A model generated the notes under the pieces. It ran no database searches and was not told where the DNA came from. It worked only from the letters and a program-made list of their open reading frames with translations. The translations under genes and the position numbers were made by a program. This document shows positions 1 to 64,000 of a DNA stretch of 64,000 nt, piece after piece. Numbering within the stretch: position 1 is the first letter of the stretch; the number at the start of each line of letters is the position of its first letter. Origin of the DNA: Methylomonas koyamae (GTDB lineage: Bacteria > Pseudomonadota > Gammaproteobacteria > Methylococcales > Methylomonadaceae); the NCBI RefSeq assembly GCF_001644025.1, contig NZ_LUUK01000194.1, positions 1 to 64,000 on the forward strand, written 5' to 3'.

Positions 1-57
1 CTTTTACGACACCCTCTGAAGTGGAAGCTGAATTTTTTATTCACCGGGTAAGTGAGT

Positions 58-111
58 GTGTTTTGGGCGGTTCGTGTTGAGCAAAGTCGAAACATGGACG
101 GCCCAAAACAC
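58..111. repeat. Short palindromic intergenic repeat
   Basis: The 11-base arms GTGTTTTGGGC (58-68) and GCCCAAAACAC (101-111) are perfect inverted copies around a 32-base centre that contains TTCGTGTTGAGC and GTCGAA. That centre resembles the dispersed TTCGTGCTGAGC...GTCGAA palindromes that litter many proteobacterial genomes. It lies upstream of eutB and is unlikely to be coding. Confidence 0.6.
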
Positions 112-234
112 GTGACAACGGATCTTTTTGAGATACCCCAGTTTGCGGCAAGCATCCGCTCGCCAGTGTCACGAATCGGTCATAAAACCGGCTTATGCTC
201 GCGGTCCAATCATCAATCAATTTTCGCTCGCGCA

Positions 235-1614
235 ATGCCCTACTCCACCGCCGTCAACGGCCACTGCTTTCAATTTGCGAATCTGCGGGTGTTGATGGCT
301 AAGGCATCGCAGCGCCGGGCGGCCGACGAATTGGCCGGATTGGCCACCGATTCCGAAATCGAACGGGCCGCCGCCCAGCGTTGCCTGGCCGAAGTCACGC
401 TGCAACGCTTTTTAGAAGAGCCGCTGATCGACCCAGAATGCGACGAAGTCTCGCGCCTGATCTTGGAGCGCCACGACGCGCAAGCGTTTGCGCCGGTCGC
501 CGGTTTGTCGGTCGGCGAATTCCGCGATTGGCTGCTGACCGGCCAAACCGACTTGACAGCGCTGGCACCGGGATTGACGCCGGAAATGGTCGCCGCGGTC
601 AGCAAAATCATGCGCAACCAGGATCTGATCGCGGTCGCCCGCCGCTGCCGGGTTGTTAGCCGGTTTCGCAATACCCTGGGACTGCCGGGCCGGCTATCCA
701 CCCGGCTGCAGCCGAACCATCCGACCGACGACCCGCGCGGCATCGCCGCCAGCATTCTGGACGGCTTGCTGTACGGCAGCGGCGACGCGGTGATCGGCAT
801 CAACCCGGCCACCGACAGCCTGGACAACGTCCGCGCCTTGCTGGAGATGCTCGACGGCATCATCCAGCGCTACGCAATCCCGACCCAGGCCTGCGTATTG
901 GCTCACGTCACCACCACAATGGAACTGATGCGACGCGGCGCGCCGGTCGATCTGGTGTTTCAGTCGATCGCCGGCACCGAAGCGGCCAATCGCAGCTTCG
1001 GCGTGGATTTGGCGCTGTTGCGCGAAGCCAAGGCAATGGCCGATGCGCAACGGCGCGGCAGCATCGGCAGCCAGTTAATGTACTTCGAGACCGGCCAGGG
1101 CAGCGCATTGTCCGCCGGCGCCCACCACGGCGTCGATGCGCAAACCTGCGAAGCCCGCGCCTACGCGGTCGCCCGCGAGTTCGATCCGCTGCTGGTCAAT
1201 TCGGTGGTCGGCTTCATCGGCCCGGAATACTTGTACGACGGCAAACAGATTATCCGCGCCGGTCTGGAAGACCATTTTTGCGGCAAACTGCTCGGCCTAC
1301 CGATGGGATGCGACATTTGCTACACCAATCATGCCGAGGCGGACCAGGACGACATGGACACCTTGCTGACCTTGCTCGGCGTTGCCGGCTGCCATTTCGT
1401 GATGGGCGTACCCGGCGCCGACGACGTGATGCTGGCCTACCAAAGCACCTCGTTCCACGACGCGCTGTATCTGCGCGATGCACTGGGCCTTCGGCCGGCG
1501 CCGGAATTCGAGGCCTGGCTGGAAAACCAGGGCATCTTCGACAACAACCGTCTGGCCGGCCGGCGCGACGCGTCCCGGCTACTCGGCCAGTTTCGCGGCG
1601 AACTGACCGCATGA
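235..1614 (+). CDS. eutB: Ethanolamine ammonia-lyase large subunit (EutB)
   Basis: This is the catalytic large subunit of adenosylcobalamin-dependent ethanolamine ammonia-lyase, which converts ethanolamine to acetaldehyde and ammonia. The 459-aa product carries segments I recognise from EutB, including YFETGQGSALSAGA, VVGFIGPEYLYDGKQIIRAG and CYTNHAEADQDDMD, and it has family-typical length. The frame stays open upstream to base 52, but that extension runs through a palindromic repeat and has no EutB-like sequence. The ATG at 235 lies just before the first homologous segment (NGHCFQFANLRVLMAKA). The gene overlaps eutC by four bases (ATGA), so the subunits are probably translationally coupled. 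No eutA reactivase, shell proteins or aldehyde dehydrogenase are in view, which fits a stand-alone EutBC used to obtain nitrogen or acetaldehyde. The family call is secure; the exact start is less so. Confidence 0.93.
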   Translation: MPYSTAVNGHCFQFANLRVLMAKASQRRAADELAGLATDSEIERAAAQRCLAEVTLQRFLEEPLIDPECDEVSRLILERHDAQAFAPVAGLSVGEFRDWLLTGQTDLTALAPGLTPEMVAAVSKIMRNQDLIAVARRCRVVSRFRNTLGLPGRLSTRLQPNHPTDDPRGIAASILDGLLYGSGDAVIGINPATDSLDNVRALLEMLDGIIQRYAIPTQACVLAHVTTTMELMRRGAPVDLVFQSIAGTEAANRSFGVDLALLREAKAMADAQRRGSIGSQLMYFETGQGSALSAGAHHGVDAQTCEARAYAVAREFDPLLVNSVVGFIGPEYLYDGKQIIRAGLEDHFCGKLLGLPMGCDICYTNHAEADQDDMDTLLTLLGVAGCHFVMGVPGADDVMLAYQSTSFHDALYLRDALGLRPAPEFEAWLENQGIFDNNRLAGRRDASRLLGQFRGELTA

Positions 1615-2387
1615 GCGATCCCTGGCGGGAACTGCGCCGCTACACCCAAGCTCGCATCGCATTGGGCCGGGCCGGCTGCGCGCTGCCAACCTCGGCGCAA
1701 CTGGAATTCAACACCGCCCACGCCGCGGCTCGGGACGCGGTGCATCGACCGTGGGCGGTTCGCGCCTATGCCGATGCGGTCGCCAATGCCGGCTGGCCGG
1801 TTCTGGTACTGAACACGCCGATTACGGATCGCGCCGATTATTTGCGCCGACCGGACTTGGGCAGGCGCCTGACCGAAGACAGCCGCGCCCAACTCGCGAC
1901 TCTGAACCCGACCGGCTCCGACGTCGCGCTGATCGTCAGCAACGGCCTGTCTTCGACCGCGGTCGAACGCCACGGCTTCGGCTTATTGCAAGCGATCATA
2001 GCCGCTTACCGCTCGTCCGGCCTGAGTCTGGCTCCGATTTGTCTGGTGCCGGAAGCCCGAGTCGCCGTCGCCGACGAAATCGGCGAGCGGCTACAAGCCA
2101 AACTGGCCGTCATCATCGTCGGCGAACGCCCCGGCTTAAGCGCCGCCGACAGCTTGGGCATTTACCTAACCCACGCGCCGCGACTCGGCAATACCGACGC
2201 CGATCGCAACTGCCTATCCAACATTCGCCCTCCTCAAGGCCTGGCTTACGAAGCCGCCGCGATCAAACTGGCTTATCTGAGCGCGCAAGCGCTGCGGCGC
2301 GGACTTTCCGGCGTGGCCTTGAAAGACGACATGCCGAGCGGCTGGTTGCCGACCAGCAAGGACGCCAACAGCTTGGACTGGTTTTAA
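1611..2387 (+). CDS. eutC: Ethanolamine ammonia-lyase small subunit (EutC)
   Basis: This is the small subunit of ethanolamine ammonia-lyase, which with EutB forms the B12-binding holoenzyme. The 258-aa product begins MSDPWRELRRYTQARIALGR and contains the EutC-type stretches DVALIVSNGLSSTAVERHG, ICLVPEARVAVADEIGERL and VIIVGERPGLSAADSLGIYL. The start ATG at 1611 overlaps the eutB stop (ATGA), which decides it over the longer open frame upstream. The length is normal for the compact EutC class, which lacks the long N-terminal extension of the enteric protein. The deamination substrate is inferred from family membership; nothing else in the window uses acetaldehyde. Confidence 0.92.
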   Translation: MSDPWRELRRYTQARIALGRAGCALPTSAQLEFNTAHAAARDAVHRPWAVRAYADAVANAGWPVLVLNTPITDRADYLRRPDLGRRLTEDSRAQLATLNPTGSDVALIVSNGLSSTAVERHGFGLLQAIIAAYRSSGLSLAPICLVPEARVAVADEIGERLQAKLAVIIVGERPGLSAADSLGIYLTHAPRLGNTDADRNCLSNIRPPQGLAYEAAAIKLAYLSAQALRRGLSGVALKDDMPSGWLPTSKDANSLDWF

Positions 2388-2749
2388 GTATTTGGATGCC
2401 GACAGATCCACTTGGTTTGAATTCGATGCAACCCGGAAAAATACCGGCCATTTGCATTCTAAGGTTGGAAATTAGAACGTAGCTAATATTTAAATATCAC
2501 CGTAGCGAGCAAAACTTTGTTGGATTAGTAATGCTTCCAAACAGCCATTATGTGCAAAAGTTGGATGGGAGTTATGTTCGTTACCGGCCAATGGCCGCCT
2601 AACGAAACAAAAATTCCAATGGCAAGTGTCTAGCGAAAAGCACGCGCAGAGTGTGGTGAGTTTACGAGCCGCAACAATCGCGAACGATGCGCTTCACGCT
2701 GTTCAGCAACTCATATGGTCCTAACCCCTACGAAAGAAGCAGTTTTTAG
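2388..2749. other. Intergenic, AT-rich, no gene seen
   Basis: There are 362 bases between eutC and the convergent DUF4238 gene. No convincing reading frame or clean terminator was found. The composition becomes visibly AT-richer here than in eutBC, marking the start of an accessory patch. It contains one copy of a degenerate direct repeat (2585-2629). Confidence 0.6.
2585..2629 (+). repeat. Degenerate direct repeat, left copy
   Basis: This 45-base segment pairs with 3788-3832 without gaps. Bases 1-8 (CGGCCAAT), 10-13 (GCCG), 32-38 (CCAATGG) and 40-45 (AAGTGT) are the same in both, while the middle differs. I count 28 of 45 identical positions. The two copies flank the DUF4238 gene. Confidence 0.45.
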
Positions 2750-3640
2750 CTAGAATTTTTGGAATTTTACTTGATTTTGGAGTGCTTCCAAAGTGACTTT
2801 GCTTGAAGCAATCACTATCTCTAATGCATTCTCCCACTGCGCTTTGTTTATTTCCTCGAGTTCTTGTTGGCTCGCTTGACGCCTTATGATTGTGTTTTGG
2901 GGACTTGTCGAGGGTTGAGCCTTGACTGCCACCAATTTTGATAATGGAACACTAAATCCTTGAGACAAGTCTGTTTGTGGAAGAGGTGTATCGCCCAGAA
3001 CGTACTCCAAACCTTGAGGGGCATCAAGCAAAGTCAAGTCCATATTAAGCAAACTTCTACAAATATTTTCTTTTGCTTTTAATGCGTCCTGGACAGGAAG
3101 TTGTGGGTCTTGTGGCGATAAACCTTCAAGAATTTTAAATTCTTTTAGCAAATTATCTTTTGGTACTGCCTGCGCTTCTTTGTATATGCTGTCAATTTCT
3201 GAGGCATCAACACCGATAGTGATAGCTTTAATCTTAAATTCTTCAAAATCTAAGTCATGTACCTGAGTCAATAGCTCACCAAGCTCGATTGCCTTCTTAG
3301 GTACTCTTCCCAGTATATCGGGATGACGGCAAGCCTGTAATGCTAATGCTGAACAAAGCTCATCTCTATCAATTGGTGTTGGCTGATATCCACCCGTAAT
3401 TAATTTAGTATATAGCGCAGCTATCTTAGTTTCTTGTTTCCCAAGACCATTCTCAATTTCATCAGATGGATTCCAGTGGTTGTCAAAAACAGTATAAATC
3501 CAATCTCCTCTCATTTCATTTTTTGGTGATACAACATCAATTTTCGATCCTTTAAGCCCATAGAGCGTATTTTTATCGTCCCTGAACTTTTTCTGCCAGA
3601 ACTGGGGCACATAGTGATGATTTGTCTTTTCAAATGACAT
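2750..3640 (-). CDS. DUF4238-family protein
   Basis: The 296-aa product has the DUF4238 signature near its N-terminus, a histidine-rich HHYVPQFWQKKF motif after the initiator, followed by an IYTVFDNHWN segment. Biochemical function is unknown for the family, which often appears as isolated accessory genes. I chose the ATG at 3640 because AAGGAAG lies about 5 bases upstream of it, while an ATG seven codons earlier has no ribosome binding site. There is no signal peptide or membrane segment. Codon use is A/T-rich (many Lys, Ile and Asn residues) compared with its neighbours, and degenerate direct repeats flank the gene, so horizontal acquisition is likely. A defence role is conceivable but nothing in the sequence supports it. 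Confidence 0.75.
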   Translation of the reverse strand: MSFEKTNHHYVPQFWQKKFRDDKNTLYGLKGSKIDVVSPKNEMRGDWIYTVFDNHWNPSDEIENGLGKQETKIAALYTKLITGGYQPTPIDRDELCSALALQACRHPDILGRVPKKAIELGELLTQVHDLDFEEFKIKAITIGVDASEIDSIYKEAQAVPKDNLLKEFKILEGLSPQDPQLPVQDALKAKENICRSLLNMDLTLLDAPQGLEYVLGDTPLPQTDLSQGFSVPLSKLVAVKAQPSTSPQNTIIRRQASQQELEEINKAQWENALEIVIASSKVTLEALQNQVKFQKF

Positions 3641-3787
3641 AGGACTTCCTTTATAAAGCAACTCTAATGTTTTTATATTCTTTCTTCACCGAATGTCGGC
3701 AATAAACACGTTTTCCGTAATTGGTAAAATATTGTGAATGCCCGCAACGGGTCGATAGTACCAGTTCGCCTGCCACAGAGAACTATC

Positions 3788-3832
3788 GGCCAATAGCCGA
3801 CCGTCACGCTTTTGAAACCAATGGAAAGTGTG
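3788..3832 (+). repeat. Degenerate direct repeat, right copy
   Basis: This is the partner of 2585-2629, with the same spacing between the conserved ends (CGGCCAAT at the start, CCAATGG and AAGTGT at the end). It sits between the DUF4238 gene and the methyltransferase gene. Confidence 0.45.
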
Positions 3833-3904
3833 GTCTCAGAGCAGTCGCTCAATGTTGAAAATCAGCGATGCTGGTACGGTGTCCACTGCGTTGACTTATA
3901 GGGG

Positions 3905-4627
3905 TTACTTCACTCTTCTAGCCACTATGGACGTAATGGCAGGAATGGTTTCGCCCTGTGCCAAGTTCGGGTTGAATGCTGCGCCGTATTGGAATTCGCT
4001 ACCTTCTCTAGGCCAATGAAAATTTTTTACGTCAACAACCTCGAAGCCTATTTTTCCAAAGACGTACGTATCGTAGTCATCTTTTGTGTGTTTGAAGTAT
4101 TCAGTATCGGAAAAGCCAACAACTAAGGCACCGCGATTGACCAAGTGAATATAATCCACCGATGCCAAACATACATCAGACGATACGATGATATCTTCTA
4201 TTTTTTCTCGGTATAGCTTTGATTTCGTTAGTTCATCCGGTTCTTCATCAGTGTGCTTAAATATATCGATTCCGTGCGAACCAATAAACCACCCAACAAT
4301 AACAGCAGGATTAAAATCTTTGATAGCTCTCTTGTCGCTTGCTTTAAGATCAAAAAAATCGCATTTGTGTATCTTTGCGTTGTTTCCAGCCTCATTAATG
4401 TGTTTTGTTGCCATCTTAATCAGGTGAGGATTATTATCTAAAGATAGCACATTGCGTCCGGTGGATAGATGACGCGTGCTATTTCCAATGCCACAACCAA
4501 ATTCAATAGCGTTTCCATCAGGCGTTATTTTAGATAGCTGTTCATAAATACCATGAGCCTCAAGAAAATCAGATTCGCTTTCCCAAAGCTTCGAATATTG
4601 CTCAGCATTACTTAGCACATGATTCAT
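3905..4627 (-). CDS. Class I SAM-dependent methyltransferase
   Basis: This 240-aa protein has a Rossmann-type methyltransferase motif I (AIEFGCGIGNSTRHL, about residues 40-54) followed by an acidic motif II (LSLDNNPHLIKMA), as expected for SAM binding. The methyl acceptor cannot be read from the sequence. The ATG at 4627 is preferred because AGG sits six bases upstream of it; an ATG four codons earlier lacks a ribosome binding site. Like the DUF4238 gene it is AT-rich and lies in the same accessory patch, on the same strand but 264 bases away, so they need not be co-transcribed. Small-molecule, lipid and protein methylation all remain possible. Confidence 0.7.
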   Translation of the reverse strand: MNHVLSNAEQYSKLWESESDFLEAHGIYEQLSKITPDGNAIEFGCGIGNSTRHLSTGRNVLSLDNNPHLIKMATKHINEAGNNAKIHKCDFFDLKASDKRAIKDFNPAVIVGWFIGSHGIDIFKHTDEEPDELTKSKLYREKIEDIIVSSDVCLASVDYIHLVNRGALVVGFSDTEYFKHTKDDYDTYVFGKIGFEVVDVKNFHWPREGSEFQYGAAFNPNLAQGETIPAITSIVARRVK

Positions 4628-4798
4628 TTTTTTCCTCATTATTTATGTACGGAGGGCCGTAGATACTCTGTTCAAAAGCAACAAATTTCATCATCTTTTA
4701 CTCAGCGATGATCGATTCAGGGATGGCATAAAACCGTGTGTTATCGAATGGCTGATCATGCGTGAGCATGCTATGGATCGCATGCAGCTCGTAGGATG

Positions 4799-4932
4799 AT
4801 GACATGGACTCCTCCCCACCCCAAGCGGGGTCATACTGCACCAGAGAATTTAAACGGAGCGACGAGGAGTCCGAAATGAATAATAACGTGGTGGGTCTGG
4901 ATACGGCAAAAAGCATTTTTCATCTGTACAGC
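4799..4932 (+). mobile_element. IS110-family element remnant (left end plus 5' tnp stub)
   Basis: The segment holds a non-coding leader and the first 19 codons of an IS110-type transposase, then stops. It is bounded by identical 14-base direct copies of CAGCTCGTAGGATG (4785-4798 and 4933-4946), which belong to a local palindromic repeat. The leader has a perfect 9-base inverted repeat, GGACTCCTC (4806-4814) and GAGGAGTCC (4864-4872), enclosing a small CCCC-AAGC-GGGG hairpin (4819-4830). Insertion into palindromic repeats is known for IS110 relatives such as IS621. The element is far too short to be active. Confidence 0.55.
4876..4932 (+). pseudogene. Truncated IS110-family transposase (first 19 codons)
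   Basis: The reading begins MNNNVVGLDTAKSIFHLYS, closely matching the start of IS110-type DEDD transposases. In these the Asp of the GLDTAK segment is the first catalytic residue. GAGGAG lies just upstream as a ribosome binding site. After the Ser codon the sequence runs into the CAGCTCGTAGGATG repeat and the frame continues as unrelated residues, so the remaining RuvC-like and C-terminal serine-containing domains are lost. Confidence 0.6.
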
Positions 4933-4939
4933 CAGCTCG

Positions 4940-4974
4940 TAGGATGGGTAGAGGCGCTAGCCGAAACCCATCAA
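4940..4974 (+). repeat. Palindromic repeat, left arm of an inverted pair
   Basis: The arm starts TAGGATGGGTAGAG and ends GAAACCCATCAA. The same ends appear in reverse complement at 5219-5250, 244 bases downstream. Each arm is itself a near-palindrome (GATGGGT...ACCCATC), so it resembles the dispersed GATGGGT/ACCCATC hairpins of many gammaproteobacteria. Confidence 0.6.
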
Positions 4975-5575
4975 AAATACCATCGAATACGCCAAATCCA
5001 ATTCAGAATATATGTCGGCCGCCCAATTTTCCGGGAGAATGCCACGTTTGCCGAAGTCGTCCGCGTTTCTATTTGCGTTCACGGCTTTTGGAAATTCGTT
5101 CGCCTTTTTCAACGTAAATCAGCCGCCAGCGATAACTAAAATCATCGTCACCTTCCGGCAAAGTCCAAATGGTATGGATCGGCGATATTCTGTCATATCT
5201 GATTTATCGGCGCTTCGATTGATGGGTTTCGCTTCGCTCTACCCATCCTACTGCCGGCAATTGACTAACCCCTTGTCATTGGATAACTCTTGTCGGTTGC
5301 CTCATATACCTCGAGACAAAACGATCATGCCGTACCCAACTAAACCGATTCTTTCCCGAAAACCGAATTCCAACCCTATGATTCGATCCAATGGTATTGT
5401 TCGGCGGGTTGCTTTCCAACCTCAATTTGCAAATACCTTGTGCCGGATTTCGCTATCCCTTTGCCTGGCGCACGGGCCAACCACTCCACCTGTCGGCAAC
5501 ACCATTCCGCCCGACGCTCAAACCGAATGGATGCGCTGGCGGCGGAGCCGAAGCCGGCAGCGCACTCCCCGCCGT
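4975..5575. other. Intergenic, no gene supported
   Basis: This is the region between the IS110 remnant and the end of the neuC-like gene. Several frames are open but none resembles a protein or has a ribosome binding site. It contains the right arm of the inverted repeat pair. No clean intrinsic terminator for the long glycan operon was found here. Confidence 0.5.
5219..5250 (-). repeat. Palindromic repeat, right arm of an inverted pair
   Basis: In reverse complement it reads TAGGATGGGTAGAG, then a short variable centre, then GAAACCCATCAA. This matches 4940-4974 at both ends and differs only in the middle. The 244-base interior has no convincing gene. Confidence 0.6.
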
Positions 5576-6742
5576 TTATTCCCCAATATCGTAAAACCGC
5601 TTCTTCAGCAAATCGTCAAGATCGCTGCGCTTGAGCAAGTCCTTGATCCGGGCCGACGCGCCGCCGGTGCCGTAGGGTTGGTGCAAATTCGCCAGGGTTT
5701 CGGCCAGTTCGCCGGACCAAACTTTTTCCAACGCGGCTTGGATCGCTTCGGCTTGCGGCGGGCAATGCAATACGCTGGCGGCGCACAGCCGGCCGCGTTG
5801 GCGGTCGCCGATGTCGACGGTCGGAATCTTGAACGCCGGCGCTTCCAGGATACCGCTGGACGAGTTGCCGACCACCGCGTCGACATGGCGCATCGCCGAC
5901 AAATAGCGCAACGAACCGAGCGAGACGAAGGCCGCGACCCGCTCCGGCCAGCGCGCCCGATAGTCTTCGATCAACCCGGCGATGACCCGGCCGCCGGCGT
6001 CGGCGTTGCTGTAGGTGAAAATGACGCGAACCTCCGGAAACGCGTCCAAGGCTTGCAGCAACTGCTGAAATTGTTCGGCGGCGGTTTCGGCTTCCAAGGT
6101 TGCCGGGTGAAAGGTCGCCAAGAGGTTACGCTCGGCAAATTTAAAATCGATGGCTTGTTCTAGCCCGGCGCGATCCAGCAAGGGCAGCCGAGCGGTATTG
6201 TCCAAACCCGGCGCGCCGACGTTAAACACCCGCTGCGGCTGTTCGCCGAGTTGAATCACCCGTTGCCGGTAGACTTCGGCGGCGGTGAAATGCAGATGCG
6301 ACAGTTTGGTCAAGGCGTGGCGGATGGCGTCGTCGACCGCGCCCTCGCTGAGTTCGCCACCGTGAATATGGGCGATCGGAATCCGCTGGTTCATCGCCGC
6401 CTGCGCGGCGGCGAAAATCTCGAAGCGGTCGCCAAGCACTACCACGATGTCCGGGTTCAGCTCGCTGAACGCATCGGCAAAGCCGATCAAGCCCAGGCCC
6501 ATCGCCTTGCTGATGCCGGCCGGCGTGTCCGACGACAACAGCATTTCCACCTTGCGGGCGATGCTAAAACCGTCGGCTTCGATTTGCCGCCAAGTCAAGC
6601 CGAACTCCGGCGACAAATGCATGCCGGTCGCGACCAATTGCAATGTCAAATCCGGATCGGCCTGAATTTCCTTGAGCAGCCAATACAGCAAGCCGTATTC
6701 GGCCCGCGAGCCGGTGACGACGCAAATTTTACGCGCGGCCAT
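5576..6742 (-). CDS. neuC: UDP-GlcNAc 2-epimerase, hydrolysing (NeuC/LegG type)
   Basis: The predicted reaction is hydrolysis with C2 epimerisation of an N-acetylated UDP or GDP hexosamine. It releases the free ManNAc-type sugar used to build sialic or legionaminic acids. The 388-aa product has the family's N-terminal motif (GSRAEYGLLYWLL), the HIHGGELSEGAVDDAIRHA segment and the C-terminal GNSSSGILEAPAF motif of GT-B-like epimerases. The length is typical. The start ATG at 6742 shares one base with the legC stop (TGATG), so coupling is certain by position. With LegB and LegC upstream, the LegG role is more likely than sialic acid synthesis; substrate choice cannot be read directly. This is the last gene of the apparent operon. 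No NeuB/LegI condensing synthase follows it. Confidence 0.85.
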   Translation of the reverse strand: MAARKICVVTGSRAEYGLLYWLLKEIQADPDLTLQLVATGMHLSPEFGLTWRQIEADGFSIARKVEMLLSSDTPAGISKAMGLGLIGFADAFSELNPDIVVVLGDRFEIFAAAQAAMNQRIPIAHIHGGELSEGAVDDAIRHALTKLSHLHFTAAEVYRQRVIQLGEQPQRVFNVGAPGLDNTARLPLLDRAGLEQAIDFKFAERNLLATFHPATLEAETAAEQFQQLLQALDAFPEVRVIFTYSNADAGGRVIAGLIEDYRARWPERVAAFVSLGSLRYLSAMRHVDAVVGNSSSGILEAPAFKIPTVDIGDRQRGRLCAASVLHCPPQAEAIQAALEKVWSGELAETLANLHQPYGTGGASARIKDLLKRSDLDDLLKKRFYDIGE

Positions 6743-7881
6743 CAGATCGCCACGCTGCTGGGCAGATTGACCAAGCGTTCCGCCAGGCGCCGCGATTGGC
6801 TCAAACCGTCGGTTCGGCAATGCCGGTACATCGGCAAGTCGGGCATCAAGGTCCACAACGGCCGGGTCATCACGCCGTGGGCGTTGCTGTATTCCAGAAA
6901 CGCGTCGCGTTGCGCGGCATCGTCCAGTAACAGCGCATTGAGCCAGTAATTGGAGCGGGCGCCGGCCGGCTCTTGGACAATCTCGGCGCCGTTGGCGCGC
7001 GCCCAATCCAGATAACGCCCGGCCAGCGCCCGCTTGCTGTCGACGAAGGCCGGCAATTGTTCCAGTTGCGCCAGACCCAACGCGGCATTCAGATTCGGCA
7101 TCCGGTAGTTGTACCCGATTTGGTCGTGCTCGAACTTCCAGGCGTGCGCAAGTTTGGCGGTGGTGGTCAGATGCTTGGCCTGCCGGGCCAGATCGTCGTC
7201 GTCGGTCAAAATCATGCCACCGCCGCCGGTCGTGATGATTTTATTGCCGTTGAAGCTAAGCACACCGAGCCGGCCGAAGGTGCCGCAATGGCGCTCGCCG
7301 ATGCGGCTGCCCAAGGCCTCCGCCGCGTCTTCCACCACGGGAATTCCGTAACCGTCGCAAACCGTCAGCAAGCCGGCCATGTCGCAAGGATGGCCGAAGC
7401 TATGCATCGGCAAGCAGGCGGCGATGCGCCGGCCGCTGGTTTTGTTGTAAACAACGCCGGCCCGCCGCTCGCAGCCTCGTTCCAGAAATTCGGCCAGCGC
7501 GGCCGGCGCCAAGCCCAAGGTCGCGGCTTCGATATCGATGAACACCGGCTCGGCACCGCAATAGGCGATCACGTTGCAGGTGGCGACAAAGGTCGCGGCC
7601 TGGGTGACCACTTCGTCGCCCGGCCGGACGCCGGCCAGCAGTAAGGCGATATGCAGCGCGGCGGTGCCGTTGACGGTGGCGACAGCGTGTCTGGCGCCGC
7701 TGAATTCGGCAATCTTGCGCTCGAATTCCCCGACATAGGGCCCAACGCTGGACACGAAGGTGCTGTCGATCACGTCGTTCAAATAGCGCTTTTCGTTGCC
7801 GCCGAAACGCGGCTCGTGCAGCGGGATGAAGGCGTCGGTTTGGTAAATCTCCCGCACGAAACCGACCAAACCTTCAAACAT
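6742..7881 (-). CDS. legC: PLP-dependent sugar aminotransferase, LegC type
   Basis: This is a DegT/DnrJ/EryC1-fold aminotransferase that transfers an amino group to C4 of a 4-keto-6-deoxy nucleotide sugar. The 379-aa protein begins with the LegC-like FIPLHEPRFGGNEKRYLND and STFVSSVGPYVGEFE. It carries the PLP-binding lysine at about residue 214 in SFNGNKIITTGGGGM, and the catalytic acidic segment VVEDAAEALGS. It follows legB with an eight-base overlap and precedes neuC/legG with a one-base overlap, so the three make a classic LegB-LegC-LegG block. The sugar nucleotide carrier (UDP or GDP) is undetermined. Confidence 0.85.
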   Translation of the reverse strand: MFEGLVGFVREIYQTDAFIPLHEPRFGGNEKRYLNDVIDSTFVSSVGPYVGEFERKIAEFSGARHAVATVNGTAALHIALLLAGVRPGDEVVTQAATFVATCNVIAYCGAEPVFIDIEAATLGLAPAALAEFLERGCERRAGVVYNKTSGRRIAACLPMHSFGHPCDMAGLLTVCDGYGIPVVEDAAEALGSRIGERHCGTFGRLGVLSFNGNKIITTGGGGMILTDDDDLARQAKHLTTTAKLAHAWKFEHDQIGYNYRMPNLNAALGLAQLEQLPAFVDSKRALAGRYLDWARANGAEIVQEPAGARSNYWLNALLLDDAAQRDAFLEYSNAHGVMTRPLWTLMPDLPMYRHCRTDGLSQSRRLAERLVNLPSSVAI

Positions 7882-8854
7882 TGTAAATGTCCGTTTTGTA
7901 CTTTTTCAGATTGTCGGCCTCTTTAAACCAAGCCACGGTCCGGCGCAAGCCTTCCTCCAAACCGACTTGCGGCGCAAAACCGGTCAAGGCCTTCAGCTTG
8001 GCGTTGTCGCACCAAAGCCGATTGACTTCCGATTTCTCCGGCCGCAAACGCTGTTCGTCCACCAGAAATTCGACGTCGCTGGCCATGATGGATTTGATTA
8101 AATTCAGGGTATCGCCGACCGAGATTTCGAAATTCGAGCCGATATTGACCGTCTCGCCGATGGTACTATCCGATTCGGCCAGCGCGATGAAGCCTCGGCA
8201 GGTGTCTTCGACATAATTGAAATCGCGAGTCGGCGAAACGTCGCCCAGCTGGATTTGCTTTTTGCCGGCGGCGATTTGGGTGATGATGGTCGGAATCACC
8301 GCCCTGGCCGATTGGCGGGGACCGTAAGTATTGAACGGCCGGGCGATGGTCAGCGGCAGATTGAAGGCGTTGAAAAAGCTCATCGCCATCGCGTCGGCGG
8401 CAATCTTGGAAGCGCTGTACGGCGATTGTGGTTGCAAGGGATGTTTTTCGTCGATGGGCACGTATCGCGCGGTGCCGTAAACCTCGCTGGTCGAGGTATG
8501 GATCACCCGGCGTACGCCGGCATCGCGGGCGGCCTGGCAGATGTTCAAGGTGCCGCGAATATTCGTATCGACATAGCTGTCCGGTGCCTGGTAGGAATAC
8601 GGGATCGCGATCAACGCGGCCAAATGAAACACCGTGTCGATGTCCCGGCAAATGGCCCGGCAGAACGCCGGATCGCGCACGTCGCCGCACACCACTTCGA
8701 TGTCGTTCTTGCACGCCGCGTCGTCGAGCCAGCCCCAACTGTTAAAGGAATTGTACTGGGCCAGCGCCCGCACCTCGCAGCCGCGCGCCGCCAGCATTTC
8801 GGTCAAATGCGAGCCGATGAAGCCGTCGGCGCCGGTCACTAGCACTTTGTTCAT
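7874..8854 (-). CDS. legB: NAD-dependent nucleotide-sugar 4,6-dehydratase, LegB type
   Basis: This extended short-chain dehydrogenase dehydrates a nucleotide-activated N-acetylglucosamine to the 4-keto-6-deoxy sugar, the first step toward legionaminic acid. The 326-aa protein shows the GADGFIG NAD-binding loop (residues 8-14), the TSTSEVYG segment and the catalytic YSASK at 146-150. It also has the substrate-specificity stretch RPFNTYGPRQSARAVIPTII typical of this subfamily. The start overlaps the upstream CMP-sugar synthetase end by four bases. The product feeds LegC immediately downstream. Confidence 0.87.
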   Translation of the reverse strand: MNKVLVTGADGFIGSHLTEMLAARGCEVRALAQYNSFNSWGWLDDAACKNDIEVVCGDVRDPAFCRAICRDIDTVFHLAALIAIPYSYQAPDSYVDTNIRGTLNICQAARDAGVRRVIHTSTSEVYGTARYVPIDEKHPLQPQSPYSASKIAADAMAMSFFNAFNLPLTIARPFNTYGPRQSARAVIPTIITQIAAGKKQIQLGDVSPTRDFNYVEDTCRGFIALAESDSTIGETVNIGSNFEISVGDTLNLIKSIMASDVEFLVDEQRLRPEKSEVNRLWCDNAKLKALTGFAPQVGLEEGLRRTVAWFKEADNLKKYKTDIYNV

Positions 8855-9552
8855 ACCAAACCTTGTTTAATAAACGCCTCGGCGATGGCCCAGTCTTCCT
8901 CGGTATCGATGTCCAGGCTTTGCACCGCGTTCATGATTAACGGCCGGGTGTTGGGCGGATAAAAGGATAGCCGTGCCAGCAAATATTCGCTGGGGCATAG
9001 ATACATCGCCCCGTTCGGGGTTAGCAATGGACGACTTTGTTGCCGGCTGGTCTGAGTCGGTTGCCGACTGTCCAAGGGCACCAGATAGCCGTCGTCGGCG
9101 CGAAACAGCGTGGTCGGGTCGCGATGGATTTCCTTGCAACCCACGACCGCATCGACATCCGGTTCCGCCATCATCCGCGCGGCTTGCCGAAGTGCACCCG
9201 GCGAACGAAACGGCGAAGTCGGTTGCAGCCACATCAGCCGCTCGGGCAAATAACCGTATTGATCGCGAAACCATCCCAACGCATGTTGCGCGACTTGCAA
9301 CGCAGACGCGCTATCGGTCGCACAGGCCGCCGGCCGGATGAACGGCGCCGGCAAACCGTATTGCCGGCCGATCTGGGCATACTGCTCGGAATCGGTCGAT
9401 AGAATACTCAAGCAATCGGGCAAGTCCGCCTCGGCGATGGCTCCGGCGGTCCACGCCAGCAGCGGCCTATCGCCCAGCCGCCGGATGTTTTTATCCGGCA
9501 AACCCTTGGAACCGGCGCGGGCCGGCACGACGATCAGCGTGGAGATCGACAT
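8851..9552 (-). CDS. CMP-nonulosonate synthetase family cytidylyltransferase
   Basis: The protein belongs to the acylneuraminate cytidylyltransferase family, which activates a nonulosonic acid with CTP (NeuA/LegF) or, in some relatives, loads another sugar (PtmE-like). The 233-aa product has the diagnostic PARAGSKGLPDKN near its N-terminus and WLQPTSPFRSPGALR in the middle. The length matches single-domain enzymes. Next to legB-legC-neuC, a LegF role is the natural reading. The GDP-glucosamine-forming PtmE type is an alternative I cannot exclude. It ends within the legB start region (four-base overlap). Confidence 0.75.
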   Translation of the reverse strand: MSISTLIVVPARAGSKGLPDKNIRRLGDRPLLAWTAGAIAEADLPDCLSILSTDSEQYAQIGRQYGLPAPFIRPAACATDSASALQVAQHALGWFRDQYGYLPERLMWLQPTSPFRSPGALRQAARMMAEPDVDAVVGCKEIHRDPTTLFRADDGYLVPLDSRQPTQTSRQQSRPLLTPNGAMYLCPSEYLLARLSFYPPNTRPLIMNAVQSLDIDTEEDWAIAEAFIKQGLV

Positions 9553-9596
9553 CAGTCCGGCAACCCGCGAACCCGCAAAATTAAAAAAACCGCCAT

Positions 9597-11225
9597 TCAG
9601 GCCATCACTTGTTCGTAAAAGCCGGTCAATCGATGAATATTGTTATGCATTTGCAATTCCTCGCGGGCCGCCACGACATTCCGCTTCAGCTCGGCCACAT
9701 CCAACATCTCGATAATCTCAGGCAAAAACTCGATTTCGCGTTGATTAATAATCACGCCAATCCGGTATTCCTTAACGATACTGCAAACCGCGCTAAAGCG
9801 ATCGCTTACCAAAACCGGTAATCCGGCTTCCAAATAATTAAACAACTTGGTCGGAATCAAATGTTTGAAATGCAAATCGCCGGTATAAATACCGCCAAAA
9901 TCGTAAACCATTAAACCGAAATCGTAATGGGCGATTTTTTGATTGATATGTTGCGGCATATCGCCGATAAAAAAATTGAAATTGCGGTGGCGCTTGGCTA
10001 ACTCGATAAAATCGGGATATAACTTGGCGTACTCCTCCTCGGCGGCGATCAACGGATTATTGTAAATATCCAGATAACATCCCCTGGCGATTAACTTCAT
10101 CACCAGTCCCAGCAACTGCGAGTCCCCAAATAATTCATGCGGCCTATTCGCTGAAAACGGTGGCACCCCCCCAACAAACACTAGCCTTTTTTCTTGATTA
10201 ACAATATTCGAGGCGTGGAAGAAATCCTTGACCGGTAAGGCCGGGAACGCCAAATGCTTGTTCCGTAAATGCGGCGAATCGCGCTTGACCAAGGGCCGCC
10301 GATATTCGTCGTCACCATTAAAAATCACGCCGTCGGCATGGTGAACAATATAATGTTCGCAGGCCAGTTGCAATTGATGGTTTTCGATGACATTTTCGCC
10401 CCAGGCCATTTTCATCGTATCGGGAATTTTCGATACGGTGGCCTCCGGCAGGTAAAACGATTGGCTGTCCATAATCTCGATAATCTGCCGACAATGCTTG
10501 GGCTTATACGTATCGATCAACACCGGAATATGATATCGAAACAGCCAGCCCTGAGTATGCAGCAATAGTTTTCTATCGACCGAGTTTAACAGCATTAAAA
10601 AACTGATAAAATCGGTATAAATAATATCGTCGAAGAAACCGGCTTGATGTTTAACCATATTTTGGTCGAATACCAATGCCACGGTTTTATAGCCGCAGTC
10701 GCGCAATACCTTGCTCAGCCGCAATTGATTGAAATAAACCTTTTTCGCCGCGAAAACGATGACCGAGCCATCGTGACCGGTTGCCTGCTCCAAGGCGGAT
10801 TGCAATGTCCGGCGATGTTGTACGAGCAACGAAACATATTGCCGGCCCAGCCGTTCGCCGGAAAATACGTCGTTTACCAATATATCGCCGTCGCCGATCT
10901 CGCGCACCACCGGGGTGCCCATGAAGGTATTGGACCGATGGGACGCACTCAACACACCCAGATTCTGATGCAGCGGTTTCAACGCCTGCAATAATGCAAT
11001 ACTGAGTCCGGAAACCCCATCGATTAACCAACGCCGGTTTTTAGGCTCGGATTCTTCCGGCAATAGGCCGTAACACTGTTTGATAACTTGATGATTGATA
11101 CCCTCTTCTTTTAATAATTCGATAGACGAGCCGCCGAGCACATCCTTAGCCTCTTCGCTAACGACAGTCAATTTCTCGAAAGACGAGAAAAATATCTCTT
11201 CAAAAAAATCGCTTCTCACGCCCAT
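9597..11225 (-). CDS. Probable glycosyltransferase (GT-B fold)
   Basis: This 542-aa protein of uncertain family ends with a segment typical of GT-B glycosyltransferase donor domains: HLIPTKLFNYLEAGLPVLVS followed by VKEYRIGVII. Before it comes LVFVGGVPPF, the usual entry to the second Rossmann domain. The N-terminal half (residues 1-330) has VIVFAAKKVYFNQLRLSKVL and is not recognised. No membrane segment or signal peptide is evident, so a cytoplasmic transferase is likely. Its start overlaps the upstream sulfotransferase stop by ten bases. Local composition is less GC-rich than the leg genes. Donor and acceptor are unknown; the operon suggests a nonulosonate or heptose-like donor. Confidence 0.6.
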   Translation of the reverse strand: MGVRSDFFEEIFFSSFEKLTVVSEEAKDVLGGSSIELLKEEGINHQVIKQCYGLLPEESEPKNRRWLIDGVSGLSIALLQALKPLHQNLGVLSASHRSNTFMGTPVVREIGDGDILVNDVFSGERLGRQYVSLLVQHRRTLQSALEQATGHDGSVIVFAAKKVYFNQLRLSKVLRDCGYKTVALVFDQNMVKHQAGFFDDIIYTDFISFLMLLNSVDRKLLLHTQGWLFRYHIPVLIDTYKPKHCRQIIEIMDSQSFYLPEATVSKIPDTMKMAWGENVIENHQLQLACEHYIVHHADGVIFNGDDEYRRPLVKRDSPHLRNKHLAFPALPVKDFFHASNIVNQEKRLVFVGGVPPFSANRPHELFGDSQLLGLVMKLIARGCYLDIYNNPLIAAEEEYAKLYPDFIELAKRHRNFNFFIGDMPQHINQKIAHYDFGLMVYDFGGIYTGDLHFKHLIPTKLFNYLEAGLPVLVSDRFSAVCSIVKEYRIGVIINQREIEFLPEIIEMLDVAELKRNVVAAREELQMHNNIHRLTGFYEQVMA

Positions 11226-12037
11226 TCGTATCCATTATGCCAGTCGGTGATAAACGGAATGCCCAATTTGGCGGCATATCCGGCTAATTCCGGCGCGGAG
11301 CGGTCTAGTTGTTCCTGAATCAGCTCTTTATTCTCCGCGGAAATCGAATCGAAATACCCCTTGGTCAAGCCGGCTCTAAAATGCGAGCCGCCGCCGTCGC
11401 TTTCGGCTTTTTTTTGCATCGTCGAAAACGCCGAATCCAGACAAATAGCCTCGACTTGTTGTTCGGTCAACTCCAAGCTTAAAAACTCGGCGCATCGCCG
11501 CACGCAAACCGCTTTATCTTCGACCAATTGTTCGAAGGTCAATATTAAAGCTGACCCGGCCGCCGCGAACTCAAGCATTTTTTGCATTTGAAATAATTGC
11601 CCGCCGATACCCTGCCAGTTAAAACCATCCGACTGCCTGCGACAAATAATCCTGGAAATGCCTTCATCCTTGCTCAAACTCGCGAAGAAGTCGGACTTAT
11701 TGGCACCGCGGCCAATTTCCCAGTCGATATTATCGGCAAAATGATGGTACATCGATAAGGTCATCGCATAGATATTCCTGACCACAAAGATACTGCGCGC
11801 ACCGTTTTCGATGAGTTTTCGCTGAACTTCCGCTACCGGCACGAAATGCCACGAATAAAAGGCGTCGGTTTTAAATACGATATTCGCCGGGTCGCTCGGA
11901 TCGATACCTTTAACCAGCGCCGGCTCGAACCACGTTAGCCCGGTCATGCCGGATATGATTTGGCGTATCATCCACGTGCCGCATTTCAATGGCGTTCCAA
12001 CCACAATAGGCGAATCCGACTTATTTAAAGTATTCAT
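11216..12037 (-). CDS. Sulfotransferase domain protein
   Basis: This is a predicted PAPS-dependent sulfotransferase. The 273-aa protein opens with a 5'-phosphosulfate-binding-like loop (TPLKCGTW, residues 15-22). It carries a 3'-phosphate-binding-like RNIYAMTLSMYHHF segment and ends with FRAGLTKGYFDSIS, comparable to the RxGxxGDW region of the family. The motifs are variants (Cys-Gly instead of Ser-Gly), so activity is inferred and not certain. It overlaps the next sulfotransferase-like gene by 17 bases. Its place between glycosyltransferases suggests O-sulfation of the operon's glycan. A second distant homologue lies immediately upstream. Confidence 0.68.
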   Translation of the reverse strand: MNTLNKSDSPIVVGTPLKCGTWMIRQIISGMTGLTWFEPALVKGIDPSDPANIVFKTDAFYSWHFVPVAEVQRKLIENGARSIFVVRNIYAMTLSMYHHFADNIDWEIGRGANKSDFFASLSKDEGISRIICRRQSDGFNWQGIGGQLFQMQKMLEFAAAGSALILTFEQLVEDKAVCVRRCAEFLSLELTEQQVEAICLDSAFSTMQKKAESDGGGSHFRAGLTKGYFDSISAENKELIQEQLDRSAPELAGYAAKLGIPFITDWHNGYEWA

Positions 12038-12848
12038 ACCCGCCTATATCGCTGTAAAACGCCAGGGTTTGCGGTTCGACAATCCGCTCGAACGCCAATT
12101 TTTTCCAGTCCGGCCAAGCCCGATACAGATTATCCGGCTTGGCCAACACCCGCGCCTCGCCGCGAAACGGCCGGTAAACCCAGCGATAAATATAGGCTAA
12201 TAAGGCGTCGGAAAACTCGACGCGATTCTTGGTTAAATACGCCACAATCTCCGCGAAACGTTGCGGCGATGTCACCAAACTTTCCAAGGCAACCCGGCGG
12301 ATGCGGGTATCGATATCGACCCGGTGACGATTTAATTGATACATACCCTGATAGGCCGACCATATTTCGACATCGTCTTTTCGATAAGCTTTAAGCCCCA
12401 ACTCTTTGAAATAATCGTGTTGAGCTATCGACCATTCGTGATCTATCGGTCCGAAACTGCCGTCCGGCATGCGCATGTTACCGGCCCGCCAACTTACGTA
12501 AAACTCCAGCCAGGCGTAGGGATGGCGAGCCAGAAACAGCAACGGAATTTTATCGATATATTGGTCGATCACCTCACGAAAATGCCAAGGCCGATACGAC
12601 CAACAATCCCCGATCGCTTGATAGGTGGTACCCATATCTTCCAAAAATGCCGTGAAGGCGTCCAGCGGCGGACGTTCGGATCGGCTACGCTCGGCTAAAT
12701 ATTTCGGTCGCGAGCCTTCGTGGGCCATCAGCGCGAATATTTCCGGATGTGCGTTTAAAGCCTTGGCAAACCAACTAAACCAATGGTCGCCGGCATATCC
12801 CCAAGCTAGCACATAAAACACATGACTGGATTCGTTAATTTGGAACAA
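12021..12848 (-). CDS. Sulfotransferase-like protein
   Basis: This 275-aa protein has an N-terminal AWGYAGDHWFSWFAKALNAH segment laid out like the sulfotransferase phosphosulfate-binding loop and helix, and LLFLARHPYAWLEFYVSWR resembling the 3'-phosphate-binding strand-helix. The classic Lys of the P-loop is not obvious, so it may be divergent or inactive. The only in-frame start that keeps the conserved N-terminus is a TTG at 12848; no ATG is available before the motif. It overlaps the downstream sulfotransferase gene by 17 bases. Sulfation or another PAPS-linked reaction is the best guess. Confidence 0.55.
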   Translation of the reverse strand: MFQINESSHVFYVLAWGYAGDHWFSWFAKALNAHPEIFALMAHEGSRPKYLAERSRSERPPLDAFTAFLEDMGTTYQAIGDCWSYRPWHFREVIDQYIDKIPLLFLARHPYAWLEFYVSWRAGNMRMPDGSFGPIDHEWSIAQHDYFKELGLKAYRKDDVEIWSAYQGMYQLNRHRVDIDTRIRRVALESLVTSPQRFAEIVAYLTKNRVEFSDALLAYIYRWVYRPFRGEARVLAKPDNLYRAWPDWKKLAFERIVEPQTLAFYSDIGGYEYFK

Positions 12849-12893
12849 TGGCGATCCCGGAACTAGGGTAAGGTAAATTGAATATTCATCGAA

Positions 12894-14039
12894 TTACACG
12901 GACGAATAGCCTATCGTTTTTAAATCGTTGAAAATAGAATCGACGCGATGCCGCCAGGTGTGATGGTTCAGAATTTCTTGTGCGGCATTATTTCTGATTC
13001 GATTCGCCTCCTGTGGATTGTCGCGGTAAAACTCCACCTTATCGGATAAATCGTCGATATCGAACTCGATATAATGCTCACCTGGCGTAAAAAAGGTTTT
13101 AATTCCGCCGGGTTTCTCGTCGTATTCGCCTTTTCGAACAAATATCAAACCGGCCGACGCCATACAGTCCACAACTCGAAAATGCATGCCGTTTCCCTCA
13201 TGGAAATTCATGGACGACTCGTATACCGCTCGCATATCGCCAGGATCATTCAAAAAACGCCGGTAATAATCGCGATAAGCCGGCCAATCGCGCCAATTTT
13301 CCGGACCGTAAATGTCCAGCGGCAATTTCAAATCGACCAGCGCATCCAGTAACTCCCGACGATTCACCAGCCGTATCAGCCGGCCGGTCATGTCGTATTC
13401 CAAGGTCCGATCCGCCCGCAACTCGACACCGAATAGCGCCAAAGCCAAATCCGAGAGCAAGCGCATATAGTCTTCATGCACTTTCAAACTCGCCCGATTT
13501 TCCAGCAAGGCTTGTTCTATATGCGGCAGAAACTCGCCAAACTTTAATGGCGGGCCGGATTGGGAAATGTCCCTTGCCAATTCCTCGTGCCGCCAAGGCC
13601 GCGGAATATGTCCAACGAACGCGGCGCGGTTCGCCAGCTCGGTGCCGCTCGGGCAGTAGCTTTGGGGACACGCGCCGGGTCCAAACCAACGATGAAAAGC
13701 GCGGTGCGGGTATTTTTCCAGCCACTTGGGGCCGAATAAATAAGTGATCTCGCTACCGTGAAAGTCATTGATCGGCCTGCCGTTAAAATCCACGATCCAA
13801 CAAATATGGACAATATCGGCCGGCAAGTAAGGCAAATCGCTTCTGGGCCGATTCATATCGAAAATAACGCGCGTACCGCGCTCCTTGATCCAGGCTAGCA
13901 TTTCCGCCTCGTTCAACGGGCCGCAATGCCAGGATAGGCGAACGTCGCGGCCGGCGAATCCGCCGGCAATTTGGCCGGCCAGATGGCGGTACCAAGCATT
14001 GTCACGCGGGAAAAACACCGAAACGCTAATATCCGTCAC
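12894..14039 (-). CDS. CgeB-like glycosyltransferase (paralogue 1)
   Basis: This 381-aa protein is clearly related to its upstream neighbour at 14055. Both start with a short strand then FFPRDNAWYRHL or FLPKDTAFYRQL, share IFDMNRPRSDLP/IFEMNRVKNEIP, HICWIVDFNGR/HITWIVDFQGR, and end with NHTWRHRV-type segments. The C-terminal MHFRVVDCMASAGLIFV region matches the glycosyltransferase group 1 CgeB-like domain that carries the donor-binding site. A GTG at 14039 is the start. A duplicated pair of this kind suggests two successive glycosidic linkages in the same glycan. Donor and acceptor are unknown. Confidence 0.62.
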   Translation of the reverse strand: MTDISVSVFFPRDNAWYRHLAGQIAGGFAGRDVRLSWHCGPLNEAEMLAWIKERGTRVIFDMNRPRSDLPYLPADIVHICWIVDFNGRPINDFHGSEITYLFGPKWLEKYPHRAFHRWFGPGACPQSYCPSGTELANRAAFVGHIPRPWRHEELARDISQSGPPLKFGEFLPHIEQALLENRASLKVHEDYMRLLSDLALALFGVELRADRTLEYDMTGRLIRLVNRRELLDALVDLKLPLDIYGPENWRDWPAYRDYYRRFLNDPGDMRAVYESSMNFHEGNGMHFRVVDCMASAGLIFVRKGEYDEKPGGIKTFFTPGEHYIEFDIDDLSDKVEFYRDNPQEANRIRNNAAQEILNHHTWRHRVDSIFNDLKTIGYSSV

Positions 14040-14054
14040 GACGCCAAGCGCGGA

Positions 14055-15227
14055 TTATAAGGCGTTAAAATCACGAACAATTTTTTCGACCCGATGTCGC
14101 CAAGTATGATTCTGTCGGATAAGGTCGATGGTCTCCAGGCGCTGCTTGCCGTGCCGATAATCAAGCGCCAAGGCATGCGCATAAGCCTCATCAAACTGGT
14201 GCCACAAAAATTCGACATAATGTCTGGAATTATCGAAGAAACTATGTAAACCGCGCCGCTTGTGCGGGTCCAAGCCCAAGCGGTTGTACTTATCGCCGGA
14301 GTTTTCATTATACCAGCACAACAATCCGCCGGAGGCCATGCAATCGATGGCCCGAAAATGAAAGCCAACCCCGTCGTGCAAATTAAACCGGCTAATTTGA
14401 TGCACTCTGTTTAACTCAGTCGGGTCATCGATATAATATCGATAATACCCTTGATACTCCGGCCAGGCCCGCCAGTGTTCCGAACCGTATATGGCCACAG
14501 ACCGAGTTTTCGACAGTGGAAACGCGATGATCTGTGTGCGATTTTTAACGCGCTTTACCCGTTCCAAAAAATCGTAACGCATATCCAGTGTTAATTCGAC
14601 ATGAAAACCCGAACGTTGAAAAACGATATTATCGATAATATTCAACAAGGACGCATGCGTTTGACCGAAATAGCTGATTTCATTCATACGTCGGTTAAAA
14701 ATCTCCAGCAACTCGCCGAAAAGCATACCGGTATCGACAGCGCCTTCGCCAATAATCGGTCGATTTAATTCCGCTTGGCTCCATGGTAAAGGAATATGGC
14801 CGATAAAACTGAACTCGATAGTCGGCAGATATTCGTCGATCGGCCGATAGGTATCGACGCAGGTGCCTGGCGGTAACCAATCTTGAAACCCGCCGGTCGA
14901 GTAATTATCGTCCCATCCGGAATCGAAAAAATAAGTGATATCGCTACCTAAAATCGAGTGCTCGTTACGGCCTTGGAAATCGACTATCCATGTGATATGC
15001 GGAATTTTTAACTCGTGCAGCACCGGTATTTCGTTTTTGACCCGATTCATTTCGAATATAAACTTCGGCCGATACGACTTTACCCAATCCGACATCTCCT
15101 GATTGTCAAGAACCCGGCATAAACCACTGACGCTAAACCCGGCTTGCAAAAACGCCTTGGACAAATGCGAGTACAGCTGTCGATAAAAAGCCGTATCCTT
15201 GGGCAAGAAAATCGAAATGTTATTCAA
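14055..15227 (-). CDS. CgeB-like glycosyltransferase (paralogue 2)
   Basis: This 390-aa paralogue of the following gene has the same blocks in the same order: FLPKDTAFYRQLYSHLS, FEMNRVKNEIPVLHELKI, HITWIVDFQGRNE, FSFIGHIPLPWSQ, IYGSEHWRAWPEYQGYYRYY and GFHFRAIDCMASGGLLCWY. The C-terminal block corresponds to the CgeB/glycosyltransferase group 1 domain. The start appears to be TTG at 15227. No membrane segments are seen. It is separated from paralogue 1 by only 15 bases. Close similarity in the N-terminal domain suggests that the two share an acceptor type. Confidence 0.62.
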   Translation of the reverse strand: MNNISIFLPKDTAFYRQLYSHLSKAFLQAGFSVSGLCRVLDNQEMSDWVKSYRPKFIFEMNRVKNEIPVLHELKIPHITWIVDFQGRNEHSILGSDITYFFDSGWDDNYSTGGFQDWLPPGTCVDTYRPIDEYLPTIEFSFIGHIPLPWSQAELNRPIIGEGAVDTGMLFGELLEIFNRRMNEISYFGQTHASLLNIIDNIVFQRSGFHVELTLDMRYDFLERVKRVKNRTQIIAFPLSKTRSVAIYGSEHWRAWPEYQGYYRYYIDDPTELNRVHQISRFNLHDGVGFHFRAIDCMASGGLLCWYNENSGDKYNRLGLDPHKRRGLHSFFDNSRHYVEFLWHQFDEAYAHALALDYRHGKQRLETIDLIRQNHTWRHRVEKIVRDFNAL

Positions 15228-15257
15228 AAACCGATTGCCCTAGAAAGCGTAACGAGA

Positions 15258-16361
15258 CTAAGCCAAAGCCGATTGAGCCAACCAGAATTCTCGAACTTCG
15301 CCGCCTTGATTCGCGTACTCAATAGACTGAATAATTGCGTCCATCGAATAGTGATCCACTGCTCGGCGGCCGAAATGATCGGATATCCTATCGAAGCTCA
15401 TCACCTCGCAAAACCGGCACAACGCGCAGGTCGAGTTATTTGGCGCCGTCACTTCCCGAACGTAGCCTTTGTACTCGTCGGACAGAATCAATGCGCTCAA
15501 GCCTTGTTCAAAAATATTTCCTAAATATTTCTTACCGTAACAGGTTGTCATTGCCCCTGACCAATCGACATAAAACCGGTCCTTATAGCCGGTGCAAGTA
15601 TCTCGGCGTGATTGGCTGTTGTCCGTATCGAATAACCCGTCATTAAAACTCATGCTATTTTGGTGGGCCTCAATAATCGATTTAATCTCTTTTACTACCT
15701 GATAAGCTCTCAACTTTTCGTAGATTAACAATTCTCCGACCAGTTGATCGTTGGGTTTGCGTAACTCCAGAAAACCGACCCTGAAACTGCGAAATTGATG
15801 ATCTAACAAATAAGCCGCAAGTTGCGGAAGCTCGTCGAGATTGCAACGCATCGCGACCGCATTCGACGCCAGATAGGGGGTGTCCGATCCCAAACGAAGT
15901 TTCGCTTCGTTGATTAAGTCTATGGCTCTGGCGATCTCCGAGAATCCCAACCCCCCGCGGATTTTTTTGACGGTGACATCGGTGACACCATCGAACGAAA
16001 TCGACAACAAGGTTAAACCGGACCTAACCAAGTTTTCGGCATCACCGGCATTACGAATCAGTTTGGCATTGGTTTGCAGCGATACCGGAATATCTTGCGT
16101 CCGTAAATAAGCGATAATTTCGAAAATATCGTGATTGATCAGCGGTTCGCTACCGTCACCAATATGCACCAAGCCAAAGCCATCAAAACCTTGCGTTACG
16201 GTTTTCAGCCGATCGGCTGGCATCCACCGGAATTTCTTCAAGTCATCGTGAAACGTACACATCGCACAACTGATATTACAGCCCAACGACACTTCCAAAT
16301 GTAGACTGGGTAACGTGCGTATGCCCAGCATTTGCTTGAACTCGGTCCGACTCATTAACAT
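15258..16361 (-). CDS. Radical SAM/SPASM protein (third in operon)
   Basis: This 367-aa radical SAM enzyme has the 4Fe-4S site CNISCAMC (Cys 28, 32, 35), the GDGSEPLINHDIFEII segment and STNAK-like QTNAKLI. A C-terminal cysteine cluster (CALCRFC plus DTCTGYKDRFYVDWSGAMTTC) fits a SPASM or twitch auxiliary-cluster domain. It would generate a 5'-deoxyadenosyl radical for an unknown substrate. Position between the repeat-domain glycosyltransferases and the CgeB pair points to sugar or glycan modification, though peptide modification is the commoner SPASM role. Its closest relatives in the window are the two radical SAM proteins at 21356 and 27888, but sequence similarity outside the motifs is low. 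Confidence 0.75.
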   Translation of the reverse strand: MLMSRTEFKQMLGIRTLPSLHLEVSLGCNISCAMCTFHDDLKKFRWMPADRLKTVTQGFDGFGLVHIGDGSEPLINHDIFEIIAYLRTQDIPVSLQTNAKLIRNAGDAENLVRSGLTLLSISFDGVTDVTVKKIRGGLGFSEIARAIDLINEAKLRLGSDTPYLASNAVAMRCNLDELPQLAAYLLDHQFRSFRVGFLELRKPNDQLVGELLIYEKLRAYQVVKEIKSIIEAHQNSMSFNDGLFDTDNSQSRRDTCTGYKDRFYVDWSGAMTTCYGKKYLGNIFEQGLSALILSDEYKGYVREVTAPNNSTCALCRFCEVMSFDRISDHFGRRAVDHYSMDAIIQSIEYANQGGEVREFWLAQSALA

Positions 16362-16382
16362 AGCGTATTCCTGATTTAGCAG

Positions 16383-19300
16383 TTAAACAGGCTCGGACAA
16401 GCGCAGTGCAACGGAATCTCGAATACGTTCCGCGATACTCCGATAGGAAAACAAGCTCAAGGTTTTTCGATAAGCCTTGTCGGCGATTTCCGCGCGGGCG
16501 CCCTCGTTATGCAGATAAAACTCGACTTGCCGGATCAAGTCTTTTTCATCCGCGTAATAAGCCACCTCATCGTCGGAATAATATTCCGACAGCGGCGCGG
16601 CATCCTTGTAAATACGCCGGGACAGCATAAAACAACCCGCCGCCATGATTTCCAGCGCGCGCATGTGCAAACTGGTGCCTGGACTGCCGTTAAAACAAAT
16701 CCTAGAGCGATTCATTAATTCGTTGATATTTTCGCCGTTTTCGGCGACGCCGTGCGCGTAAGGCGAAAACTTGGCAAGTTTATCCCAATTTCTACCGTAT
16801 AGCGCCAACTCGATATTCAGCCCGGCATCGAGCAATGCGGAGATCGGCCGGGTTTTCATTTCGGTTAAATAGTGATAATGGAATCGACTGCCGCTGCCGG
16901 CCATTAATTGATTAATAACGTCAATCGTGATGGTTATACCGTGGTCGCCCAATAATTGTTCCACCAACTTAAATTTACCGATTTGATTATCTAGACAAAA
17001 GCGGTGAAATTGATCGATCGGCAACTGATCGGTATATTCTAAAATAACCTGATATATCCTGAATAAAAGCTCGGCTGGCAGTTTACGCTCTTTCATCAAA
17101 CTCGCTTCGGTCGAATCGTAACTCTCAAAACCTCCCTCGCCGAACCGGAATGGCGCCAGCGTTTTGGCCGGATCGATCAAATGGGTAATAAACAAGAAGT
17201 CGTATTGGTATGCGCGGTTTTGGATCGGATAATAATAGGCGTCGTTAAAGCCGAGCGGTAAATATTCGACCGGAAAACTGGCATATAATGGATTGCTATT
17301 CATCGCCAACCAATCCTTGGAAAATACGAAGGTAAAATCCCTGAATTTGACGGCGCGGCGATTTTGGGTGATCGACGGCAACATATCCTGTATCCAATTG
17401 ACGAACGGCACCGGTTCCGGCAAGCCGGCAAATTCGTGCCGAAAATGATCGATGGACAGTATTAGATCCGGTTTAAACTCGGCGATTTGCGCCACGATAC
17501 TTTCCATGCCGTTACGGCGGAAATTGGCGGTATCGGTGGATATCTGAATTTCCGCGCCAGCTCTGGCAAACCCGTCCAGCAAGTCCCGCATGCAATATTG
17601 CAAAAAGCTGGTAAATCGCGATGCAAAGCCCATCACTCGAATTGGCGTTGCCTGGTTTTTCTGAAACTTGTCGCGCCAAGTTTCAAAACTGACTTGCCGA
17701 TAGTAATCGTCGATTATCGCCAGCAATTCCGCGTGAGAATCGCTTCTATAGTCCCTGGCCTCGTCCACCGCGCGCCGAATTTGCTGAAACTCGGTTTCCG
17801 TCGCGCTAACATTCATCGTCACTTCCGGCAAAATCGATTGCTTAGTGTTCAATTCGGCGACAAACTCGTTAAAACCGGACACTTGAAAGCACAACCATAC
17901 TCTATTCTCGGCGAGCACATCTCGAATATCCCGGACTAACATAGTGGCCAGCAAGCCGCCGAAATCGGCATCGACCAGATAAATCGGAATCTCTAGATTC
18001 GGCATTTCCGCGATCGGTGTCGATGTGGCGGAAAATATCGCGGCTAATTCGCCACCGTCGCCGATGCCGGCCAAGCCGTAACAAGGCACGCTAAAGCGTT
18101 GAGCCACCTTCGCGTTGGCGCGTATATTCCTAACATTTTCGGCTTTTTTCGGCAAATCCAATTGGTAAAGCCGTTGCTCGCCGGCAAATACCGCGACCGA
18201 ATAAAATTCGCCCGCGATGGCTTCGCCGACAAATACGTTAATTCGGCGATCGGTTAAATAAACACCGAGGTTTTCATAGAGCGTCGGCCTGTATTGTTTT
18301 AGAACCTGCAAATTCCCGGACCAGCGTTCCGCGCATTGATTAATCTCCTCAGCGGGTCCTTCCAGCACGATCGGCGGCTCGAGTATCTCGCGCCGCGAAT
18401 TCGGCCGCGCATGATTGAAACCACACCACAGTATCGGGAGAGTCAACTGGTCGGCTTCCGGCTCGATCCGAAGAACGTTGTCGGCTCCACAACGTTTTAA
18501 ATGTTGAAAAACGGTTTCCGCCCGGCAATAATTAAAATCGTTTTTTCTGAACGGCAGCGACGCCAAGGATTCGAATCCCACATCGTCAGCCAGCCAATAG
18601 ACAACATTTATGACATCACCCGCCAGAAAACCATTATCCAATTGATTTTCCTGAATCAGAATATGCGGGCGGAATTCGACATATTGATTCAGCGCATCAA
18701 CCCTGTTTAGCGTATGCAGGGTATCGCTAACCACATATAACATCACCGAGTATCCGCTTTTAGCCAGCGTTTCCGCCAGTGGACATAATACCGACGAAGA
18801 ATTGGCCGCGTAGATAAGAACACGCCACGGCCGATCGGCGGCGAAATCCGGTTGCTGATCCAGCGCTTGCCGTTCCAACTCAGCAGTGAATTGCGCCCTG
18901 GTTTCGAACACCGAATCCAGCACCTGTTGGTAGTCGGCCATTAACTCGGGGTCCGCTCGCAATTCTTCCGGCAAACGCAATCGGCTGAATACCAAAAACT
19001 CCAGGATACGGTCCAAATCCACATGGATCAGATTTTCCAAATCGCTTGCCAATTTTTCGCCGTGGTAATAGCAAAGCTGCAAACCGGTACTACCGTCGTC
19101 GGCAATCCGAACATTGCGTTGCTTTGCGGTATTCAAGGCCTCCAAGGCATTAAAAAAGTCGGTATCCTTATGATTCGGCCGGTGATTGTCCGCGTTTCGC
19201 AATACCAGAATTTCTTCAAGCATATTGCCGGGATCGGCCGTTAAATCATGCTCCCGACCGTCTTGGTCGACGACGTATTTCGGTATCGGCAGCGTGTTAT

Positions 19301-19493
19301 TCGCAAAAAACTCACTAAATTGATATTGCGAAACATAAATTAAATTCGGCAATAGGCTATCGCTTAGCGGCCCGTCGTAATAACAATATTGCAAGCGCTC
19401 CACGCCGGTTTCGTCGACGCAACGGTTTTGCCGCTCGGCTTCTAGCAAAGCCAATTTCAGATCGAGAAAATAGCAATCCGGTCTAACGGCCAT
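16383..19493 (-). CDS. Large CgeB-like glycosyltransferase with duplicated CYY domain
   Basis: This 1036-aa protein starts with two copies of a roughly 104-residue unit: a helix ending in AxxxRN, then QYCYYDG (Cys 37) or QLCYYHG (Cys 141), an NLI-V strand and an EF-xxRLxxP tail. Residues 225-560 hold a first GT-B-like part (WRVLIYAANSSSVLCPLAE). Residues 620-1036 hold a CgeB-like part with PFVNWIQDMLPSI and the C-terminal ALEIMAAGCFMLSRRIYKDA donor-site segment. The protein is therefore probably bifunctional or carries one inactive transferase module. No membrane segments are present. The same CYY unit is found twice in the next gene upstream, so the domain probably docks a common partner or acceptor. 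Confidence 0.65.
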   Translation of the reverse strand: MAVRPDCYFLDLKLALLEAERQNRCVDETGVERLQYCYYDGPLSDSLLPNLIYVSQYQFSEFFANNTLPIPKYVVDQDGREHDLTADPGNMLEEILVLRNADNHRPNHKDTDFFNALEALNTAKQRNVRIADDGSTGLQLCYYHGEKLASDLENLIHVDLDRILEFLVFSRLRLPEELRADPELMADYQQVLDSVFETRAQFTAELERQALDQQPDFAADRPWRVLIYAANSSSVLCPLAETLAKSGYSVMLYVVSDTLHTLNRVDALNQYVEFRPHILIQENQLDNGFLAGDVINVVYWLADDVGFESLASLPFRKNDFNYCRAETVFQHLKRCGADNVLRIEPEADQLTLPILWCGFNHARPNSRREILEPPIVLEGPAEEINQCAERWSGNLQVLKQYRPTLYENLGVYLTDRRINVFVGEAIAGEFYSVAVFAGEQRLYQLDLPKKAENVRNIRANAKVAQRFSVPCYGLAGIGDGGELAAIFSATSTPIAEMPNLEIPIYLVDADFGGLLATMLVRDIRDVLAENRVWLCFQVSGFNEFVAELNTKQSILPEVTMNVSATETEFQQIRRAVDEARDYRSDSHAELLAIIDDYYRQVSFETWRDKFQKNQATPIRVMGFASRFTSFLQYCMRDLLDGFARAGAEIQISTDTANFRRNGMESIVAQIAEFKPDLILSIDHFRHEFAGLPEPVPFVNWIQDMLPSITQNRRAVKFRDFTFVFSKDWLAMNSNPLYASFPVEYLPLGFNDAYYYPIQNRAYQYDFLFITHLIDPAKTLAPFRFGEGGFESYDSTEASLMKERKLPAELLFRIYQVILEYTDQLPIDQFHRFCLDNQIGKFKLVEQLLGDHGITITIDVINQLMAGSGSRFHYHYLTEMKTRPISALLDAGLNIELALYGRNWDKLAKFSPYAHGVAENGENINELMNRSRICFNGSPGTSLHMRALEIMAAGCFMLSRRIYKDAAPLSEYYSDDEVAYYADEKDLIRQVEFYLHNEGARAEIADKAYRKTLSLFSYRSIAERIRDSVALRLSEPV

Positions 19494-19512
19494 GGCGTCA
19501 TTTCAGGTTGGA

Positions 19513-21333
19513 TTAGCGGCCGACAAACATTGAAATCCGGCTCTGCTTGGCTTGGCTAAGTTCACCGATATTGCTGTGTTTAATAAAGTTATCGACGGCT
19601 GCGGTATAAGTAAACCGTTCGGCAATAACCGTGGGTGAAAGCGCCGGCCGGACTTGTGTTTTTAATATCTCCAGCAATTCCCAACGGGTTTTAAAAAACA
19701 AACAGGCGTCGTCCCAGTGCGGCTTTTCCGCCACGTCGCGGCAATCGTAGACCAGCGGAATGCAGCCGCAGGCCGCGGCTTCGGCCAAACGTTGGGAATT
19801 GATTTCGAAAGGATGGGACACCAGCGCGTAACGCGCCGAACGATACACATCGGCAACCTGCGTGCCGTGTTTCAACTCGCCGTTGAAATGGGCGGCCACA
19901 TCGGGATCTTGCTCCCAGTAGCGCCCGTAAATTTCTACTGGCATTGCCGTGGATTCGCACAGCCATTTCACCGAATAATCGCGTATTGCGTAATGCAATA
20001 AATTCCAAAATACGAAGGCGGGCGGCAATCCAAAGCGTACCGCGATTTCCCCGGCCATCGCCTCGGTGACAATCTCGCCGTTATCTATTTTATCGATAAA
20101 AATCTCTACAATTTCGCGCTGCTCCGGACGACTTAAATCGACCGAGTTGAGATACGAACTACCGACGAATACCACTTTGTTTTGCCGCTCGATGTCGCCA
20201 TCGGTATTGAATATCTCGTCATCGACCGCGAAATGTTGGCGAACGATATTTTTCGCACCGGTTAACGCCAAATGGCGGTCGAGTACCGGCGAAATCGAAA
20301 ACACATAGTCATTGCCTCGCCAACGCAAGGCTTTATGTTCGGTAATTTGCGGCATGCTGTCCTGCCACCAAGAGATATGCGTGACCTTATCGTTAAGCGC
20401 CAAATTGTTTAATTGATTGACGTAAAAAATAACGTGGGGATTAAATTCGATATAGTTTCGGTAGAACTTAATCAGGTTATTGGTTTCCATTTCCCCGTCT
20501 TCCATGTAAAACCATACTTGGTATCCGCGCTTTTCGAAGGCCTTGGCGACCGCCCGCGAGCAATATTGCATAACCGTGGTCAGTCGGCTCGACGGCAACA
20601 TGATTTTCAGCGGCTCGCCGTCGTGGAATTTGGGGGTTACTTGTTTCGCTTGCGCCAGCAATTGCGAAATCAAGGTCCGCCGCTGCTGTTTAACTTCATT
20701 AACGATCGTCTCGAATCCGCTCCGAATCGAGGTTTTTAACTCGTCTTCCAATTCGTCGGGCAATTCGATTTTCGTCGGCAACCGGTAAGCGGTATCGACG
20801 AAGAATTCGATGGCTTGATCCAATTCCAAATGCAGCAGATTTTCTATGCCGTGCTCGGGTAGTTCCCCGCGGTAATAACAGATTTGCAAACCGTCTATCG
20901 TCGGATGTCCGCAATAAATTCGGTTCCGTTGTTTGGCGACATTTAACGCTAATAACGGATCGGCGAAAAAACTGTCCGCATGAATATAATCGACGACTTT
21001 ATATTGCGTACGCTGCTGATGAATTTCGTCGATAATATCGGCCGGCATCTCGTTGAAATGCACGACGCCCTCGTGCGAAATAGCAATTAACTCAGGTATC
21101 GGCAAATGATTATGCGAAAAGAATTCGCTAAAATTGTCGGCGGGTACCTGAATAAAGTTATGCAATACAATGTCGGTGAGCGGACCGTCGTAATAGCAAT
21201 ATTGCGGCCGAGTCCGGCCGTTTTCGACCACCGGATTTTGTTTAAGCGCGGTCAGGTAGGCATCTTCTATATTCATAAAAAATGCATCCTTCGCCGAATC
21301 GTGTTGGCTTTGCGTCTCGCTCACTGGATTCAT
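19513..21333 (-). CDS. CgeB-like glycosyltransferase with duplicated CYY domain
   Basis: This 606-aa protein has two CYY units at the N-terminus (PQYCYYDGPLTD at about 44-55 and LQICYYRGELPE at about 149-160), each followed by an N-strand and an EFF helix. Residues 220-590 form one CgeB-like glycosyltransferase module, seen in HISWWQDSMPQITEHKALRW, VVFVGSSYLN and the C-terminal SQRLAEAAACGCIPLVYDCR. In the 1036-aa neighbour the equivalent positions carry related sequence, so they are paralogues with one versus two transferase modules. The start ATG at 21333 lies 22 bases downstream of the radical SAM gene stop. Substrates are unknown. Confidence 0.65.
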   Translation of the reverse strand: MNPVSETQSQHDSAKDAFFMNIEDAYLTALKQNPVVENGRTRPQYCYYDGPLTDIVLHNFIQVPADNFSEFFSHNHLPIPELIAISHEGVVHFNEMPADIIDEIHQQRTQYKVVDYIHADSFFADPLLALNVAKQRNRIYCGHPTIDGLQICYYRGELPEHGIENLLHLELDQAIEFFVDTAYRLPTKIELPDELEDELKTSIRSGFETIVNEVKQQRRTLISQLLAQAKQVTPKFHDGEPLKIMLPSSRLTTVMQYCSRAVAKAFEKRGYQVWFYMEDGEMETNNLIKFYRNYIEFNPHVIFYVNQLNNLALNDKVTHISWWQDSMPQITEHKALRWRGNDYVFSISPVLDRHLALTGAKNIVRQHFAVDDEIFNTDGDIERQNKVVFVGSSYLNSVDLSRPEQREIVEIFIDKIDNGEIVTEAMAGEIAVRFGLPPAFVFWNLLHYAIRDYSVKWLCESTAMPVEIYGRYWEQDPDVAAHFNGELKHGTQVADVYRSARYALVSHPFEINSQRLAEAAACGCIPLVYDCRDVAEKPHWDDACLFFKTRWELLEILKTQVRPALSPTVIAERFTYTAAVDNFIKHSNIGELSQAKQSRISMFVGR

Positions 21334-21355
21334 CGCGCCCCCGGTTTGGTCGATA

Positions 21356-22747
21356 TTAAATAAAATTAATATGTTCCGGCGGATTTTTTAAATCCCACAG
21401 AAACTTATTCACATAATCCTGGCGGCAGCCGATCGCGCAATCTTTGTGTACATCGACCGACTCGGCGACATCTTTGTGCACCTGCCAGTAGCGCTCGCTG
21501 TTGGCGACCAGGTCGTAGAACGAATCGCTGTGCAGATCGCCGATGTAAAAGCGTTCCTTGTTGAAAAACGGTCCGCACGGATAGATTTTGCCGTTGCCGG
21601 AAATCTGCAACAAAAACGGCGTACCGAAGCATTGGTCGTATTTGCGGTAGCCGTCCTTGTACAGATTGGTTTCGCCGGCGGCGTTGATCTTGTTCCATTT
21701 GGCCTGCACCACGTAGTGCTCGTTGCTCAGCGCTTCGGCCTGTTTCAATAGGTCGTTGACGTTAAGATAGGCGTCGTAGTCGATGCCGATTTCCTTGTAT
21801 TCGGAATCCGAGCAATGTTTGATGACGAAGTAATCCACGCCCAATTCGGCACCCAGCTTGGCTTCGGCCAGCACTTCGTCGAAGCACTCGGGGATCAGGA
21901 CCATTTGCAGGCCTATCGTGCATTTGTAATTATTTTCTTTCTTGATTTTGACCAGTTCGCGGATCTTGGCGATCAGCAAGTCGAAATTGCCTTCCACCGA
22001 CTGATGCACCCGGCGAAAACCTTCCGGCGTGCCGGCGGACAGGTTGAAGCGAATGTAGCTCATGTTTTTCAGCAGGTCGTGGGCGCGATCCATGTCCAAG
22101 GCGATGCCGTTGGTCGCCATCGCGGTGTCTATGCCCAATTCGCCGGCCAACACGGTCGCGTCGTACAAAGTCGGATTCAGCGTCGGCTCGCCGTCGCCAA
22201 TGAAACCCAACGAGCGCACGCCCAGCTTGCCGCAGTCGCGCACGAAATTTAGCAGCGCCTCGCGGCCTATCATCGCGCCTTTGGTCATGTTCTGTACCAC
22301 CGCATAGCAGTACAAGCAGGCCGTATTGCAGAACTTGGTCAAACCCATGTCGATATGCACCGGGGCGAAACGCTGGCCGTTTTGCCAAGCCTGCACCCGG
22401 TCCAAGTGATGCATCATCTTGTGGCCGTCGAAGCGGAAGCGTTCGCGCTGGGTACGAAAACTGGGACCGGTGAACTGGTTGGGCACCGAAGGCTCGTGTT
22501 CGCAACCGGCCTCCAGGCGCACGATGCCTTCCTGGCCGTCGTGCGACACGGTCTTGAATTTCTGCCCCGGCAAACGGCTTAACTGGCTAGTGTCGATGAC
22601 CTGATAGTCTTGCGACAACGCGCTGCGATCGACGATCTGATTGGAGGTGCGCAACTTGTGGCCGGGCTTGTTGAACAACGGCGCGTCTTCCGGGATGGAA
22701 GTGACTGCGGCATTGCCGAATCGGTTGATTTGCTCAGGTTTGGACAT
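21356..22747 (-). CDS. Radical SAM/SPASM protein (second in operon)
   Basis: This 463-aa enzyme has a radical SAM cluster CNTACLYC at Cys 140, 144 and 147, a GDGEPTLNP segment and a C-terminal auxiliary cluster region (YDQCFGTPF, KIYPCGPFF, HKDCAIGC). It has an unusual 125-residue N-terminal extension before the barrel, which includes SQLSRLPGQKFKTVSHDGQ. It ends PPEHINFI, very like QPAHVNFI at the end of the radical SAM protein at 27888, so the two share a C-terminal domain. The gene directly follows the E1 beta gene, suggesting joint action on one metabolite. The substrate is unknown. Confidence 0.78.
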   Translation of the reverse strand: MSKPEQINRFGNAAVTSIPEDAPLFNKPGHKLRTSNQIVDRSALSQDYQVIDTSQLSRLPGQKFKTVSHDGQEGIVRLEAGCEHEPSVPNQFTGPSFRTQRERFRFDGHKMMHHLDRVQAWQNGQRFAPVHIDMGLTKFCNTACLYCYAVVQNMTKGAMIGREALLNFVRDCGKLGVRSLGFIGDGEPTLNPTLYDATVLAGELGIDTAMATNGIALDMDRAHDLLKNMSYIRFNLSAGTPEGFRRVHQSVEGNFDLLIAKIRELVKIKKENNYKCTIGLQMVLIPECFDEVLAEAKLGAELGVDYFVIKHCSDSEYKEIGIDYDAYLNVNDLLKQAEALSNEHYVVQAKWNKINAAGETNLYKDGYRKYDQCFGTPFLLQISGNGKIYPCGPFFNKERFYIGDLHSDSFYDLVANSERYWQVHKDVAESVDVHKDCAIGCRQDYVNKFLWDLKNPPEHINFI

Positions 22748-22765
22748 GGCGAGTTCTCGAATAAG

Positions 22766-23836
22766 TTAAAACGGGCCGACGAAACTGCGGTCGGGCTGAT
22801 CCTTGGCCAAATCGGATTGCAATTGCCGCCGGACGCTGTCTAGTAGCGGCCGGCGATCCAATAACTCCAGCACCGTCTCGGCGATGCGCTCCGCGCCGGG
22901 GTAGTAATGGTTGGCTAAAAAATGCGTGGTCGGAACCGGATGGTTGGGATAGGCGATCAGGCGCGGCGCTTGTTTTAGCGTGTGCGGCTGCCGTTGATAC
23001 AAGCGCGAGATCAAGGTATGGCCGAGCGACGCCATTTCCGGCGCGCAATCGGCCACCAGCAACAAGCCGGTTTCGGCGGCCGAGCGTGCGACAGCATCGA
23101 CATCCAGCGGCGTCAGGCAGCGCATGTCCACCACGTCGGTTTCGATACCGTGTTCGGCCAGTACGGCGGCGGCCTTCAACGCTTCAATCGTCATATGCGA
23201 GAACGCGGCGATGCTGATGTCGCGGCCTTCGCGCAAGCGCGCCGCGCCGCTCAAGCCGGCGGCGGGCCGGTCTTTATCGACTTGGCCGATCACATGATGC
23301 AGCCAGCGGTGTTCGACGAACAACACCGGGCCGTCGTCGGCGATCGCGTCCAGCATGAAATGGTAGGCGTCGCCGGCCGTGGTCGGCATCACCACCTTCA
23401 GGCCGGGAACCTGGGCGAACATCGCTTGCAAGCTTTGCGAATGCTGCGGCCCCTGCCCCCAGCCGCGGCCGATGATGACTCTCACCACCAGCGGCACGCT
23501 TTGCTTGCCGTCGAACATGTAATGCCATTTGGCCGCGTTGTTGACTAGTTGATCCATCGCCAGCAACGCAAAATCGATGCGCTGATGCACCAGCACCGGC
23601 CGCATGCCGGCCAGCGCCGCGCCGATGCAGATGCCGGTCATGCCGTTTTCGGCCAGCGGCATGTCCAGCACCCGCTTGGCGCCGTATTTCTCGCGCAAGC
23701 CTTGGGTGGTGGCGAAAATGGTTTTCGGATCGGGCACGCCCTCGCCGATCAACAGCATGTCCGGAAACCGCGCCAACCCGTCGTCCAAGGCCTCGCGGAT
23801 CGCCGCGCCGTAACTCAAGGTCAAGATCTCAGACAT
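22766..23836 (-). CDS. TPP-dependent dehydrogenase E1, beta subunit
   Basis: This is the beta half of a pyruvate/acetoin/branched-chain type 2-oxo acid dehydrogenase E1. The 356-aa protein carries a transketolase pyrimidine-binding domain (ENGMTGICIGAALAGMRPVL, VRVIIGRGWGQGPQHSQSL) and a C-terminal transketolase domain with ADCAPEMASLG. The frame is open upstream, but the ATG at 23836 overlaps the alpha stop by eight bases and starts the conserved sequence, so I chose it. No E2 lipoyl acyltransferase or E3 gene is near. The acyl or aldehyde unit made on TPP is therefore probably passed to something else, possibly a keto-sugar. That transfer is inference. Confidence 0.82.
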   Translation of the reverse strand: MSEILTLSYGAAIREALDDGLARFPDMLLIGEGVPDPKTIFATTQGLREKYGAKRVLDMPLAENGMTGICIGAALAGMRPVLVHQRIDFALLAMDQLVNNAAKWHYMFDGKQSVPLVVRVIIGRGWGQGPQHSQSLQAMFAQVPGLKVVMPTTAGDAYHFMLDAIADDGPVLFVEHRWLHHVIGQVDKDRPAAGLSGAARLREGRDISIAAFSHMTIEALKAAAVLAEHGIETDVVDMRCLTPLDVDAVARSAAETGLLLVADCAPEMASLGHTLISRLYQRQPHTLKQAPRLIAYPNHPVPTTHFLANHYYPGAERIAETVLELLDRRPLLDSVRRQLQSDLAKDQPDRSFVGPF

Positions 23837-24797
23837 ACACATGCCGCTCCATGCTCGCCAACACCGGCGCCGGGCCGGCCAAGGCTTCGGCGAAGGCTTC
23901 GGCGATTTCGGCGCCGACCTGTTGCTCGATTTCGAGCAATACCTCCGCGCCGACGCCGGCATCGGCAAGCGCCCGGCCGCTATACAGCAACGGACAGCGC
24001 TGTTTCCAAGCCAACAGCTCGCCGGGCATGCGGTAGCCCAGCTCGTCGTCCTCGTTCGGTCCGCAATGTTCCGGCCAGCGATGGGTATGCAATTCCAAGA
24101 ACTGCGGGCCCTCGCCGTCGCGGGCGGCGGCGATGGCGTTTTCCGCCAGCGCATGGACGTGTTCGACTTTATTGCCGTCGCCGCTGACGGCCTGCAAGCC
24201 GTGGGCGGCAGCAATTTGATAAATGTCGCGAGCCGGCTGGCGTTCGTATAACGGCGTCATCACCGAGTATTGGTTGTTCTCGCAAACCATCACCAGCGGA
24301 AGATTTTTCAGCACCGCGAAATTCATGGTCTCGTGCAACACGCCTTCCTCGAAACAGCCGTCGCCGAAAAACACCACCACGACGTTGTTTGAATTCCGGC
24401 GCTGTTCGCCCCAGGCGTAGCCGGCCGCGACCGGCACCGTGCCGCCGACGATGGGTGTGGAGGCGATAAAACCGGCCGATAAATCACTCAAATGCATCGA
24501 ACCGCCACGCCCGCCGCAACATCCAGCGGCTAAACCGTACAGTTCGGCGATCAGGCCGACCAGACTGCCACCCTTGGCCAGATAGTGACCGTGGCCGCGA
24601 TGGTTGCTGAAGACCTTGTCGCTCTCGGTCAGATGCGCGCAAACGCCGACCGCGATGGCTTCCTCGCCGATGCACAAATGGGTCGGGCAACGCATGTGCT
24701 GCTCGGCGTAACGGGCGGCGATGGCCTCTTCGGCACGGCGGATGCGCAGCATCCGGTAATACAAATCTTGCAGTTCGGCGGTTGTCGGCACGTTCAT
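23829..24797 (-). CDS. TPP-dependent dehydrogenase E1, alpha subunit
   Basis: This is the alpha half of the E1 enzyme and the main TPP-binding chain. The 322-aa protein shows GRGGSMHLSDLSAGF, characteristic of pyruvate/acetoin E1 alpha, and the TPP-Mg motif GDG at 145-147 ending in CENN at 172-175. Alpha and beta genes overlap by eight bases, and alpha overlaps the upstream kinase gene stop by four, so the set is tightly coupled inside a sugar-biosynthesis operon. The absence of E2 and E3 argues against an oxidative dehydrogenase complex. A ligase-like role building a branched-chain sugar, as the TPP enzyme YerE does for yersiniose, is a possible parallel and is unproven. Confidence 0.82.
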   Translation of the reverse strand: MNVPTTAELQDLYYRMLRIRRAEEAIAARYAEQHMRCPTHLCIGEEAIAVGVCAHLTESDKVFSNHRGHGHYLAKGGSLVGLIAELYGLAAGCCGGRGGSMHLSDLSAGFIASTPIVGGTVPVAAGYAWGEQRRNSNNVVVVFFGDGCFEEGVLHETMNFAVLKNLPLVMVCENNQYSVMTPLYERQPARDIYQIAAAHGLQAVSGDGNKVEHVHALAENAIAAARDGEGPQFLELHTHRWPEHCGPNEDDELGYRMPGELLAWKQRCPLLYSGRALADAGVGAEVLLEIEQQVGAEIAEAFAEALAGPAPVLASMERHVYV

Positions 24798-26314
24798 TTG
24801 AGCAAGGTGGTGATGTATTTGAACAAAGCCACCGCCCGCACCGGCTCGCGGTTGCAGACGATTTGCACGTCCAGCGCCGCCGCCGCGCTACCGGCGAACA
24901 AGGCCGCGTCCGGCGCCAAGCCGGCGCCCAGACACAAGCCGGCCACCGACAAGAAGGCATCGCCGGCGCCGATGCGGTCCACCACTTTGGACGACAGGGC
25001 CGGAATCTTGTACTGGGTCTTGGCTTGATCCAGCAGCAACGCGCCCTTGGTGCCACGGGTGATCGCGATGTGGCTGGCCGCCAGCCTGTCGGCCAACTGT
25101 CCGGCCAGTTCCTCGATCGCCCCGCCTCTGTCGTGTACCGCCAAACGCAATTCCGGTTCGTTCATCGACAGGAAATTGGCGCGCGGATAGCGGGTGATCA
25201 AATGGTAACCGCGATTGCCGCTGTTAACTTGGGCGTTGACGGCCAGGAACTTGGCGCCGGCGCACAAGGCCGCGACCATGTCGCCGGAAATGAAACCGTT
25301 GCCGAAGTCCGGCACGATCACGACGTCGAAATCGCGCAAATGCCGTTCCAGCCAGGCCACGATCTTGCGGTTGACTTCCACCGGCAACGGGGCGTCGTTG
25401 TAAAAATACACCTCGAACAACTTGGCGATGTCGGCATCGACATAGCGGCGCTTGACGATGGTCGGCCGATCCTGGCTAAAGAAAAACACCGGATCGATGT
25501 TGGGATTCAAATTAGTGCGGATGAAGTCTTCGTGGCTTTTAGTCGCGCCCAACCCGGACAACAAGGTCACGTTGCCGGCAAACTCGGCCACGTGGTTGGC
25601 GACCGCGATCGCGCCGCCGGCGAAGCGTTCGTAGTCGTTGTATTTGACCGAAAACACGTTGCCCTTGCCGGACTGGCCCAAGGCCGAGGTGTAATGGTAT
25701 TCGTCGACGATGGCCTCGCCGACAACCAGCACGTTCAAGCCCTGCAAGCGCTTAAGCTGGTCTATCATCGCGTTGGCGGAAATCCGCTCCTTGAATTCGT
25801 CCAAGTAAGCGGAAATTTCCGGCGAGAACACCTCGAAATATTCGTTCAGCAAACGGGTGGAACTGGACGTCAGTTCGTCGGTGAAAAACACCTTGCCGCC
25901 GTGGCGCTCGACCGCGTCCTGCTCGTGCTGAATATTGCCGGTCAAATCGTCGCTGGTGCTCTTGTAGTCGCTGCCCTTGACGTACAAATCCGGCTTGACC
26001 GCATCCAGCACGTTGACGGCCGTCACGGCATGGTTGATCGCCACGCTATCCACGCAAGCCAGCGCGGCAATGTTTTCGGCGCGCAAATATTGGTTGAACA
26101 CCGGCCTACCGGGGCCTTTGTTGACGTATTCGTCGGCGGTGACGCTAACCAGCAGGGCATCAGCCTCCCGCGCGGCGGCCTGTAAATGGCGGATATGGCC
26201 GATGTGCAATAAATCGAAAGTGCCGTGACACAGCGCCACGGTTTTGCCTGCCGCCTTCAATTCGGCGGAACGCTGGGCCAGTTGCTCGATCGAGACGATT
26301 TTGGACGTGGACAT
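24794..26314 (-). CDS. Nucleotidyltransferase-sugar kinase fusion, reversed HldE order
   Basis: The 506-aa protein joins an N-terminal cytidylyltransferase-fold domain (CHGTFDLLHIGH at residues 29-40) to a C-terminal PfkB kinase domain (residues about 190-500, with the catalytic GAGDAF at 449-454). In HldE, the bifunctional ADP-heptose enzyme, the kinase comes first and the transferase second, so this is the reverse order. The two activities would phosphorylate the anomeric position and then load a nucleotide onto a sugar phosphate. A SIS isomerase and an epimerase lie immediately upstream, paralleling GmhA and HldD, but no GmhB phosphatase is seen. Both active-site motifs look intact. Confidence 0.8.
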   Translation of the reverse strand: MSTSKIVSIEQLAQRSAELKAAGKTVALCHGTFDLLHIGHIRHLQAAAREADALLVSVTADEYVNKGPGRPVFNQYLRAENIAALACVDSVAINHAVTAVNVLDAVKPDLYVKGSDYKSTSDDLTGNIQHEQDAVERHGGKVFFTDELTSSSTRLLNEYFEVFSPEISAYLDEFKERISANAMIDQLKRLQGLNVLVVGEAIVDEYHYTSALGQSGKGNVFSVKYNDYERFAGGAIAVANHVAEFAGNVTLLSGLGATKSHEDFIRTNLNPNIDPVFFFSQDRPTIVKRRYVDADIAKLFEVYFYNDAPLPVEVNRKIVAWLERHLRDFDVVIVPDFGNGFISGDMVAALCAGAKFLAVNAQVNSGNRGYHLITRYPRANFLSMNEPELRLAVHDRGGAIEELAGQLADRLAASHIAITRGTKGALLLDQAKTQYKIPALSSKVVDRIGAGDAFLSVAGLCLGAGLAPDAALFAGSAAAALDVQIVCNREPVRAVALFKYITTLLK

Positions 26315-26318
26315 AAGC

Positions 26319-26882
26319 CTACTTTTTAATCAATTGATCGGTAATGTGGTGCAGCACGAACAAATGCGCCAACTCGACCATGCCGTAATGGTTGCTGTCC
26401 AGCCAGACGTTCCAGCGCCCTAACCGGCGCAACGGATTGTCGGGCTTGAAACCGCTCAGGGTCAGCACCGCCAAGCCCTTGGCATTGGCCGCCGCCACCG
26501 CGTTGACGATGTTGGCCGACTGCCCGGAGCTGCTGATCGCGATCAGCACATCGTCCGGATAAGCGAAGGCCGAGACTTGCTTGGCGAAAGCCTGTTCGTA
26601 ACCGAAATCGTTGGTAAAACAGGTCAGCGGCGCGGCTTCGTGCAGGGTCAACGCGCACAAACCGCCGACATTACGCAGATCGGTGATGACATGGCTGGCT
26701 ATCGCCGCGCTGCCGCCGTTACCTAAAATGATGACTTTGGCCTGTTGCTGCTTGACCCGCGCGAATTCGGACAAAACGTCGGCTACAACGCCTTCGCCGT
26801 CCAAAGCAGCCCCGTCCGCCGCGTTGAAACGGCAGCCCGCCATCAGTTCGGCGAATTGTCCCGCGGCTTGTACTAATGGCAT
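26319..26882 (-). CDS. SIS-domain phosphosugar isomerase, GmhA-like
   Basis: This 187-aa single-domain SIS protein has a phosphate-binding GNGGSAAIASHV segment and the second site AISSSGQSANIVNAV, as in sedoheptulose-7-phosphate isomerase GmhA. The length fits. It would interconvert a ketose and an aldose phosphate and feed the neighbouring kinase. Four bases separate it from the fusion gene. Whether the substrate is sedoheptulose 7-phosphate or another phosphosugar cannot be told from the sequence; the kinase/nucleotidyltransferase next door favours a heptose. Confidence 0.78.
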   Translation of the reverse strand: MPLVQAAGQFAELMAGCRFNAADGAALDGEGVVADVLSEFARVKQQQAKVIILGNGGSAAIASHVITDLRNVGGLCALTLHEAAPLTCFTNDFGYEQAFAKQVSAFAYPDDVLIAISSSGQSANIVNAVAAANAKGLAVLTLSGFKPDNPLRRLGRWNVWLDSNHYGMVELAHLFVLHHITDQLIKK

Positions 26883-26891
26883 CGCGACCTC

Positions 26892-27878
26892 CTATTTATC
26901 CAGGTATTTAAACCAATCGGCGGTGGCGTCGGCGATCGACGCCGACGTCCACAGCGGCGCTTCCCGCCAATAATCGATGTGCGCCAGCATGTTGGCGACG
27001 CCTTGTTCGAAACTGACTTGCGGTTGCCAGCCCAGTTTCTCGCGAATCTTGCAAGTGTCGGCGAAGGTGCAGTCCGGCTCGCCGGGTCGTTTGGGAATAT
27101 ATTCCACCGGGCCGCCCAACAAGCCGACCAATTGATTCACGCTGTAAGTGCCGCCGCTGCCGACGTTCATCACTTCGCCGGCTAAGCCCGACTCGGCGGC
27201 GGCGATAAAGGCATTGGCCACGTCGGTGACGTAAGTAAAGTCGCGGGTTTGGGTGCCGTCGCCGACCACGGTAAACGGCTTGCCGTTGAGCTTTTGCGCC
27301 AAAAACACGCCGAACACCGCGCCGTAAGCCCCGGTGGTGCGGGCGTGCGGGCCGTAGACGTTGAACAAGCGCAGCGATAGCGCCGGCAGGCCGTACAACT
27401 GCGCCCAGTGCAGCACTAATTCTTCCCCCAAATATTTGGTCAGCGCATAGGGATATTGCGGCTTGACCGGCGCGGTTTCCGGCGTTGGGAACTGTTCGGC
27501 CAGGCCGTAGCAGGACGACGAAGCGGCGTAGACAAAACGCCCGACCCCGGCGGCGCGGGAAGCTTCCAGTACGTTGAAGGTGCCGTCGACATTGGTTTCG
27601 TAATAGGCGCGCGGCTTTTCGATGGAGGGTACGATGTCGGCCAAACCGGCCAGATGAAACACCCAATCTGCGCCGTCGAATAAGGGTGCGATGGCGGCAA
27701 ATTCCCGAATGTCTGCCTGTTGAAACGCGAAGCGGTCCTGGCCCAGCAAATCGGCGATGGTTTCCTTGCGGCCGCCGATCAGGCTATCGATGACTTGGAC
27801 CGAATGGCCCAGGCGCCACAGCTCGCGGCTGAGATGACTGCCGATAAACCCGGCGCCGCCGGTAACAATAACCTTCAT
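26892..27878 (-). CDS. NAD-dependent sugar epimerase/dehydratase
   Basis: This 328-aa extended short-chain dehydrogenase has the GGAGFIG coenzyme loop (residues 7-13), ASSSCYG, the catalytic YALTK and the RLFNVYGPHARTTGAYG substrate segment of the UDP-glucose/GDP-sugar epimerase group. It could act as a 4-epimerase, a 6-epimerase in the HldD sense, or a decarboxylase/dehydratase. The HldD-specific sequence is not obvious, so I do not name it. Context (SIS isomerase and kinase/nucleotidyltransferase downstream by 9 bases) points to a nucleotide-heptose-like sugar. Confidence 0.78.
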   Translation of the reverse strand: MKVIVTGGAGFIGSHLSRELWRLGHSVQVIDSLIGGRKETIADLLGQDRFAFQQADIREFAAIAPLFDGADWVFHLAGLADIVPSIEKPRAYYETNVDGTFNVLEASRAAGVGRFVYAASSSCYGLAEQFPTPETAPVKPQYPYALTKYLGEELVLHWAQLYGLPALSLRLFNVYGPHARTTGAYGAVFGVFLAQKLNGKPFTVVGDGTQTRDFTYVTDVANAFIAAAESGLAGEVMNVGSGGTYSVNQLVGLLGGPVEYIPKRPGEPDCTFADTCKIREKLGWQPQVSFEQGVANMLAHIDYWREAPLWTSASIADATADWFKYLDK

Positions 27879-27887
27879 GATTTGTCC

Positions 27888-28988
27888 TTAAATGAAATTG
27901 ACATGGGCGGGTTGGTTGTCGGCCAGTTTGTCCAAATATTGATTGACCGCTTCCATCCGGCAGTTCTTGCGGCACTCGTGAATGTCCAGTTCGTGGCCGA
28001 TGTAATGCCAGTTCGCCCGGCGCTTGTCGCCTTCCCAGATCGCCTGAAAACTTTGTTCGGCAATATTGCCGTAGGCAAAACGCGAGTCGGTCAAATAGGC
28101 GCTGCAGCCGTAAACCTCGCCGTCGGCCATGATGTAGGCCCAAAAATACGGCGTGGCGTGACAGGTTTGGTAACGTTGCTCGTCCGACTGGCTGTAATTT
28201 TTCATGGTTTGTTCGCGAAACACCACGTTGAAGCCGTCGCCGTTAAAGGCCGCCAGTTCTTCGGCCATGCCCAGCAAATCGTCGTAGCGCAGATTTTCGT
28301 AGAGCCGAGTCTCGCTGAACAGGTGTTGGGAATAGGGTTTGACCACCAGATAATCCAGGCCGATGTCCTTGCAAATCCCGGCCAAAATGGCGATTTCGCC
28401 GCGGTTTTCGGGTAACAGCAAAATCTGCGCGCCTAGCGTGCAAGTCAGGCCATAGGCGCGTTTATGCGCGACGGCGGCTCGCAAATTGTTCAGCACCAAG
28501 TCGAAATCGGCCGCCTTGGTACGGTGTATCGCCGCGTAGTTCTCGGCGCTACCGGCGTTCAAGGAGACTTTAATCCACGAAGTCAGCGGCAACGATTGCT
28601 CGATAAATTTAGTGTTCATCAGGGTGCCGTTGGTGGTGAACGACACGTCGATACCGGCATCCACGGTGGCTTTGACGATTTCGTTGATCTCCTTGTGCAG
28701 CATAGGCTCGCCTTCGCCGGCGTACATAATGCTTTTGACGCCCAACCGGCCCATCTCGGCCAAACGATCCGCCAGAATGTTGACGTCCAATCGCTTGGCC
28801 TGATAGCCGATGTAATCGACCGCGCAAAAAGTGCAACGATGGTTGCAGGCACCGACCGGCGAGATTTCCATGTAGATCGGGTAGACCGATTTGGCGAGTT
28901 CCCAGTCCTGCCTGCCGTCCAGCCATTGAGCGACGCGCTTGGGGTGGTACACCAATTTATGACTGTCGATGCCGTATTTGTCCGTCAT
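27888..28988 (-). CDS. Radical SAM/SPASM protein (first gene of glycan operon)
   Basis: This 366-aa enzyme has a radical SAM cluster CNHRCTFC (Cys 48, 52, 55), GEGEPMLHKEINE and a C-terminal SPASM-type cysteine set (YQTCHATPY, VYGCSAYL, HECRKNC). Its tail QPAHVNFI matches PPEHINFI of the radical SAM protein at 21356. It is the promoter-proximal gene, with the ATG about 45 bases downstream of a sigma-54 promoter. Radical SAM/SPASM enzymes usually modify peptides, but some act on sugars, and the neighbours here are all sugar enzymes. The reaction is unknown. Confidence 0.8.
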   Translation of the reverse strand: MTDKYGIDSHKLVYHPKRVAQWLDGRQDWELAKSVYPIYMEISPVGACNHRCTFCAVDYIGYQAKRLDVNILADRLAEMGRLGVKSIMYAGEGEPMLHKEINEIVKATVDAGIDVSFTTNGTLMNTKFIEQSLPLTSWIKVSLNAGSAENYAAIHRTKAADFDLVLNNLRAAVAHKRAYGLTCTLGAQILLLPENRGEIAILAGICKDIGLDYLVVKPYSQHLFSETRLYENLRYDDLLGMAEELAAFNGDGFNVVFREQTMKNYSQSDEQRYQTCHATPYFWAYIMADGEVYGCSAYLTDSRFAYGNIAEQSFQAIWEGDKRRANWHYIGHELDIHECRKNCRMEAVNQYLDKLADNQPAHVNFI

Positions 28989-29031
28989 ATTTTTGTCGCT
29001 TGCCGGTGAAAAACGCTATTGTCCCAGTAAA

Positions 29032-29047
29032 AGCGATAATTGTGCCA
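29032..29047 (-). promoter_or_regulatory. Sigma-54 promoter for the glycan operon
   Basis: Read on the minus strand this is TGGCACAATTATCGCT. The -24 element TGGCAC is perfect, GG and GC are ten bases apart as required, and the -12 element TCGCT has one mismatch to TTGCT. Transcription would start near 29021, about 33 bases before the radical SAM start codon. It needs an AAA+ activator, which is not in the window. Confidence 0.65.
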
Positions 29048-29191
29048 ACGGGATACCTATTAAGTGTAGCGTCCGGCCGGACGAATGCGGAAATGTCCGC
29101 GCGCACCGTCAACATCCAATGCAGGCTTACCGGAACCGCTTGCCGCAGCGCGCACCTAGCCAGCCAGCCGAGTTTCTATCAAAAATTTTGA

Positions 29192-29221
29192 TTGACATCA
29201 CAAAATTTCGCTCGATAGAAT
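29192..29221 (+). promoter_or_regulatory. Sigma-70-like promoter with overlapping inverted repeat
   Basis: TTGACA (29192-29197) and TAGAAT (29216-29221) are separated by 18 bases. The perfect inverted repeat AAATTTTG (29183-29190) / CAAAATTT (29201-29208) overlaps the -35 and spacer, as an operator might. It would drive the PEP-CTERM gene, whose ATG is at 29341, leaving a leader of roughly 110 bases. Confidence 0.55.
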
Positions 29222-29340
29222 GGAACCGTCGCAATAATTGTCACACGATTGTCATAAATACAAGGCGAAGAGCTGGAAAACAATCGGGAGCAAACACTTG
29301 CGCGACACCAGTCCATCACAATTGCAGCAAGGAGAGTGGA

Positions 29341-30537
29341 ATGAAAGCACTGATAGTCGGCGGAATTCTGTCCCTGACGTTAGCGGTACCCGGTTCGGCA
29401 AACGCCGTTTCGTTGTTGACGCTGGCGGACGGCACATTCGGCGAGATAGCCCTGACCCCTAACGATGACGAATCGAGTTCGATGTTGAATCTGCCGTTTG
29501 CCGTTAATTTTTACGGAAACGTGTTCAACAACTTTTACGTGAACAACAACGGCAATATCACGTTTCAGTCGCCGCTATCCGAATTCACGCCCAGCAGTTT
29601 CCCGATCTCCGAACAACCGATGATCGCGCCCTATTGGGCCGATGTCGATACGCGTTGCGACGGTTGCGGCAACGTTTACGTCGGCGCGCCGAACAGCAAT
29701 ACGACCATCGTCACCTGGAACAACGTCGGTTACTACAGCGAACACGCCGACAAAACCAATAACTTCCAACTGGTGTTGCGCAACCAGCAAAACGGCGACT
29801 TCGACGTCGAATTTCGCTACGACCGGCTGGAATGGACCACCGGCGACGCCAGCAACGGCAACAACGGCCTAGGCGGCACCCCCGCGCAAGCCGGTTTCGA
29901 CGCCGGCGACAACGTCAATTACTTCACGCTGCCGGGTTCGTTCACCAGCGATATTCTCGATATTGCCAATAACACCAATGTCGTCAACGGCGATCCCGGC
30001 TTCTGGTCGTTCAGCATCCGCAACGGTTTGACGCCCGGCGCAACGCCGTCCAACCCGTTGTTGCCGGTTGTCGTAGACGGCTCTTTTGTCTTCGATTTCA
30101 ATGTTCAGCCGGAACAACCCATCTTTATCGACCCTGAGGTAGCGGTCGGTTACGACTACGAAGTCACATCCGGTCCCAACATTGCTTCCGTTCTGTTGCC
30201 CACCAATCTCGGGGACGGAATTTACGATCTGTACCTTTGGGAGAATACGGAGTACGTGTTCGCGGCGGCATTGACCGCAGGCATTGAGTACTTCTTCGAA
30301 CCCGGCGGCGTCAGCCGCTTCCGAATTCTGGGCATCGAAGTCAGCGCGGGCCTGGATCCCAACAATCCGCAAGCCTTCGTAACCGGTCTGACCTTCGTCG
30401 GTGCCGGCGCGGTCAGCCTGACTCAAACACCGCTGGTCAGCCAAGTGCCGTTGCCCGCTTCCGGACTGCTGATGTTCTCCGGATTGCTGGCTGTCGGTTC
30501 CATGAAACGCTCGCGATCCGCACGTTCGGCCGGCTAA
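29341..30537 (+). CDS. Secreted nidogen-like PEP-CTERM protein
   Basis: This 398-aa exported protein has a signal peptide (MKALIVGGILSLTLAVPG, cleavage likely after AnA at about residue 23). It has a nidogen-like NIDO domain (NNNGNITFQSPLSEFTPSS, PYWADVDTR) and a C-terminal PEP-CTERM sorting segment (VPLPASGLLMFSGLLAVG then a basic tail RSRSAR). PEP-CTERM proteins are processed by exosortase and are linked to exopolysaccharide. The start is set by GGAGAG about eight bases before the ATG; a longer open frame upstream lacks these features. The gene is divergent from the glycan operon, so the two may share regulation. Confidence 0.85.
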   Translation: MKALIVGGILSLTLAVPGSANAVSLLTLADGTFGEIALTPNDDESSSMLNLPFAVNFYGNVFNNFYVNNNGNITFQSPLSEFTPSSFPISEQPMIAPYWADVDTRCDGCGNVYVGAPNSNTTIVTWNNVGYYSEHADKTNNFQLVLRNQQNGDFDVEFRYDRLEWTTGDASNGNNGLGGTPAQAGFDAGDNVNYFTLPGSFTSDILDIANNTNVVNGDPGFWSFSIRNGLTPGATPSNPLLPVVVDGSFVFDFNVQPEQPIFIDPEVAVGYDYEVTSGPNIASVLLPTNLGDGIYDLYLWENTEYVFAAALTAGIEYFFEPGGVSRFRILGIEVSAGLDPNNPQAFVTGLTFVGAGAVSLTQTPLVSQVPLPASGLLMFSGLLAVGSMKRSRSARSAG

Positions 30538-30560
30538 CGGGTTAGTCGCTACTCCAAAGA

Positions 30561-30587
30561 GGGGCGGCCGTCGCAAGGGACCGCCCC
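30561..30587 (+). terminator. GC-rich hairpin after the PEP-CTERM gene
   Basis: GGGGCGG (30561-30567) pairs with CCGCCCC (30581-30587) across a 13-base loop. No run of T follows, so it may be a rho-dependent or mRNA-end structure and not a classical terminator. Two smaller hairpins follow: GGAGT/ACTCC (30600-30613) and GGCGCG/CGCGCC (30639-30655). Confidence 0.4.
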
Positions 30588-30885
30588 CACCCTAATGACG
30601 GAGTGAAGACTCCTCCCATCCCACTCGAGTTCGAAACGGCGCGTTGACCGCGCCAATGATTTTCGCCCACCTTTACCAAGCTTTACACCCAGCTACGGCT
30701 CGACCGTCTTGCCAAGCGTCCGCGCAACACCTAAACTGAACACCGGCTCACTAGCGAGCCGCGATCCCGCCGCCGAATTGTTCAGGCTCGGGAAGATTTA
30801 CCCACCTACCGCTGTCGAAGCCATCGCCACTACTGCCGGTCGGAATGTTTACTAGTACCAACCGTAATCAACCGATACCGTTGCC
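30588..30885. other. Intergenic region upstream of macA
   Basis: The stretch holds several short hairpins, including GGCTC...GAGCC near 30745, but no gene. No strong sigma-70 or sigma-54 promoter for the exporter operon was identified by eye. Confidence 0.4.
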
Positions 30886-32103
30886 ATGCCGCCAAACCCG
30901 GAGAATAACCGTAGCCGTCAACGTCGGCCCGCGATCATTTTGCTGTTGCTGTTGACTACCGCGATCGCGGCTTATCGCTGGCTGACGCCCACTAATAAGT
31001 CCACGGATGCCGACCGCCCCGCGTTAGCGACCGTCACGCTCGGGGACATTGAGGAAACCGTCACCGCTCAAGGCAAACTCGAGCCCAAGGAATACGTGGA
31101 TGTCGGCGCCCAAGTCACCGGTCAGTTACAAAAAATCCAAGTCAAAATCGGTGACAATGTCGAGGCCGGCCAACTACTGGCGCAGATCGATCCGCGAATT
31201 TATGCGGCTCGGGTCGCCGCCGACGAAGCCAATATCAAGAACCTGCAAGCGCAATTGCGCGGTCAACAAGCGCAAGCACTGTTCGCCCGTCAGCAATACG
31301 AACGCAACCGGGAATTGCTGGTCAGCCACGGCGTCAGCGTCCAGGATTTTCAAAACAGCGAATTCACGTTGAAAAACGCCGACGCCACCGTCGCGGCGCT
31401 GGAAGCGCAAATCGAGCAATTGCAATCGACGCTGAACGGCGATAAAACCAATTTGGGCTACACCAAAATCTACGCGTCGATGGCCGGCACGATGGTCGAT
31501 CAAAAGGCCCGCGAGGGCCAAACGTTAAACGCCAATCAAACCACGCCGATGATCCTGCAGTTGGCGAAACTGGACACGATGACGGTACGCGCCCAAGTCG
31601 CCGAAGCCGATGTGATGCGGCTCCACCCGGCCATGGCGGTATATTTCACGACGATGGGCTCGGGCGAGCGGCGTTGGCAAGCCACGGTCAGGCAAATACT
31701 GCCGACGCCGGAAGTCATCAACAACGTCGTACTGTATAACGTGTTGGTCGACGTCGACAACCGCGACCGGCAATTGATGACCGGCATGAGCGCCCAGATG
31801 TTTTTCGTGCTGGGCAAGGCCGAGCAAGTCCCGCTAATACCGATCAACGCGCTCGGCGCCCGCGACCGCCGCAACGACAGCGACTTGGGAGACGCCTATC
31901 GCGTCAAGGTCGCCGGCCCGGACGGCGGCGAGAAAGTCGTCCAAATCGGCTTGCGCAATCGCCGTTTCGCCGAAGTTCGGGCCGGACTGGCGGTCGGCGA
32001 CCGGGTCGAACCGCCCGCCGGCGGCGAAGACAAGATCAAAAACCGCCGTAAGGACCCCGGACCGCTCGGTCCGAACGCGGCGCCCGGAGTACCGCGCCTA
32101 TGA
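30886..32103 (+). CDS. macA: MacA-like periplasmic adaptor
   Basis: This membrane-fusion adaptor links an ABC exporter to an outer-membrane channel. The 405-aa protein has an N-terminal membrane anchor (PAIILLLLLTTAIAAY), a biotinyl-lipoyl-like half (VTAQGKLEPKEYVDVGAQVTG), a long alpha-hairpin rich in Gln and Ala (residues about 110-200), a second lipoyl half (YTKIYASMAGTMVDQKAREG) and beta-barrel segments. Its stop overlaps macB by four bases. No clear ribosome binding site precedes the ATG at 30886, so the start may be off by some codons. Cargo is unknown; MacAB relatives move macrolides, peptides, heme precursors or lipoprotein-like compounds. Confidence 0.87.
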   Translation: MPPNPENNRSRQRRPAIILLLLLTTAIAAYRWLTPTNKSTDADRPALATVTLGDIEETVTAQGKLEPKEYVDVGAQVTGQLQKIQVKIGDNVEAGQLLAQIDPRIYAARVAADEANIKNLQAQLRGQQAQALFARQQYERNRELLVSHGVSVQDFQNSEFTLKNADATVAALEAQIEQLQSTLNGDKTNLGYTKIYASMAGTMVDQKAREGQTLNANQTTPMILQLAKLDTMTVRAQVAEADVMRLHPAMAVYFTTMGSGERRWQATVRQILPTPEVINNVVLYNVLVDVDNRDRQLMTGMSAQMFFVLGKAEQVPLIPINALGARDRRNDSDLGDAYRVKVAGPDGGEKVVQIGLRNRRFAEVRAGLAVGDRVEPPAGGEDKIKNRRKDPGPLGPNAAPGVPRL

Positions 32104-34037
32104 ATCAAACGCCATTGCTGCAACTGACCGACATTCAGCGCGTCTATCCGAACGGCGACGCCACGGTTCGAGCGTTGGACGGCGTCTCGCTGACGATTTG
32201 GCCCGGCGAATTCGTCGCGATCGTCGGCCAGTCCGGGTCGGGCAAGTCGACGCTGATGAACTTGATCGGCTGCCTGGACCGCGCCGACGCCGGCGCTTAC
32301 CGGGTGCTCGGTCGCGACGTGGCCGACCTGGACCCCGACCAACTGGCCGCGCTACGGCGGGATAGCTTCGGTTTCGTATTCCAACGCTACAATTTGCTGA
32401 ATACCGCCACCGCCACCGAAAACGTCGAAATACCAGCCCTCTACGCCGGCCTACCGAAGCTCGAACGCCGACGACGCGCCTTGCAGCTGTTAAGCAAACT
32501 GGGTCTGGCCGAGCGTGGCGAGCACCGACCGATGCAACTTTCCGGCGGCCAGCAGCAACGGGTCGCAATCGCCCGTGCCTTGATAAACGACCCGCCGGTG
32601 ATTCTGGCCGACGAACCGACCGGCGCGCTGGACAGTCACAGCGGCATGGAGGTGATGAGTCTGCTCGGCAATCTGCACGCCGAAGGCCGCACGGTATTGT
32701 TGATCACGCACGACGAAAAAATCGCGGCCCATGCGCAACGCGTGATTCATATCGCCGACGGCAAGATCGTCGGCGACGGGGAAGCTAATATCGGCGGTTC
32801 GGCCCTGCCGCCGCCGGCGCACCCCGGCATCGGCGGCGCCGGGCTGGCGGCGGAACTGGGCGAAGCAGCCAAGACCGCGCTACGCTCGCTACGCGTCAAC
32901 CTGTTTCGCACCGCGCTAACCTTGCTGGGCATCGTCATCGGCGTCGCCGCCGTCGTGACCATGCTAGCGGTCGGCCAAGGCAGCCAGGAAAAAGTGCTGG
33001 AGCAAATGCGGGCGATGGGCACCGACATCCTATCGATCCGCCCCGGCCTGCCGGGCTTTCGCGGTGGCGGCGACGTGGCCACCTTGACACTCGCCGATAC
33101 CGACGCGATCGCGGAACTGGCCAACGTCGCATCGGCCGCGCCGGAACGCAACGGCCGGATGACCGTGCGTTACGGTAGCGTCGATTACGCGACCAGCGTG
33201 CAAGGCGTCGCGTCCAGCATGCCGTGGGTACGCGACTGGCCGGTCGCGCTTGGCGATTTTTTCGACGACCGCGACCAGCGGCGCTACGCGCCGGTGGTGG
33301 TATTGGGCGAAACGGTACGCAAACTGTTGTTCGCCGAAGGCGAAGACCCGCTGGGCCGTTTCGTGATGATAGGCAATATTCCGTTCGAAGTGATCGGGGT
33401 AATGGCAACCAAGGGTGCCGACGCCCAAGGCAGCGACCGCGACGACGCGGTGTTCGTACCGATTACGACCGGCCTGACCCGTTTGTTCGGCCAGAAGTAT
33501 CTGGGGGGTGTCACGGTGCGGGTCGAGGACGTCGTTAAGATCGACGCCACCCAACAAGCGATCACCGATTTGCTGATCGCCCGTCACCAGACCGAGGATT
33601 TCCGGATACGCAACATGGCCTCGATTATCGAATCGGCCACCGAAACCCAGAATACCTTTACCTTGATGCTAGGCATTGTCGCCGCTATTTCCTTGCTGGT
33701 CGGCGGCATAGGCGTCATGAACATCATGTTGGTCAGCGTCACCGAACGCACCCGCGAAATCGGTATCCGTATTGCCACCGGCGCCCGGCGCCGCGATATT
33801 TTGTTGCAATTCAACACCGAAGCCGCGGTGGTCTGTACCTTGGGCGGATTAATGGGCGTGTTGCTGGGATTTGCCGCCGGTTACGTTTTGAAGTACTTCG
33901 AGATGGCGGTGCTGTTTTCGCCGCTACCGGCGATCCTCGCTTTTTCCTGCGCCTTCGGTACCGGCGTGTTATTCGGCTACCTACCGGCCCGCAAGGCCGC
34001 CTTTCTGGATCCGGTCGTGGCCTTGGCGGCGGAATGA
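32100..34037 (+). CDS. macB: MacB-like ABC transporter (ATPase plus permease)
   Basis: This 645-aa fused exporter has an N-terminal ATPase with Walker [10 protein letters not shown], signature [15 protein letters not shown] and Walker [13 protein letters not shown]. The MacB permease domain follows: one membrane helix near residue 280 ([20 protein letters not shown]), a large periplasmic domain and three C-terminal helices. The permease ends in the FtsX-like block [20 protein letters not shown]. It is a mechanotransmission-type exporter working with the MacA-like adaptor and the downstream outer-membrane lipoprotein. Start overlaps the macA stop by four bases and its own stop overlaps the next gene, so the three form one unit. 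Confidence 0.93.
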
Positions 34038-35428
34038 CCAAGAAAGCCCGACATCCAGCGCTCCTACTTGCGTTACTAAGCCTGAACGCCGGCTGTAACC
34101 TGTTGTCCGACTACCGACGTCCCAGCGCCGAAACGCCGACGCAGTGGCGGGAAGCGCGCGCGGACGATCCGGCCGATATCGATGAGCAATGGTGGCGAGC
34201 TTTCTCCAGCGAGCAACTCAACCTTTTGATCGGCGAAGCCTTGGCCGCCAACAAGGATCTGGCCGCGGCCGTTCAACGGATAGCGCAAGCGCGCGCTCAA
34301 GCCAGAATCGCCGGTGCCGACCTCTGGCCCAGTGCGACGTTGGACGGCAACTTCAGCGACAGCCGCAACGAACTGAGCGACAGCCAGAAAACCAGCGGCC
34401 AAATCGACATCGCTTACGAGGTGGATTTGTGGGGCGCCAATCGGGCCAAGCGCGACGCCGGCGGCGCTCGCGTGCTGAGCCAGCTGTTCGCCCGCGACGC
34501 GCTACGGCTGGTCGTAATGGCCGACATCGGCCAGACCTATTTCAACCTGCTGGCCCTCCAAGAACGCCGGCAAATCGCGGCCGATTTCCTGGAAACGGTC
34601 GGCGCGATCTTGACTATCGTCGAAGCTCGCCAACGAGCCGGCGCGGCCTACGAACTGGAAGTGGCCCAGCAACGCACGGCCCATGCCAATGCCCGCGCCA
34701 GCCTAGACCAGCTGATCCAGCAACAAGCGCTGGCGGAAAACAGTTTGGCGATTTTACTCGGCCACCCGCCGCAACATTTACACTTGGCGCCGGCGCGATT
34801 CGCCGATCTGGCGACACCGAGCATTCCCGCCTCGCAGCCCGCCGACCTATTACAGCGAAGACCGGACATCGGTCAATTGGAAATGGAGCTGGTGGCCGCC
34901 AATGCCGATATCGCCGTGGCGCGCGCCGCGTTTTATCCGAAGTTGCAGTTGAGCCTAAGCAGCGTGCTTGCCAACCCGCAACCGGCCGGCGTGGCGGCGA
35001 GTCTGGCGGCCGGACTTTCCCAGCCGCTGTTCCAAGGCGGGCGCTTGGAAGCCGCTCTGGACTACGCATTAGCCGCGAATGCCGAGTTGATCGAAAACTA
35101 CCGACAAACCGTGTTGACCGCCTTCAAGGAAGTCGAGGACGCCGCCGCGACCTTCGCCAACAGCCGCCGCCGTCTGCAAGCCCTACAAAGCGCCGCGGAG
35201 CAGGCCAAGTTGGCTTACCGGATTTCCGAGGACCGTTACCGTTTGGGCGCGGTGGATTTCCAAGCATTGTTGAATGCGCAGAGCAGTTACCTGAGCACCG
35301 AAAACAACCGCGTCCAAGCAAGATTGGATGTGTTGACCGCTCAAATACAAATGTATAAAGCTTTAGGGGGTGGTTGGTCGCTGGTCGAGCAAAACACCGA
35401 TCCGACGGCGCAAGTCTTGTCGCCCTAG
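34034..35428 (+). CDS. NodT-family outer-membrane efflux lipoprotein
   Basis: This 464-aa TolC/OprM-like channel is the outer-membrane part of the MacAB-type exporter. A lipoprotein signal ends LSLNAGC, with the lipidated Cys at residue 21. The two outer-membrane efflux repeats are seen in WWRAFSSEQLNLLIGEALAANKD-type N-terminal sequence and in the later PDLLQRRPDIGQLE and FYPKLQLSLSS. It overlaps macB by four bases. The gene faces a convergent TolC-like gene on the other side, with hairpins between them. Confidence 0.88.
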   Translation: MTKKARHPALLLALLSLNAGCNLLSDYRRPSAETPTQWREARADDPADIDEQWWRAFSSEQLNLLIGEALAANKDLAAAVQRIAQARAQARIAGADLWPSATLDGNFSDSRNELSDSQKTSGQIDIAYEVDLWGANRAKRDAGGARVLSQLFARDALRLVVMADIGQTYFNLLALQERRQIAADFLETVGAILTIVEARQRAGAAYELEVAQQRTAHANARASLDQLIQQQALAENSLAILLGHPPQHLHLAPARFADLATPSIPASQPADLLQRRPDIGQLEMELVAANADIAVARAAFYPKLQLSLSSVLANPQPAGVAASLAAGLSQPLFQGGRLEAALDYALAANAELIENYRQTVLTAFKEVEDAAATFANSRRRLQALQSAAEQAKLAYRISEDRYRLGAVDFQALLNAQSSYLSTENNRVQARLDVLTAQIQMYKALGGGWSLVEQNTDPTAQVLSP

Positions 35429-35469
35429 CTAACAAGAAAACGCAATCACGCAAGTCGGGGCGCGCGGCG

Positions 35470-35508
35470 GCGCTGCTTTTCTCAGCGCGTCGGCCCTCTA
35501 ATCAGGGC
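35470..35508. terminator. Two hairpins between convergent operons
   Basis: GCGCTG (35470-35475) pairs with CAGCGC (35483-35488), and GCCCT (35493-35497) pairs with AGGGC (35504-35508). They lie between convergent gene ends and could stop transcription from either side. Neither is followed by a strong T or A run. Confidence 0.4.
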
Positions 35509-35563
35509 AACTTCGGCGGTTCTCCTACCCGTACCGACCGCAATTCCTCCGGTATTGTCGTTG

Positions 35564-37069
35564 TCAACGAATGTTAGCGAGCACGTCGATGCCGTGCAGA
35601 TGTTTCAACTCGGCTTCCGCCACCAGATAATCGAACAATTTATCCAAGCGCTGGGTTTGGGTCGCATCCAGATTGCTTTCCAGATTCCGGTATTCCATCG
35701 GGTTCATCGTGCCAAGCTCCACACTTTTCCGGCCGGCTTCCAGTCGGCGTTCCTGAACCTTGCGCAATTTGTCCAGCAGTTCGATCTGCTCGGTCAATTT
35801 GGTTAATTTATTTTGAAATTGCCTGGATTGGCTGCGGGTATCGTCGATCGCGCCGCGCAATTGCTCGTCCAACATGGTCTTGTCGTGAGAGGCCACCTTA
35901 ACGGCGGCATCGCGAGCCTCGAAATTGGGCAACTCGACTTGCACTTCCACGCCCACGGTCACCAAGTCGTTGATTTCCCTGGATTGCGAAGTACCGACCG
36001 ACTTGATGTAGGGACTGTAACCGGCCCAGGTCGAGACGGTGGGTTTCCAGACATCTTCGTGCTTGTCGATTTCGACCGCTTGTTGAACTATCTGGATATT
36101 GACTTCCTGAGTTTGGAACTGCAAGGCCCGGTCGATATCGTAGGCGTGAACATCGCTCTTGCCCGGCTCCAGCGGATAGTCGTCCAATTCCACGCCGGTG
36201 GCATTCTTGATATCCAGCCAGCCCAGCAACTCGTTCATTTTGGTATCCATCGCCTCGCGGGTGTCGCCGGCGGTCAATTGCTGATTCAGCAAATTGCCTT
36301 CCTCGATCACCACGCCGACTTCGGAAGCGCGCCCCAATTCGAAATTGCGTTGTTGGGTTTTGCTCTGGTCGCTGATCGCCTCGAGTTTGCGAGTCTCGAT
36401 ATCCAGCTTATGTTTCTGCACCAGCGCCGCCAGATAGGCCTTATAAACCGAGAACATCACATCCTGTTCGGTACGGTTCAAACGCGCCTCGGCTAACTGT
36501 ATACCCAAGCGGCTCTTGGCTGCCTCGTACTTGAATTCGGATTTGTACCACCAAGGCGCGGTCCAGCGCAGACTCATATAGGTGCGTTCCGAATTGGAAC
36601 GGATCGAGGTGGGATTGGCCGGGTCGACGTTGACCACATTTTCGATCTGGCTGGTATCGCCGAACTGATAACTTTCATTGACGGTGAATTCGACCTCGGA
36701 CGCGTATTTGGCGTCCTCGGCGTCGTAGTTCAAACGCGCCGACCGCACGTCGCGACGCGCTTTAACGACCGAAGGGTTGTGGCACAACGCCATTTTGATC
36801 GCGCCCGGCAAGCTCAAGCGACCGACCGACTGGCGCGGTATACCTTCGCAAAATGCCGGCGCGGCGACTTCGCCGCTGTCGGCTTCCGCATCGTCGCCAT
36901 AGGGCCACGCCTGAGCCGAGGGCATACCAGCGCAGGTCATCGCCGCACCGATCAGCCAAGCCCGAATCCAGTCGCGGCTTCTGGCTCCGGTTTTGTCTAG
37001 ACGTCTATCACCGATCTCCGCCCCGTTCGAGGCTTCGACACTCATCTTCGCCGATTTTCTATTCATCAT
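35564..37069 (-). CDS. TolC-family outer-membrane channel
   Basis: This 501-aa protein has a signal sequence (WLIGAAMTCAGMPSAQA, after a long N-terminal arm of about 30 residues) and two TolC-type repeats, seen in LPGAIKMALCHNPSVVKARRD and in the C-terminal coiled-coil region LEAGRKSVELGTMNPMEYRN. It would span the outer membrane and periplasm. It overlaps the adaptor gene by four bases. No inner-membrane pump is encoded beside the pair. Given the upstream glycosyltransferases, the pair may export a polysaccharide or glycolipid, or may pair with a pump elsewhere. Confidence 0.82.
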   Translation of the reverse strand: MMNRKSAKMSVEASNGAEIGDRRLDKTGARSRDWIRAWLIGAAMTCAGMPSAQAWPYGDDAEADSGEVAAPAFCEGIPRQSVGRLSLPGAIKMALCHNPSVVKARRDVRSARLNYDAEDAKYASEVEFTVNESYQFGDTSQIENVVNVDPANPTSIRSNSERTYMSLRWTAPWWYKSEFKYEAAKSRLGIQLAEARLNRTEQDVMFSVYKAYLAALVQKHKLDIETRKLEAISDQSKTQQRNFELGRASEVGVVIEEGNLLNQQLTAGDTREAMDTKMNELLGWLDIKNATGVELDDYPLEPGKSDVHAYDIDRALQFQTQEVNIQIVQQAVEIDKHEDVWKPTVSTWAGYSPYIKSVGTSQSREINDLVTVGVEVQVELPNFEARDAAVKVASHDKTMLDEQLRGAIDDTRSQSRQFQNKLTKLTEQIELLDKLRKVQERRLEAGRKSVELGTMNPMEYRNLESNLDATQTQRLDKLFDYLVAEAELKHLHGIDVLANIR

Positions 37070-38307
37070 TCTTCAAATTTGACTTTATCGCCGGATTGCA
37101 ATCCGACTTGTCCGCTCAATACCACGCGCTCCCGCTCGCCGAGCCCGGACGAAATCGCTACCATGCCATCCATGCTGGCGCTGTAGGTGACCTGCTTCAA
37201 TTCCAAACGCCGCTCGGCATTGACCGTCATGACGACGCCGCGCTGTCCGGAATAATTCAGCAAGGCTTTTTCCGGTATCGCTAGGGCCTGAAACGGATAA
37301 TCGAAGCGGCAATAGCCGTTCATACCACGCGCCAGCGGTATCGATTCGGTCGGCACCCCCTCCAATTCCAACCAAACGTTGAACGTATAGGGGACTGTCG
37401 CGTCGGCCTTGCCGGCGACCGCGATGAAGTTGTCGATTTTAATCACCTTGGCGGCGAACGGCTTATCGGGATAGGCCTGCAAATAGACTTCCGCCCGATT
37501 GCCGGCTTGTATCGTCGAAAAATAGCGCTGATCGACCGAAGCCTTGAACATCAAGGTGTCGCCCAGCGACATCAAGCCGTTCTTAGGGCCCAGGATGTTC
37601 TCGCCCGCATAGGTCGCCACCTGGACCACTTCCCCGTCGATCGGCGACAGGATGTCGGTCTTGGCGCCGCGACTGCTTTGCTTGGCGTCGCCGAAGATGT
37701 TCTTGCTGCGCGATTCGAACGATTGGCTCAAACTTTCCTGCGCCTTATTCAATTCGATTCGGGCCTGATTCATGTCCGCTTCGTACTGCGCCAAATCGGT
37801 TTGGGCGATGATGCCGCTTTTGAAGGCCTCTTTCTCCCGCAAATAATCGCGGCGGGCCTTTTCGTAGGCATTCCGTTTGTCCTCGACATCCAAACGGGCC
37901 AAACGGGTCGGACTGCCGCCGTTATCCAGACGTAGCAACAGATCGCCGACCTTGATTTTCGCGCCGCTCTCCACATACACATCGGTCACGATACTGGCGA
38001 CTTCGATATTGATCGGCACCTCGTGCAAAAAGCCGATTTCACCGGCCGCCGACACGGTCTTAACCATTTCCCGCTGGCTCGGCAACGCGGTTTCGACTGG
38101 AATCTCCGCGTTCATTTTGCGCAACATGGCCGGATAACCCATCGCCGAGCTCCACAAGCGGGAATTGGGCGATTTATAGGTCGGCACGATCGCCGCGTAC
38201 AGTAAGTAGGCGCCCAGCAGAATTAGGCCTACGTAAAGCCAAAACCAACCGGAAACGCCGGATAGTATCGATAGTGGTTTAGGACTTTTCACGAGTAACC
38301 GAACCAT
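37066..38307 (-). CDS. HlyD-type membrane-fusion adaptor
   Basis: This 413-aa adaptor has one N-terminal membrane helix (WFWLYVGLILLGAYLLYAAI), a lipoyl-like first half (IVTDVYVESGAKIKVGDLLL), a coiled-coil hairpin (residues about 140-205, DVEDKRNAYEKARRDYLREK) and the second half DILSPIDGEVVQVATYAGEN. The start overlaps the upstream glycosyltransferase by 29 bases, which ties it to the glycan genes. It partners with the TolC-like gene downstream. Neither an ABC nor an RND pump gene is adjacent. Confidence 0.82.
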   Translation of the reverse strand: MVRLLVKSPKPLSILSGVSGWFWLYVGLILLGAYLLYAAIVPTYKSPNSRLWSSAMGYPAMLRKMNAEIPVETALPSQREMVKTVSAAGEIGFLHEVPINIEVASIVTDVYVESGAKIKVGDLLLRLDNGGSPTRLARLDVEDKRNAYEKARRDYLREKEAFKSGIIAQTDLAQYEADMNQARIELNKAQESLSQSFESRSKNIFGDAKQSSRGAKTDILSPIDGEVVQVATYAGENILGPKNGLMSLGDTLMFKASVDQRYFSTIQAGNRAEVYLQAYPDKPFAAKVIKIDNFIAVAGKADATVPYTFNVWLELEGVPTESIPLARGMNGYCRFDYPFQALAIPEKALLNYSGQRGVVMTVNAERRLELKQVTYSASMDGMVAISSGLGERERVVLSGQVGLQSGDKVKFEE

Positions 38308-39472
38308 ATACGTTAGACAAGGCGTCTATGATACGCCGCCAATCGAAATATGTCCTCGCGTGGGCCGCTCCGGCATTGACCAAACGCTCGGCCAATTCGG
38401 GGTTTTCGAGTACTTTCAATACCGCATCCGTCAGCGCCTTGGCGTCGCGCTGCGGCACCAGCAAGCCGGTTTCGCCGTCGCGAATCACGTCGGAAATGCC
38501 GCCGACATCGCAAGCCACCACCGGCGTCAAGTAAGCCAAGGCCTCGACCAATACGATACCGAGGCCCTCGGTGTCGCCCCGGCTATCGACAATGGACGGC
38601 AACACGAACACGTCGGCCTCGCGATACAACTGTTCCAACTCCTCGTTGGTCACGACGCCGTGGAAGCTGACGCTGGCTTCGATGCCGAGCGTTTGGGCTA
38701 AAGCTTTCCACTCAGCCGCCTTGTCGCCATCGCCGACGATATGCAAGCGTGCTTGGGTGTGCTTGACGATGTCCGTCCACGCATTCAGCAAATAGCCGAC
38801 GCCTTTGCGCTCGATCAAACGACCGACATACAACACGTCCTTGACCGGCTTGGCGCGGTTTTTCTCGACGGGTTTGATCTCGACCGTGGCGCCGAACGGA
38901 ATCACGTGTATCGATGCCACCGGAACCCCGGTCAGTGCCGCGAGCTGTCCGGCGGTATAGTTGGAATTGCAGATCAAGGCCTGGGCGTGCCTGACCGCAT
39001 GGCGAATGAAATAGGCGACGAACGGAAACTTCTTGGATAGCAGCAGTTCGGCGCCGTGAAACGTCAGCACGATGGGCGTGCGATGCGCCATCGCCGCGAA
39101 ATAGCCCCAGATCCCATGCGGGAACGGCCAATGGACGTGAATAACATCGTAATTGCCGCGCCGACAAAATCCGATCGCCTGGACCAGACCGGACAGAATA
39201 TAAAACCCGGCCACGAACAAATACAGCGGATTGCGAATCCGGTTGGGCGCGCCCTGAAAATGGGTCAAATTTTCGAAGCGTTTGAAAAAATAACGGAAGC
39301 GGTAAACCGGCACGCCTTGCACGCTATGGTTTTCCCGACCTTCGTAGCTGGGCGCGAACACCTCGACCCGGTAACCGCGCTCGGTCATGTATCGGTTGCA
39401 CTCGACCAAAAACGAACCGTTACGGTCGTCTTCGCCGAGCGCATACACCGAAGTCATCATGCACACTTTCAT
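38279..39472 (-). CDS. Glycosyltransferase family 4
   Basis: This 397-aa retaining GT-B glycosyltransferase has an N-terminal acceptor domain (HVHWPFPHGIWGYF, VLTFHGAELL), the hinge VLYVGRLIERKGVGYLL, and the donor-domain E-x7-E motif in RGDTEGLGIVLVEALAYLTP. A short hydrophobic stretch (NPLYLFVAGFYILSGLV) may associate it with the membrane. It follows the GT2 gene after three bases and overlaps the HlyD-type gene. The donor might be the diacetamido-uronate made by the WlbABC-like genes upstream. That link is inference from operon order. Confidence 0.88.
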   Translation of the reverse strand: MKVCMMTSVYALGEDDRNGSFLVECNRYMTERGYRVEVFAPSYEGRENHSVQGVPVYRFRYFFKRFENLTHFQGAPNRIRNPLYLFVAGFYILSGLVQAIGFCRRGNYDVIHVHWPFPHGIWGYFAAMAHRTPIVLTFHGAELLLSKKFPFVAYFIRHAVRHAQALICNSNYTAGQLAALTGVPVASIHVIPFGATVEIKPVEKNRAKPVKDVLYVGRLIERKGVGYLLNAWTDIVKHTQARLHIVGDGDKAAEWKALAQTLGIEASVSFHGVVTNEELEQLYREADVFVLPSIVDSRGDTEGLGIVLVEALAYLTPVVACDVGGISDVIRDGETGLLVPQRDAKALTDAVLKVLENPELAERLVNAGAAHARTYFDWRRIIDALSNVYGSVTREKS

Positions 39473-39475
39473 GGT

Positions 39476-40336
39476 TTAGCGATCTCCGGTTTTTAAAATG
39501 AATTCGACGGCGGCGCCAATGGCCAGCAATAACACGCTGGTCAACGCCAATCCGGTCGCCGCGACACCGCCGAGCACACCCTGACCGAGCAAGGCAATCG
39601 CCAGCGCCGCTACCGCGCAATAACCGAAAAACAGCAAGGGCCGATCGCCGTAAGCCAGCAATAATTTAACCGTCACCAGATCGGCGATAGCGATCGAAAA
39701 ACGCTTGAGTCCAAAATTGGATCGGCCGTAACGGCGTTGATGCCACTGAGTAACCACTTCCTTAAAGCGGCAGCCGCGTTTCTGCGCCAGGATAGGCACC
39801 AAAAACCGGTGCCAATCGGAACGCAGCCGCAAATCGCTCAGCTTTTCGCGGCGAATCAACTTGATCCAGTTCATGTCGTGCAAGCGCACCCCAAACAAGT
39901 ACCAGTTGATCCAATTGTAGATTTTCGAAGCCAACAATTTGCCGTCGCCTCTATCCTTCCGCCAGCCGACCACCACGTCGGTCTCGTCGTCCATCGCGCC
40001 GTACAGCACCGGGATGTCGTCTTCCGGCAAGGACTCCAGATCGGACGGCACCAGACACACGTAGCGGCCGGCGGTGTTGGGATAGGTATCGACAATCGTC
40101 GCGGTAATCCCCATCTTGTGCGGCCGGCTGACCAATTTGATCGGAACGTCGCCGGAGCGGCCGGCAAAGGCCGCCACCGCCGCGCCGGTACCGTCGGTGC
40201 TGCCGTCGTCGAAAAACACGATCTCGGCCGACACGCCCAGATTTTCGACAGCTTGCAACGCCCCGCTCAGAAAGCGTTCGACGTTACCGACCTCGTTATA
40301 CGCCGAGGTGACAATGGATAATTCCGGAGCCGCCAT
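39476..40336 (-). CDS. Glycosyltransferase family 2 with C-terminal membrane helices
   Basis: This 286-aa inverting GT-A glycosyltransferase has the family 2 start ELSIVTSAYNEVGNVERFL, the SAEIVFFDDGSTDGTG donor segment and WHQRRYGRSNFGLKR, resembling the QxxRW region of processive relatives. Two hydrophobic helices form the C-terminus (about residues 222-280), as in dolichol-phosphate-mannose synthase-like enzymes that work on lipid-linked acceptors. It lies nine bases after the acetyltransferase-aminotransferase gene. It may start or prime the glycan, but donor and acceptor are undefined. Confidence 0.85.
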   Translation of the reverse strand: MAAPELSIVTSAYNEVGNVERFLSGALQAVENLGVSAEIVFFDDGSTDGTGAAVAAFAGRSGDVPIKLVSRPHKMGITATIVDTYPNTAGRYVCLVPSDLESLPEDDIPVLYGAMDDETDVVVGWRKDRGDGKLLASKIYNWINWYLFGVRLHDMNWIKLIRREKLSDLRLRSDWHRFLVPILAQKRGCRFKEVVTQWHQRRYGRSNFGLKRFSIAIADLVTVKLLLAYGDRPLLFFGYCAVAALAIALLGQGVLGGVAATGLALTSVLLLAIGAAVEFILKTGDR

Positions 40337-40345
40337 GTCGCCGCC

Positions 40346-42154
40346 TTATGCCTGGAAAAAACGCTGTATCGTTGCCGCGACGTAATCGATCTGATCGCGG
40401 GTGATTTCCGGGAACATCGGCAACGACAAAATGTTGGCGGCGGCCTCCTCGGTACGCGGAAAATCGCCGGCCGAGTAGCCCAGGTAAGCCAGCGCCGGCT
40501 GCAAATGCAACGGTGTCGGATAATGCACGCCGCTGTCGATGCCGTTGGCTTTCAGAAAGGCGGACAATCCGTCCCTATCCTGGCAACGCACCACGTACAA
40601 GTGGTAAACCGGCTCGCAACCTTCCGCGACGGCCGGCAACGTTAACGGTAAACCGGCCAGCTTTTCTTGATAATGGGCGGCGGCGGCCTGCCGACTGGCG
40701 GTCCATTTCGGCAAATGCTTGAGTTTGACGTTGAGTAACGCCGCCTGCAAGGTATCCAAACGACTATTGCGGCCAACGATTTCATGCAAATATTTAGTCG
40801 AACGGCCGTGATCGCGCAGTTTGGCGATTCTGGCCGCCAATTCGGAATCGTTGGTGGTCACCGCGCCGGCATCGCCGTAGGCCCCCAAATTTTTACCGGG
40901 ATAGAACGAGAAACAACCGACATCGCCGATACCGCCGACGGTCTGGCCGTTGATCGTCGCGCCGTGCGCCTGCGCCACGTCTTCTATAACCCGTAATCCG
41001 TGTTTTTTGGCAATCGCCAGAATTTCCGGCATCGGTGCCGGATGCCCATACAGATGCACCGGAATGATCGCCTTAGTTTTGGCGGTGATTTTGCTTTCCA
41101 ACGCGGCCGGATCGATTTGATAAGTCAGCGGATCGATGTCGGCAAATACCGGGGTGGCACCGGACAAGGCGATCGCTTCGGCGGTCGCGATAAAGGTGTG
41201 CGGCGTCGTGATGACCTCGTCGCCTTGGCCTATGCCCAAGCCCATCAAGGCCAGTTCCAGCGCATCGGTACCGCTGCCGACGCCGATCGCGTAAGCGGTT
41301 TTGCAATAGCTGGCAAAACTTTGCTCGAATTCGGCGACTTCCTGACCGTTGATAAAGCGATTGTTCAAAATCACCCGATCCATCGCCAGACGGAATTCCT
41401 GTTTGTGGCGCTGATACTGGGCACCGAGATCGGCAAACGGCACGCGCCGGGCGGGCGCATCGGTCGGCGCGGCTCCGTCGGTTTTGTACGGACTTTGCGG
41501 CATCAACTCGTACTGGCATTTAACGCCCTCGACCTCGCCGATCTTCTTGGCCGGCACGCCGAACAAAATCGCGCCGTCCTCGGTCGATTTGGTGATCACA
41601 CTGCCGGCCCCAACCAAAACCCGTTCACCGATTTCGAGATTCGGACTGACCGTCACGGCCGCGCCCAAAATCGCGCCGCGGCGGATCACCGGTCCGTTCA
41701 GACATTCCTTGGCTTTGTCGCAAGTCGGATGCGGCACGTTAGTGGTGATGACTCTAGGCCCCAGCCAGACATCGTCCTCCAGCACGGTGTATTCGCACAA
41801 ACCGGCTTGGGCCTGCAGACGCACGTTGTTGCCGATCTGGCAGTGGTGCTCGATGACGACATTGACGCCGACCGAACAATGATCGCCGAGGTTGGTATTC
41901 TCGCGAATGAACACGTAATGACTGACATGGCAATGGCTACCCAGCGCCGCGCCGGCGTAAATGATCGTGTTGGAACGGATGTGAGTATGGTCGCCGATGA
42001 CGGTCTCCAGTTCGCCGGGCTGATAGCCCTTGGGCGGATAACCGATGATGCAAAAATCCTCGATGACGACGTTCTTGCCGAGCTTGACGTTGGGGTGGAC
42101 GATGGCAGTCGGCGCCACGCTGGCCGACGACTGCGAATTTTCTGAATTGGACAT
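40346..42154 (-). CDS. Fused N-acetyltransferase-aminotransferase (WlbB-WlbC type)
   Basis: The 602-aa protein combines an N-terminal left-handed beta-helix acetyltransferase (residues about 10-205, hexapeptide repeats such as [16 protein letters not shown] and [16 protein letters not shown]) with a C-terminal DegT-family PLP aminotransferase (about 235-600). The aminotransferase has the lysine in [16 protein letters not shown] and the [10 protein letters not shown] segment. These are the WbpD/WlbB and WbpE/WlbC activities, which aminate then N-acetylate C3 of a 3-keto UDP-GlcNAcA. Usually they are separate proteins. The dehydrogenase for the preceding step is the next gene upstream, 36 bases away. 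Confidence 0.85.
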
Positions 42155-42190
42155 GAATTAAAAATCTCGTGGGTCGAAAAACTGAAGGGG

Positions 42191-43312
42191 TTACTTGCGC
42201 GGTTTACGAAGATCCTCGGCCGTGTCGCTCCGTCTGCGCATTTCCGCCCGGCCCAGTCGACTATGCGTCGGCTGAAAGCGCAACCAGACTTCGCGACTGG
42301 TCGCGGCGGACTCGTAAATCGCGCTGATCAAGCGCAACGACTTCAAGCCTTCGAGACCGTCCACCATCGCACCGCCGCCGTGATTGATCACGTGCACCAC
42401 GTTGCGCAAATATTCCAAATGACCGAAGCCATAGACGTTGGGCGGATTCTGGTTGAACTCTTGCAACACCAGCTCGTCGTCGGGCGTCGGCTCTTCGAAC
42501 AACCACGTCTTCATCTGGTTAACGGCGAAACCGCCGATCTCGACAGTACCGTGTTCGCCAAGGATGTTGATCGACGCCTCCAAATCTTTCGGCCGGGCCG
42601 CCGTGGTGGCTTCGATGACGCCCAGCGCGCCGTTACGGAAGCGTAGCACCGCGACGCCGGTATCCTCGACTTCGATATCCACCAGACTACGCGCGGTGTA
42701 TGCGAACACCGAATCGACGTCGCCGCAAAGCCAGGTCAGTAAATCCACGTGGTGACTGGCTTGATTGGAAAACACGCCGCCGTCCCACAACCAAGTGCCG
42801 CGCCAGCCGTCCTGATCGTAATAGGCCTGATTGCGCATCCAGCGCACTCGCGCGGTGGCCATCGCAATCTTGCCGAAACGCCCGGCCTTCATCGCTTGAT
42901 GCAGCTTTTGCACCGGCACGTTGTATCGATTTTGCTTGACGACGAACAGTTTGACTTGGGCACGATCGCAAGCCTCGATCATTGCCTCGGCATCGTCCAA
43001 CGTTAACGCCATCGGTTTTTCGACGACCACGTGCTTTTTGTATTCAACGACTTCCAACACGTGCTGAGCATGGCAACCGGTCGGCGTCAGCACGTTGATC
43101 ACATCAATCTTGTCGCCCATCGCCGCCATCATTTCGTGCAGGTCGGTGAAGTGCGGCACGCCGTATTTGCTGCCGAACAATTCCGCCCGTTCCTCGGTGA
43201 CGTCGCAAACCGCCACCAATCTAGCGCCTTCCACGGGTCCCGACAGTACCTCCGCATGCCGAGAGGCAATCCGACCGCAACCCAATAACGCAAAATTCAG
43301 TGTATTTTCCAT
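42191..43312 (-). CDS. Gfo/Idh/MocA-family sugar dehydrogenase (WlbA/WbpB type)
   Basis: This 373-aa NAD-dependent oxidoreductase opens with FALLGCGRIASRHAEVLSG and carries the catalytic EKPMALTLDDAEAMI motif of the family. Beside a WlbB-WlbC fusion it most likely oxidises C3 of UDP-GlcNAcA on the way to UDP-2,3-diacetamido-2,3-dideoxy-glucuronate or its epimers. The start ATG at 43312 has GGGAAG seven bases upstream; a start eleven codons earlier lacks a site. The pathway also needs a UDP-GlcNAc 6-dehydrogenase, which is not in the window. Confidence 0.82.
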   Translation of the reverse strand: MENTLNFALLGCGRIASRHAEVLSGPVEGARLVAVCDVTEERAELFGSKYGVPHFTDLHEMMAAMGDKIDVINVLTPTGCHAQHVLEVVEYKKHVVVEKPMALTLDDAEAMIEACDRAQVKLFVVKQNRYNVPVQKLHQAMKAGRFGKIAMATARVRWMRNQAYYDQDGWRGTWLWDGGVFSNQASHHVDLLTWLCGDVDSVFAYTARSLVDIEVEDTGVAVLRFRNGALGVIEATTAARPKDLEASINILGEHGTVEIGGFAVNQMKTWLFEEPTPDDELVLQEFNQNPPNVYGFGHLEYLRNVVHVINHGGGAMVDGLEGLKSLRLISAIYESAATSREVWLRFQPTHSRLGRAEMRRRSDTAEDLRKPRK

Positions 43313-43349
43313 TTTCTTCCCGAATAACTCATCCCCACAGAACATAAAC

Positions 43350-43368
43350 GCGGAATCGCCGATTCCGC
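43350..43368 (-). terminator. Hairpin between the secreted protein gene and wlbA-like gene
   Basis: GCGGAATC (43350-43357) and GATTCCGC (43361-43368) form a perfect 8-bp stem with a 3-base loop. In the minus direction it is followed by GTTTATGTT, a weak T-rich tail. It may terminate the 43385-44677 gene, or moderate readthrough into the wlbA-like operon. Confidence 0.5.
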
Positions 43369-43384
43369 ACCCTAAAACTTTAGA

Positions 43385-44677
43385 TCAACCGTGCTTAAGC
43401 GCAAATGCCATCACGCTGTCGGCCAGACGGCCCGCCTCGGCATCGTCCGCGATCACCGACCAGTAGTAAAGGCAATAGGCGACTTCGCCATAATTGATTT
43501 CCTTGACCTTGCCGAAGAAACTTTCCTGGCCCAGGCCGGTACGCGTATTGCCTTCGGCCGACACTTCGCCGCTAGTCAGAATACGCGGTTTCAACCAAGC
43601 CATACCCAAGCGCACCGCGTCGAACAACTGCTGGCGCAAACGAGCATCGTCGGAATAGGACCAGGCAATTTGCAGATTCATCAATGTGACAGCCTGGTAG
43701 CTACTATCGTGACCGCCCTTTTCGACGAATACGCCATCGCCGCGTTGAGCCGCCACCACGTCGCGCAAAAATCCGTTACCAATCGCAACCAAACTAGGAT
43801 CGTCCAACAATTTGCCGTTCAACTGAAATGCCAGCGCATCAAACACCAGTCGGTTGGCGGTGTGACCATCTTGGCGCAGCATTTCATCGGTATTTTGTCT
43901 AAGCCAAGCCATCGCCTGGCGGACCTTAGGCAACAAAGCTTCCAAGCGCGCTGTATAGGCCGGCTGGCTGTTATCCTCTTTCAGTATCCACAGCATTTGC
44001 CCGTAAGCTTGCAGAAAAAAAGTGTCGGCATTGATCGCCGTGCGCGGCGATGCACCCTGGCCATTATGAAAATATCCGCTCGGATCTTGCTTGCCGAACG
44101 CAAATTCCGCAGCCCGCGCCGCTTTTTCAAACAATTCGGGATTGGCTTCCACCAAAGCCAGCGCCAATACCCAGCCGGCATCGCGCTGAGCCGCGACATC
44201 GGAAAACTCGTCGATATTCCGCCCGGCCGCCCCGCTGGCATCGATACGGCGGGGATTGCCCTTATAGGCTAGAAGTTGGCGAAACGTGGCGTTCGACGCC
44301 AGCGTTCTGATGACGGCACGTTGCGCCTTGACGGGACTAGTGGATAACGGAGAGGTCGCTACCGGCGACTGGATTGCAGCGCTTGGCGCGCCTGCGTCGC
44401 TTTGGGTGGGCTTGGGCTGTTCGAGGGTTTGAAACGTCGCGTCCAGCTCGGAGAGAGCAGCGGCTAATCCGCGCAAATCGTTGTGTTGGCGAGCTTGCTC
44501 GATGGCTTGCACCTGAGCGTCGGTCACTCGCAAATCGAACCCCCGCCGTTTTAACCCTTCGTAATGCTGCTTGAGTTCGTCATAGCGGTCGCGCAAAGCC
44601 CGCTTGTCCAACTCTTCGGCATGCCCGAGCGTCGCAATGCCAAGCAACGCCACAAGCGCCCAACGATACCAATGCAT
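43385..44677 (-). CDS. Secreted protein of unknown function with helical-toroid-like region
   Basis: This 430-aa protein has a signal peptide (WYRWALVALLGIATLGHA). A predicted coiled helical segment (KRALRDRYDELKQHYEGL) follows, then a Pro/Ser-rich linker (about residues 90-120), then a 300-residue region with repeated aromatic helices. That region includes DAGWVLALALVEANPELFEKA, ADTFFLQAYGQMLWIL and INYGEVAYCLYYWSVI. The regularly spaced helices resemble an alpha/alpha toroid of the kind found in polysaccharide-active enzymes, but no catalytic motif is recognised. A GGAGG site nine bases before the ATG supports the start. It may act on the neighbouring glycan; that is inference. Confidence 0.6.
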   Translation of the reverse strand: MHWYRWALVALLGIATLGHAEELDKRALRDRYDELKQHYEGLKRRGFDLRVTDAQVQAIEQARQHNDLRGLAAALSELDATFQTLEQPKPTQSDAGAPSAAIQSPVATSPLSTSPVKAQRAVIRTLASNATFRQLLAYKGNPRRIDASGAAGRNIDEFSDVAAQRDAGWVLALALVEANPELFEKAARAAEFAFGKQDPSGYFHNGQGASPRTAINADTFFLQAYGQMLWILKEDNSQPAYTARLEALLPKVRQAMAWLRQNTDEMLRQDGHTANRLVFDALAFQLNGKLLDDPSLVAIGNGFLRDVVAAQRGDGVFVEKGGHDSSYQAVTLMNLQIAWSYSDDARLRQQLFDAVRLGMAWLKPRILTSGEVSAEGNTRTGLGQESFFGKVKEINYGEVAYCLYYWSVIADDAEAGRLADSVMAFALKHG

Positions 44678-44807
44678 TTATCCATTCCTCCGGAAAAACT
44701 CCGGCGTCCAAGCAAAAAGCACAAGTATAAGTTAAAAATGTGACAATTCCGGTAAAACCAGTATTTTAACGAAATCTTAATAGAGCGACTCTTCTCGTCG
44801 AGAGCGG

Positions 44808-45413
44808 TTAATCTTCCGGCCCAAAGCACTGTGGGTAGTCGTGACAAACCTCGCAGGAGGGCGCCCGACAGACATACAATCCTTCGGCCTCGCAAAGCTG
44901 CTTATATAAAAACTTTTTCCACTTCATATCCTTGCTGTTGCGCGCCACCAATTCCGGAAAATTCCGCAGTAACATATCGGACAAGTCCTTGCGCGACCAT
45001 AATCCGAGATCTTGCCAAAGATGATCGCTGCCCAAGCAAGCCGAAACGATCAACGAGATCAAAATTTCCCGATCGTCGGCTTCGACGGCAAATTGCCGCA
45101 ACAACACTTCCAAATCCTGTTTTTCCAGCATCCTACCGTAATCCAGCACGCTACCGGACACTGCCGTTTCCGCTAACGAATATCCGGAAAAATGCCGCGC
45201 CAGCAACTGCTTGAAATCGTCGGGCTCCAAGCCCATTCGGTCCGGCAACACGCCGTCTCCGACCGCCCAACTGGCGATAATTTGCGCCAGCCAGACGCGA
45301 TTGGGCGTCGGGCTGGCACGGGCCAAAAGATCGTCGCGGATCGCCTGCCTGGACTGGTTTTTTGCCGCCAAATCGGCTTCCGCCGGCGACGCTAGGACGG
45401 GTATGCAACTCAT
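44808..45413 (-). CDS. nifQ: NifQ, molybdenum delivery for FeMo-co
   Basis: This 201-aa protein ends with the NifQ hallmark MKWKKFLYKQLCEAEG followed by CRAPSCEVCHDYPQCFG, the Cys cluster that holds the Mo-Fe-S unit passed to NifEN during FeMo-cofactor synthesis. I chose the ATG at 45413, with GGAGG eight bases upstream. It is the last gene of the nifB-led operon and lies 29 bases after the FeSII-like ferredoxin gene. Family identity is clear. Confidence 0.92.
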   Translation of the reverse strand: MSCIPVLASPAEADLAAKNQSRQAIRDDLLARASPTPNRVWLAQIIASWAVGDGVLPDRMGLEPDDFKQLLARHFSGYSLAETAVSGSVLDYGRMLEKQDLEVLLRQFAVEADDREILISLIVSACLGSDHLWQDLGLWSRKDLSDMLLRNFPELVARNSKDMKWKKFLYKQLCEAEGLYVCRAPSCEVCHDYPQCFGPED

Positions 45414-45442
45414 CGACTTTCCTCCGGCCGGGGTTAACCGAG

Positions 45443-45793
45443 TTAGTATTCGACCCGGATGTCTTCGTCTCTGACTATCATCTGGCAGGCCAGACGCCAC
45501 TCGCATGGCAAATCGTCGACGATCATTTTTTCCAACTCCTCGGCGGTTACCTTACCGACTTCTTTCAACACGGTTTTTTCCTTCTCGGTCAGCGGACCGC
45601 CCATGCGTTGATTTTTTTTGTCGATACTGGTTACCCGCACTAAACAAGTACCGCACTCTCCGTCTTCGCATTCGAAGTTAATCGGAATCTTGTTTTCCAA
45701 AGCCAGTTTCAGCACCGTCTGAGTGTGACTGCCGGCTACCGCGTAAACGGTTTTATCCCGATATTCGGGACTGGTAAAGGTCACTAAAGCCAT
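45443..45793 (-). CDS. FeSII/Shethna-type 2Fe-2S protein (nitrogenase protective ferredoxin)
   Basis: This 116-aa 2Fe-2S ferredoxin-fold protein has cysteines 42, 47, 50 (CEDGECGTC) and 103 (LACQ). The 53-residue span between the third and fourth cysteines is far longer than in ordinary plant-type ferredoxins. With MGGPLTEKEKTVLKEVGKV in that loop, it matches my recollection of Azotobacter vinelandii FeSII, which binds oxidised nitrogenase in an inactive oxygen-stable complex. The position inside the nif operon fits that role. Protection is known for Azotobacter and inferred here. Confidence 0.82.
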   Translation of the reverse strand: MALVTFTSPEYRDKTVYAVAGSHTQTVLKLALENKIPINFECEDGECGTCLVRVTSIDKKNQRMGGPLTEKEKTVLKEVGKVTAEELEKMIVDDLPCEWRLACQMIVRDEDIRVEY

Positions 45794-45814
45794 GTCTGCC
45801 TCCTGTGAAGTGGG

Positions 45815-46114
<300 letters not shown>

Positions 46115-46194
46115 TTAAGGTATTGAAAATAATCCCGAAAACCGCCTAATCTGACGAATCTTCGTTGTGGAGGCCCGATAAGGCCCCCCGATTT

Positions 46195-46304
46195 CCACCG
46201 CCTTTCGACGGTGGATCCACCGATGCGTCCTTGCATCGGCCCGGCCGAAACCCAGGGGCTCCGGCCGAATACTCGGTAAACCGCTTGTGCTGCTCAACAA
46301 GCGG
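46195..46304. repeat. Cluster of four RNA-type hairpins
   Basis: The cluster has four inverted repeats in a row: CCACCG/CGGTGG (46195-46214), CCGATGC/GCATCGG (46220-46239), CGGCCG/CGGCCG (46242-46267) and CCGCTTGT/ACAAGCGG (46281-46304). They occupy most of the 259-base gap between the flavodiiron gene and the ferredoxin gene. They could set mRNA processing or partial termination inside the nif operon. No open frame is credible here. Confidence 0.5.
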
Positions 46305-46361
46305 GACAATCGCTGGCAAGACTCACACGGTCCTGTCCGCGCGGCGCGCGTCGATGTTGTT

Positions 46362-47642
46362 TCAGGCCAAATCGGCGAAATTCACGGTGCGGTTGGCTCG
46401 GGCGCCGGTCAACTCCTGCGCCAGTTCCAAGCCAAAGGCTTTGCATTCCAAAATTTCGTCGTCGGTTGGGATCAGTTTCACCCGCAGACCGGGAATCGGT
46501 ACCCGCAATTTCAGGCCGCGCAGACGGTCCTCGACCAGACGCACGCCTTCGCCGGTCCAGCCGTAGGAGCCAAACACCCCGCCCAACTTGTTTTTTAGAT
46601 TGACCACGGTCAGCGAGGACAACAAATCCCAAATCGGCTTGACCGCGTCGCCGTTGATCGTCGGCGTACCCAGCACCAAGCCGTCGGCTTCTTCGATCAA
46701 ATCGACGAAAGGCGCCACTTCTCCGCCCTCCAGGTCGTACAGCGATACCCGCACGTCCTCGACCTGCATCGCGCCTTGGTAAATCGCTTCCGCCATGCGC
46801 CGGGTATTCCCATAGGAACTGATGTAGAAAATCAGCAGAGTCTTCTGATTGGGGCTGAGCTCGTTATGTAGGGCCGGGCTGGACAACTGCCGGTAGCGCT
46901 GGATGTAATGCTGCGGCCGGTCGCGCAAAATCGGGCCGTGCGTGGGAGCGATCAGCGTCAGCGGCAACGGCTCGATCAGCTCCAGCGCGCGTACCACGTA
47001 TTCCTTGAACGGCCGCATGATGTGCGCGTAGTAATACTCGAACGAGAACCGAAAATCGCCGACGCAATCGTTGTACAAACGCTTGTCGCAAAAATGGCAA
47101 CCGAATACGTCGCCGGAAAACAAGATAGCTTCCTCGGGCGCGTAGGTGCACTGAGTATCCGGCCAGTGCAGGTAAGGTGTGTGCAAAAACTCCAGACTAC
47201 GGTCGCCGAGCGAGACCGAATCGCCGGTCAACACCGGCGTAAAGCTCAACTCGTTCTGTTTCAGCAACCCCTTCAACATCGATTGCGCTTTTTGCGAGAT
47301 GAACAACTGCGCTTGCGGCGCACGCCGCATCAATTCCGGCAGCGCGCCGGTGTGATCCGGTTCCAGATGATTCAGAACGATGACCTTGATTTCCGAATAA
47401 TCGGCCACGCTTTCCAGTCGAGCGAAAAAATCGCCGGCAAAACCTTCCTTCACGGTATCGATGACCGCGACACCTTCGCTGCCGCGAATGATGTAGGCGT
47501 TGTAACTGGTGCCGTTGGCCGTCTTCAGAATGATGTCGAAGGTACGCAGATTGGGATCGAAAGCGCCTATCCAATGCACCCGCTCCGACAACGACACCGC
47601 TACCGGAACGCCGTCATCGTTTTCCAACTTTAGGGTGTTCAT
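46362..47642 (-). CDS. Flavodiiron protein (oxygen/NO reductase)
   Basis: This 426-aa protein has an N-terminal beta-lactamase-fold diiron domain and a C-terminal flavodoxin domain (from about residue 266, TLLIFYISSYGNTRRMAEAI). The expected diiron ligands are present: HLEPDH (His 92, Glu 94, Asp 96), then His 159 in LHWPD, Asp 178 in FSGDVF and His 235 in APTHG. The family reduces oxygen to water or NO to N2O with electrons from rubredoxin or NADH-linked partners. The ATG at 47642 overlaps the nifO stop (ATGA). In a nif operon it most likely lowers oxygen around nitrogenase; that use is inferred. Confidence 0.88.
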   Translation of the reverse strand: MNTLKLENDDGVPVAVSLSERVHWIGAFDPNLRTFDIILKTANGTSYNAYIIRGSEGVAVIDTVKEGFAGDFFARLESVADYSEIKVIVLNHLEPDHTGALPELMRRAPQAQLFISQKAQSMLKGLLKQNELSFTPVLTGDSVSLGDRSLEFLHTPYLHWPDTQCTYAPEEAILFSGDVFGCHFCDKRLYNDCVGDFRFSFEYYYAHIMRPFKEYVVRALELIEPLPLTLIAPTHGPILRDRPQHYIQRYRQLSSPALHNELSPNQKTLLIFYISSYGNTRRMAEAIYQGAMQVEDVRVSLYDLEGGEVAPFVDLIEEADGLVLGTPTINGDAVKPIWDLLSSLTVVNLKNKLGGVFGSYGWTGEGVRLVEDRLRGLKLRVPIPGLRVKLIPTDDEILECKAFGLELAQELTGARANRTVNFADLA

Positions 47643-48061
47643 GGCTTGCACGCCTCGGCGTGGGCCTGCCTAGGACACGTCTCCAAATCCTTGCCGGACG
47701 GTATTTTCAAACCTAGCCAGCGATCGACCTGGGCTTCGTCGAAGCCGCATACCCGAGTGCCGTCGACTTCCATCAGCGGCCGGCGGATCAGCAAAGGCTG
47801 CCCAACCATCAACGCGATCGCCTGTGCTTCATCCAAACTATCCGGATCGATCAAGCCTTGCTTGACGGCCGGCGCACTACGGTTAAACCATTCGGCAACC
47901 GGCATTTCGCCAAAAAACGCCCTCAACAGGTCTGGTTGTTTGGCCCATGGATGCTGCAACAAATCATGCACGACCAACACGTGGCCGGCCGCGTTAAGCA
48001 ACTGCTTCTGCCGGGTGTTGTTCAAACAACCCGGTTTCTCGTAGAAATGGACGATGGCCAT
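47639..48061 (-). CDS. nifO: NifO-like ArsC-family protein
   Basis: This 140-aa thioredoxin-fold protein of the ArsC/Spx family, called nitrogenase-associated protein or NifO, has an N-terminal FYEKPGCLNNTRQKQLL and later GQPLLIRRPLMEV. NifO in Azotobacter influences molybdenum partition between nitrogenase and nitrate assimilation. The gene sits between fdxN and the flavodiiron gene with five bases and a four-base overlap respectively. The start ATG at 48061 begins the conserved fold; the longer open frame upstream is out of context. Confidence 0.82.
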   Translation of the reverse strand: MAIVHFYEKPGCLNNTRQKQLLNAAGHVLVVHDLLQHPWAKQPDLLRAFFGEMPVAEWFNRSAPAVKQGLIDPDSLDEAQAIALMVGQPLLIRRPLMEVDGTRVCGFDEAQVDRWLGLKIPSGKDLETCPRQAHAEACKP

Positions 48062-48066
48062 CGCCG

Positions 48067-48351
48067 TCAATGGGCTTGCAGTTCCGCCATCGCTTCCGCC
48101 ATGCGCTCCGGCGGGATACCGGTCAGCGAACCGGGTGGGTTGATTGCGATGCCTTGCGCGTCGAGTATCGCGCCTTCGATCGGGCAAATGCTGGCGCACT
48201 GGGTATCTTTGTAATCGCCCTCGCACTCGGTGCATTTGCGCGGGTTGATTTTAAAATGCCCGGCCGATTCCGACATATAAATTGCCTTGCTGGGGCACAA
48301 AGGCTCGCAGGCGTAGCAGTTCACGCAGGTTTCAATAATTTTCAATGCCAT
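48067..48351 (-). CDS. fdxN: FdxN-type 2[4Fe-4S] ferredoxin
   Basis: This 94-aa ferredoxin has two cluster motifs: Cys 9, 12, 15, 19 (CVNCYACEPLC) and Cys 40, 43, 52, 56 (CTECEGDYKDTQCASIC). The longer spacing inside the second motif is typical of the FdxN/NifB-associated group. It probably delivers electrons for the NifB reaction. GAGGTG seven bases before the ATG at 48351 supports the start. It follows nifB after 91 bases that contain a strong hairpin. Confidence 0.9.
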   Translation of the reverse strand: MALKIIETCVNCYACEPLCPSKAIYMSESAGHFKINPRKCTECEGDYKDTQCASICPIEGAILDAQGIAINPPGSLTGIPPERMAEAMAELQAH

Positions 48352-48393
48352 GACGTCACCTCTTGGCGAATGTGTGCTGAATGGGCGGGTTAC

Positions 48394-48424
48394 CCGCGTA
48401 CGCAAGCCTTGCTTGCGTACGCGG
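48394..48424. other. Strong hairpin between nifB and fdxN
   Basis: The 14-base arms CCGCGTACGCAAGC (48394-48407) and GCTTGCGTACGCGG (48411-48424) are perfectly complementary with a 3-base loop. On the nifB transcript this would stabilise the 3' end or cause partial termination before fdxN. No T-run follows it in the minus direction. Confidence 0.7.
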
Positions 48425-48442
48425 CGTAAATCCGGTCCGTAG

Positions 48443-49936
48443 TTACGCGGTTGCGCGTTGGTCGTCTTTCACCTCGTCCAACTTGCCGGCGGCGGCCAAT
48501 TCCTTGTACACCGCCATCACCGCATCTTCGATCGGCTCCATCGCGTGCTCGCCGTTAGGCACGATACCGGCTTGCTCCAGCATGTCCCAAGGCTCGTAGC
48601 CGATTTTCGAACACAGCACCACTTCGCAACCTTCCAGCGCCCGGATCGTGCGCTGCAACACGCTTTCGCCGTCGCCGCAAGTCTCGTCGCCGCTGCAATA
48701 CAGATCGGTTTTGCGGTGGCTCATGAAACGCACGCCGTCAGGAGACGCTTCGTAGATCAAGAACTCTTTGGCATGGCCGAAGTGCTGGTTGATCACGCCT
48801 TGGCCGCTGGTGGCGATGGCCATCAATACCGGGCGGGTGTTCAGCTTGGGCTCGTCGGCATGGCTGGCGGCTTTTTCGGCTTTGGCGGCACGTTTGCTGT
48901 GCATTTCCTCGGCAATCGCTTCGTGGATGACCTTGCGTTTTTCCATCGCGGACTGGTAATCGATTTCCATCGCCTCGATTTTGTCCATCGTGAACTCGTC
49001 GCCGCGGTCTTCGCCCAATAGACCGACCGCGTCGGCCCGGCATTGCCGGCAGTGGCGCATCATGTTCATGTCGCCGGAGCAAGAATCCTGCAGGTCCATC
49101 AGTTCGTCTTGGGTCGGACCGCGTTGGCCCATCACGCCGTAGAACGTGCCGTGCTCGGCTTCGGCGATCAGCGGCATCACGTTGTGCAGGAAAGCGCCCT
49201 TGGCTTTGACGATTTTGCTGACTTCAGCCAAATGCTTGTCGTTGACGCCAGGAATCATCACCGAGTTAACCTTGACCAGAATGCCTCTAGCTGTCAGCAT
49301 TTCCAGGCCTTTTTGTTGCTGCTCGATCAAAATCTTCGCGCCTTTCACGCCTTTGATGCGTTTGTTTTCCCAGAAAATCCAAGGATAAATTTGCGCGCCG
49401 ATTTCCGGATCCACACAGTTGATCGTGATCGTGACGTGGTCGATATTGTGTTTGGACAATTCCTCGACCGATTCCGGCAAGGCCAGACCATTGGTCGAAA
49501 CGCACAGCTTGATATCCGGCGCTTCGGCGCTGAGGCGGCGGAAGGTTTCGAAAGTCCGTTCCGGATTGGCCAGCGGGTCGCCGGGGCCGGCGATGCCCAG
49601 CACGGTCATTTGCGGGATATTGGCCGCGACCGCCATGGTTTTCTTCACCGCCTGTTCCGGGGTCAGCAATTCCGAAACCACGCCGGGACGTGATTCGTTA
49701 GAGCAATCGTATTTGCGGTTGCAGTAATGGCACTGGATGTTACAGGCCGGCGCCACCGCCACGTGCATGCGGGCAAAGTAGTGGTGAGCGTCTTCCGAGT
49801 AACACGGATGGTTTTCCACCTTGGAGCGAATCTCGTCCGACAAATGCCCTAGTTGGTCATCGGACGTACCGCAAGAGTGGGAAGAACAGCCGCCTGCGCT
49901 GGCTGCGGGAGTTTCGTTTAATACTGGCAATTCCAT
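48443..49936 (-). CDS. nifB: NifB, FeMo-cofactor core (NifB-co) synthase
   Basis: This radical SAM enzyme joins [4Fe-4S] units and inserts the central carbide to make NifB-co. The 497-aa protein has the radical SAM site CNIQCHYC (Cys 65, 69, 72) after an N-terminal arm with ENHPCYSEDAHHYFARMH, then PGDPLANPERTFETFRRL. A C-terminal NifX-like domain (about 385-490, VLMAIATSGQGVINQHFGHA) follows. The ATG at 49936 has GAGGT a few bases upstream. It is the first gene of the operon, 38 bases downstream of a sigma-54 promoter. Confidence 0.96.
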   Translation of the reverse strand: MELPVLNETPAASAGGCSSHSCGTSDDQLGHLSDEIRSKVENHPCYSEDAHHYFARMHVAVAPACNIQCHYCNRKYDCSNESRPGVVSELLTPEQAVKKTMAVAANIPQMTVLGIAGPGDPLANPERTFETFRRLSAEAPDIKLCVSTNGLALPESVEELSKHNIDHVTITINCVDPEIGAQIYPWIFWENKRIKGVKGAKILIEQQQKGLEMLTARGILVKVNSVMIPGVNDKHLAEVSKIVKAKGAFLHNVMPLIAEAEHGTFYGVMGQRGPTQDELMDLQDSCSGDMNMMRHCRQCRADAVGLLGEDRGDEFTMDKIEAMEIDYQSAMEKRKVIHEAIAEEMHSKRAAKAEKAASHADEPKLNTRPVLMAIATSGQGVINQHFGHAKEFLIYEASPDGVRFMSHRKTDLYCSGDETCGDGESVLQRTIRALEGCEVVLCSKIGYEPWDMLEQAGIVPNGEHAMEPIEDAVMAVYKELAAAGKLDEVKDDQRATA

Positions 49937-49973
49937 GATGAGTACCTCGCTTGGATGGGTTACGAAGTGAGGT

Positions 49974-49989
49974 AGCACAGGCTATGCCA
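49974..49989 (-). promoter_or_regulatory. Sigma-54 promoter of nifB
   Basis: Read on the minus strand it is TGGCATAGCCTGTGCT. The GG and GC dinucleotides have the required ten-base spacing, and both the -24 (TGGCAT) and -12 (GTGCT) elements are near consensus. Transcription would begin near 49963, about 27 bases before the nifB ATG. Confidence 0.78.
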
Positions 49990-50072
49990 GTTCTAAAATA
50001 TCTATAAACCTATGACTTTAAATAACTTTTTTTTCGACAACCCCGATTTGCCCTTGGAAAGGGTCGGCGCAA

Positions 50073-50088
50073 TGTTTGCAACGACACA
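50073..50088. promoter_or_regulatory. NifA upstream activator site (proximal)
   Basis: TGT-N10-ACA is matched exactly (TGT at 50073, ACA at 50086-50088). Its centre is about 117 bases upstream of the predicted nifB transcription start, the usual distance for NifA activation through DNA looping. Confidence 0.68.
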
Positions 50089-50104
50089 AACCCCGGAATC
50101 CATT

Positions 50105-50120
50105 TGTAAGAATTTTTACA
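50105..50120. promoter_or_regulatory. NifA upstream activator site (distal)
   Basis: This is a second exact TGT-N10-ACA (TGT at 50105, ACA at 50118-50120), 32 bases beyond the first, or about three helical turns. It ends eight bases from the stop codon of the HD-GYP gene. Confidence 0.62.
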
Positions 50121-50127
50121 TTGATTT

Positions 50128-51255
50128 TCAAAGGGGATTTGTGGCTGGACCTTGATCGGTGTCCGCATAGCATTCGGCGATCTCCCGAATTTGCGCTTCT
50201 ATCCGAAAAAACTCGGCCAGCATGTCCGGATCGAAATGACCGACATGCTGCTCGCGCATCGTCGCCAACGCCGATTCGTGGGACATCGGCGGTTTGTAGA
50301 CGCGCCGGCTGATTAACGCGTCGTAAACATCGGCGATGGCCATCAAGCGGGCCGGTATCGGAATGGCGTCGCCGGACAAGCCGTGGGGATAACCGGAACC
50401 GTCCCATTTTTCGTGATGACCGTAGGCGATCTGTTTGGCCGCGTCCAAAAAGCCGACCCGCATACCCAATTGTCGTTCGGCGCGTTCGATGGCCTCGCGA
50501 CCCAGCGCCGGATGGGTTTTCATGATCTCGAACTCATCCGGGGTTAGCCGGCCGCGCTTCAGCAAAATCCGATCCGGAATGCCGACCTTGCCGATGTCGT
50601 GCAGCGGCGCCGATTTGCAAAAGATCGCCACATCGGCTTCGTTCAAGCGCCCGGCAAAACGCGGCTGGCTGAGCAGTGCCTCGGCCAGCGCCTTCACATA
50701 AAACTGGGTGCGCCGAATATGATTGCCGGTTTCCGGATCGCGGGTTTCCGCCAACGCGGTAACGACGTGTATCGTGGCATCCTGAATGGCCAGTACTTCC
50801 GCGATACGCCGCCGTATTTCGTTCTCCAGAAAGGCGTTTTGATCGCGCAGAAAATCGGCGGCCGCCTTCAGAGCCAAATGGTTCTTGACCCTGGCCAACA
50901 CGATCGGCGGGCTGACCGGCTTGGCGATGTAATCGACCGCGCCCAGTTCCAAGCCGTATCGTTCGGCTTCTTGCTCGGTCTTCGCGGTAAGAAAGATCAC
51001 CGGAATTTGGGCGGTGCGAACGTCGGCCTTCAACAGCCGGCACACTTCATATCCGTCCATTTCCGGCATCATCACGTCCAGCAAGATCAGGTCGGGCGGC
51101 CCGTCGCCGGCGGCGATCCTTAAACCGTGCGGACCGCTGCCCGCCACCTTGACCCGGTAATAAGGCTTTAACAAGCCACTGATCAACACCAGATTGTCCG
51201 GCGTATCGTCGACTACCAGCACGGTTGGGCGTATCAATCGTTCGTTGGATCGCAT
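50128..51255 (-). CDS. Response regulator with HD-GYP phosphodiesterase domain
   Basis: This 375-aa protein has a receiver domain (residues about 12-125, phosphoacceptor Asp in LILLDVMMPEMDGYE, Lys in AKPVSP) joined to an HD-GYP domain (about 155-350). The HD-GYP domain has HDIGKVGIPDRILLKRG and the GYP motif in GSGYPHGLSG. HD-GYP enzymes hydrolyse cyclic di-GMP. It lies five bases after a hybrid histidine kinase, its likely partner. Its stop is only eight bases from the nifB activator sites, but it does not share the nifB promoter. Confidence 0.92.
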   Translation of the reverse strand: MRSNERLIRPTVLVVDDTPDNLVLISGLLKPYYRVKVAGSGPHGLRIAAGDGPPDLILLDVMMPEMDGYEVCRLLKADVRTAQIPVIFLTAKTEQEAERYGLELGAVDYIAKPVSPPIVLARVKNHLALKAAADFLRDQNAFLENEIRRRIAEVLAIQDATIHVVTALAETRDPETGNHIRRTQFYVKALAEALLSQPRFAGRLNEADVAIFCKSAPLHDIGKVGIPDRILLKRGRLTPDEFEIMKTHPALGREAIERAERQLGMRVGFLDAAKQIAYGHHEKWDGSGYPHGLSGDAIPIPARLMAIADVYDALISRRVYKPPMSHESALATMREQHVGHFDPDMLAEFFRIEAQIREIAECYADTDQGPATNPL

Positions 51256-51259
51256 GGCG

Positions 51260-54200
51260 CTACTCCGTTTCCGCGTCGGTTTCGTTCAATAGTGCCAAGG
51301 CTTTGGCAAATTCGAAGTTATCGACGGCTTTGCGCAGCTCGGCATACCGCCGTGGAAACGCGCCGGCAAACAGCTGGGCATTTGCCGCCAGATAATCGCC
51401 GGACTCGGCATCGTCGTCGCCGAGCAGCGCCTTCAGCCGGTTTAACGCAGTCTGAAATTCGCCCGCGGCGGGCGGCGGCGCCTCCACCGCCGCCTCTTCC
51501 GGCAACCAGGGTTGCAAACCCGCCGACAGCACCTGGAGTTGATCGCCGATAGCGGCCAACAGCGGAGCGAATGCGTCCAGCGCCTCGCCGCCGCGCAAAC
51601 GGGATTCCAATTGCTCCGCCAGTTCCGCGACCGGCAATGCACCGATGTTGCCGGCCAAGCCTTTTAAGGTATGCGCCCGGCGCCGCGCGGTCTCGCGATC
51701 GCCGCCGGTCAAGGCCGCGCCGATCGCCTCGGCGGCGTCGGCCTGACCTTCGACGAATTTTTTCAGCATGGCCAAATAGAAGTCGGTTTCGCCCAACATG
51801 CGCCGCAAGCCGGCCGCGCTGTCCAAGCCAGGCACGTTTTCCGGCACCGGCGAGCGCGCCGTCGGCTCAGGCGGCCGTCTCGGCGGCCGCACCAGCCAAC
51901 GTTGTAACAAGGCCAGTAAATCGTCCGGCTCGATCGGTTTGGCAATGTGGTCGTTCATCCCCGCCGCCAGGCACTCGTCGCGGTCTTGCGACATCGCGTT
52001 GGCGGTCATCGCCAACACCGGCAAATCCACCAATTCCGGGATTTTGCGAATCTCGCGAGTGGCCTCGACGCCGTTCATGATCGGCATTTGCATGTCCATC
52101 AGCACCGCGTCGTAACTGTCGCCGCGCAATTTGGTCAGCGCTTCCGCGCCGTCGCCGGCCACATCCACCCGGTAGCCCCAGCTCTGCAACAACTCGCGGG
52201 CAATCTGCTGATTCATTTCGTTGTCTTCGACCAGCAACAGTCGCCCCGCGCAATCCGCAGTCGGCAACGGCATCGACTCGGAAACCAATTGCGGCGCGGG
52301 ACCGCCAGCCAGCGCTCGAATCACGCTGTCGAACAGGGATGAAGCGTTGACCGGCTTGATCAGTACTTCGTCGATGCCGGCCACGCTCGCCCCCGCCAAC
52401 ACTTCCTGACGATCGTAGGCCGTCACCAGGATCAACTTGGGGCGCGGAGTCAGGCCCATGCCGAGAATGTTACCGGCTAACGCGATGCCGTCGGTCTTCG
52501 GCATCTGCCAATCCACGAAAATCAGTTCATACGGTCGGTCGACCTTGATCGCCTCGCGGATCGCGGCGACAGCGGTTTCCGCCGAATCGGCCTGATCCGC
52601 CGAAAATAACATGCCGGTCAGCAACGACACCAGCACCGAGCGGGCGTTTTCGTTGTCGTCCACGACCAGCAAACGCTTCCCGCGCAAATCCGGCCGGGCC
52701 AGCGGCTTGGATCGCTCCTTGCCCTTGCCCAACCACACCGTAAACCAGAATTCCGCGCCTCGGCCCGGCTCCGAGTCCACGCCGACTTCGCCGCCCATCA
52801 ATTCGATCAGTTTTTTACAGATCGCCAATCCTAGGCCGGTACCGCCGTATTTGCGCGTCGTCGAACTATCGCCTTGCCGAAACGGTTGAAACAGCGCGTG
52901 AATTTGCTCACCTGATAGACCAATACCGGTATCCCGCACCGCGAAGCGCAGCTTGACTTCCCGCCCGCTATCCCGGTCCTTGCGTATCACGACGGAGACT
53001 TCGCCGTGTTCGGTAAATTTCACCGCATTGGAACCGAAATTGATCAACACCTGCCCCAAGCGTAGCGGATCGCCGATCAACACCATCGGCACATCTTCCG
53101 CCACGTCGCAGATCAGCTCCAAGCCTTTCTCGTCGGCCTTACCCCGCACCAGGCCGGTCACGGTGTCCAGCATCCTCTCCAGATCGAACTCGATATTTTC
53201 GACGGCTAATTTGCCGGCCTCGATCTTAGAGAAATCCAGGATGTCGTTGATGATGCCGAGCAAATGGTGGCTGGATGCCTGGATGCGCTGTAAGTAGTCG
53301 CGTTGTTGGCTGCTAAGCTCGGTTTTCAAGGCCAAATGACTCAAACCGATGATCGCATTCATCGGCGTGCGAATTTCGTGGCTCATATTCGCCAAGAAAT
53401 CCGCCTTCATTTTGGCCCCGTCTTCAGCCAGCTCCTTGGCCTTGCGCAAGGCCTCCGCCGCTTCGCGTTCGATGCCGATGTCATCCACCAAAGCGACAAC
53501 GCCGTTGGCGGGATCGACGCCGTCCAGCGCCCGCGCCGTCACCCGCGCCCAGAACAGACTGCCGTCGCGGCGCAGCAGTTGTTGCTCGCGCCTATAGCTG
53601 CCGCCGTTCAGCATGTCTCGGTCGGCCGCCTCGCCGCCGATCCGGTCAGACTCGTCGTCGGCATACCACAAATGGGTCGAGCGGCCGTCCAATTCGCCCG
53701 GCGAGTAGCCGAAGATGCTTTCCAGTTGCCGATTGCAGCGCAAAACGATCTCGACGCGCAGCAGCGCAATGCCGGACGACGCCGAGTCGAAAATCGCCCG
53801 CTGTTCGGCGTTGGCAATTCGCAACGACTCTTCGATTTCGCGTTGCACTTGCAACTGCCGGGTCAACTGGCACTGTGCTTCGATACGCTCGGTAATGTCG
53901 TAGAACCAGCCCAGCACAGCCTCTTCGTCCCGATACACGATCGGCATATAAGACGCCAACATCCATAAGGTGCGGCCATTGCGGGTACGGATTTCGACCT
54001 GCCTGTCCATCACGCACCGGCCTTCGGCCAATTCCGCCAAGATTTCCCGGTATTCCTCCGGGCGGGTGTAGTAGCGACCGGGATCGTCGCCGGTCGCGTC
54101 GACATTGTCGATAACCTCTCCGTAGCGCTGGTTGTAAAACACCACTTCCCGCCCCTGTCGAGTCGCGATCCGCACTGCGATCGGGCTGAAATCCAGAATG

Positions 54201-55351
54201 TCCAGCAAGCGCTGCTGATTGGCGCGAATATCGGCTTCGTGCCGCTTACGCTCGGAAATATCGCTGAATAACACAAACCGGTACCACAAGCCGCCGCGTT
54301 CATCGATGACATCGTTGCCGTATGCCAGACAAGGCAATATTGAACCATCGGCGCGCCGCAAGCCGACCTCGCCCCGGTAACCGCCGCGTAGCACGTCGGC
54401 GTCGCCTGAAGCAATCCAATCCCGAAACGAACGACCCACGACCTCGGGGTCGGTGAGACCAAGCATGCTCAACATAGCCGGATTGGTGCCAGTGACGACC
54501 CCAGCCCGATCCAGCATCAACAAGCCCTGGCTGGTCGATGCCAAAATTGCCTGAATTCGACAGCGTTCCGAGGTAATTCGCCCGATCAGAAAAGTCACGG
54601 TCGCGCCGCCGACGATCAAGAGCGTGACAACGACCGCAACCCCAATCGCCATGCCGGCCGAGTCCACCGTCACAGCCGATTCCGCCAAGGTTTGCGCCGG
54701 CCGCCGGACAAAATTGGCCGCGGCCATCGCCACGTAATGCATGCCGGAAATCGCGCCGCCCAGGCAGACTCCGCCTAGCAGGGACGGCAGCCAATTCGCA
54801 CGCGACCCCGCCCGGCGCTGCCGGCTCAGCCAGGGCTTTAACAACATCGCGGCAATCGCCAGCAACACGGCGACCAGCAACGAGGCCACGAACAAGCTAC
54901 GGTCGTAGCGCAAGGCGCCATCCAATCGGACGGCCGCCATGCCGGTGAAGTGCATCACGCCGATCCCGGCCGCCAAAATCGCGCCGCCGAGGATTTTTCC
55001 GGTCGCCGAATCACCACTGTCCGCCAACGTGCGCAACGCCGCCCCCGCCGCGACGATCCCAGGCACTAACGAAAGCAAGGTCAACCAGGGATCGTAGCCG
55101 ACAGGCACTTCCAAACGAAACGCCAACATCCCGATAAAGTGCATGGCCCAGACGCCACCACCCAACATCAACGCTCCGGCCAATAACCAAATTCGACGCC
55201 GACCGTGAGACTGGCGCGCCATGGTTTCCAATGCGCAAAACGACGCGAACACCGCGATCAGCACCGAACACGCGACCATCGCAAGATCTAAGTGCCCATG
55301 CATCAAGCCGTATGATAAGTCGCTGGGTTCCAGGAAGAAATGTTCGAGCAT
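51260..55351 (-). CDS. MHYT-PAS hybrid histidine kinase with two receivers and Hpt
   Basis: This 1363-aa sensor kinase has an N-terminal MHYT membrane domain with MHFIGM, MHFTGM and MHYVAM near residues 72, 134 and 205. Three PAS/PAC regions lie at about 265-640, and the HisKA phosphoacceptor His is near 659 ([16 protein letters not shown]). The ATPase domain ([14 protein letters not shown] near 835), two receivers ([12 protein letters not shown] and [12 protein letters not shown], about 895-1135) and a C-terminal Hpt ([13 protein letters not shown] near 1225) complete the phosphorelay. MHYT is proposed to sense a diatomic gas through a metal such as copper. The ATG at 55351 has GGAG six bases upstream; a start 17 codons earlier is possible. 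Confidence 0.93.
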
Positions 55352-55462
55352 CGCGTCTCCGGGCCAATGCCCTCCGCCGTTCAAAGTAGGCCGGCCGGCC
55401 ACACCCCGTCAGTTTAGTCGATAACGCGCGGTTTCAGCGGATGGCTAGCGGTTCGCCCCTGC

Positions 55463-55825
55463 TTAAGACGGACCGGACAGATATCCCGACAACCAGCGGC
55501 CCAGCACGTCGCGAATATAGGCGCGTTCAAGCTCGGTCAAAACTCTGCCGCGCGGAATGCGATGCCATTTTTCCAGGCATGTTCGGCAACAACAGGCGGT
55601 GGCGTGCTGAGCGACGAAAACCGGATGGCCCCGATACGGGGTTTGCTTGCCATCGTTGACCGGTTCGGCGGCGGCCAGACGCTTGGCGACGAAATCGTCG
55701 GCATGCCGTAACACCGTGTCCAGGCCCTTGTCGCGCAGGTATTTCAAATCCTTGTCCGGCAAGCGAAATTGGGCGCGGAATCCGGCCCTCGACAAGGCCG
55801 CGAACAACTCGTCCAGGTCCCGCAC
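55463..55825 (-). CDS. DUF4186-family protein
   Basis: This is a small conserved protein of about 120 aa. The signature runs FRLPDKDLKYLRDKGLDTVL, KQTPYRGHPVFVAQHATACC, CLEKWHRIPRGR. Conserved Cys and His residues in the last part suggest metal binding. No function is known. A GTG at 55825 gives the family-typical start (VRDLDELFAALSRAGFRAQF); the longer open frame upstream reads through the end of the preceding gene. It follows the dihydroorotate dehydrogenase-like gene by eight bases, so it is probably in the nifJ operon. Confidence 0.72.
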   Translation of the reverse strand: MRDLDELFAALSRAGFRAQFRLPDKDLKYLRDKGLDTVLRHADDFVAKRLAAAEPVNDGKQTPYRGHPVFVAQHATACCCRTCLEKWHRIPRGRVLTELERAYIRDVLGRWLSGYLSGPS

Positions 55826-55832
55826 GCAAAAA

Positions 55833-56838
55833 CTAGCGCAGCACGCCGACGGCCGGCGTATAACTGTCCAGCACCTGCACATAGTTGGCGCGCTCGTAGG
55901 CACTTGGGTCGATGGCATGTTGTTGACTGACGCTACCCTTCATTTGCGCGACCGAGGTATATTCGTGCTCGCGCAGCCAGATCAGCAATTCGTCAAGCAA
56001 ATCGGTCAGCCGGTCGGCACCGTGCTCCAGCAACACGCTGCACAAATGCACGACGTCGGCGCCGGCCAGCAAGGCCTTGACGACATCCTCGCCGCGATGA
56101 AAGCCGCCCGTTACCGCCAGCGACAAATTGACTCGCCCGTACATTAACGCGGTCCAGCGTATCCGCAGCAAGGCTTCGGCCGGCGTGGACAATTCCAGTT
56201 TCGGCACGACTTGCAGCGTATCCAGATCGATATCCGACTGGTAAAACCGGTTGAACAGCGCAACGCCGTCCGCGCCCGCCGTCGCCAACCGCCGCACGAA
56301 ATGCAGCGGCGAACTGAATTGCGGCGATAGCTTCAGCGTCAACGGAATGTCGATCTGGCTTTTCAGCTCCCGCAGTATATGCAGATAACGCTCCTCGACC
56401 GCTTCGCTGTCATCCTCGGCATTGGCCGCCAGATGGTAGATATTCAGTTCCAGCGCGTCGGCCCCGGCCTGTTGCAACGCCACCCCGTATTCCAGCCAAC
56501 CGCCCAGCGAAGTACCGTTCAGGCTGGCAATCACCGGGATGCTTAACTCGCCTTTCAACTTATGCAAGTGCTCGAGATAGCGCTCTTGATAGGTTTTGAT
56601 CTGATCCGGCACCGGATGAAAGCTGTCGGCTTCGCCATATCCTAGGGCTTGGCCGTAGTAAAACCGTTCCATCTGCAATTGCTCGGCTTCGATTTTTTCC
56701 TCGAACAACGACGGCATCACGATGGCCGACGCGCCGGCATCCTGCAAGCGGCGGGCGCCGTCCAGATCCTTGGCCAGCGGCGATGCCGACGGCACCAGCG
56801 GATGAGCCAACTTCAGGCCCAGATATTCAGTCGTCAAA

Positions 56839-56846
<8 letters not shown>
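55833..56846 (-). CDS. Dihydroorotate dehydrogenase-like protein (nifJ-linked)
   Basis: This 337-aa TIM-barrel flavoprotein homologue of dihydroorotate dehydrogenase has [45 protein letters not shown] and [20 protein letters not shown]. The start ATG at 56846 overlaps the nifJ stop by eight bases, so the two are translationally coupled. I recall the same pairing in other nifJ-bearing bacteria. It is unlikely to be the pyrimidine-biosynthesis enzyme because it sits with nifJ. A redox role coupled to pyruvate oxidation is plausible but untested. Confidence 0.8.
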
Positions 56847-60474
<3,628 letters not shown>

Positions 60475-60806
60475 GACACAACCTTGCTGCTAAGGTGAAT
60501 GGCGCCGCCCGGCGGCAGCCTCTGAATTCGCTGGCGTCCCTCTCCGATTCGCCGGCGGACTGGATCCGGCGTGGCAAACTTTAGCGGCTGCGAGAGGCTC
60601 TCCGACCGGTAAAGTTTTCGACGCCGTGATTAACCCTACTAAGCATAGTCAAAAAATGCTTGCGCAAAATTTGGTCAATTTGATGACAGCCTAATGGCAA
60701 CGGCGAATGGCGGCGATTGGCAACCGCTTAATCACAAACTTATCCACAGCTTTTGTGCATAACCGTACTTTAGGACAATAGCCTGAAAGTGGCGGCCATA
60801 AGGAAT
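60475..60806. other. Intergenic region upstream of nifJ
   Basis: These 332 bases contain no gene. They hold a single consensus DnaA box (60740-60748) inside CACAAA/TTTGTG arms. I found no TGGCAC-type sigma-54 element on the nifJ strand. No strong sigma-70 match was settled on. Confidence 0.5.
60740..60748 (+). promoter_or_regulatory. Consensus DnaA box
   Basis: TTATCCACA matches the DnaA box consensus exactly. It is flanked by the inverted arms CACAAA (60733-60738) and TTTGTG (60752-60757). A lone box in a GC-rich genome could be chance or a regulatory DnaA site; it is not an origin by itself. Confidence 0.35.
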
Positions 60807-61337
60807 TCAATCGCGAATCGGTATCCGCCCCAATTTCTGCTCTATGCCGAGAACGGCACGGTTAAGTAGATAAAAATGCCGGTCCTCGACAAACTGCAAG
60901 CCCAACATGTAGAAAATCGGTCCCCAGAACGGGTTGACCAGCATGCCGCCGAGCACGCTTTTAGCGGTCCTCGACAGATTCCGTAACGGATTGAACGCCA
61001 CCGCCAAGGTTTGCCTGGGGTGCTCGGCAAACACCTCGGCAATCGGCTGCAATTGACACAGTTCGCGTTGCTCCAGTCCGGCCGAGGAAACCGCCAGTTT
61101 TTTAGCCATTTTGGCAAAATGCCATCGCGCAACCGTTGCCGACACCGCAAACACCAGGGCCATCAACGGTAACAGAATTTTCGGCGGTAGCAACGGCGCG
61201 AATATCGGCGCCAGCAGCACGAGACCATATCCCAACATCACCAGATCCTCGCCGCGTTCGACGTCGCGGTCCAGATGCTCGACTATACCGGCGACTCGAT
61301 TGCCGGCCTGTAACGGATAACTGTCTGATTCAACCAT
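60807..61337 (-). CDS. Membrane protein of unknown function
   Basis: This 176-aa protein has two adjacent hydrophobic segments in its N-terminal third (VMLGYGLVLLAPIFAPLL and LLPLMALVFAVSATVA). A charged region follows, and a shorter hydrophobic patch (LVNPFWGPIFYMLGLQF) lies near the C-terminus. GGAGG sits about nine bases before the ATG. I do not recognise a family. It is separated from nifJ by the 332-base gap and from the next gene by 60 bases. Confidence 0.5.
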   Translation of the reverse strand: MVESDSYPLQAGNRVAGIVEHLDRDVERGEDLVMLGYGLVLLAPIFAPLLPPKILLPLMALVFAVSATVARWHFAKMAKKLAVSSAGLEQRELCQLQPIAEVFAEHPRQTLAVAFNPLRNLSRTAKSVLGGMLVNPFWGPIFYMLGLQFVEDRHFYLLNRAVLGIEQKLGRIPIRD

Positions 61338-61397
61338 GTCGCTCGCCTCCGCAATGAATTCGAGAGGGTTCGATTTAATGCTTGTCGCGGGAAAAAG

Positions 61398-61880
61398 TCA
61401 ATCTTCTGAAACAGTAACGGCCGGCAACGGCCAACGCGCTTGCAACACCTCGGCCCGCCACTGGAAAATCCGCTGTAATCGCATTCCGATCAAGCAGTAA
61501 TGCAACAATTCACCCATCCAGCCCCAGCGCATCGAGTAAAACACGATGTCCGCCACTTCTACTCCGCTTCGGCAAGGCGTCACAACTACTTCGTGGCTAA
61601 AGAAAGCGAAAGGACCGACGCGCTGCTGATAGACAAAACGTCGCGGCGGTTCGCAATAGCACACTTCGGACAACCAAGCCATCGGCCATCCGAAAACCGC
61701 GCGCATTCGGTATGCAATCAGTAAACCAGGATAAATTTCCTCCGGCACCGGCGAGGCAATATCGACGTGAAAAAAATCCGGGGTAATCGCGTTGAGATGC
61801 TGAGGCGACGAGAAAAAACGCCAAGCCTGTTCGGGAGCCACATTCAGATGCTGAGATCGGTGAAGGCGATGAATAACCAT
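61398..61880 (-). CDS. SRPBCC-family ligand-binding protein
   Basis: This 160-aa protein resembles the START/SRPBCC cyclase-dehydrase group: HRLHRSQHLNVAPEQAWRFF, FSSPQHLNAITPDFFHVDI and EPPRRFVYQQRVGPFAFFSH. These small domains bind hydrophobic ligands; a partner cannot be named. I chose the ATG at 61880 because the conserved fold begins there; an upstream open frame adds residues without similarity. The gene follows a membrane/small conserved protein cluster of unknown role. Confidence 0.6.
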   Translation of the reverse strand: MVIHRLHRSQHLNVAPEQAWRFFSSPQHLNAITPDFFHVDIASPVPEEIYPGLLIAYRMRAVFGWPMAWLSEVCYCEPPRRFVYQQRVGPFAFFSHEVVVTPCRSGVEVADIVFYSMRWGWMGELLHYCLIGMRLQRIFQWRAEVLQARWPLPAVTVSED

Positions 61881-61969
61881 GACGTAGTGAGTTCTATATC
61901 CGGTTGGACTAAACGCCAATCTACCGCGAAAAAGGTCAAACGCCAGTATAAACCGGCGCAAGTATCGCT

Positions 61970-62338
61970 TTAACGGTCGCCGTCGCGGTCCGGATCGCGA
62001 ATTTCGGCAATCAGATCGCCCAAATTCTCTTTTTGTCGCAAAATGAAATTTCTACTTTCCACGGCGGTGCGGCCACTGACGGTCAATAATTCCTTGCGGT
62101 ATTTGTGCGCAAAATAGCCGCTGGCAATGCCTGCCACGAACAAGCCCAGCGGGCGCCTGACAAAAGCTTTGGCGATACTCCGACTGGCGTGGCTGATGCC
62201 GGAAATCACAATGCCCATCACCACACCTTTAACCAGTATTTCGCCGTTGGTCGGCGGCGCCATCCTCGCCGACTTAGGTTTACGGATTTTCTTTTGCGGC
62301 ATTTCCGCGCCTGCTTCCAGTGGTTTTTTCTGTTTCAT
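61970..62338 (-). CDS. Small membrane-associated protein, unknown
   Basis: This 122-aa protein has a basic N-terminus (KQKKP, KKIRKPKSARM) and two hydrophobic stretches (ILVKGVVMGIVISGISHA and LGLFVAGIASGYFAHKY), then a charged tail. GGAG lies upstream of the ATG at 62338, which follows a possible start six codons earlier. I cannot assign a function. Confidence 0.45.
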   Translation of the reverse strand: MKQKKPLEAGAEMPQKKIRKPKSARMAPPTNGEILVKGVVMGIVISGISHASRSIAKAFVRRPLGLFVAGIASGYFAHKYRKELLTVSGRTAVESRNFILRQKENLGDLIAEIRDPDRDGDR

Positions 62339-62551
62339 CCCGCGACTCCAGTACAAATTGATCGAAACCGTCCTAACGCCCCAACAGAAGGCATGCCTGA
62401 AAACGCAAATGCTGCTTGACCGACATATCGCTATTCTCTAATCTTCCGCGACTTTTGGCGGCCGGTCAAATTTCCTTAACCGGCGTTCGGTTCGGCTCGA
62501 CCCGCGCTATCGTCGCGGCTCGAACTTTGCGCCCGCGGAAATAATCCGTCA

Positions 62552-63919
62552 ATGAACAGTCCAAGCGAAATGCCGGCGGAAAACGCCGAACTTCCAGAAT
62601 CCGAAACTGCCTTCCACCACGGAATACCGATGCCCATGCCGCTTTCGCCTATCGCCACTATTCCCTTTCGCGCCGAACAATTGAACGGCTCCTGCCGCTG
62701 CGCTTCGTTAAACCGTAAGGCCTTGCGCAAATCACTAGCGGACTCGATGAACGGCGATGCACTGTACCGCATGCTGACCGAGGAGCGGCCGCATTTGTGC
62801 GCCGACGTACCGGTATTCGTCAGTCAATCGGATCTGGATCGGCAAGCGGAAATCATTGCCGCACTGGAACGGGTAATCGCATTACCGGCGTTTCGGGAAC
62901 AGGTATTGAGCCGCGCGCCGCTGAGTGCCGCTCACCAAACCCAAGCTACCGGTGTATTTCTGGGTTACGACTTCCATCTAGGCACCGATGGCCCACGTTT
63001 GATCGAGATCAATAGCAACGCCGGCGGTGCGCTGATCAATGCCCTGCTGATCCGCGCCCAGGACACTTGCTGCGAAGTCGCCGACCATCGGCAACCGGGC
63101 CGCCCGCCCATAACTCCGCCCGCGCCGGAAGCGGCCTTCGTCGAGATGTTTCTCAGCGAGTGGCGCGCGGAACGCGGGATTCAAGCTCTACGGACCATCG
63201 CCATCGTCGACGAGCAACCCGAACAACAATACTTGTATCCGGAGTTTTTGCTGTTCAAACAACTGTTCGAAGCGCACGGTTCGCAAGCCTGGATTCTCGA
63301 CCCCAGTGCTCTGGAATATCGGGACGGCGGCGTCTGGCACCAGCAAACCCGAATCGACCTGATCTACAACCGCTTGACCGATTTCGGCCTGGACGAACCC
63401 CAGCATGCGGCGTTACGCGCGGCATACCTGGCCGGCGCCGCCGTGGTCACGCCGCACCCGAGAAACCACGCCTTATACGCCGACAAGCGCAATCTGATCT
63501 TGCTGAGCGACGACGATTATTTACGAACCCTGGGCGTGGATAGTCAAACCCGGGCGGTATTGCGCGAAGGCGTCGCCAAAACCATAGCCGTCGCATCGGA
63601 AAACGCCGCTGCCTTGTGGGCGGAACGCAAACGGCTATTCTTCAAGCCCGCCCGCGGCTACGGTAGCAAAGCGGCATATCGGGGGGATAAACTGACCAAA
63701 CGGGTGTTCGAGGACATTCTGCAAAACGATTACGTTGCCCAATCGATCGTCCTACCCAGCGAACGCCGCCTGGACAGCGGCTATTTAAAACTGGATTTGC
63801 GCCACTACGTGTATCGGGGCGAAACTCAATTGGTCTGTGCCCGGCTCTATCAAGGCCAAACCACCAACTTCCGGACGCCCGGCGGCGGCTTCGCGCAAGT
63901 CGTGGCGATTGCCGAATGA
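62552..63919 (+). CDS. ATP-grasp-like protein of unknown substrate
   Basis: This 455-aa protein contains LIEINSNAGGALINALLI in the middle (about residues 150-167). The later block KRLFFKPARGYGSKAAYRG (about 363-381) looks like an ATP-grasp glycine-rich nucleotide loop, and KLDLRHYVYRGETQLVCARL lies near the end. Order and composition recall ATP-grasp ligases such as glutathionylspermidine synthase-like proteins, but the similarity is not certain. The N-terminal 30 residues look disordered, so an internal start is possible. It is convergent with the macrodomain gene tail that follows. Confidence 0.5.
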   Translation: MNSPSEMPAENAELPESETAFHHGIPMPMPLSPIATIPFRAEQLNGSCRCASLNRKALRKSLADSMNGDALYRMLTEERPHLCADVPVFVSQSDLDRQAEIIAALERVIALPAFREQVLSRAPLSAAHQTQATGVFLGYDFHLGTDGPRLIEINSNAGGALINALLIRAQDTCCEVADHRQPGRPPITPPAPEAAFVEMFLSEWRAERGIQALRTIAIVDEQPEQQYLYPEFLLFKQLFEAHGSQAWILDPSALEYRDGGVWHQQTRIDLIYNRLTDFGLDEPQHAALRAAYLAGAAVVTPHPRNHALYADKRNLILLSDDDYLRTLGVDSQTRAVLREGVAKTIAVASENAAALWAERKRLFFKPARGYGSKAAYRGDKLTKRVFEDILQNDYVAQSIVLPSERRLDSGYLKLDLRHYVYRGETQLVCARLYQGQTTNFRTPGGGFAQVVAIAE

Positions 63920-63921
63920 GA

Positions 63922-64000
63922 TCAAACCCGTTCCAGCAAATGCCGATATATCGCCAGTTCGGCCGCGCCGAAACAGCAAAAAATCACGTCGACCTCGTAA
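63922..64000 (-). CDS. C-terminal end of a probable macrodomain protein (cut by window edge)
   Basis: Twenty-five codons before the stop read VDVIFCCFGAAELAIYRHLL plus a few residues on each side. This resembles the last strand and helix of Appr-1''-p processing (macrodomain) proteins, in which a VIFCCF-type strand is followed by an aLY-x-LL helix. The rest of the gene lies beyond the window. The call rests on one short motif. Confidence 0.45.
   Translation of the reverse strand, partial: YEVDVIFCCFGAAELAIYRHLLERV

Follow-up and report, generated by a model that had tools for sequence, protein, structure and literature searches.

The 19-gene operon described here most probably forms the main part of an island for flagellin glycosylation in a Methylomonas, under a predicted sigma-54 promoter. 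This reading is built on the gene content of the operon, the conservation of the promoter and the linkage to flagellin genes. The apparently new element is the head cassette of the operon, a widespread set of radical enzymes for which no description was found.

Organization of the operon

Within the window (the whole 64-kb stretch of DNA that was analyzed), 19 genes, all on the minus strand, span 5576-28988 with intergenic gaps of -17 to +45 nt. The preliminary description of a tightly packed run was thus borne out, and its view of the run as a purpose-built glycan factory holds in that this is a dedicated glycan locus. The features are listed below, together with the related genes elsewhere on the contig (C194).

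29341..30537, plus strand: divergent NIDO-domain protein with a VPLPA-CTERM-like tail (PF06119; TIGR03370 21.9 bits, below the cut-off of 25.35)
29032..29047, minus strand: predicted sigma-54 -24/-12 element TGGCACAATTATCGCT (GG-N10-GC spacing, 10 of 11 consensus positions)
27888..28988, minus strand: radical SAM/SPASM protein 1 (rSAM1), first gene (Pfam PF04055, PF13186)
26892..27878, minus strand: NAD-dependent sugar epimerase/dehydratase (PF01370; below the NCBIfam cut-offs in the best 25 of 31 matches)
26319..26882, minus strand: SIS-domain protein, GmhA-like, i.e., phosphoheptose isomerase-like (PF13580; TIGR00441 below cut-off)
24794..26314, minus strand: HldE-like bifunctional protein (PF01467, PF00294)
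23829..24797, minus strand: thiamine-diphosphate dehydrogenase E1 alpha-like protein (PF00676; PDH E1 alpha models below cut-off)
22766..23833, minus strand: E1 beta/transketolase C-like partner (PF02779, PF02780)
21356..22747, minus strand: radical SAM/SPASM protein 2 (rSAM2; Pfam)
19513..21333, minus strand: glycosyltransferase (Glyco_trans_1_2, PF13524), opening the variable middle
16383..19493, minus strand: 1036-aa glycosyltransferase (Glyco_trans_1_2, PF13524)
15258..16361, minus strand: radical SAM/SPASM protein 3 (PF04055, PF13186)
14055..15227, minus strand: glycosyltransferase, weak Glyco_trans_1_2 (PF13524 20.4 bits, below the cut-off of 25)
12894..14039, minus strand: glycosyltransferase (Glyco_trans_1_2, PF13524)
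12021..12848, minus strand: 275-aa protein, putatively sulfotransferase-like from motif and pairing
11216..12037, minus strand: sulfotransferase (PF00685)
9597..11225, minus strand: 542-aa protein, putative glycosyltransferase, with homologues in like loci of G006, G019 and G025
8851..9552, minus strand: CMP-nonulosonate synthetase (CTP_transf_3, PF02348; TIGR03584 116.3 bits, below the cut-off of 205.7)
7874..8854, minus strand: LegB, NAD-dependent 4,6-dehydratase (TIGR04180 525.7 bits, above the cut-off of 475)
6742..7881, minus strand: LegC aminotransferase (TIGR04181 537.6 bits, above the cut-off of 420)
5576..6742, minus strand: NeuC/LegG UDP-GlcNAc 2-epimerase, last gene (TIGR03568 490.2 bits, above the cut-off of 235.9)
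C194:73646-76406: NeuB, NeuD and a PtmE-like gene, on the same contig about 45 kb from the operon
C194:65937-68468: PF01973 protein, adjoining FliC2

The head comprises the first two radical SAM enzymes, the epimerase, the GmhA-like SIS protein, the HldE-like protein and the E1 alpha/beta pair, and all seven genes occur together in 27 of 80 database loci. In rSAM1, the CxxxCxxC cysteines as well as C276, C295, C339 and C343 are invariant in seven homologues (alignment A2). Among its relatives of solved structure are cytosylglucuronate decarboxylase and DesII, which supports sugar substrates. The PDB matches of the SIS-domain protein are phosphoheptose isomerases and DiaA, and the HldE-like protein carries its nucleotidyltransferase N-terminally and its PfkB kinase C-terminally, the reverse of the HldE order. 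The rSAM2 protein is 90-99% identical in the Methylomonas relatives that were read, with the exception of G016 (83%) and G007 (39-40%).

The first glycosyltransferase of the variable middle has best matches of 48-53% in seven relatives and of 43% in G046. The 275-aa protein, for which a Pfam search gave no match, keeps its motifs across alignment A4, and the pairing of its gene with the adjoining sulfotransferase gene recurs in L150; the 542-aa protein had no match in Pfam or the PDB. Searching the window for tRNA genes and, at the gathering threshold, for Rfam families also returned no match. An insertion sequence at the locus break was considered and rejected, as neither flank is repeated elsewhere on the contig. 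A 111-aa ORF at 4804-5139, without a match in a Pfam search, presumably resembles the start of an IS110 transposase.

The predicted sigma-54 promoter and its conservation

A sigma-54 promoter with correct GG-N10-GC spacing had been proposed upstream of the run, and as a prediction from sequence it is supported. The element TGGCACAATTATCGCT lies 44 nt ahead of the start codon of the first gene and is the sole site on either strand of the window that matches 10 or more of the 11 consensus positions. When up to two mismatches were allowed, 35 matches were obtained, among which TGGCACAATTATCGCT alone had one mismatch; because 35 matches do not exceed the 32 expected, matching at the two-mismatch level is uninformative. 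When the 352-bp intergenic region was shuffled by single nucleotides, 98 of 20000 trials yielded such a site. In addition, the genome encodes RpoN, and its nifH and nifE genes have the identical motif at distances of 44 and 31 nt, respectively.

Conservation of the site is the stronger evidence. Head-gene loci were found in 15 of the 61 genomes searched, and a site scoring at least 9/11 is kept at -59 to -71 in 12 of them; the three loci without a good site are those of G019, where the spacing is GG-N11-GC, G007 and G046. The 60 bases 5' of the site aligned to those of this genome at the level of shuffled sequence in eight of eight comparisons. Conservation of the 40 bases 3' of it extends to the genus (G006, G005 and G016) but not to the five other loci, and this conserved leader counts against the promoter reading. 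A score of 9/11 or better within 150 nt was reached by 16 of 79 database loci, compared with 1.8% of 16000 control stretches, and a score of 10/11 or better by seven, compared with 0.16% of the controls; the enrichment 5' of the head gene thus extends to other lineages.

A sigma-54 promoter would couple the operon to an enhancer-binding protein. The genome yields 25 matches to the sigma-54 activator domain (21 with E below 1e-40) and contains a FleQ-domain regulator. Patterns for NifA, NtrC, FleQ-like and PrsR-end binding were absent from the 250 nt 5' of the operon site, and positive controls (nifH and nifE) worked for the NifA pattern alone, so that the absence of the NtrC, FleQ and PrsR-end patterns is weak evidence.

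Linkage to flagellin genes

A stretch of 25-32 kb holds the head, LegB and fliD in nine of the 15 head genomes, and in the genome studied here the distance between the head and fliD is 43 kb. In three further head genomes, all of them drafts, the head and fliD are on different contigs, and in the single-contig genomes G006 and G046 the head is far from both fliD and LegB. The gene row in G025 reads CMP-synthetase-LegB-LegC-NeuC-NeuB-NeuD-PtmE-like-fliC-FlaG-like-fliD-fliS. In M. koyamae, the NeuB synthase is absent from the operon and the nonulosonate set there is incomplete; since NeuB, NeuD, the PtmE-like gene, the flagellins and Maf are found on the operon's contig at a distance of about 45 kb, the locus is split. 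This contig encodes two flagellins, a FlaG-like protein, FliD, FliS and Maf, the last being the PF01973 protein, a family that we take to be Maf. The suggestion that the nonulosonic acid genes fit flagellin glycosylation is therefore favored by gene order, with the qualification that the set in the operon itself lacks NeuB. Gene order is also the reason for which we prefer flagellin over matrix, given the head-LegB-fliD arrangement in nine relatives and the presence of NeuB, flagellins and Maf on the contig of the operon.

In other genera, flagellin genes stand beside the head cassette in L136, L143, L145 and L151, and a flagellar gene was in view in only 8 of the 80 database loci. Co-occurrence with flagellin was rejected as support: of 50 genomes that carry an rSAM1 relative (chosen from the 80 loci, excluding L115-L118, L120, L123 and L126, seven of the Methylomonas group, and L172-L194), 44 had a flagellin match, which is close to the background of 245 of 299 genomes of the phylum and thus uninformative.

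Alternative explanations

The head might instead build a sugar for lipopolysaccharide, capsule or several surface glycans, with the Leg genes joined by chance or shared regulation. The lack of fliD linkage in G006 and G046, the six genomes, among the 50 carrying an rSAM1 relative, that gave no flagellin match, and the many loci, often incomplete, in which rSAM1-epimerase-SIS-HldE appears with neither Leg nor flagellar genes in view all speak for this explanation; it is nevertheless unlikely in view of the fliD linkage in nine of 15 genomes and of the cassettes adjoining flagellin genes in other genera. The preliminary description had also pointed to matrix glycosylation through a divergent PEP-CTERM gene. 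A glycan made for the cell matrix or an exopolysaccharide, and co-regulated with PEP-CTERM proteins by PrsK/PrsR via the sigma-54 site, would accord with the presence of PrsR (700.3 bits, above the cut-off of 502.6), with the VPLPA-CTERM-like tail of the divergent gene, and with the RpoN dependence of a PEP-CTERM gene in another bacterium, as described in PMC9850573. The label of that gene holds as a resemblance to VPLPA-CTERM, its score being below the cut-off. In the PrsR regulon, according to PMC1569441, a sigma-54 element likewise precedes surface genes, and PrsR motif 1 ends in TTTACA and sits 32-92 nt before the element; in contrast, the 250 nt 5' of the site, both in this genome and at six other loci, contain no TTTACA (only the 3' end of the motif, with no positive control found in this genome). 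Moreover, no site reaching 9/11 of the sigma-54 consensus faces the PEP-CTERM-like gene, this gene has no match in the stretches of nine relatives that were read, and no flippase, polymerase or exporter was recognized among the 19 genes (Pfam, E 0.001; two proteins without a match). The matrix proposal accordingly lacks support and is very improbable. The NIDO-domain neighbor, which has sigma-70-like hexamers at 29192-29221, was not judged part of the glycan system.

Two further alternatives concern regulation. Control by nitrogen, through NifA or NtrC, has in its favor the shared sigma-54 motif with nifH and nifE, genes at 48-60 kb of the same window that we take to be nifB- and nifJ-like, and the DraT- and DraG-type genes 5' of the head in G006. 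NifA sites follow the consensus TGT-N10-ACA, and this pattern precedes both nifH and nifE but none of seven operon promoters, from which the NtrC-like pattern is also absent; in L115, L116, L117 and L123, a DnaK-related gene takes the place of DraT/DraG upstream. Such a role is thus the most improbable of the alternatives. A division into several transcription units, with the sigma-54 promoter serving the head only and internal promoters the middle or the Leg block, deserves more weight, although we regard it as rather doubtful. Opposite-strand genes part the head from the Leg block in G010, G012 and G024, so that in these three genomes a separate promoter is required for the Leg block, and the G+C content is about 0.47-0.54 in the middle compared with 0.55-0.65 in most of the head; on the other hand, no gap in this genome exceeds 45 nt, and internal promoter-like or terminator-like patterns are no commoner than in shuffles. 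A sigma-54 promoter for the separated Leg blocks was rejected (best 8/11 within 260 nt).

Proposed pathway and comparison with known systems

For the flagellin glycosylation island, we infer a single transcript from the sigma-54 promoter, whose activator would probably be an enhancer-binding protein within the flagellar hierarchy. The last four genes may supply part of a legionaminic-type nonulosonic acid and its CMP activation, and the NeuB synthase, NeuD acetyltransferase and PtmE-like nucleotidyltransferase about 45 kb away would complete the Leg set. The conserved head would yield another activated sugar, of an unusual kind. Isomerization, phosphorylation and activation of a sugar phosphate, the presumed substrate, may fall to the SIS and HldE-like proteins, and adjustment of the sugar to the epimerase. 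Transfer of two carbons may be the role of the E1 alpha/beta pair, and chemistry at unactivated carbons that of the radical SAM enzymes. The variable middle (glycosyltransferases, sulfotransferase and third radical SAM protein) would extend or decorate the glycan, and Maf, near the flagellins, would attach the sugar to flagellin.

As in the flagellin islands of Geobacillus and Enterobacteriaceae, glycan genes of variable content stand beside flagellin genes here, whereas a conserved head is formed here by radical SAM and E1-type genes; the terms radical SAM, pyruvate dehydrogenase, transketolase, CgeB and sulfotransferase do not occur in the main texts of the two reports (PMC5109656, PMC4875605). 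In Helicobacter and Campylobacter, flagellin glycosylation is RpoN-controlled alongside middle flagellar genes, according to PMC3930126 and PMC5368276. The likeness lies in glycosylation genes under sigma-54; the activator in those bacteria is FlgR, and the comparison covers regulation. Sigma-54 control of flagellin glycosylation can now be placed in methanotrophs, with a directly testable promoter.

The legionaminic acid pathway with PtmE-type GDP-sugar entry occurs in Campylobacter. Its LegB, LegC, NeuC-type, NeuB, NeuD and CBS-nucleotidyltransferase genes have counterparts in this genome, but in two blocks about 45 kb apart and with a CMP-synthetase below the PseF cut-off. The ADP-heptose pathway consists of GmhA, HldE and HldD, and SIS, kinase/nucleotidyltransferase and epimerase genes are likewise consecutive here; they differ in the reversed HldE domain order and in their association with genes for E1 alpha/beta and radical SAM proteins, and the GmhA, HldE and heptose-epimerase models all scored under their curated equivalog cut-offs among the best 25 of 31 NCBIfam matches.

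More tentatively, and a little short of an even chance, the head may represent an unnamed widespread pathway whose product would be an activated sugar of a new class. The carbon skeleton of a heptose-like sugar would be remodeled by the two radical-SAM/SPASM enzymes together with the free-standing thiamine-diphosphate E1 alpha/beta pair before attachment to flagellin or another surface target, and the sigma-54 promoter would have been kept or regained across gammaproteobacterial lineages. In the literature searched, radical SAM enzymes and flagellin glycosylation appeared together in one unrelated paper. With the head cassette, the ways in which bacteria make flagellar sugars would come to include radical chemistry and the transfer of two-carbon units by thiamine diphosphate. 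The head is carried by cultured Methylomonas, such as Methylomonas sp. LW13, which is genetically workable.

Organization of the operon

The tight minus-strand run of genes noted in the preliminary description was borne out: nineteen genes extend from 28988 to 5576, with intergenic gaps of -17 to +45 nt. According to Pfam and NCBIfam, they fall into three zones.

Gene zones of the operon
Head (minus strand): radical SAM/SPASM 1 (rSAM1, 27888-28988), epimerase, SIS, HldE-like, E1 alpha, E1 beta, radical SAM/SPASM 2 (rSAM2, 21356-22747)
Middle, glycosyltransferase-type: four Glyco_trans_1_2-type proteins, of which one scores under the cut-off
Middle, others: radical SAM 3, a 275-aa protein, a sulfotransferase, a 542-aa protein without a family
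Tail: CMP-synthetase, LegB, LegC, NeuC

Measured in 1-kb steps, most of the head has a G + C content of 0.55-0.65, falling to 0.49 where the head ends; the middle has 0.47-0.54 and the tail about 0.57-0.62. Left of the operon (3-5 kb) the value drops to 0.41. This low-G + C flank (2750-5139) carries genes for a DUF4238 protein (2750-3643) and a methyltransferase (3905-4639), neither of them related to the glycan genes. No repeat marking an island break was found, as neither flank recurs elsewhere on the contig. In relatives (loci L029, L031, L037 and L026), the middle of the island varies, with genes for a B12-binding radical SAM protein, a carbamoyltransferase and GSCFA proteins. A NIDO-domain protein with a VPLPA-CTERM-like tail is encoded at 29341-30537, and a sigma-70-like hexamer pair (11/12) lies at 29192-29221.

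A conserved sigma-54 site

The proposed sigma-54 element with GG-N10-GC spacing was upheld: TGGCACAATTATCGCT at 29047-29032 (minus strand) matches 10 of the 11 positions of TGGCACNNNNNTTGCW, which we take to be the sigma-54 consensus, a score reached by no second site in the 64 kb window. Loose matching is uninformative, because 35 two-mismatch matches were found in the window against 32 expected, and the evidential weight of the site rests on its rank, place and conservation. Across the whole 5.4-Mb genome, a relaxed pattern gave 31 matches versus 13 for a reversed control; they include nifH and nifE, with the element 44 nt and 31 nt before the respective starts.

A close rSAM1 homologue (58-100% identity) is present in 15 of the 61 searched genomes, and in 12 of these a GG-N10-GC site scoring at least 9/11 lies at -59 to -71 relative to its start, although nine of the 12 loci (G005 type) are nearly alike and are not to be counted as independent. 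The exceptions are G019, with 11-nt spacing, and G007 and G046, without a site of at least 9/11. The upstream flanks are unrelated between M. koyamae, G006, the G005 type and G016. In eight comparisons with M. koyamae, ungapped identity over the 60 nt upstream was 0.20-0.30, as opposed to 0.56-0.88 within the site, and gapped identity (0.43-0.51) was at shuffle level in all eight. The 40 nt downstream of the site are kept in G006, G005 and G016 (equalled by 0, 0 and 3 of 200 shuffles, respectively); such conservation was not found in the five loci outside this group.

A scan of genome contigs confirmed 232 rSAM1 relatives, of which 80 were kept; the record titles, many of them metagenome-assembled, name Methylomonas, Methylobacter, Nitrospira, Nitrosospira, Zetaproteobacteria, Magnetococcales, Nitrospinaceae and others. 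Among the 79 database loci with at least 100 nt of upstream sequence, 16 have a site of at least 9/11 within 150 nt, against 289/16000 random stretches, and seven one of at least 10/11, against 26/16000; without the seven Methylomonas-group loci, the counts are 11/72 and 7/72. Several of the 10/11 loci (L150, L153, L155, L161, L162, L164 and L184) are related and have their site sequence in common. In G010, G012 and G024, opposite-strand genes separate the head from the tail, and no good sigma-54 site was found before the tail; one promoter for all the operon genes of M. koyamae is putative.

Linkage to flagellar genes

Stretches of nine relatives were compared gene by gene. In G025, one row comprises CMP-synthetase, LegB, LegC, NeuC, NeuB, NeuD and a CBS-nucleotidyltransferase (PtmE-like), then flagellin, a FlaG-like gene, FliD, FliS, a 110-aa gene and a second flagellin. 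Combining rSAM1 positions with searches for LegB and FliD in 28 chosen genomes out of the 61 placed head, LegB and FliD inside 25-32 kb in nine of the 15 head genomes (G010, G012, G019, G023, G024, G025, G028, G031 and G035). Three draft genomes (G005, G016 and G007) have the head on a separate contig, and in G006 and G046 the three are far apart though on one contig. Six head-less genomes (G002, G008, G011, G015, G032 and G034) have LegB at most 12 kb from FliD. In M. koyamae, FliD is 43 kb from the head.

Features of the same contig beyond the window, within 64000-83900
65937-68468: Maf (PF01973 with TPR)
After Maf, to 73527: flagellar genes FliC2, FliS, FliD, FlaG-like, FliC1
73646-76406: PtmE-like, NeuD, NeuB

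As NeuB, NeuD and the PtmE-like gene adjoin the flagellin genes and not the operon, the nonulosonate pathway is complete only with both blocks; the island in this genome is split by ~45 kb. Upstream of FliC1 is GGGTTAAAGGATTTCAAATCGGGGCCGATACAT, which fits what we take to be a sigma-28 promoter. Flagellin co-occurrence is uninformative, since flagellin is encoded by 44 of the 50 genomes that have a relative of rSAM1 and by 245 of 299 sampled genomes of the phylum; within view of the 80 loci, a flagellar gene was seen at eight and a Leg gene with 50% identity or more at six. Most likely, the operon is a flagellin glycosylation block behind a conserved sigma-54 promoter. Two reports describe RpoN dependence of flagellin glycosylation enzymes in Helicobacter and Campylobacter (PMC3930126, PMC5368276). 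Among the open-access papers searched, Methylomonas flagellin glycosylation led only to work judged unrelated by title and abstract, and Methylomonas flagellar genes with RpoN only to work on Methylosinus.

Candidate activators

The genome encodes RpoN, PrsR and a FleQ-domain activator. Clear -24/-12 elements accompany nifH and nifE (L097, L104), together with TGT-N10-ACA, which we take to be the NifA site consensus, at -114 and -60, respectively; its absence upstream of the seven operon promoters tested counts against NifA control. The PrsR motif has TTTACA at its 3' end (PMC1569441); this hexamer was not found in the 250 nt upstream of the operon site here or in six other loci, and the motif had no positive control in this genome. 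FleQ-like and NtrC-like patterns were likewise not seen upstream of the site. A flagellar activator is the candidate that we prefer, solely because of gene content.

The head cassette and its predicted chemistry

All seven head genes occur in 27 of the 80 loci, as judged by identity thresholds that we set and with many loci only partly in view. E1 alpha and HldE-like genes are both present in 32, HldE-like only in 12, E1 alpha only in 11 and neither in 25. In Polaromonas (L131), the orientation of the E1 alpha-E1 beta-rSAM2 set is reversed, which suggests that the head consists of two modules. An E1 alpha, E1 beta and rSAM1 trio was observed in L149, L154, L160, L168, L171, L175 and L188, where nothing in view matched the HldE-like, SIS and epimerase genes; this suggests that rSAM1 and the E1 pair are functionally linked.

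The radical cysteines are unchanged across seven rSAM1 sequences. Among solved structures, the relatives found up to E 1e-5 comprise cytosylglucuronate decarboxylase, DesII and one chain bearing only the name 'Fe-S radical SAM'. The decarboxylase and DesII have sugar nucleotides as substrates, from which we infer that the head makes a sugar. The operon has no recognisable E2 or E3 gene, and the E1 pair is thus likely to perform two-carbon transfer rather than oxidation.

This radical-SAM/E1/heptose-like head, apparently undescribed so far, is the most interesting part of the locus. The main texts of the papers on the Geobacillus and Enterobacteriaceae islands (PMC5109656, PMC4875605) make no mention of radical SAM, transketolase or pyruvate dehydrogenase, nor of CgeB or sulfotransferase. 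Among the open-access papers searched, radical SAM tied to flagellin glycosylation and CgeB tied to flagellin and glycosyltransferase led only to work judged unrelated by title and abstract, and no paper combined four or more of five terms for the pathway.

In several Methylomonas loci (L036 at 4121-6889, L115, L116, L117 and L123), the gene immediately preceding the head, in the same orientation, encodes a DnaK-related DUF3731 protein, and in G006 (L027, 14088-15889) the head adjoins dinitrogenase reductase ADP-ribosyltransferase (DRAT) and ADP-ribosylglycohydrolase genes.
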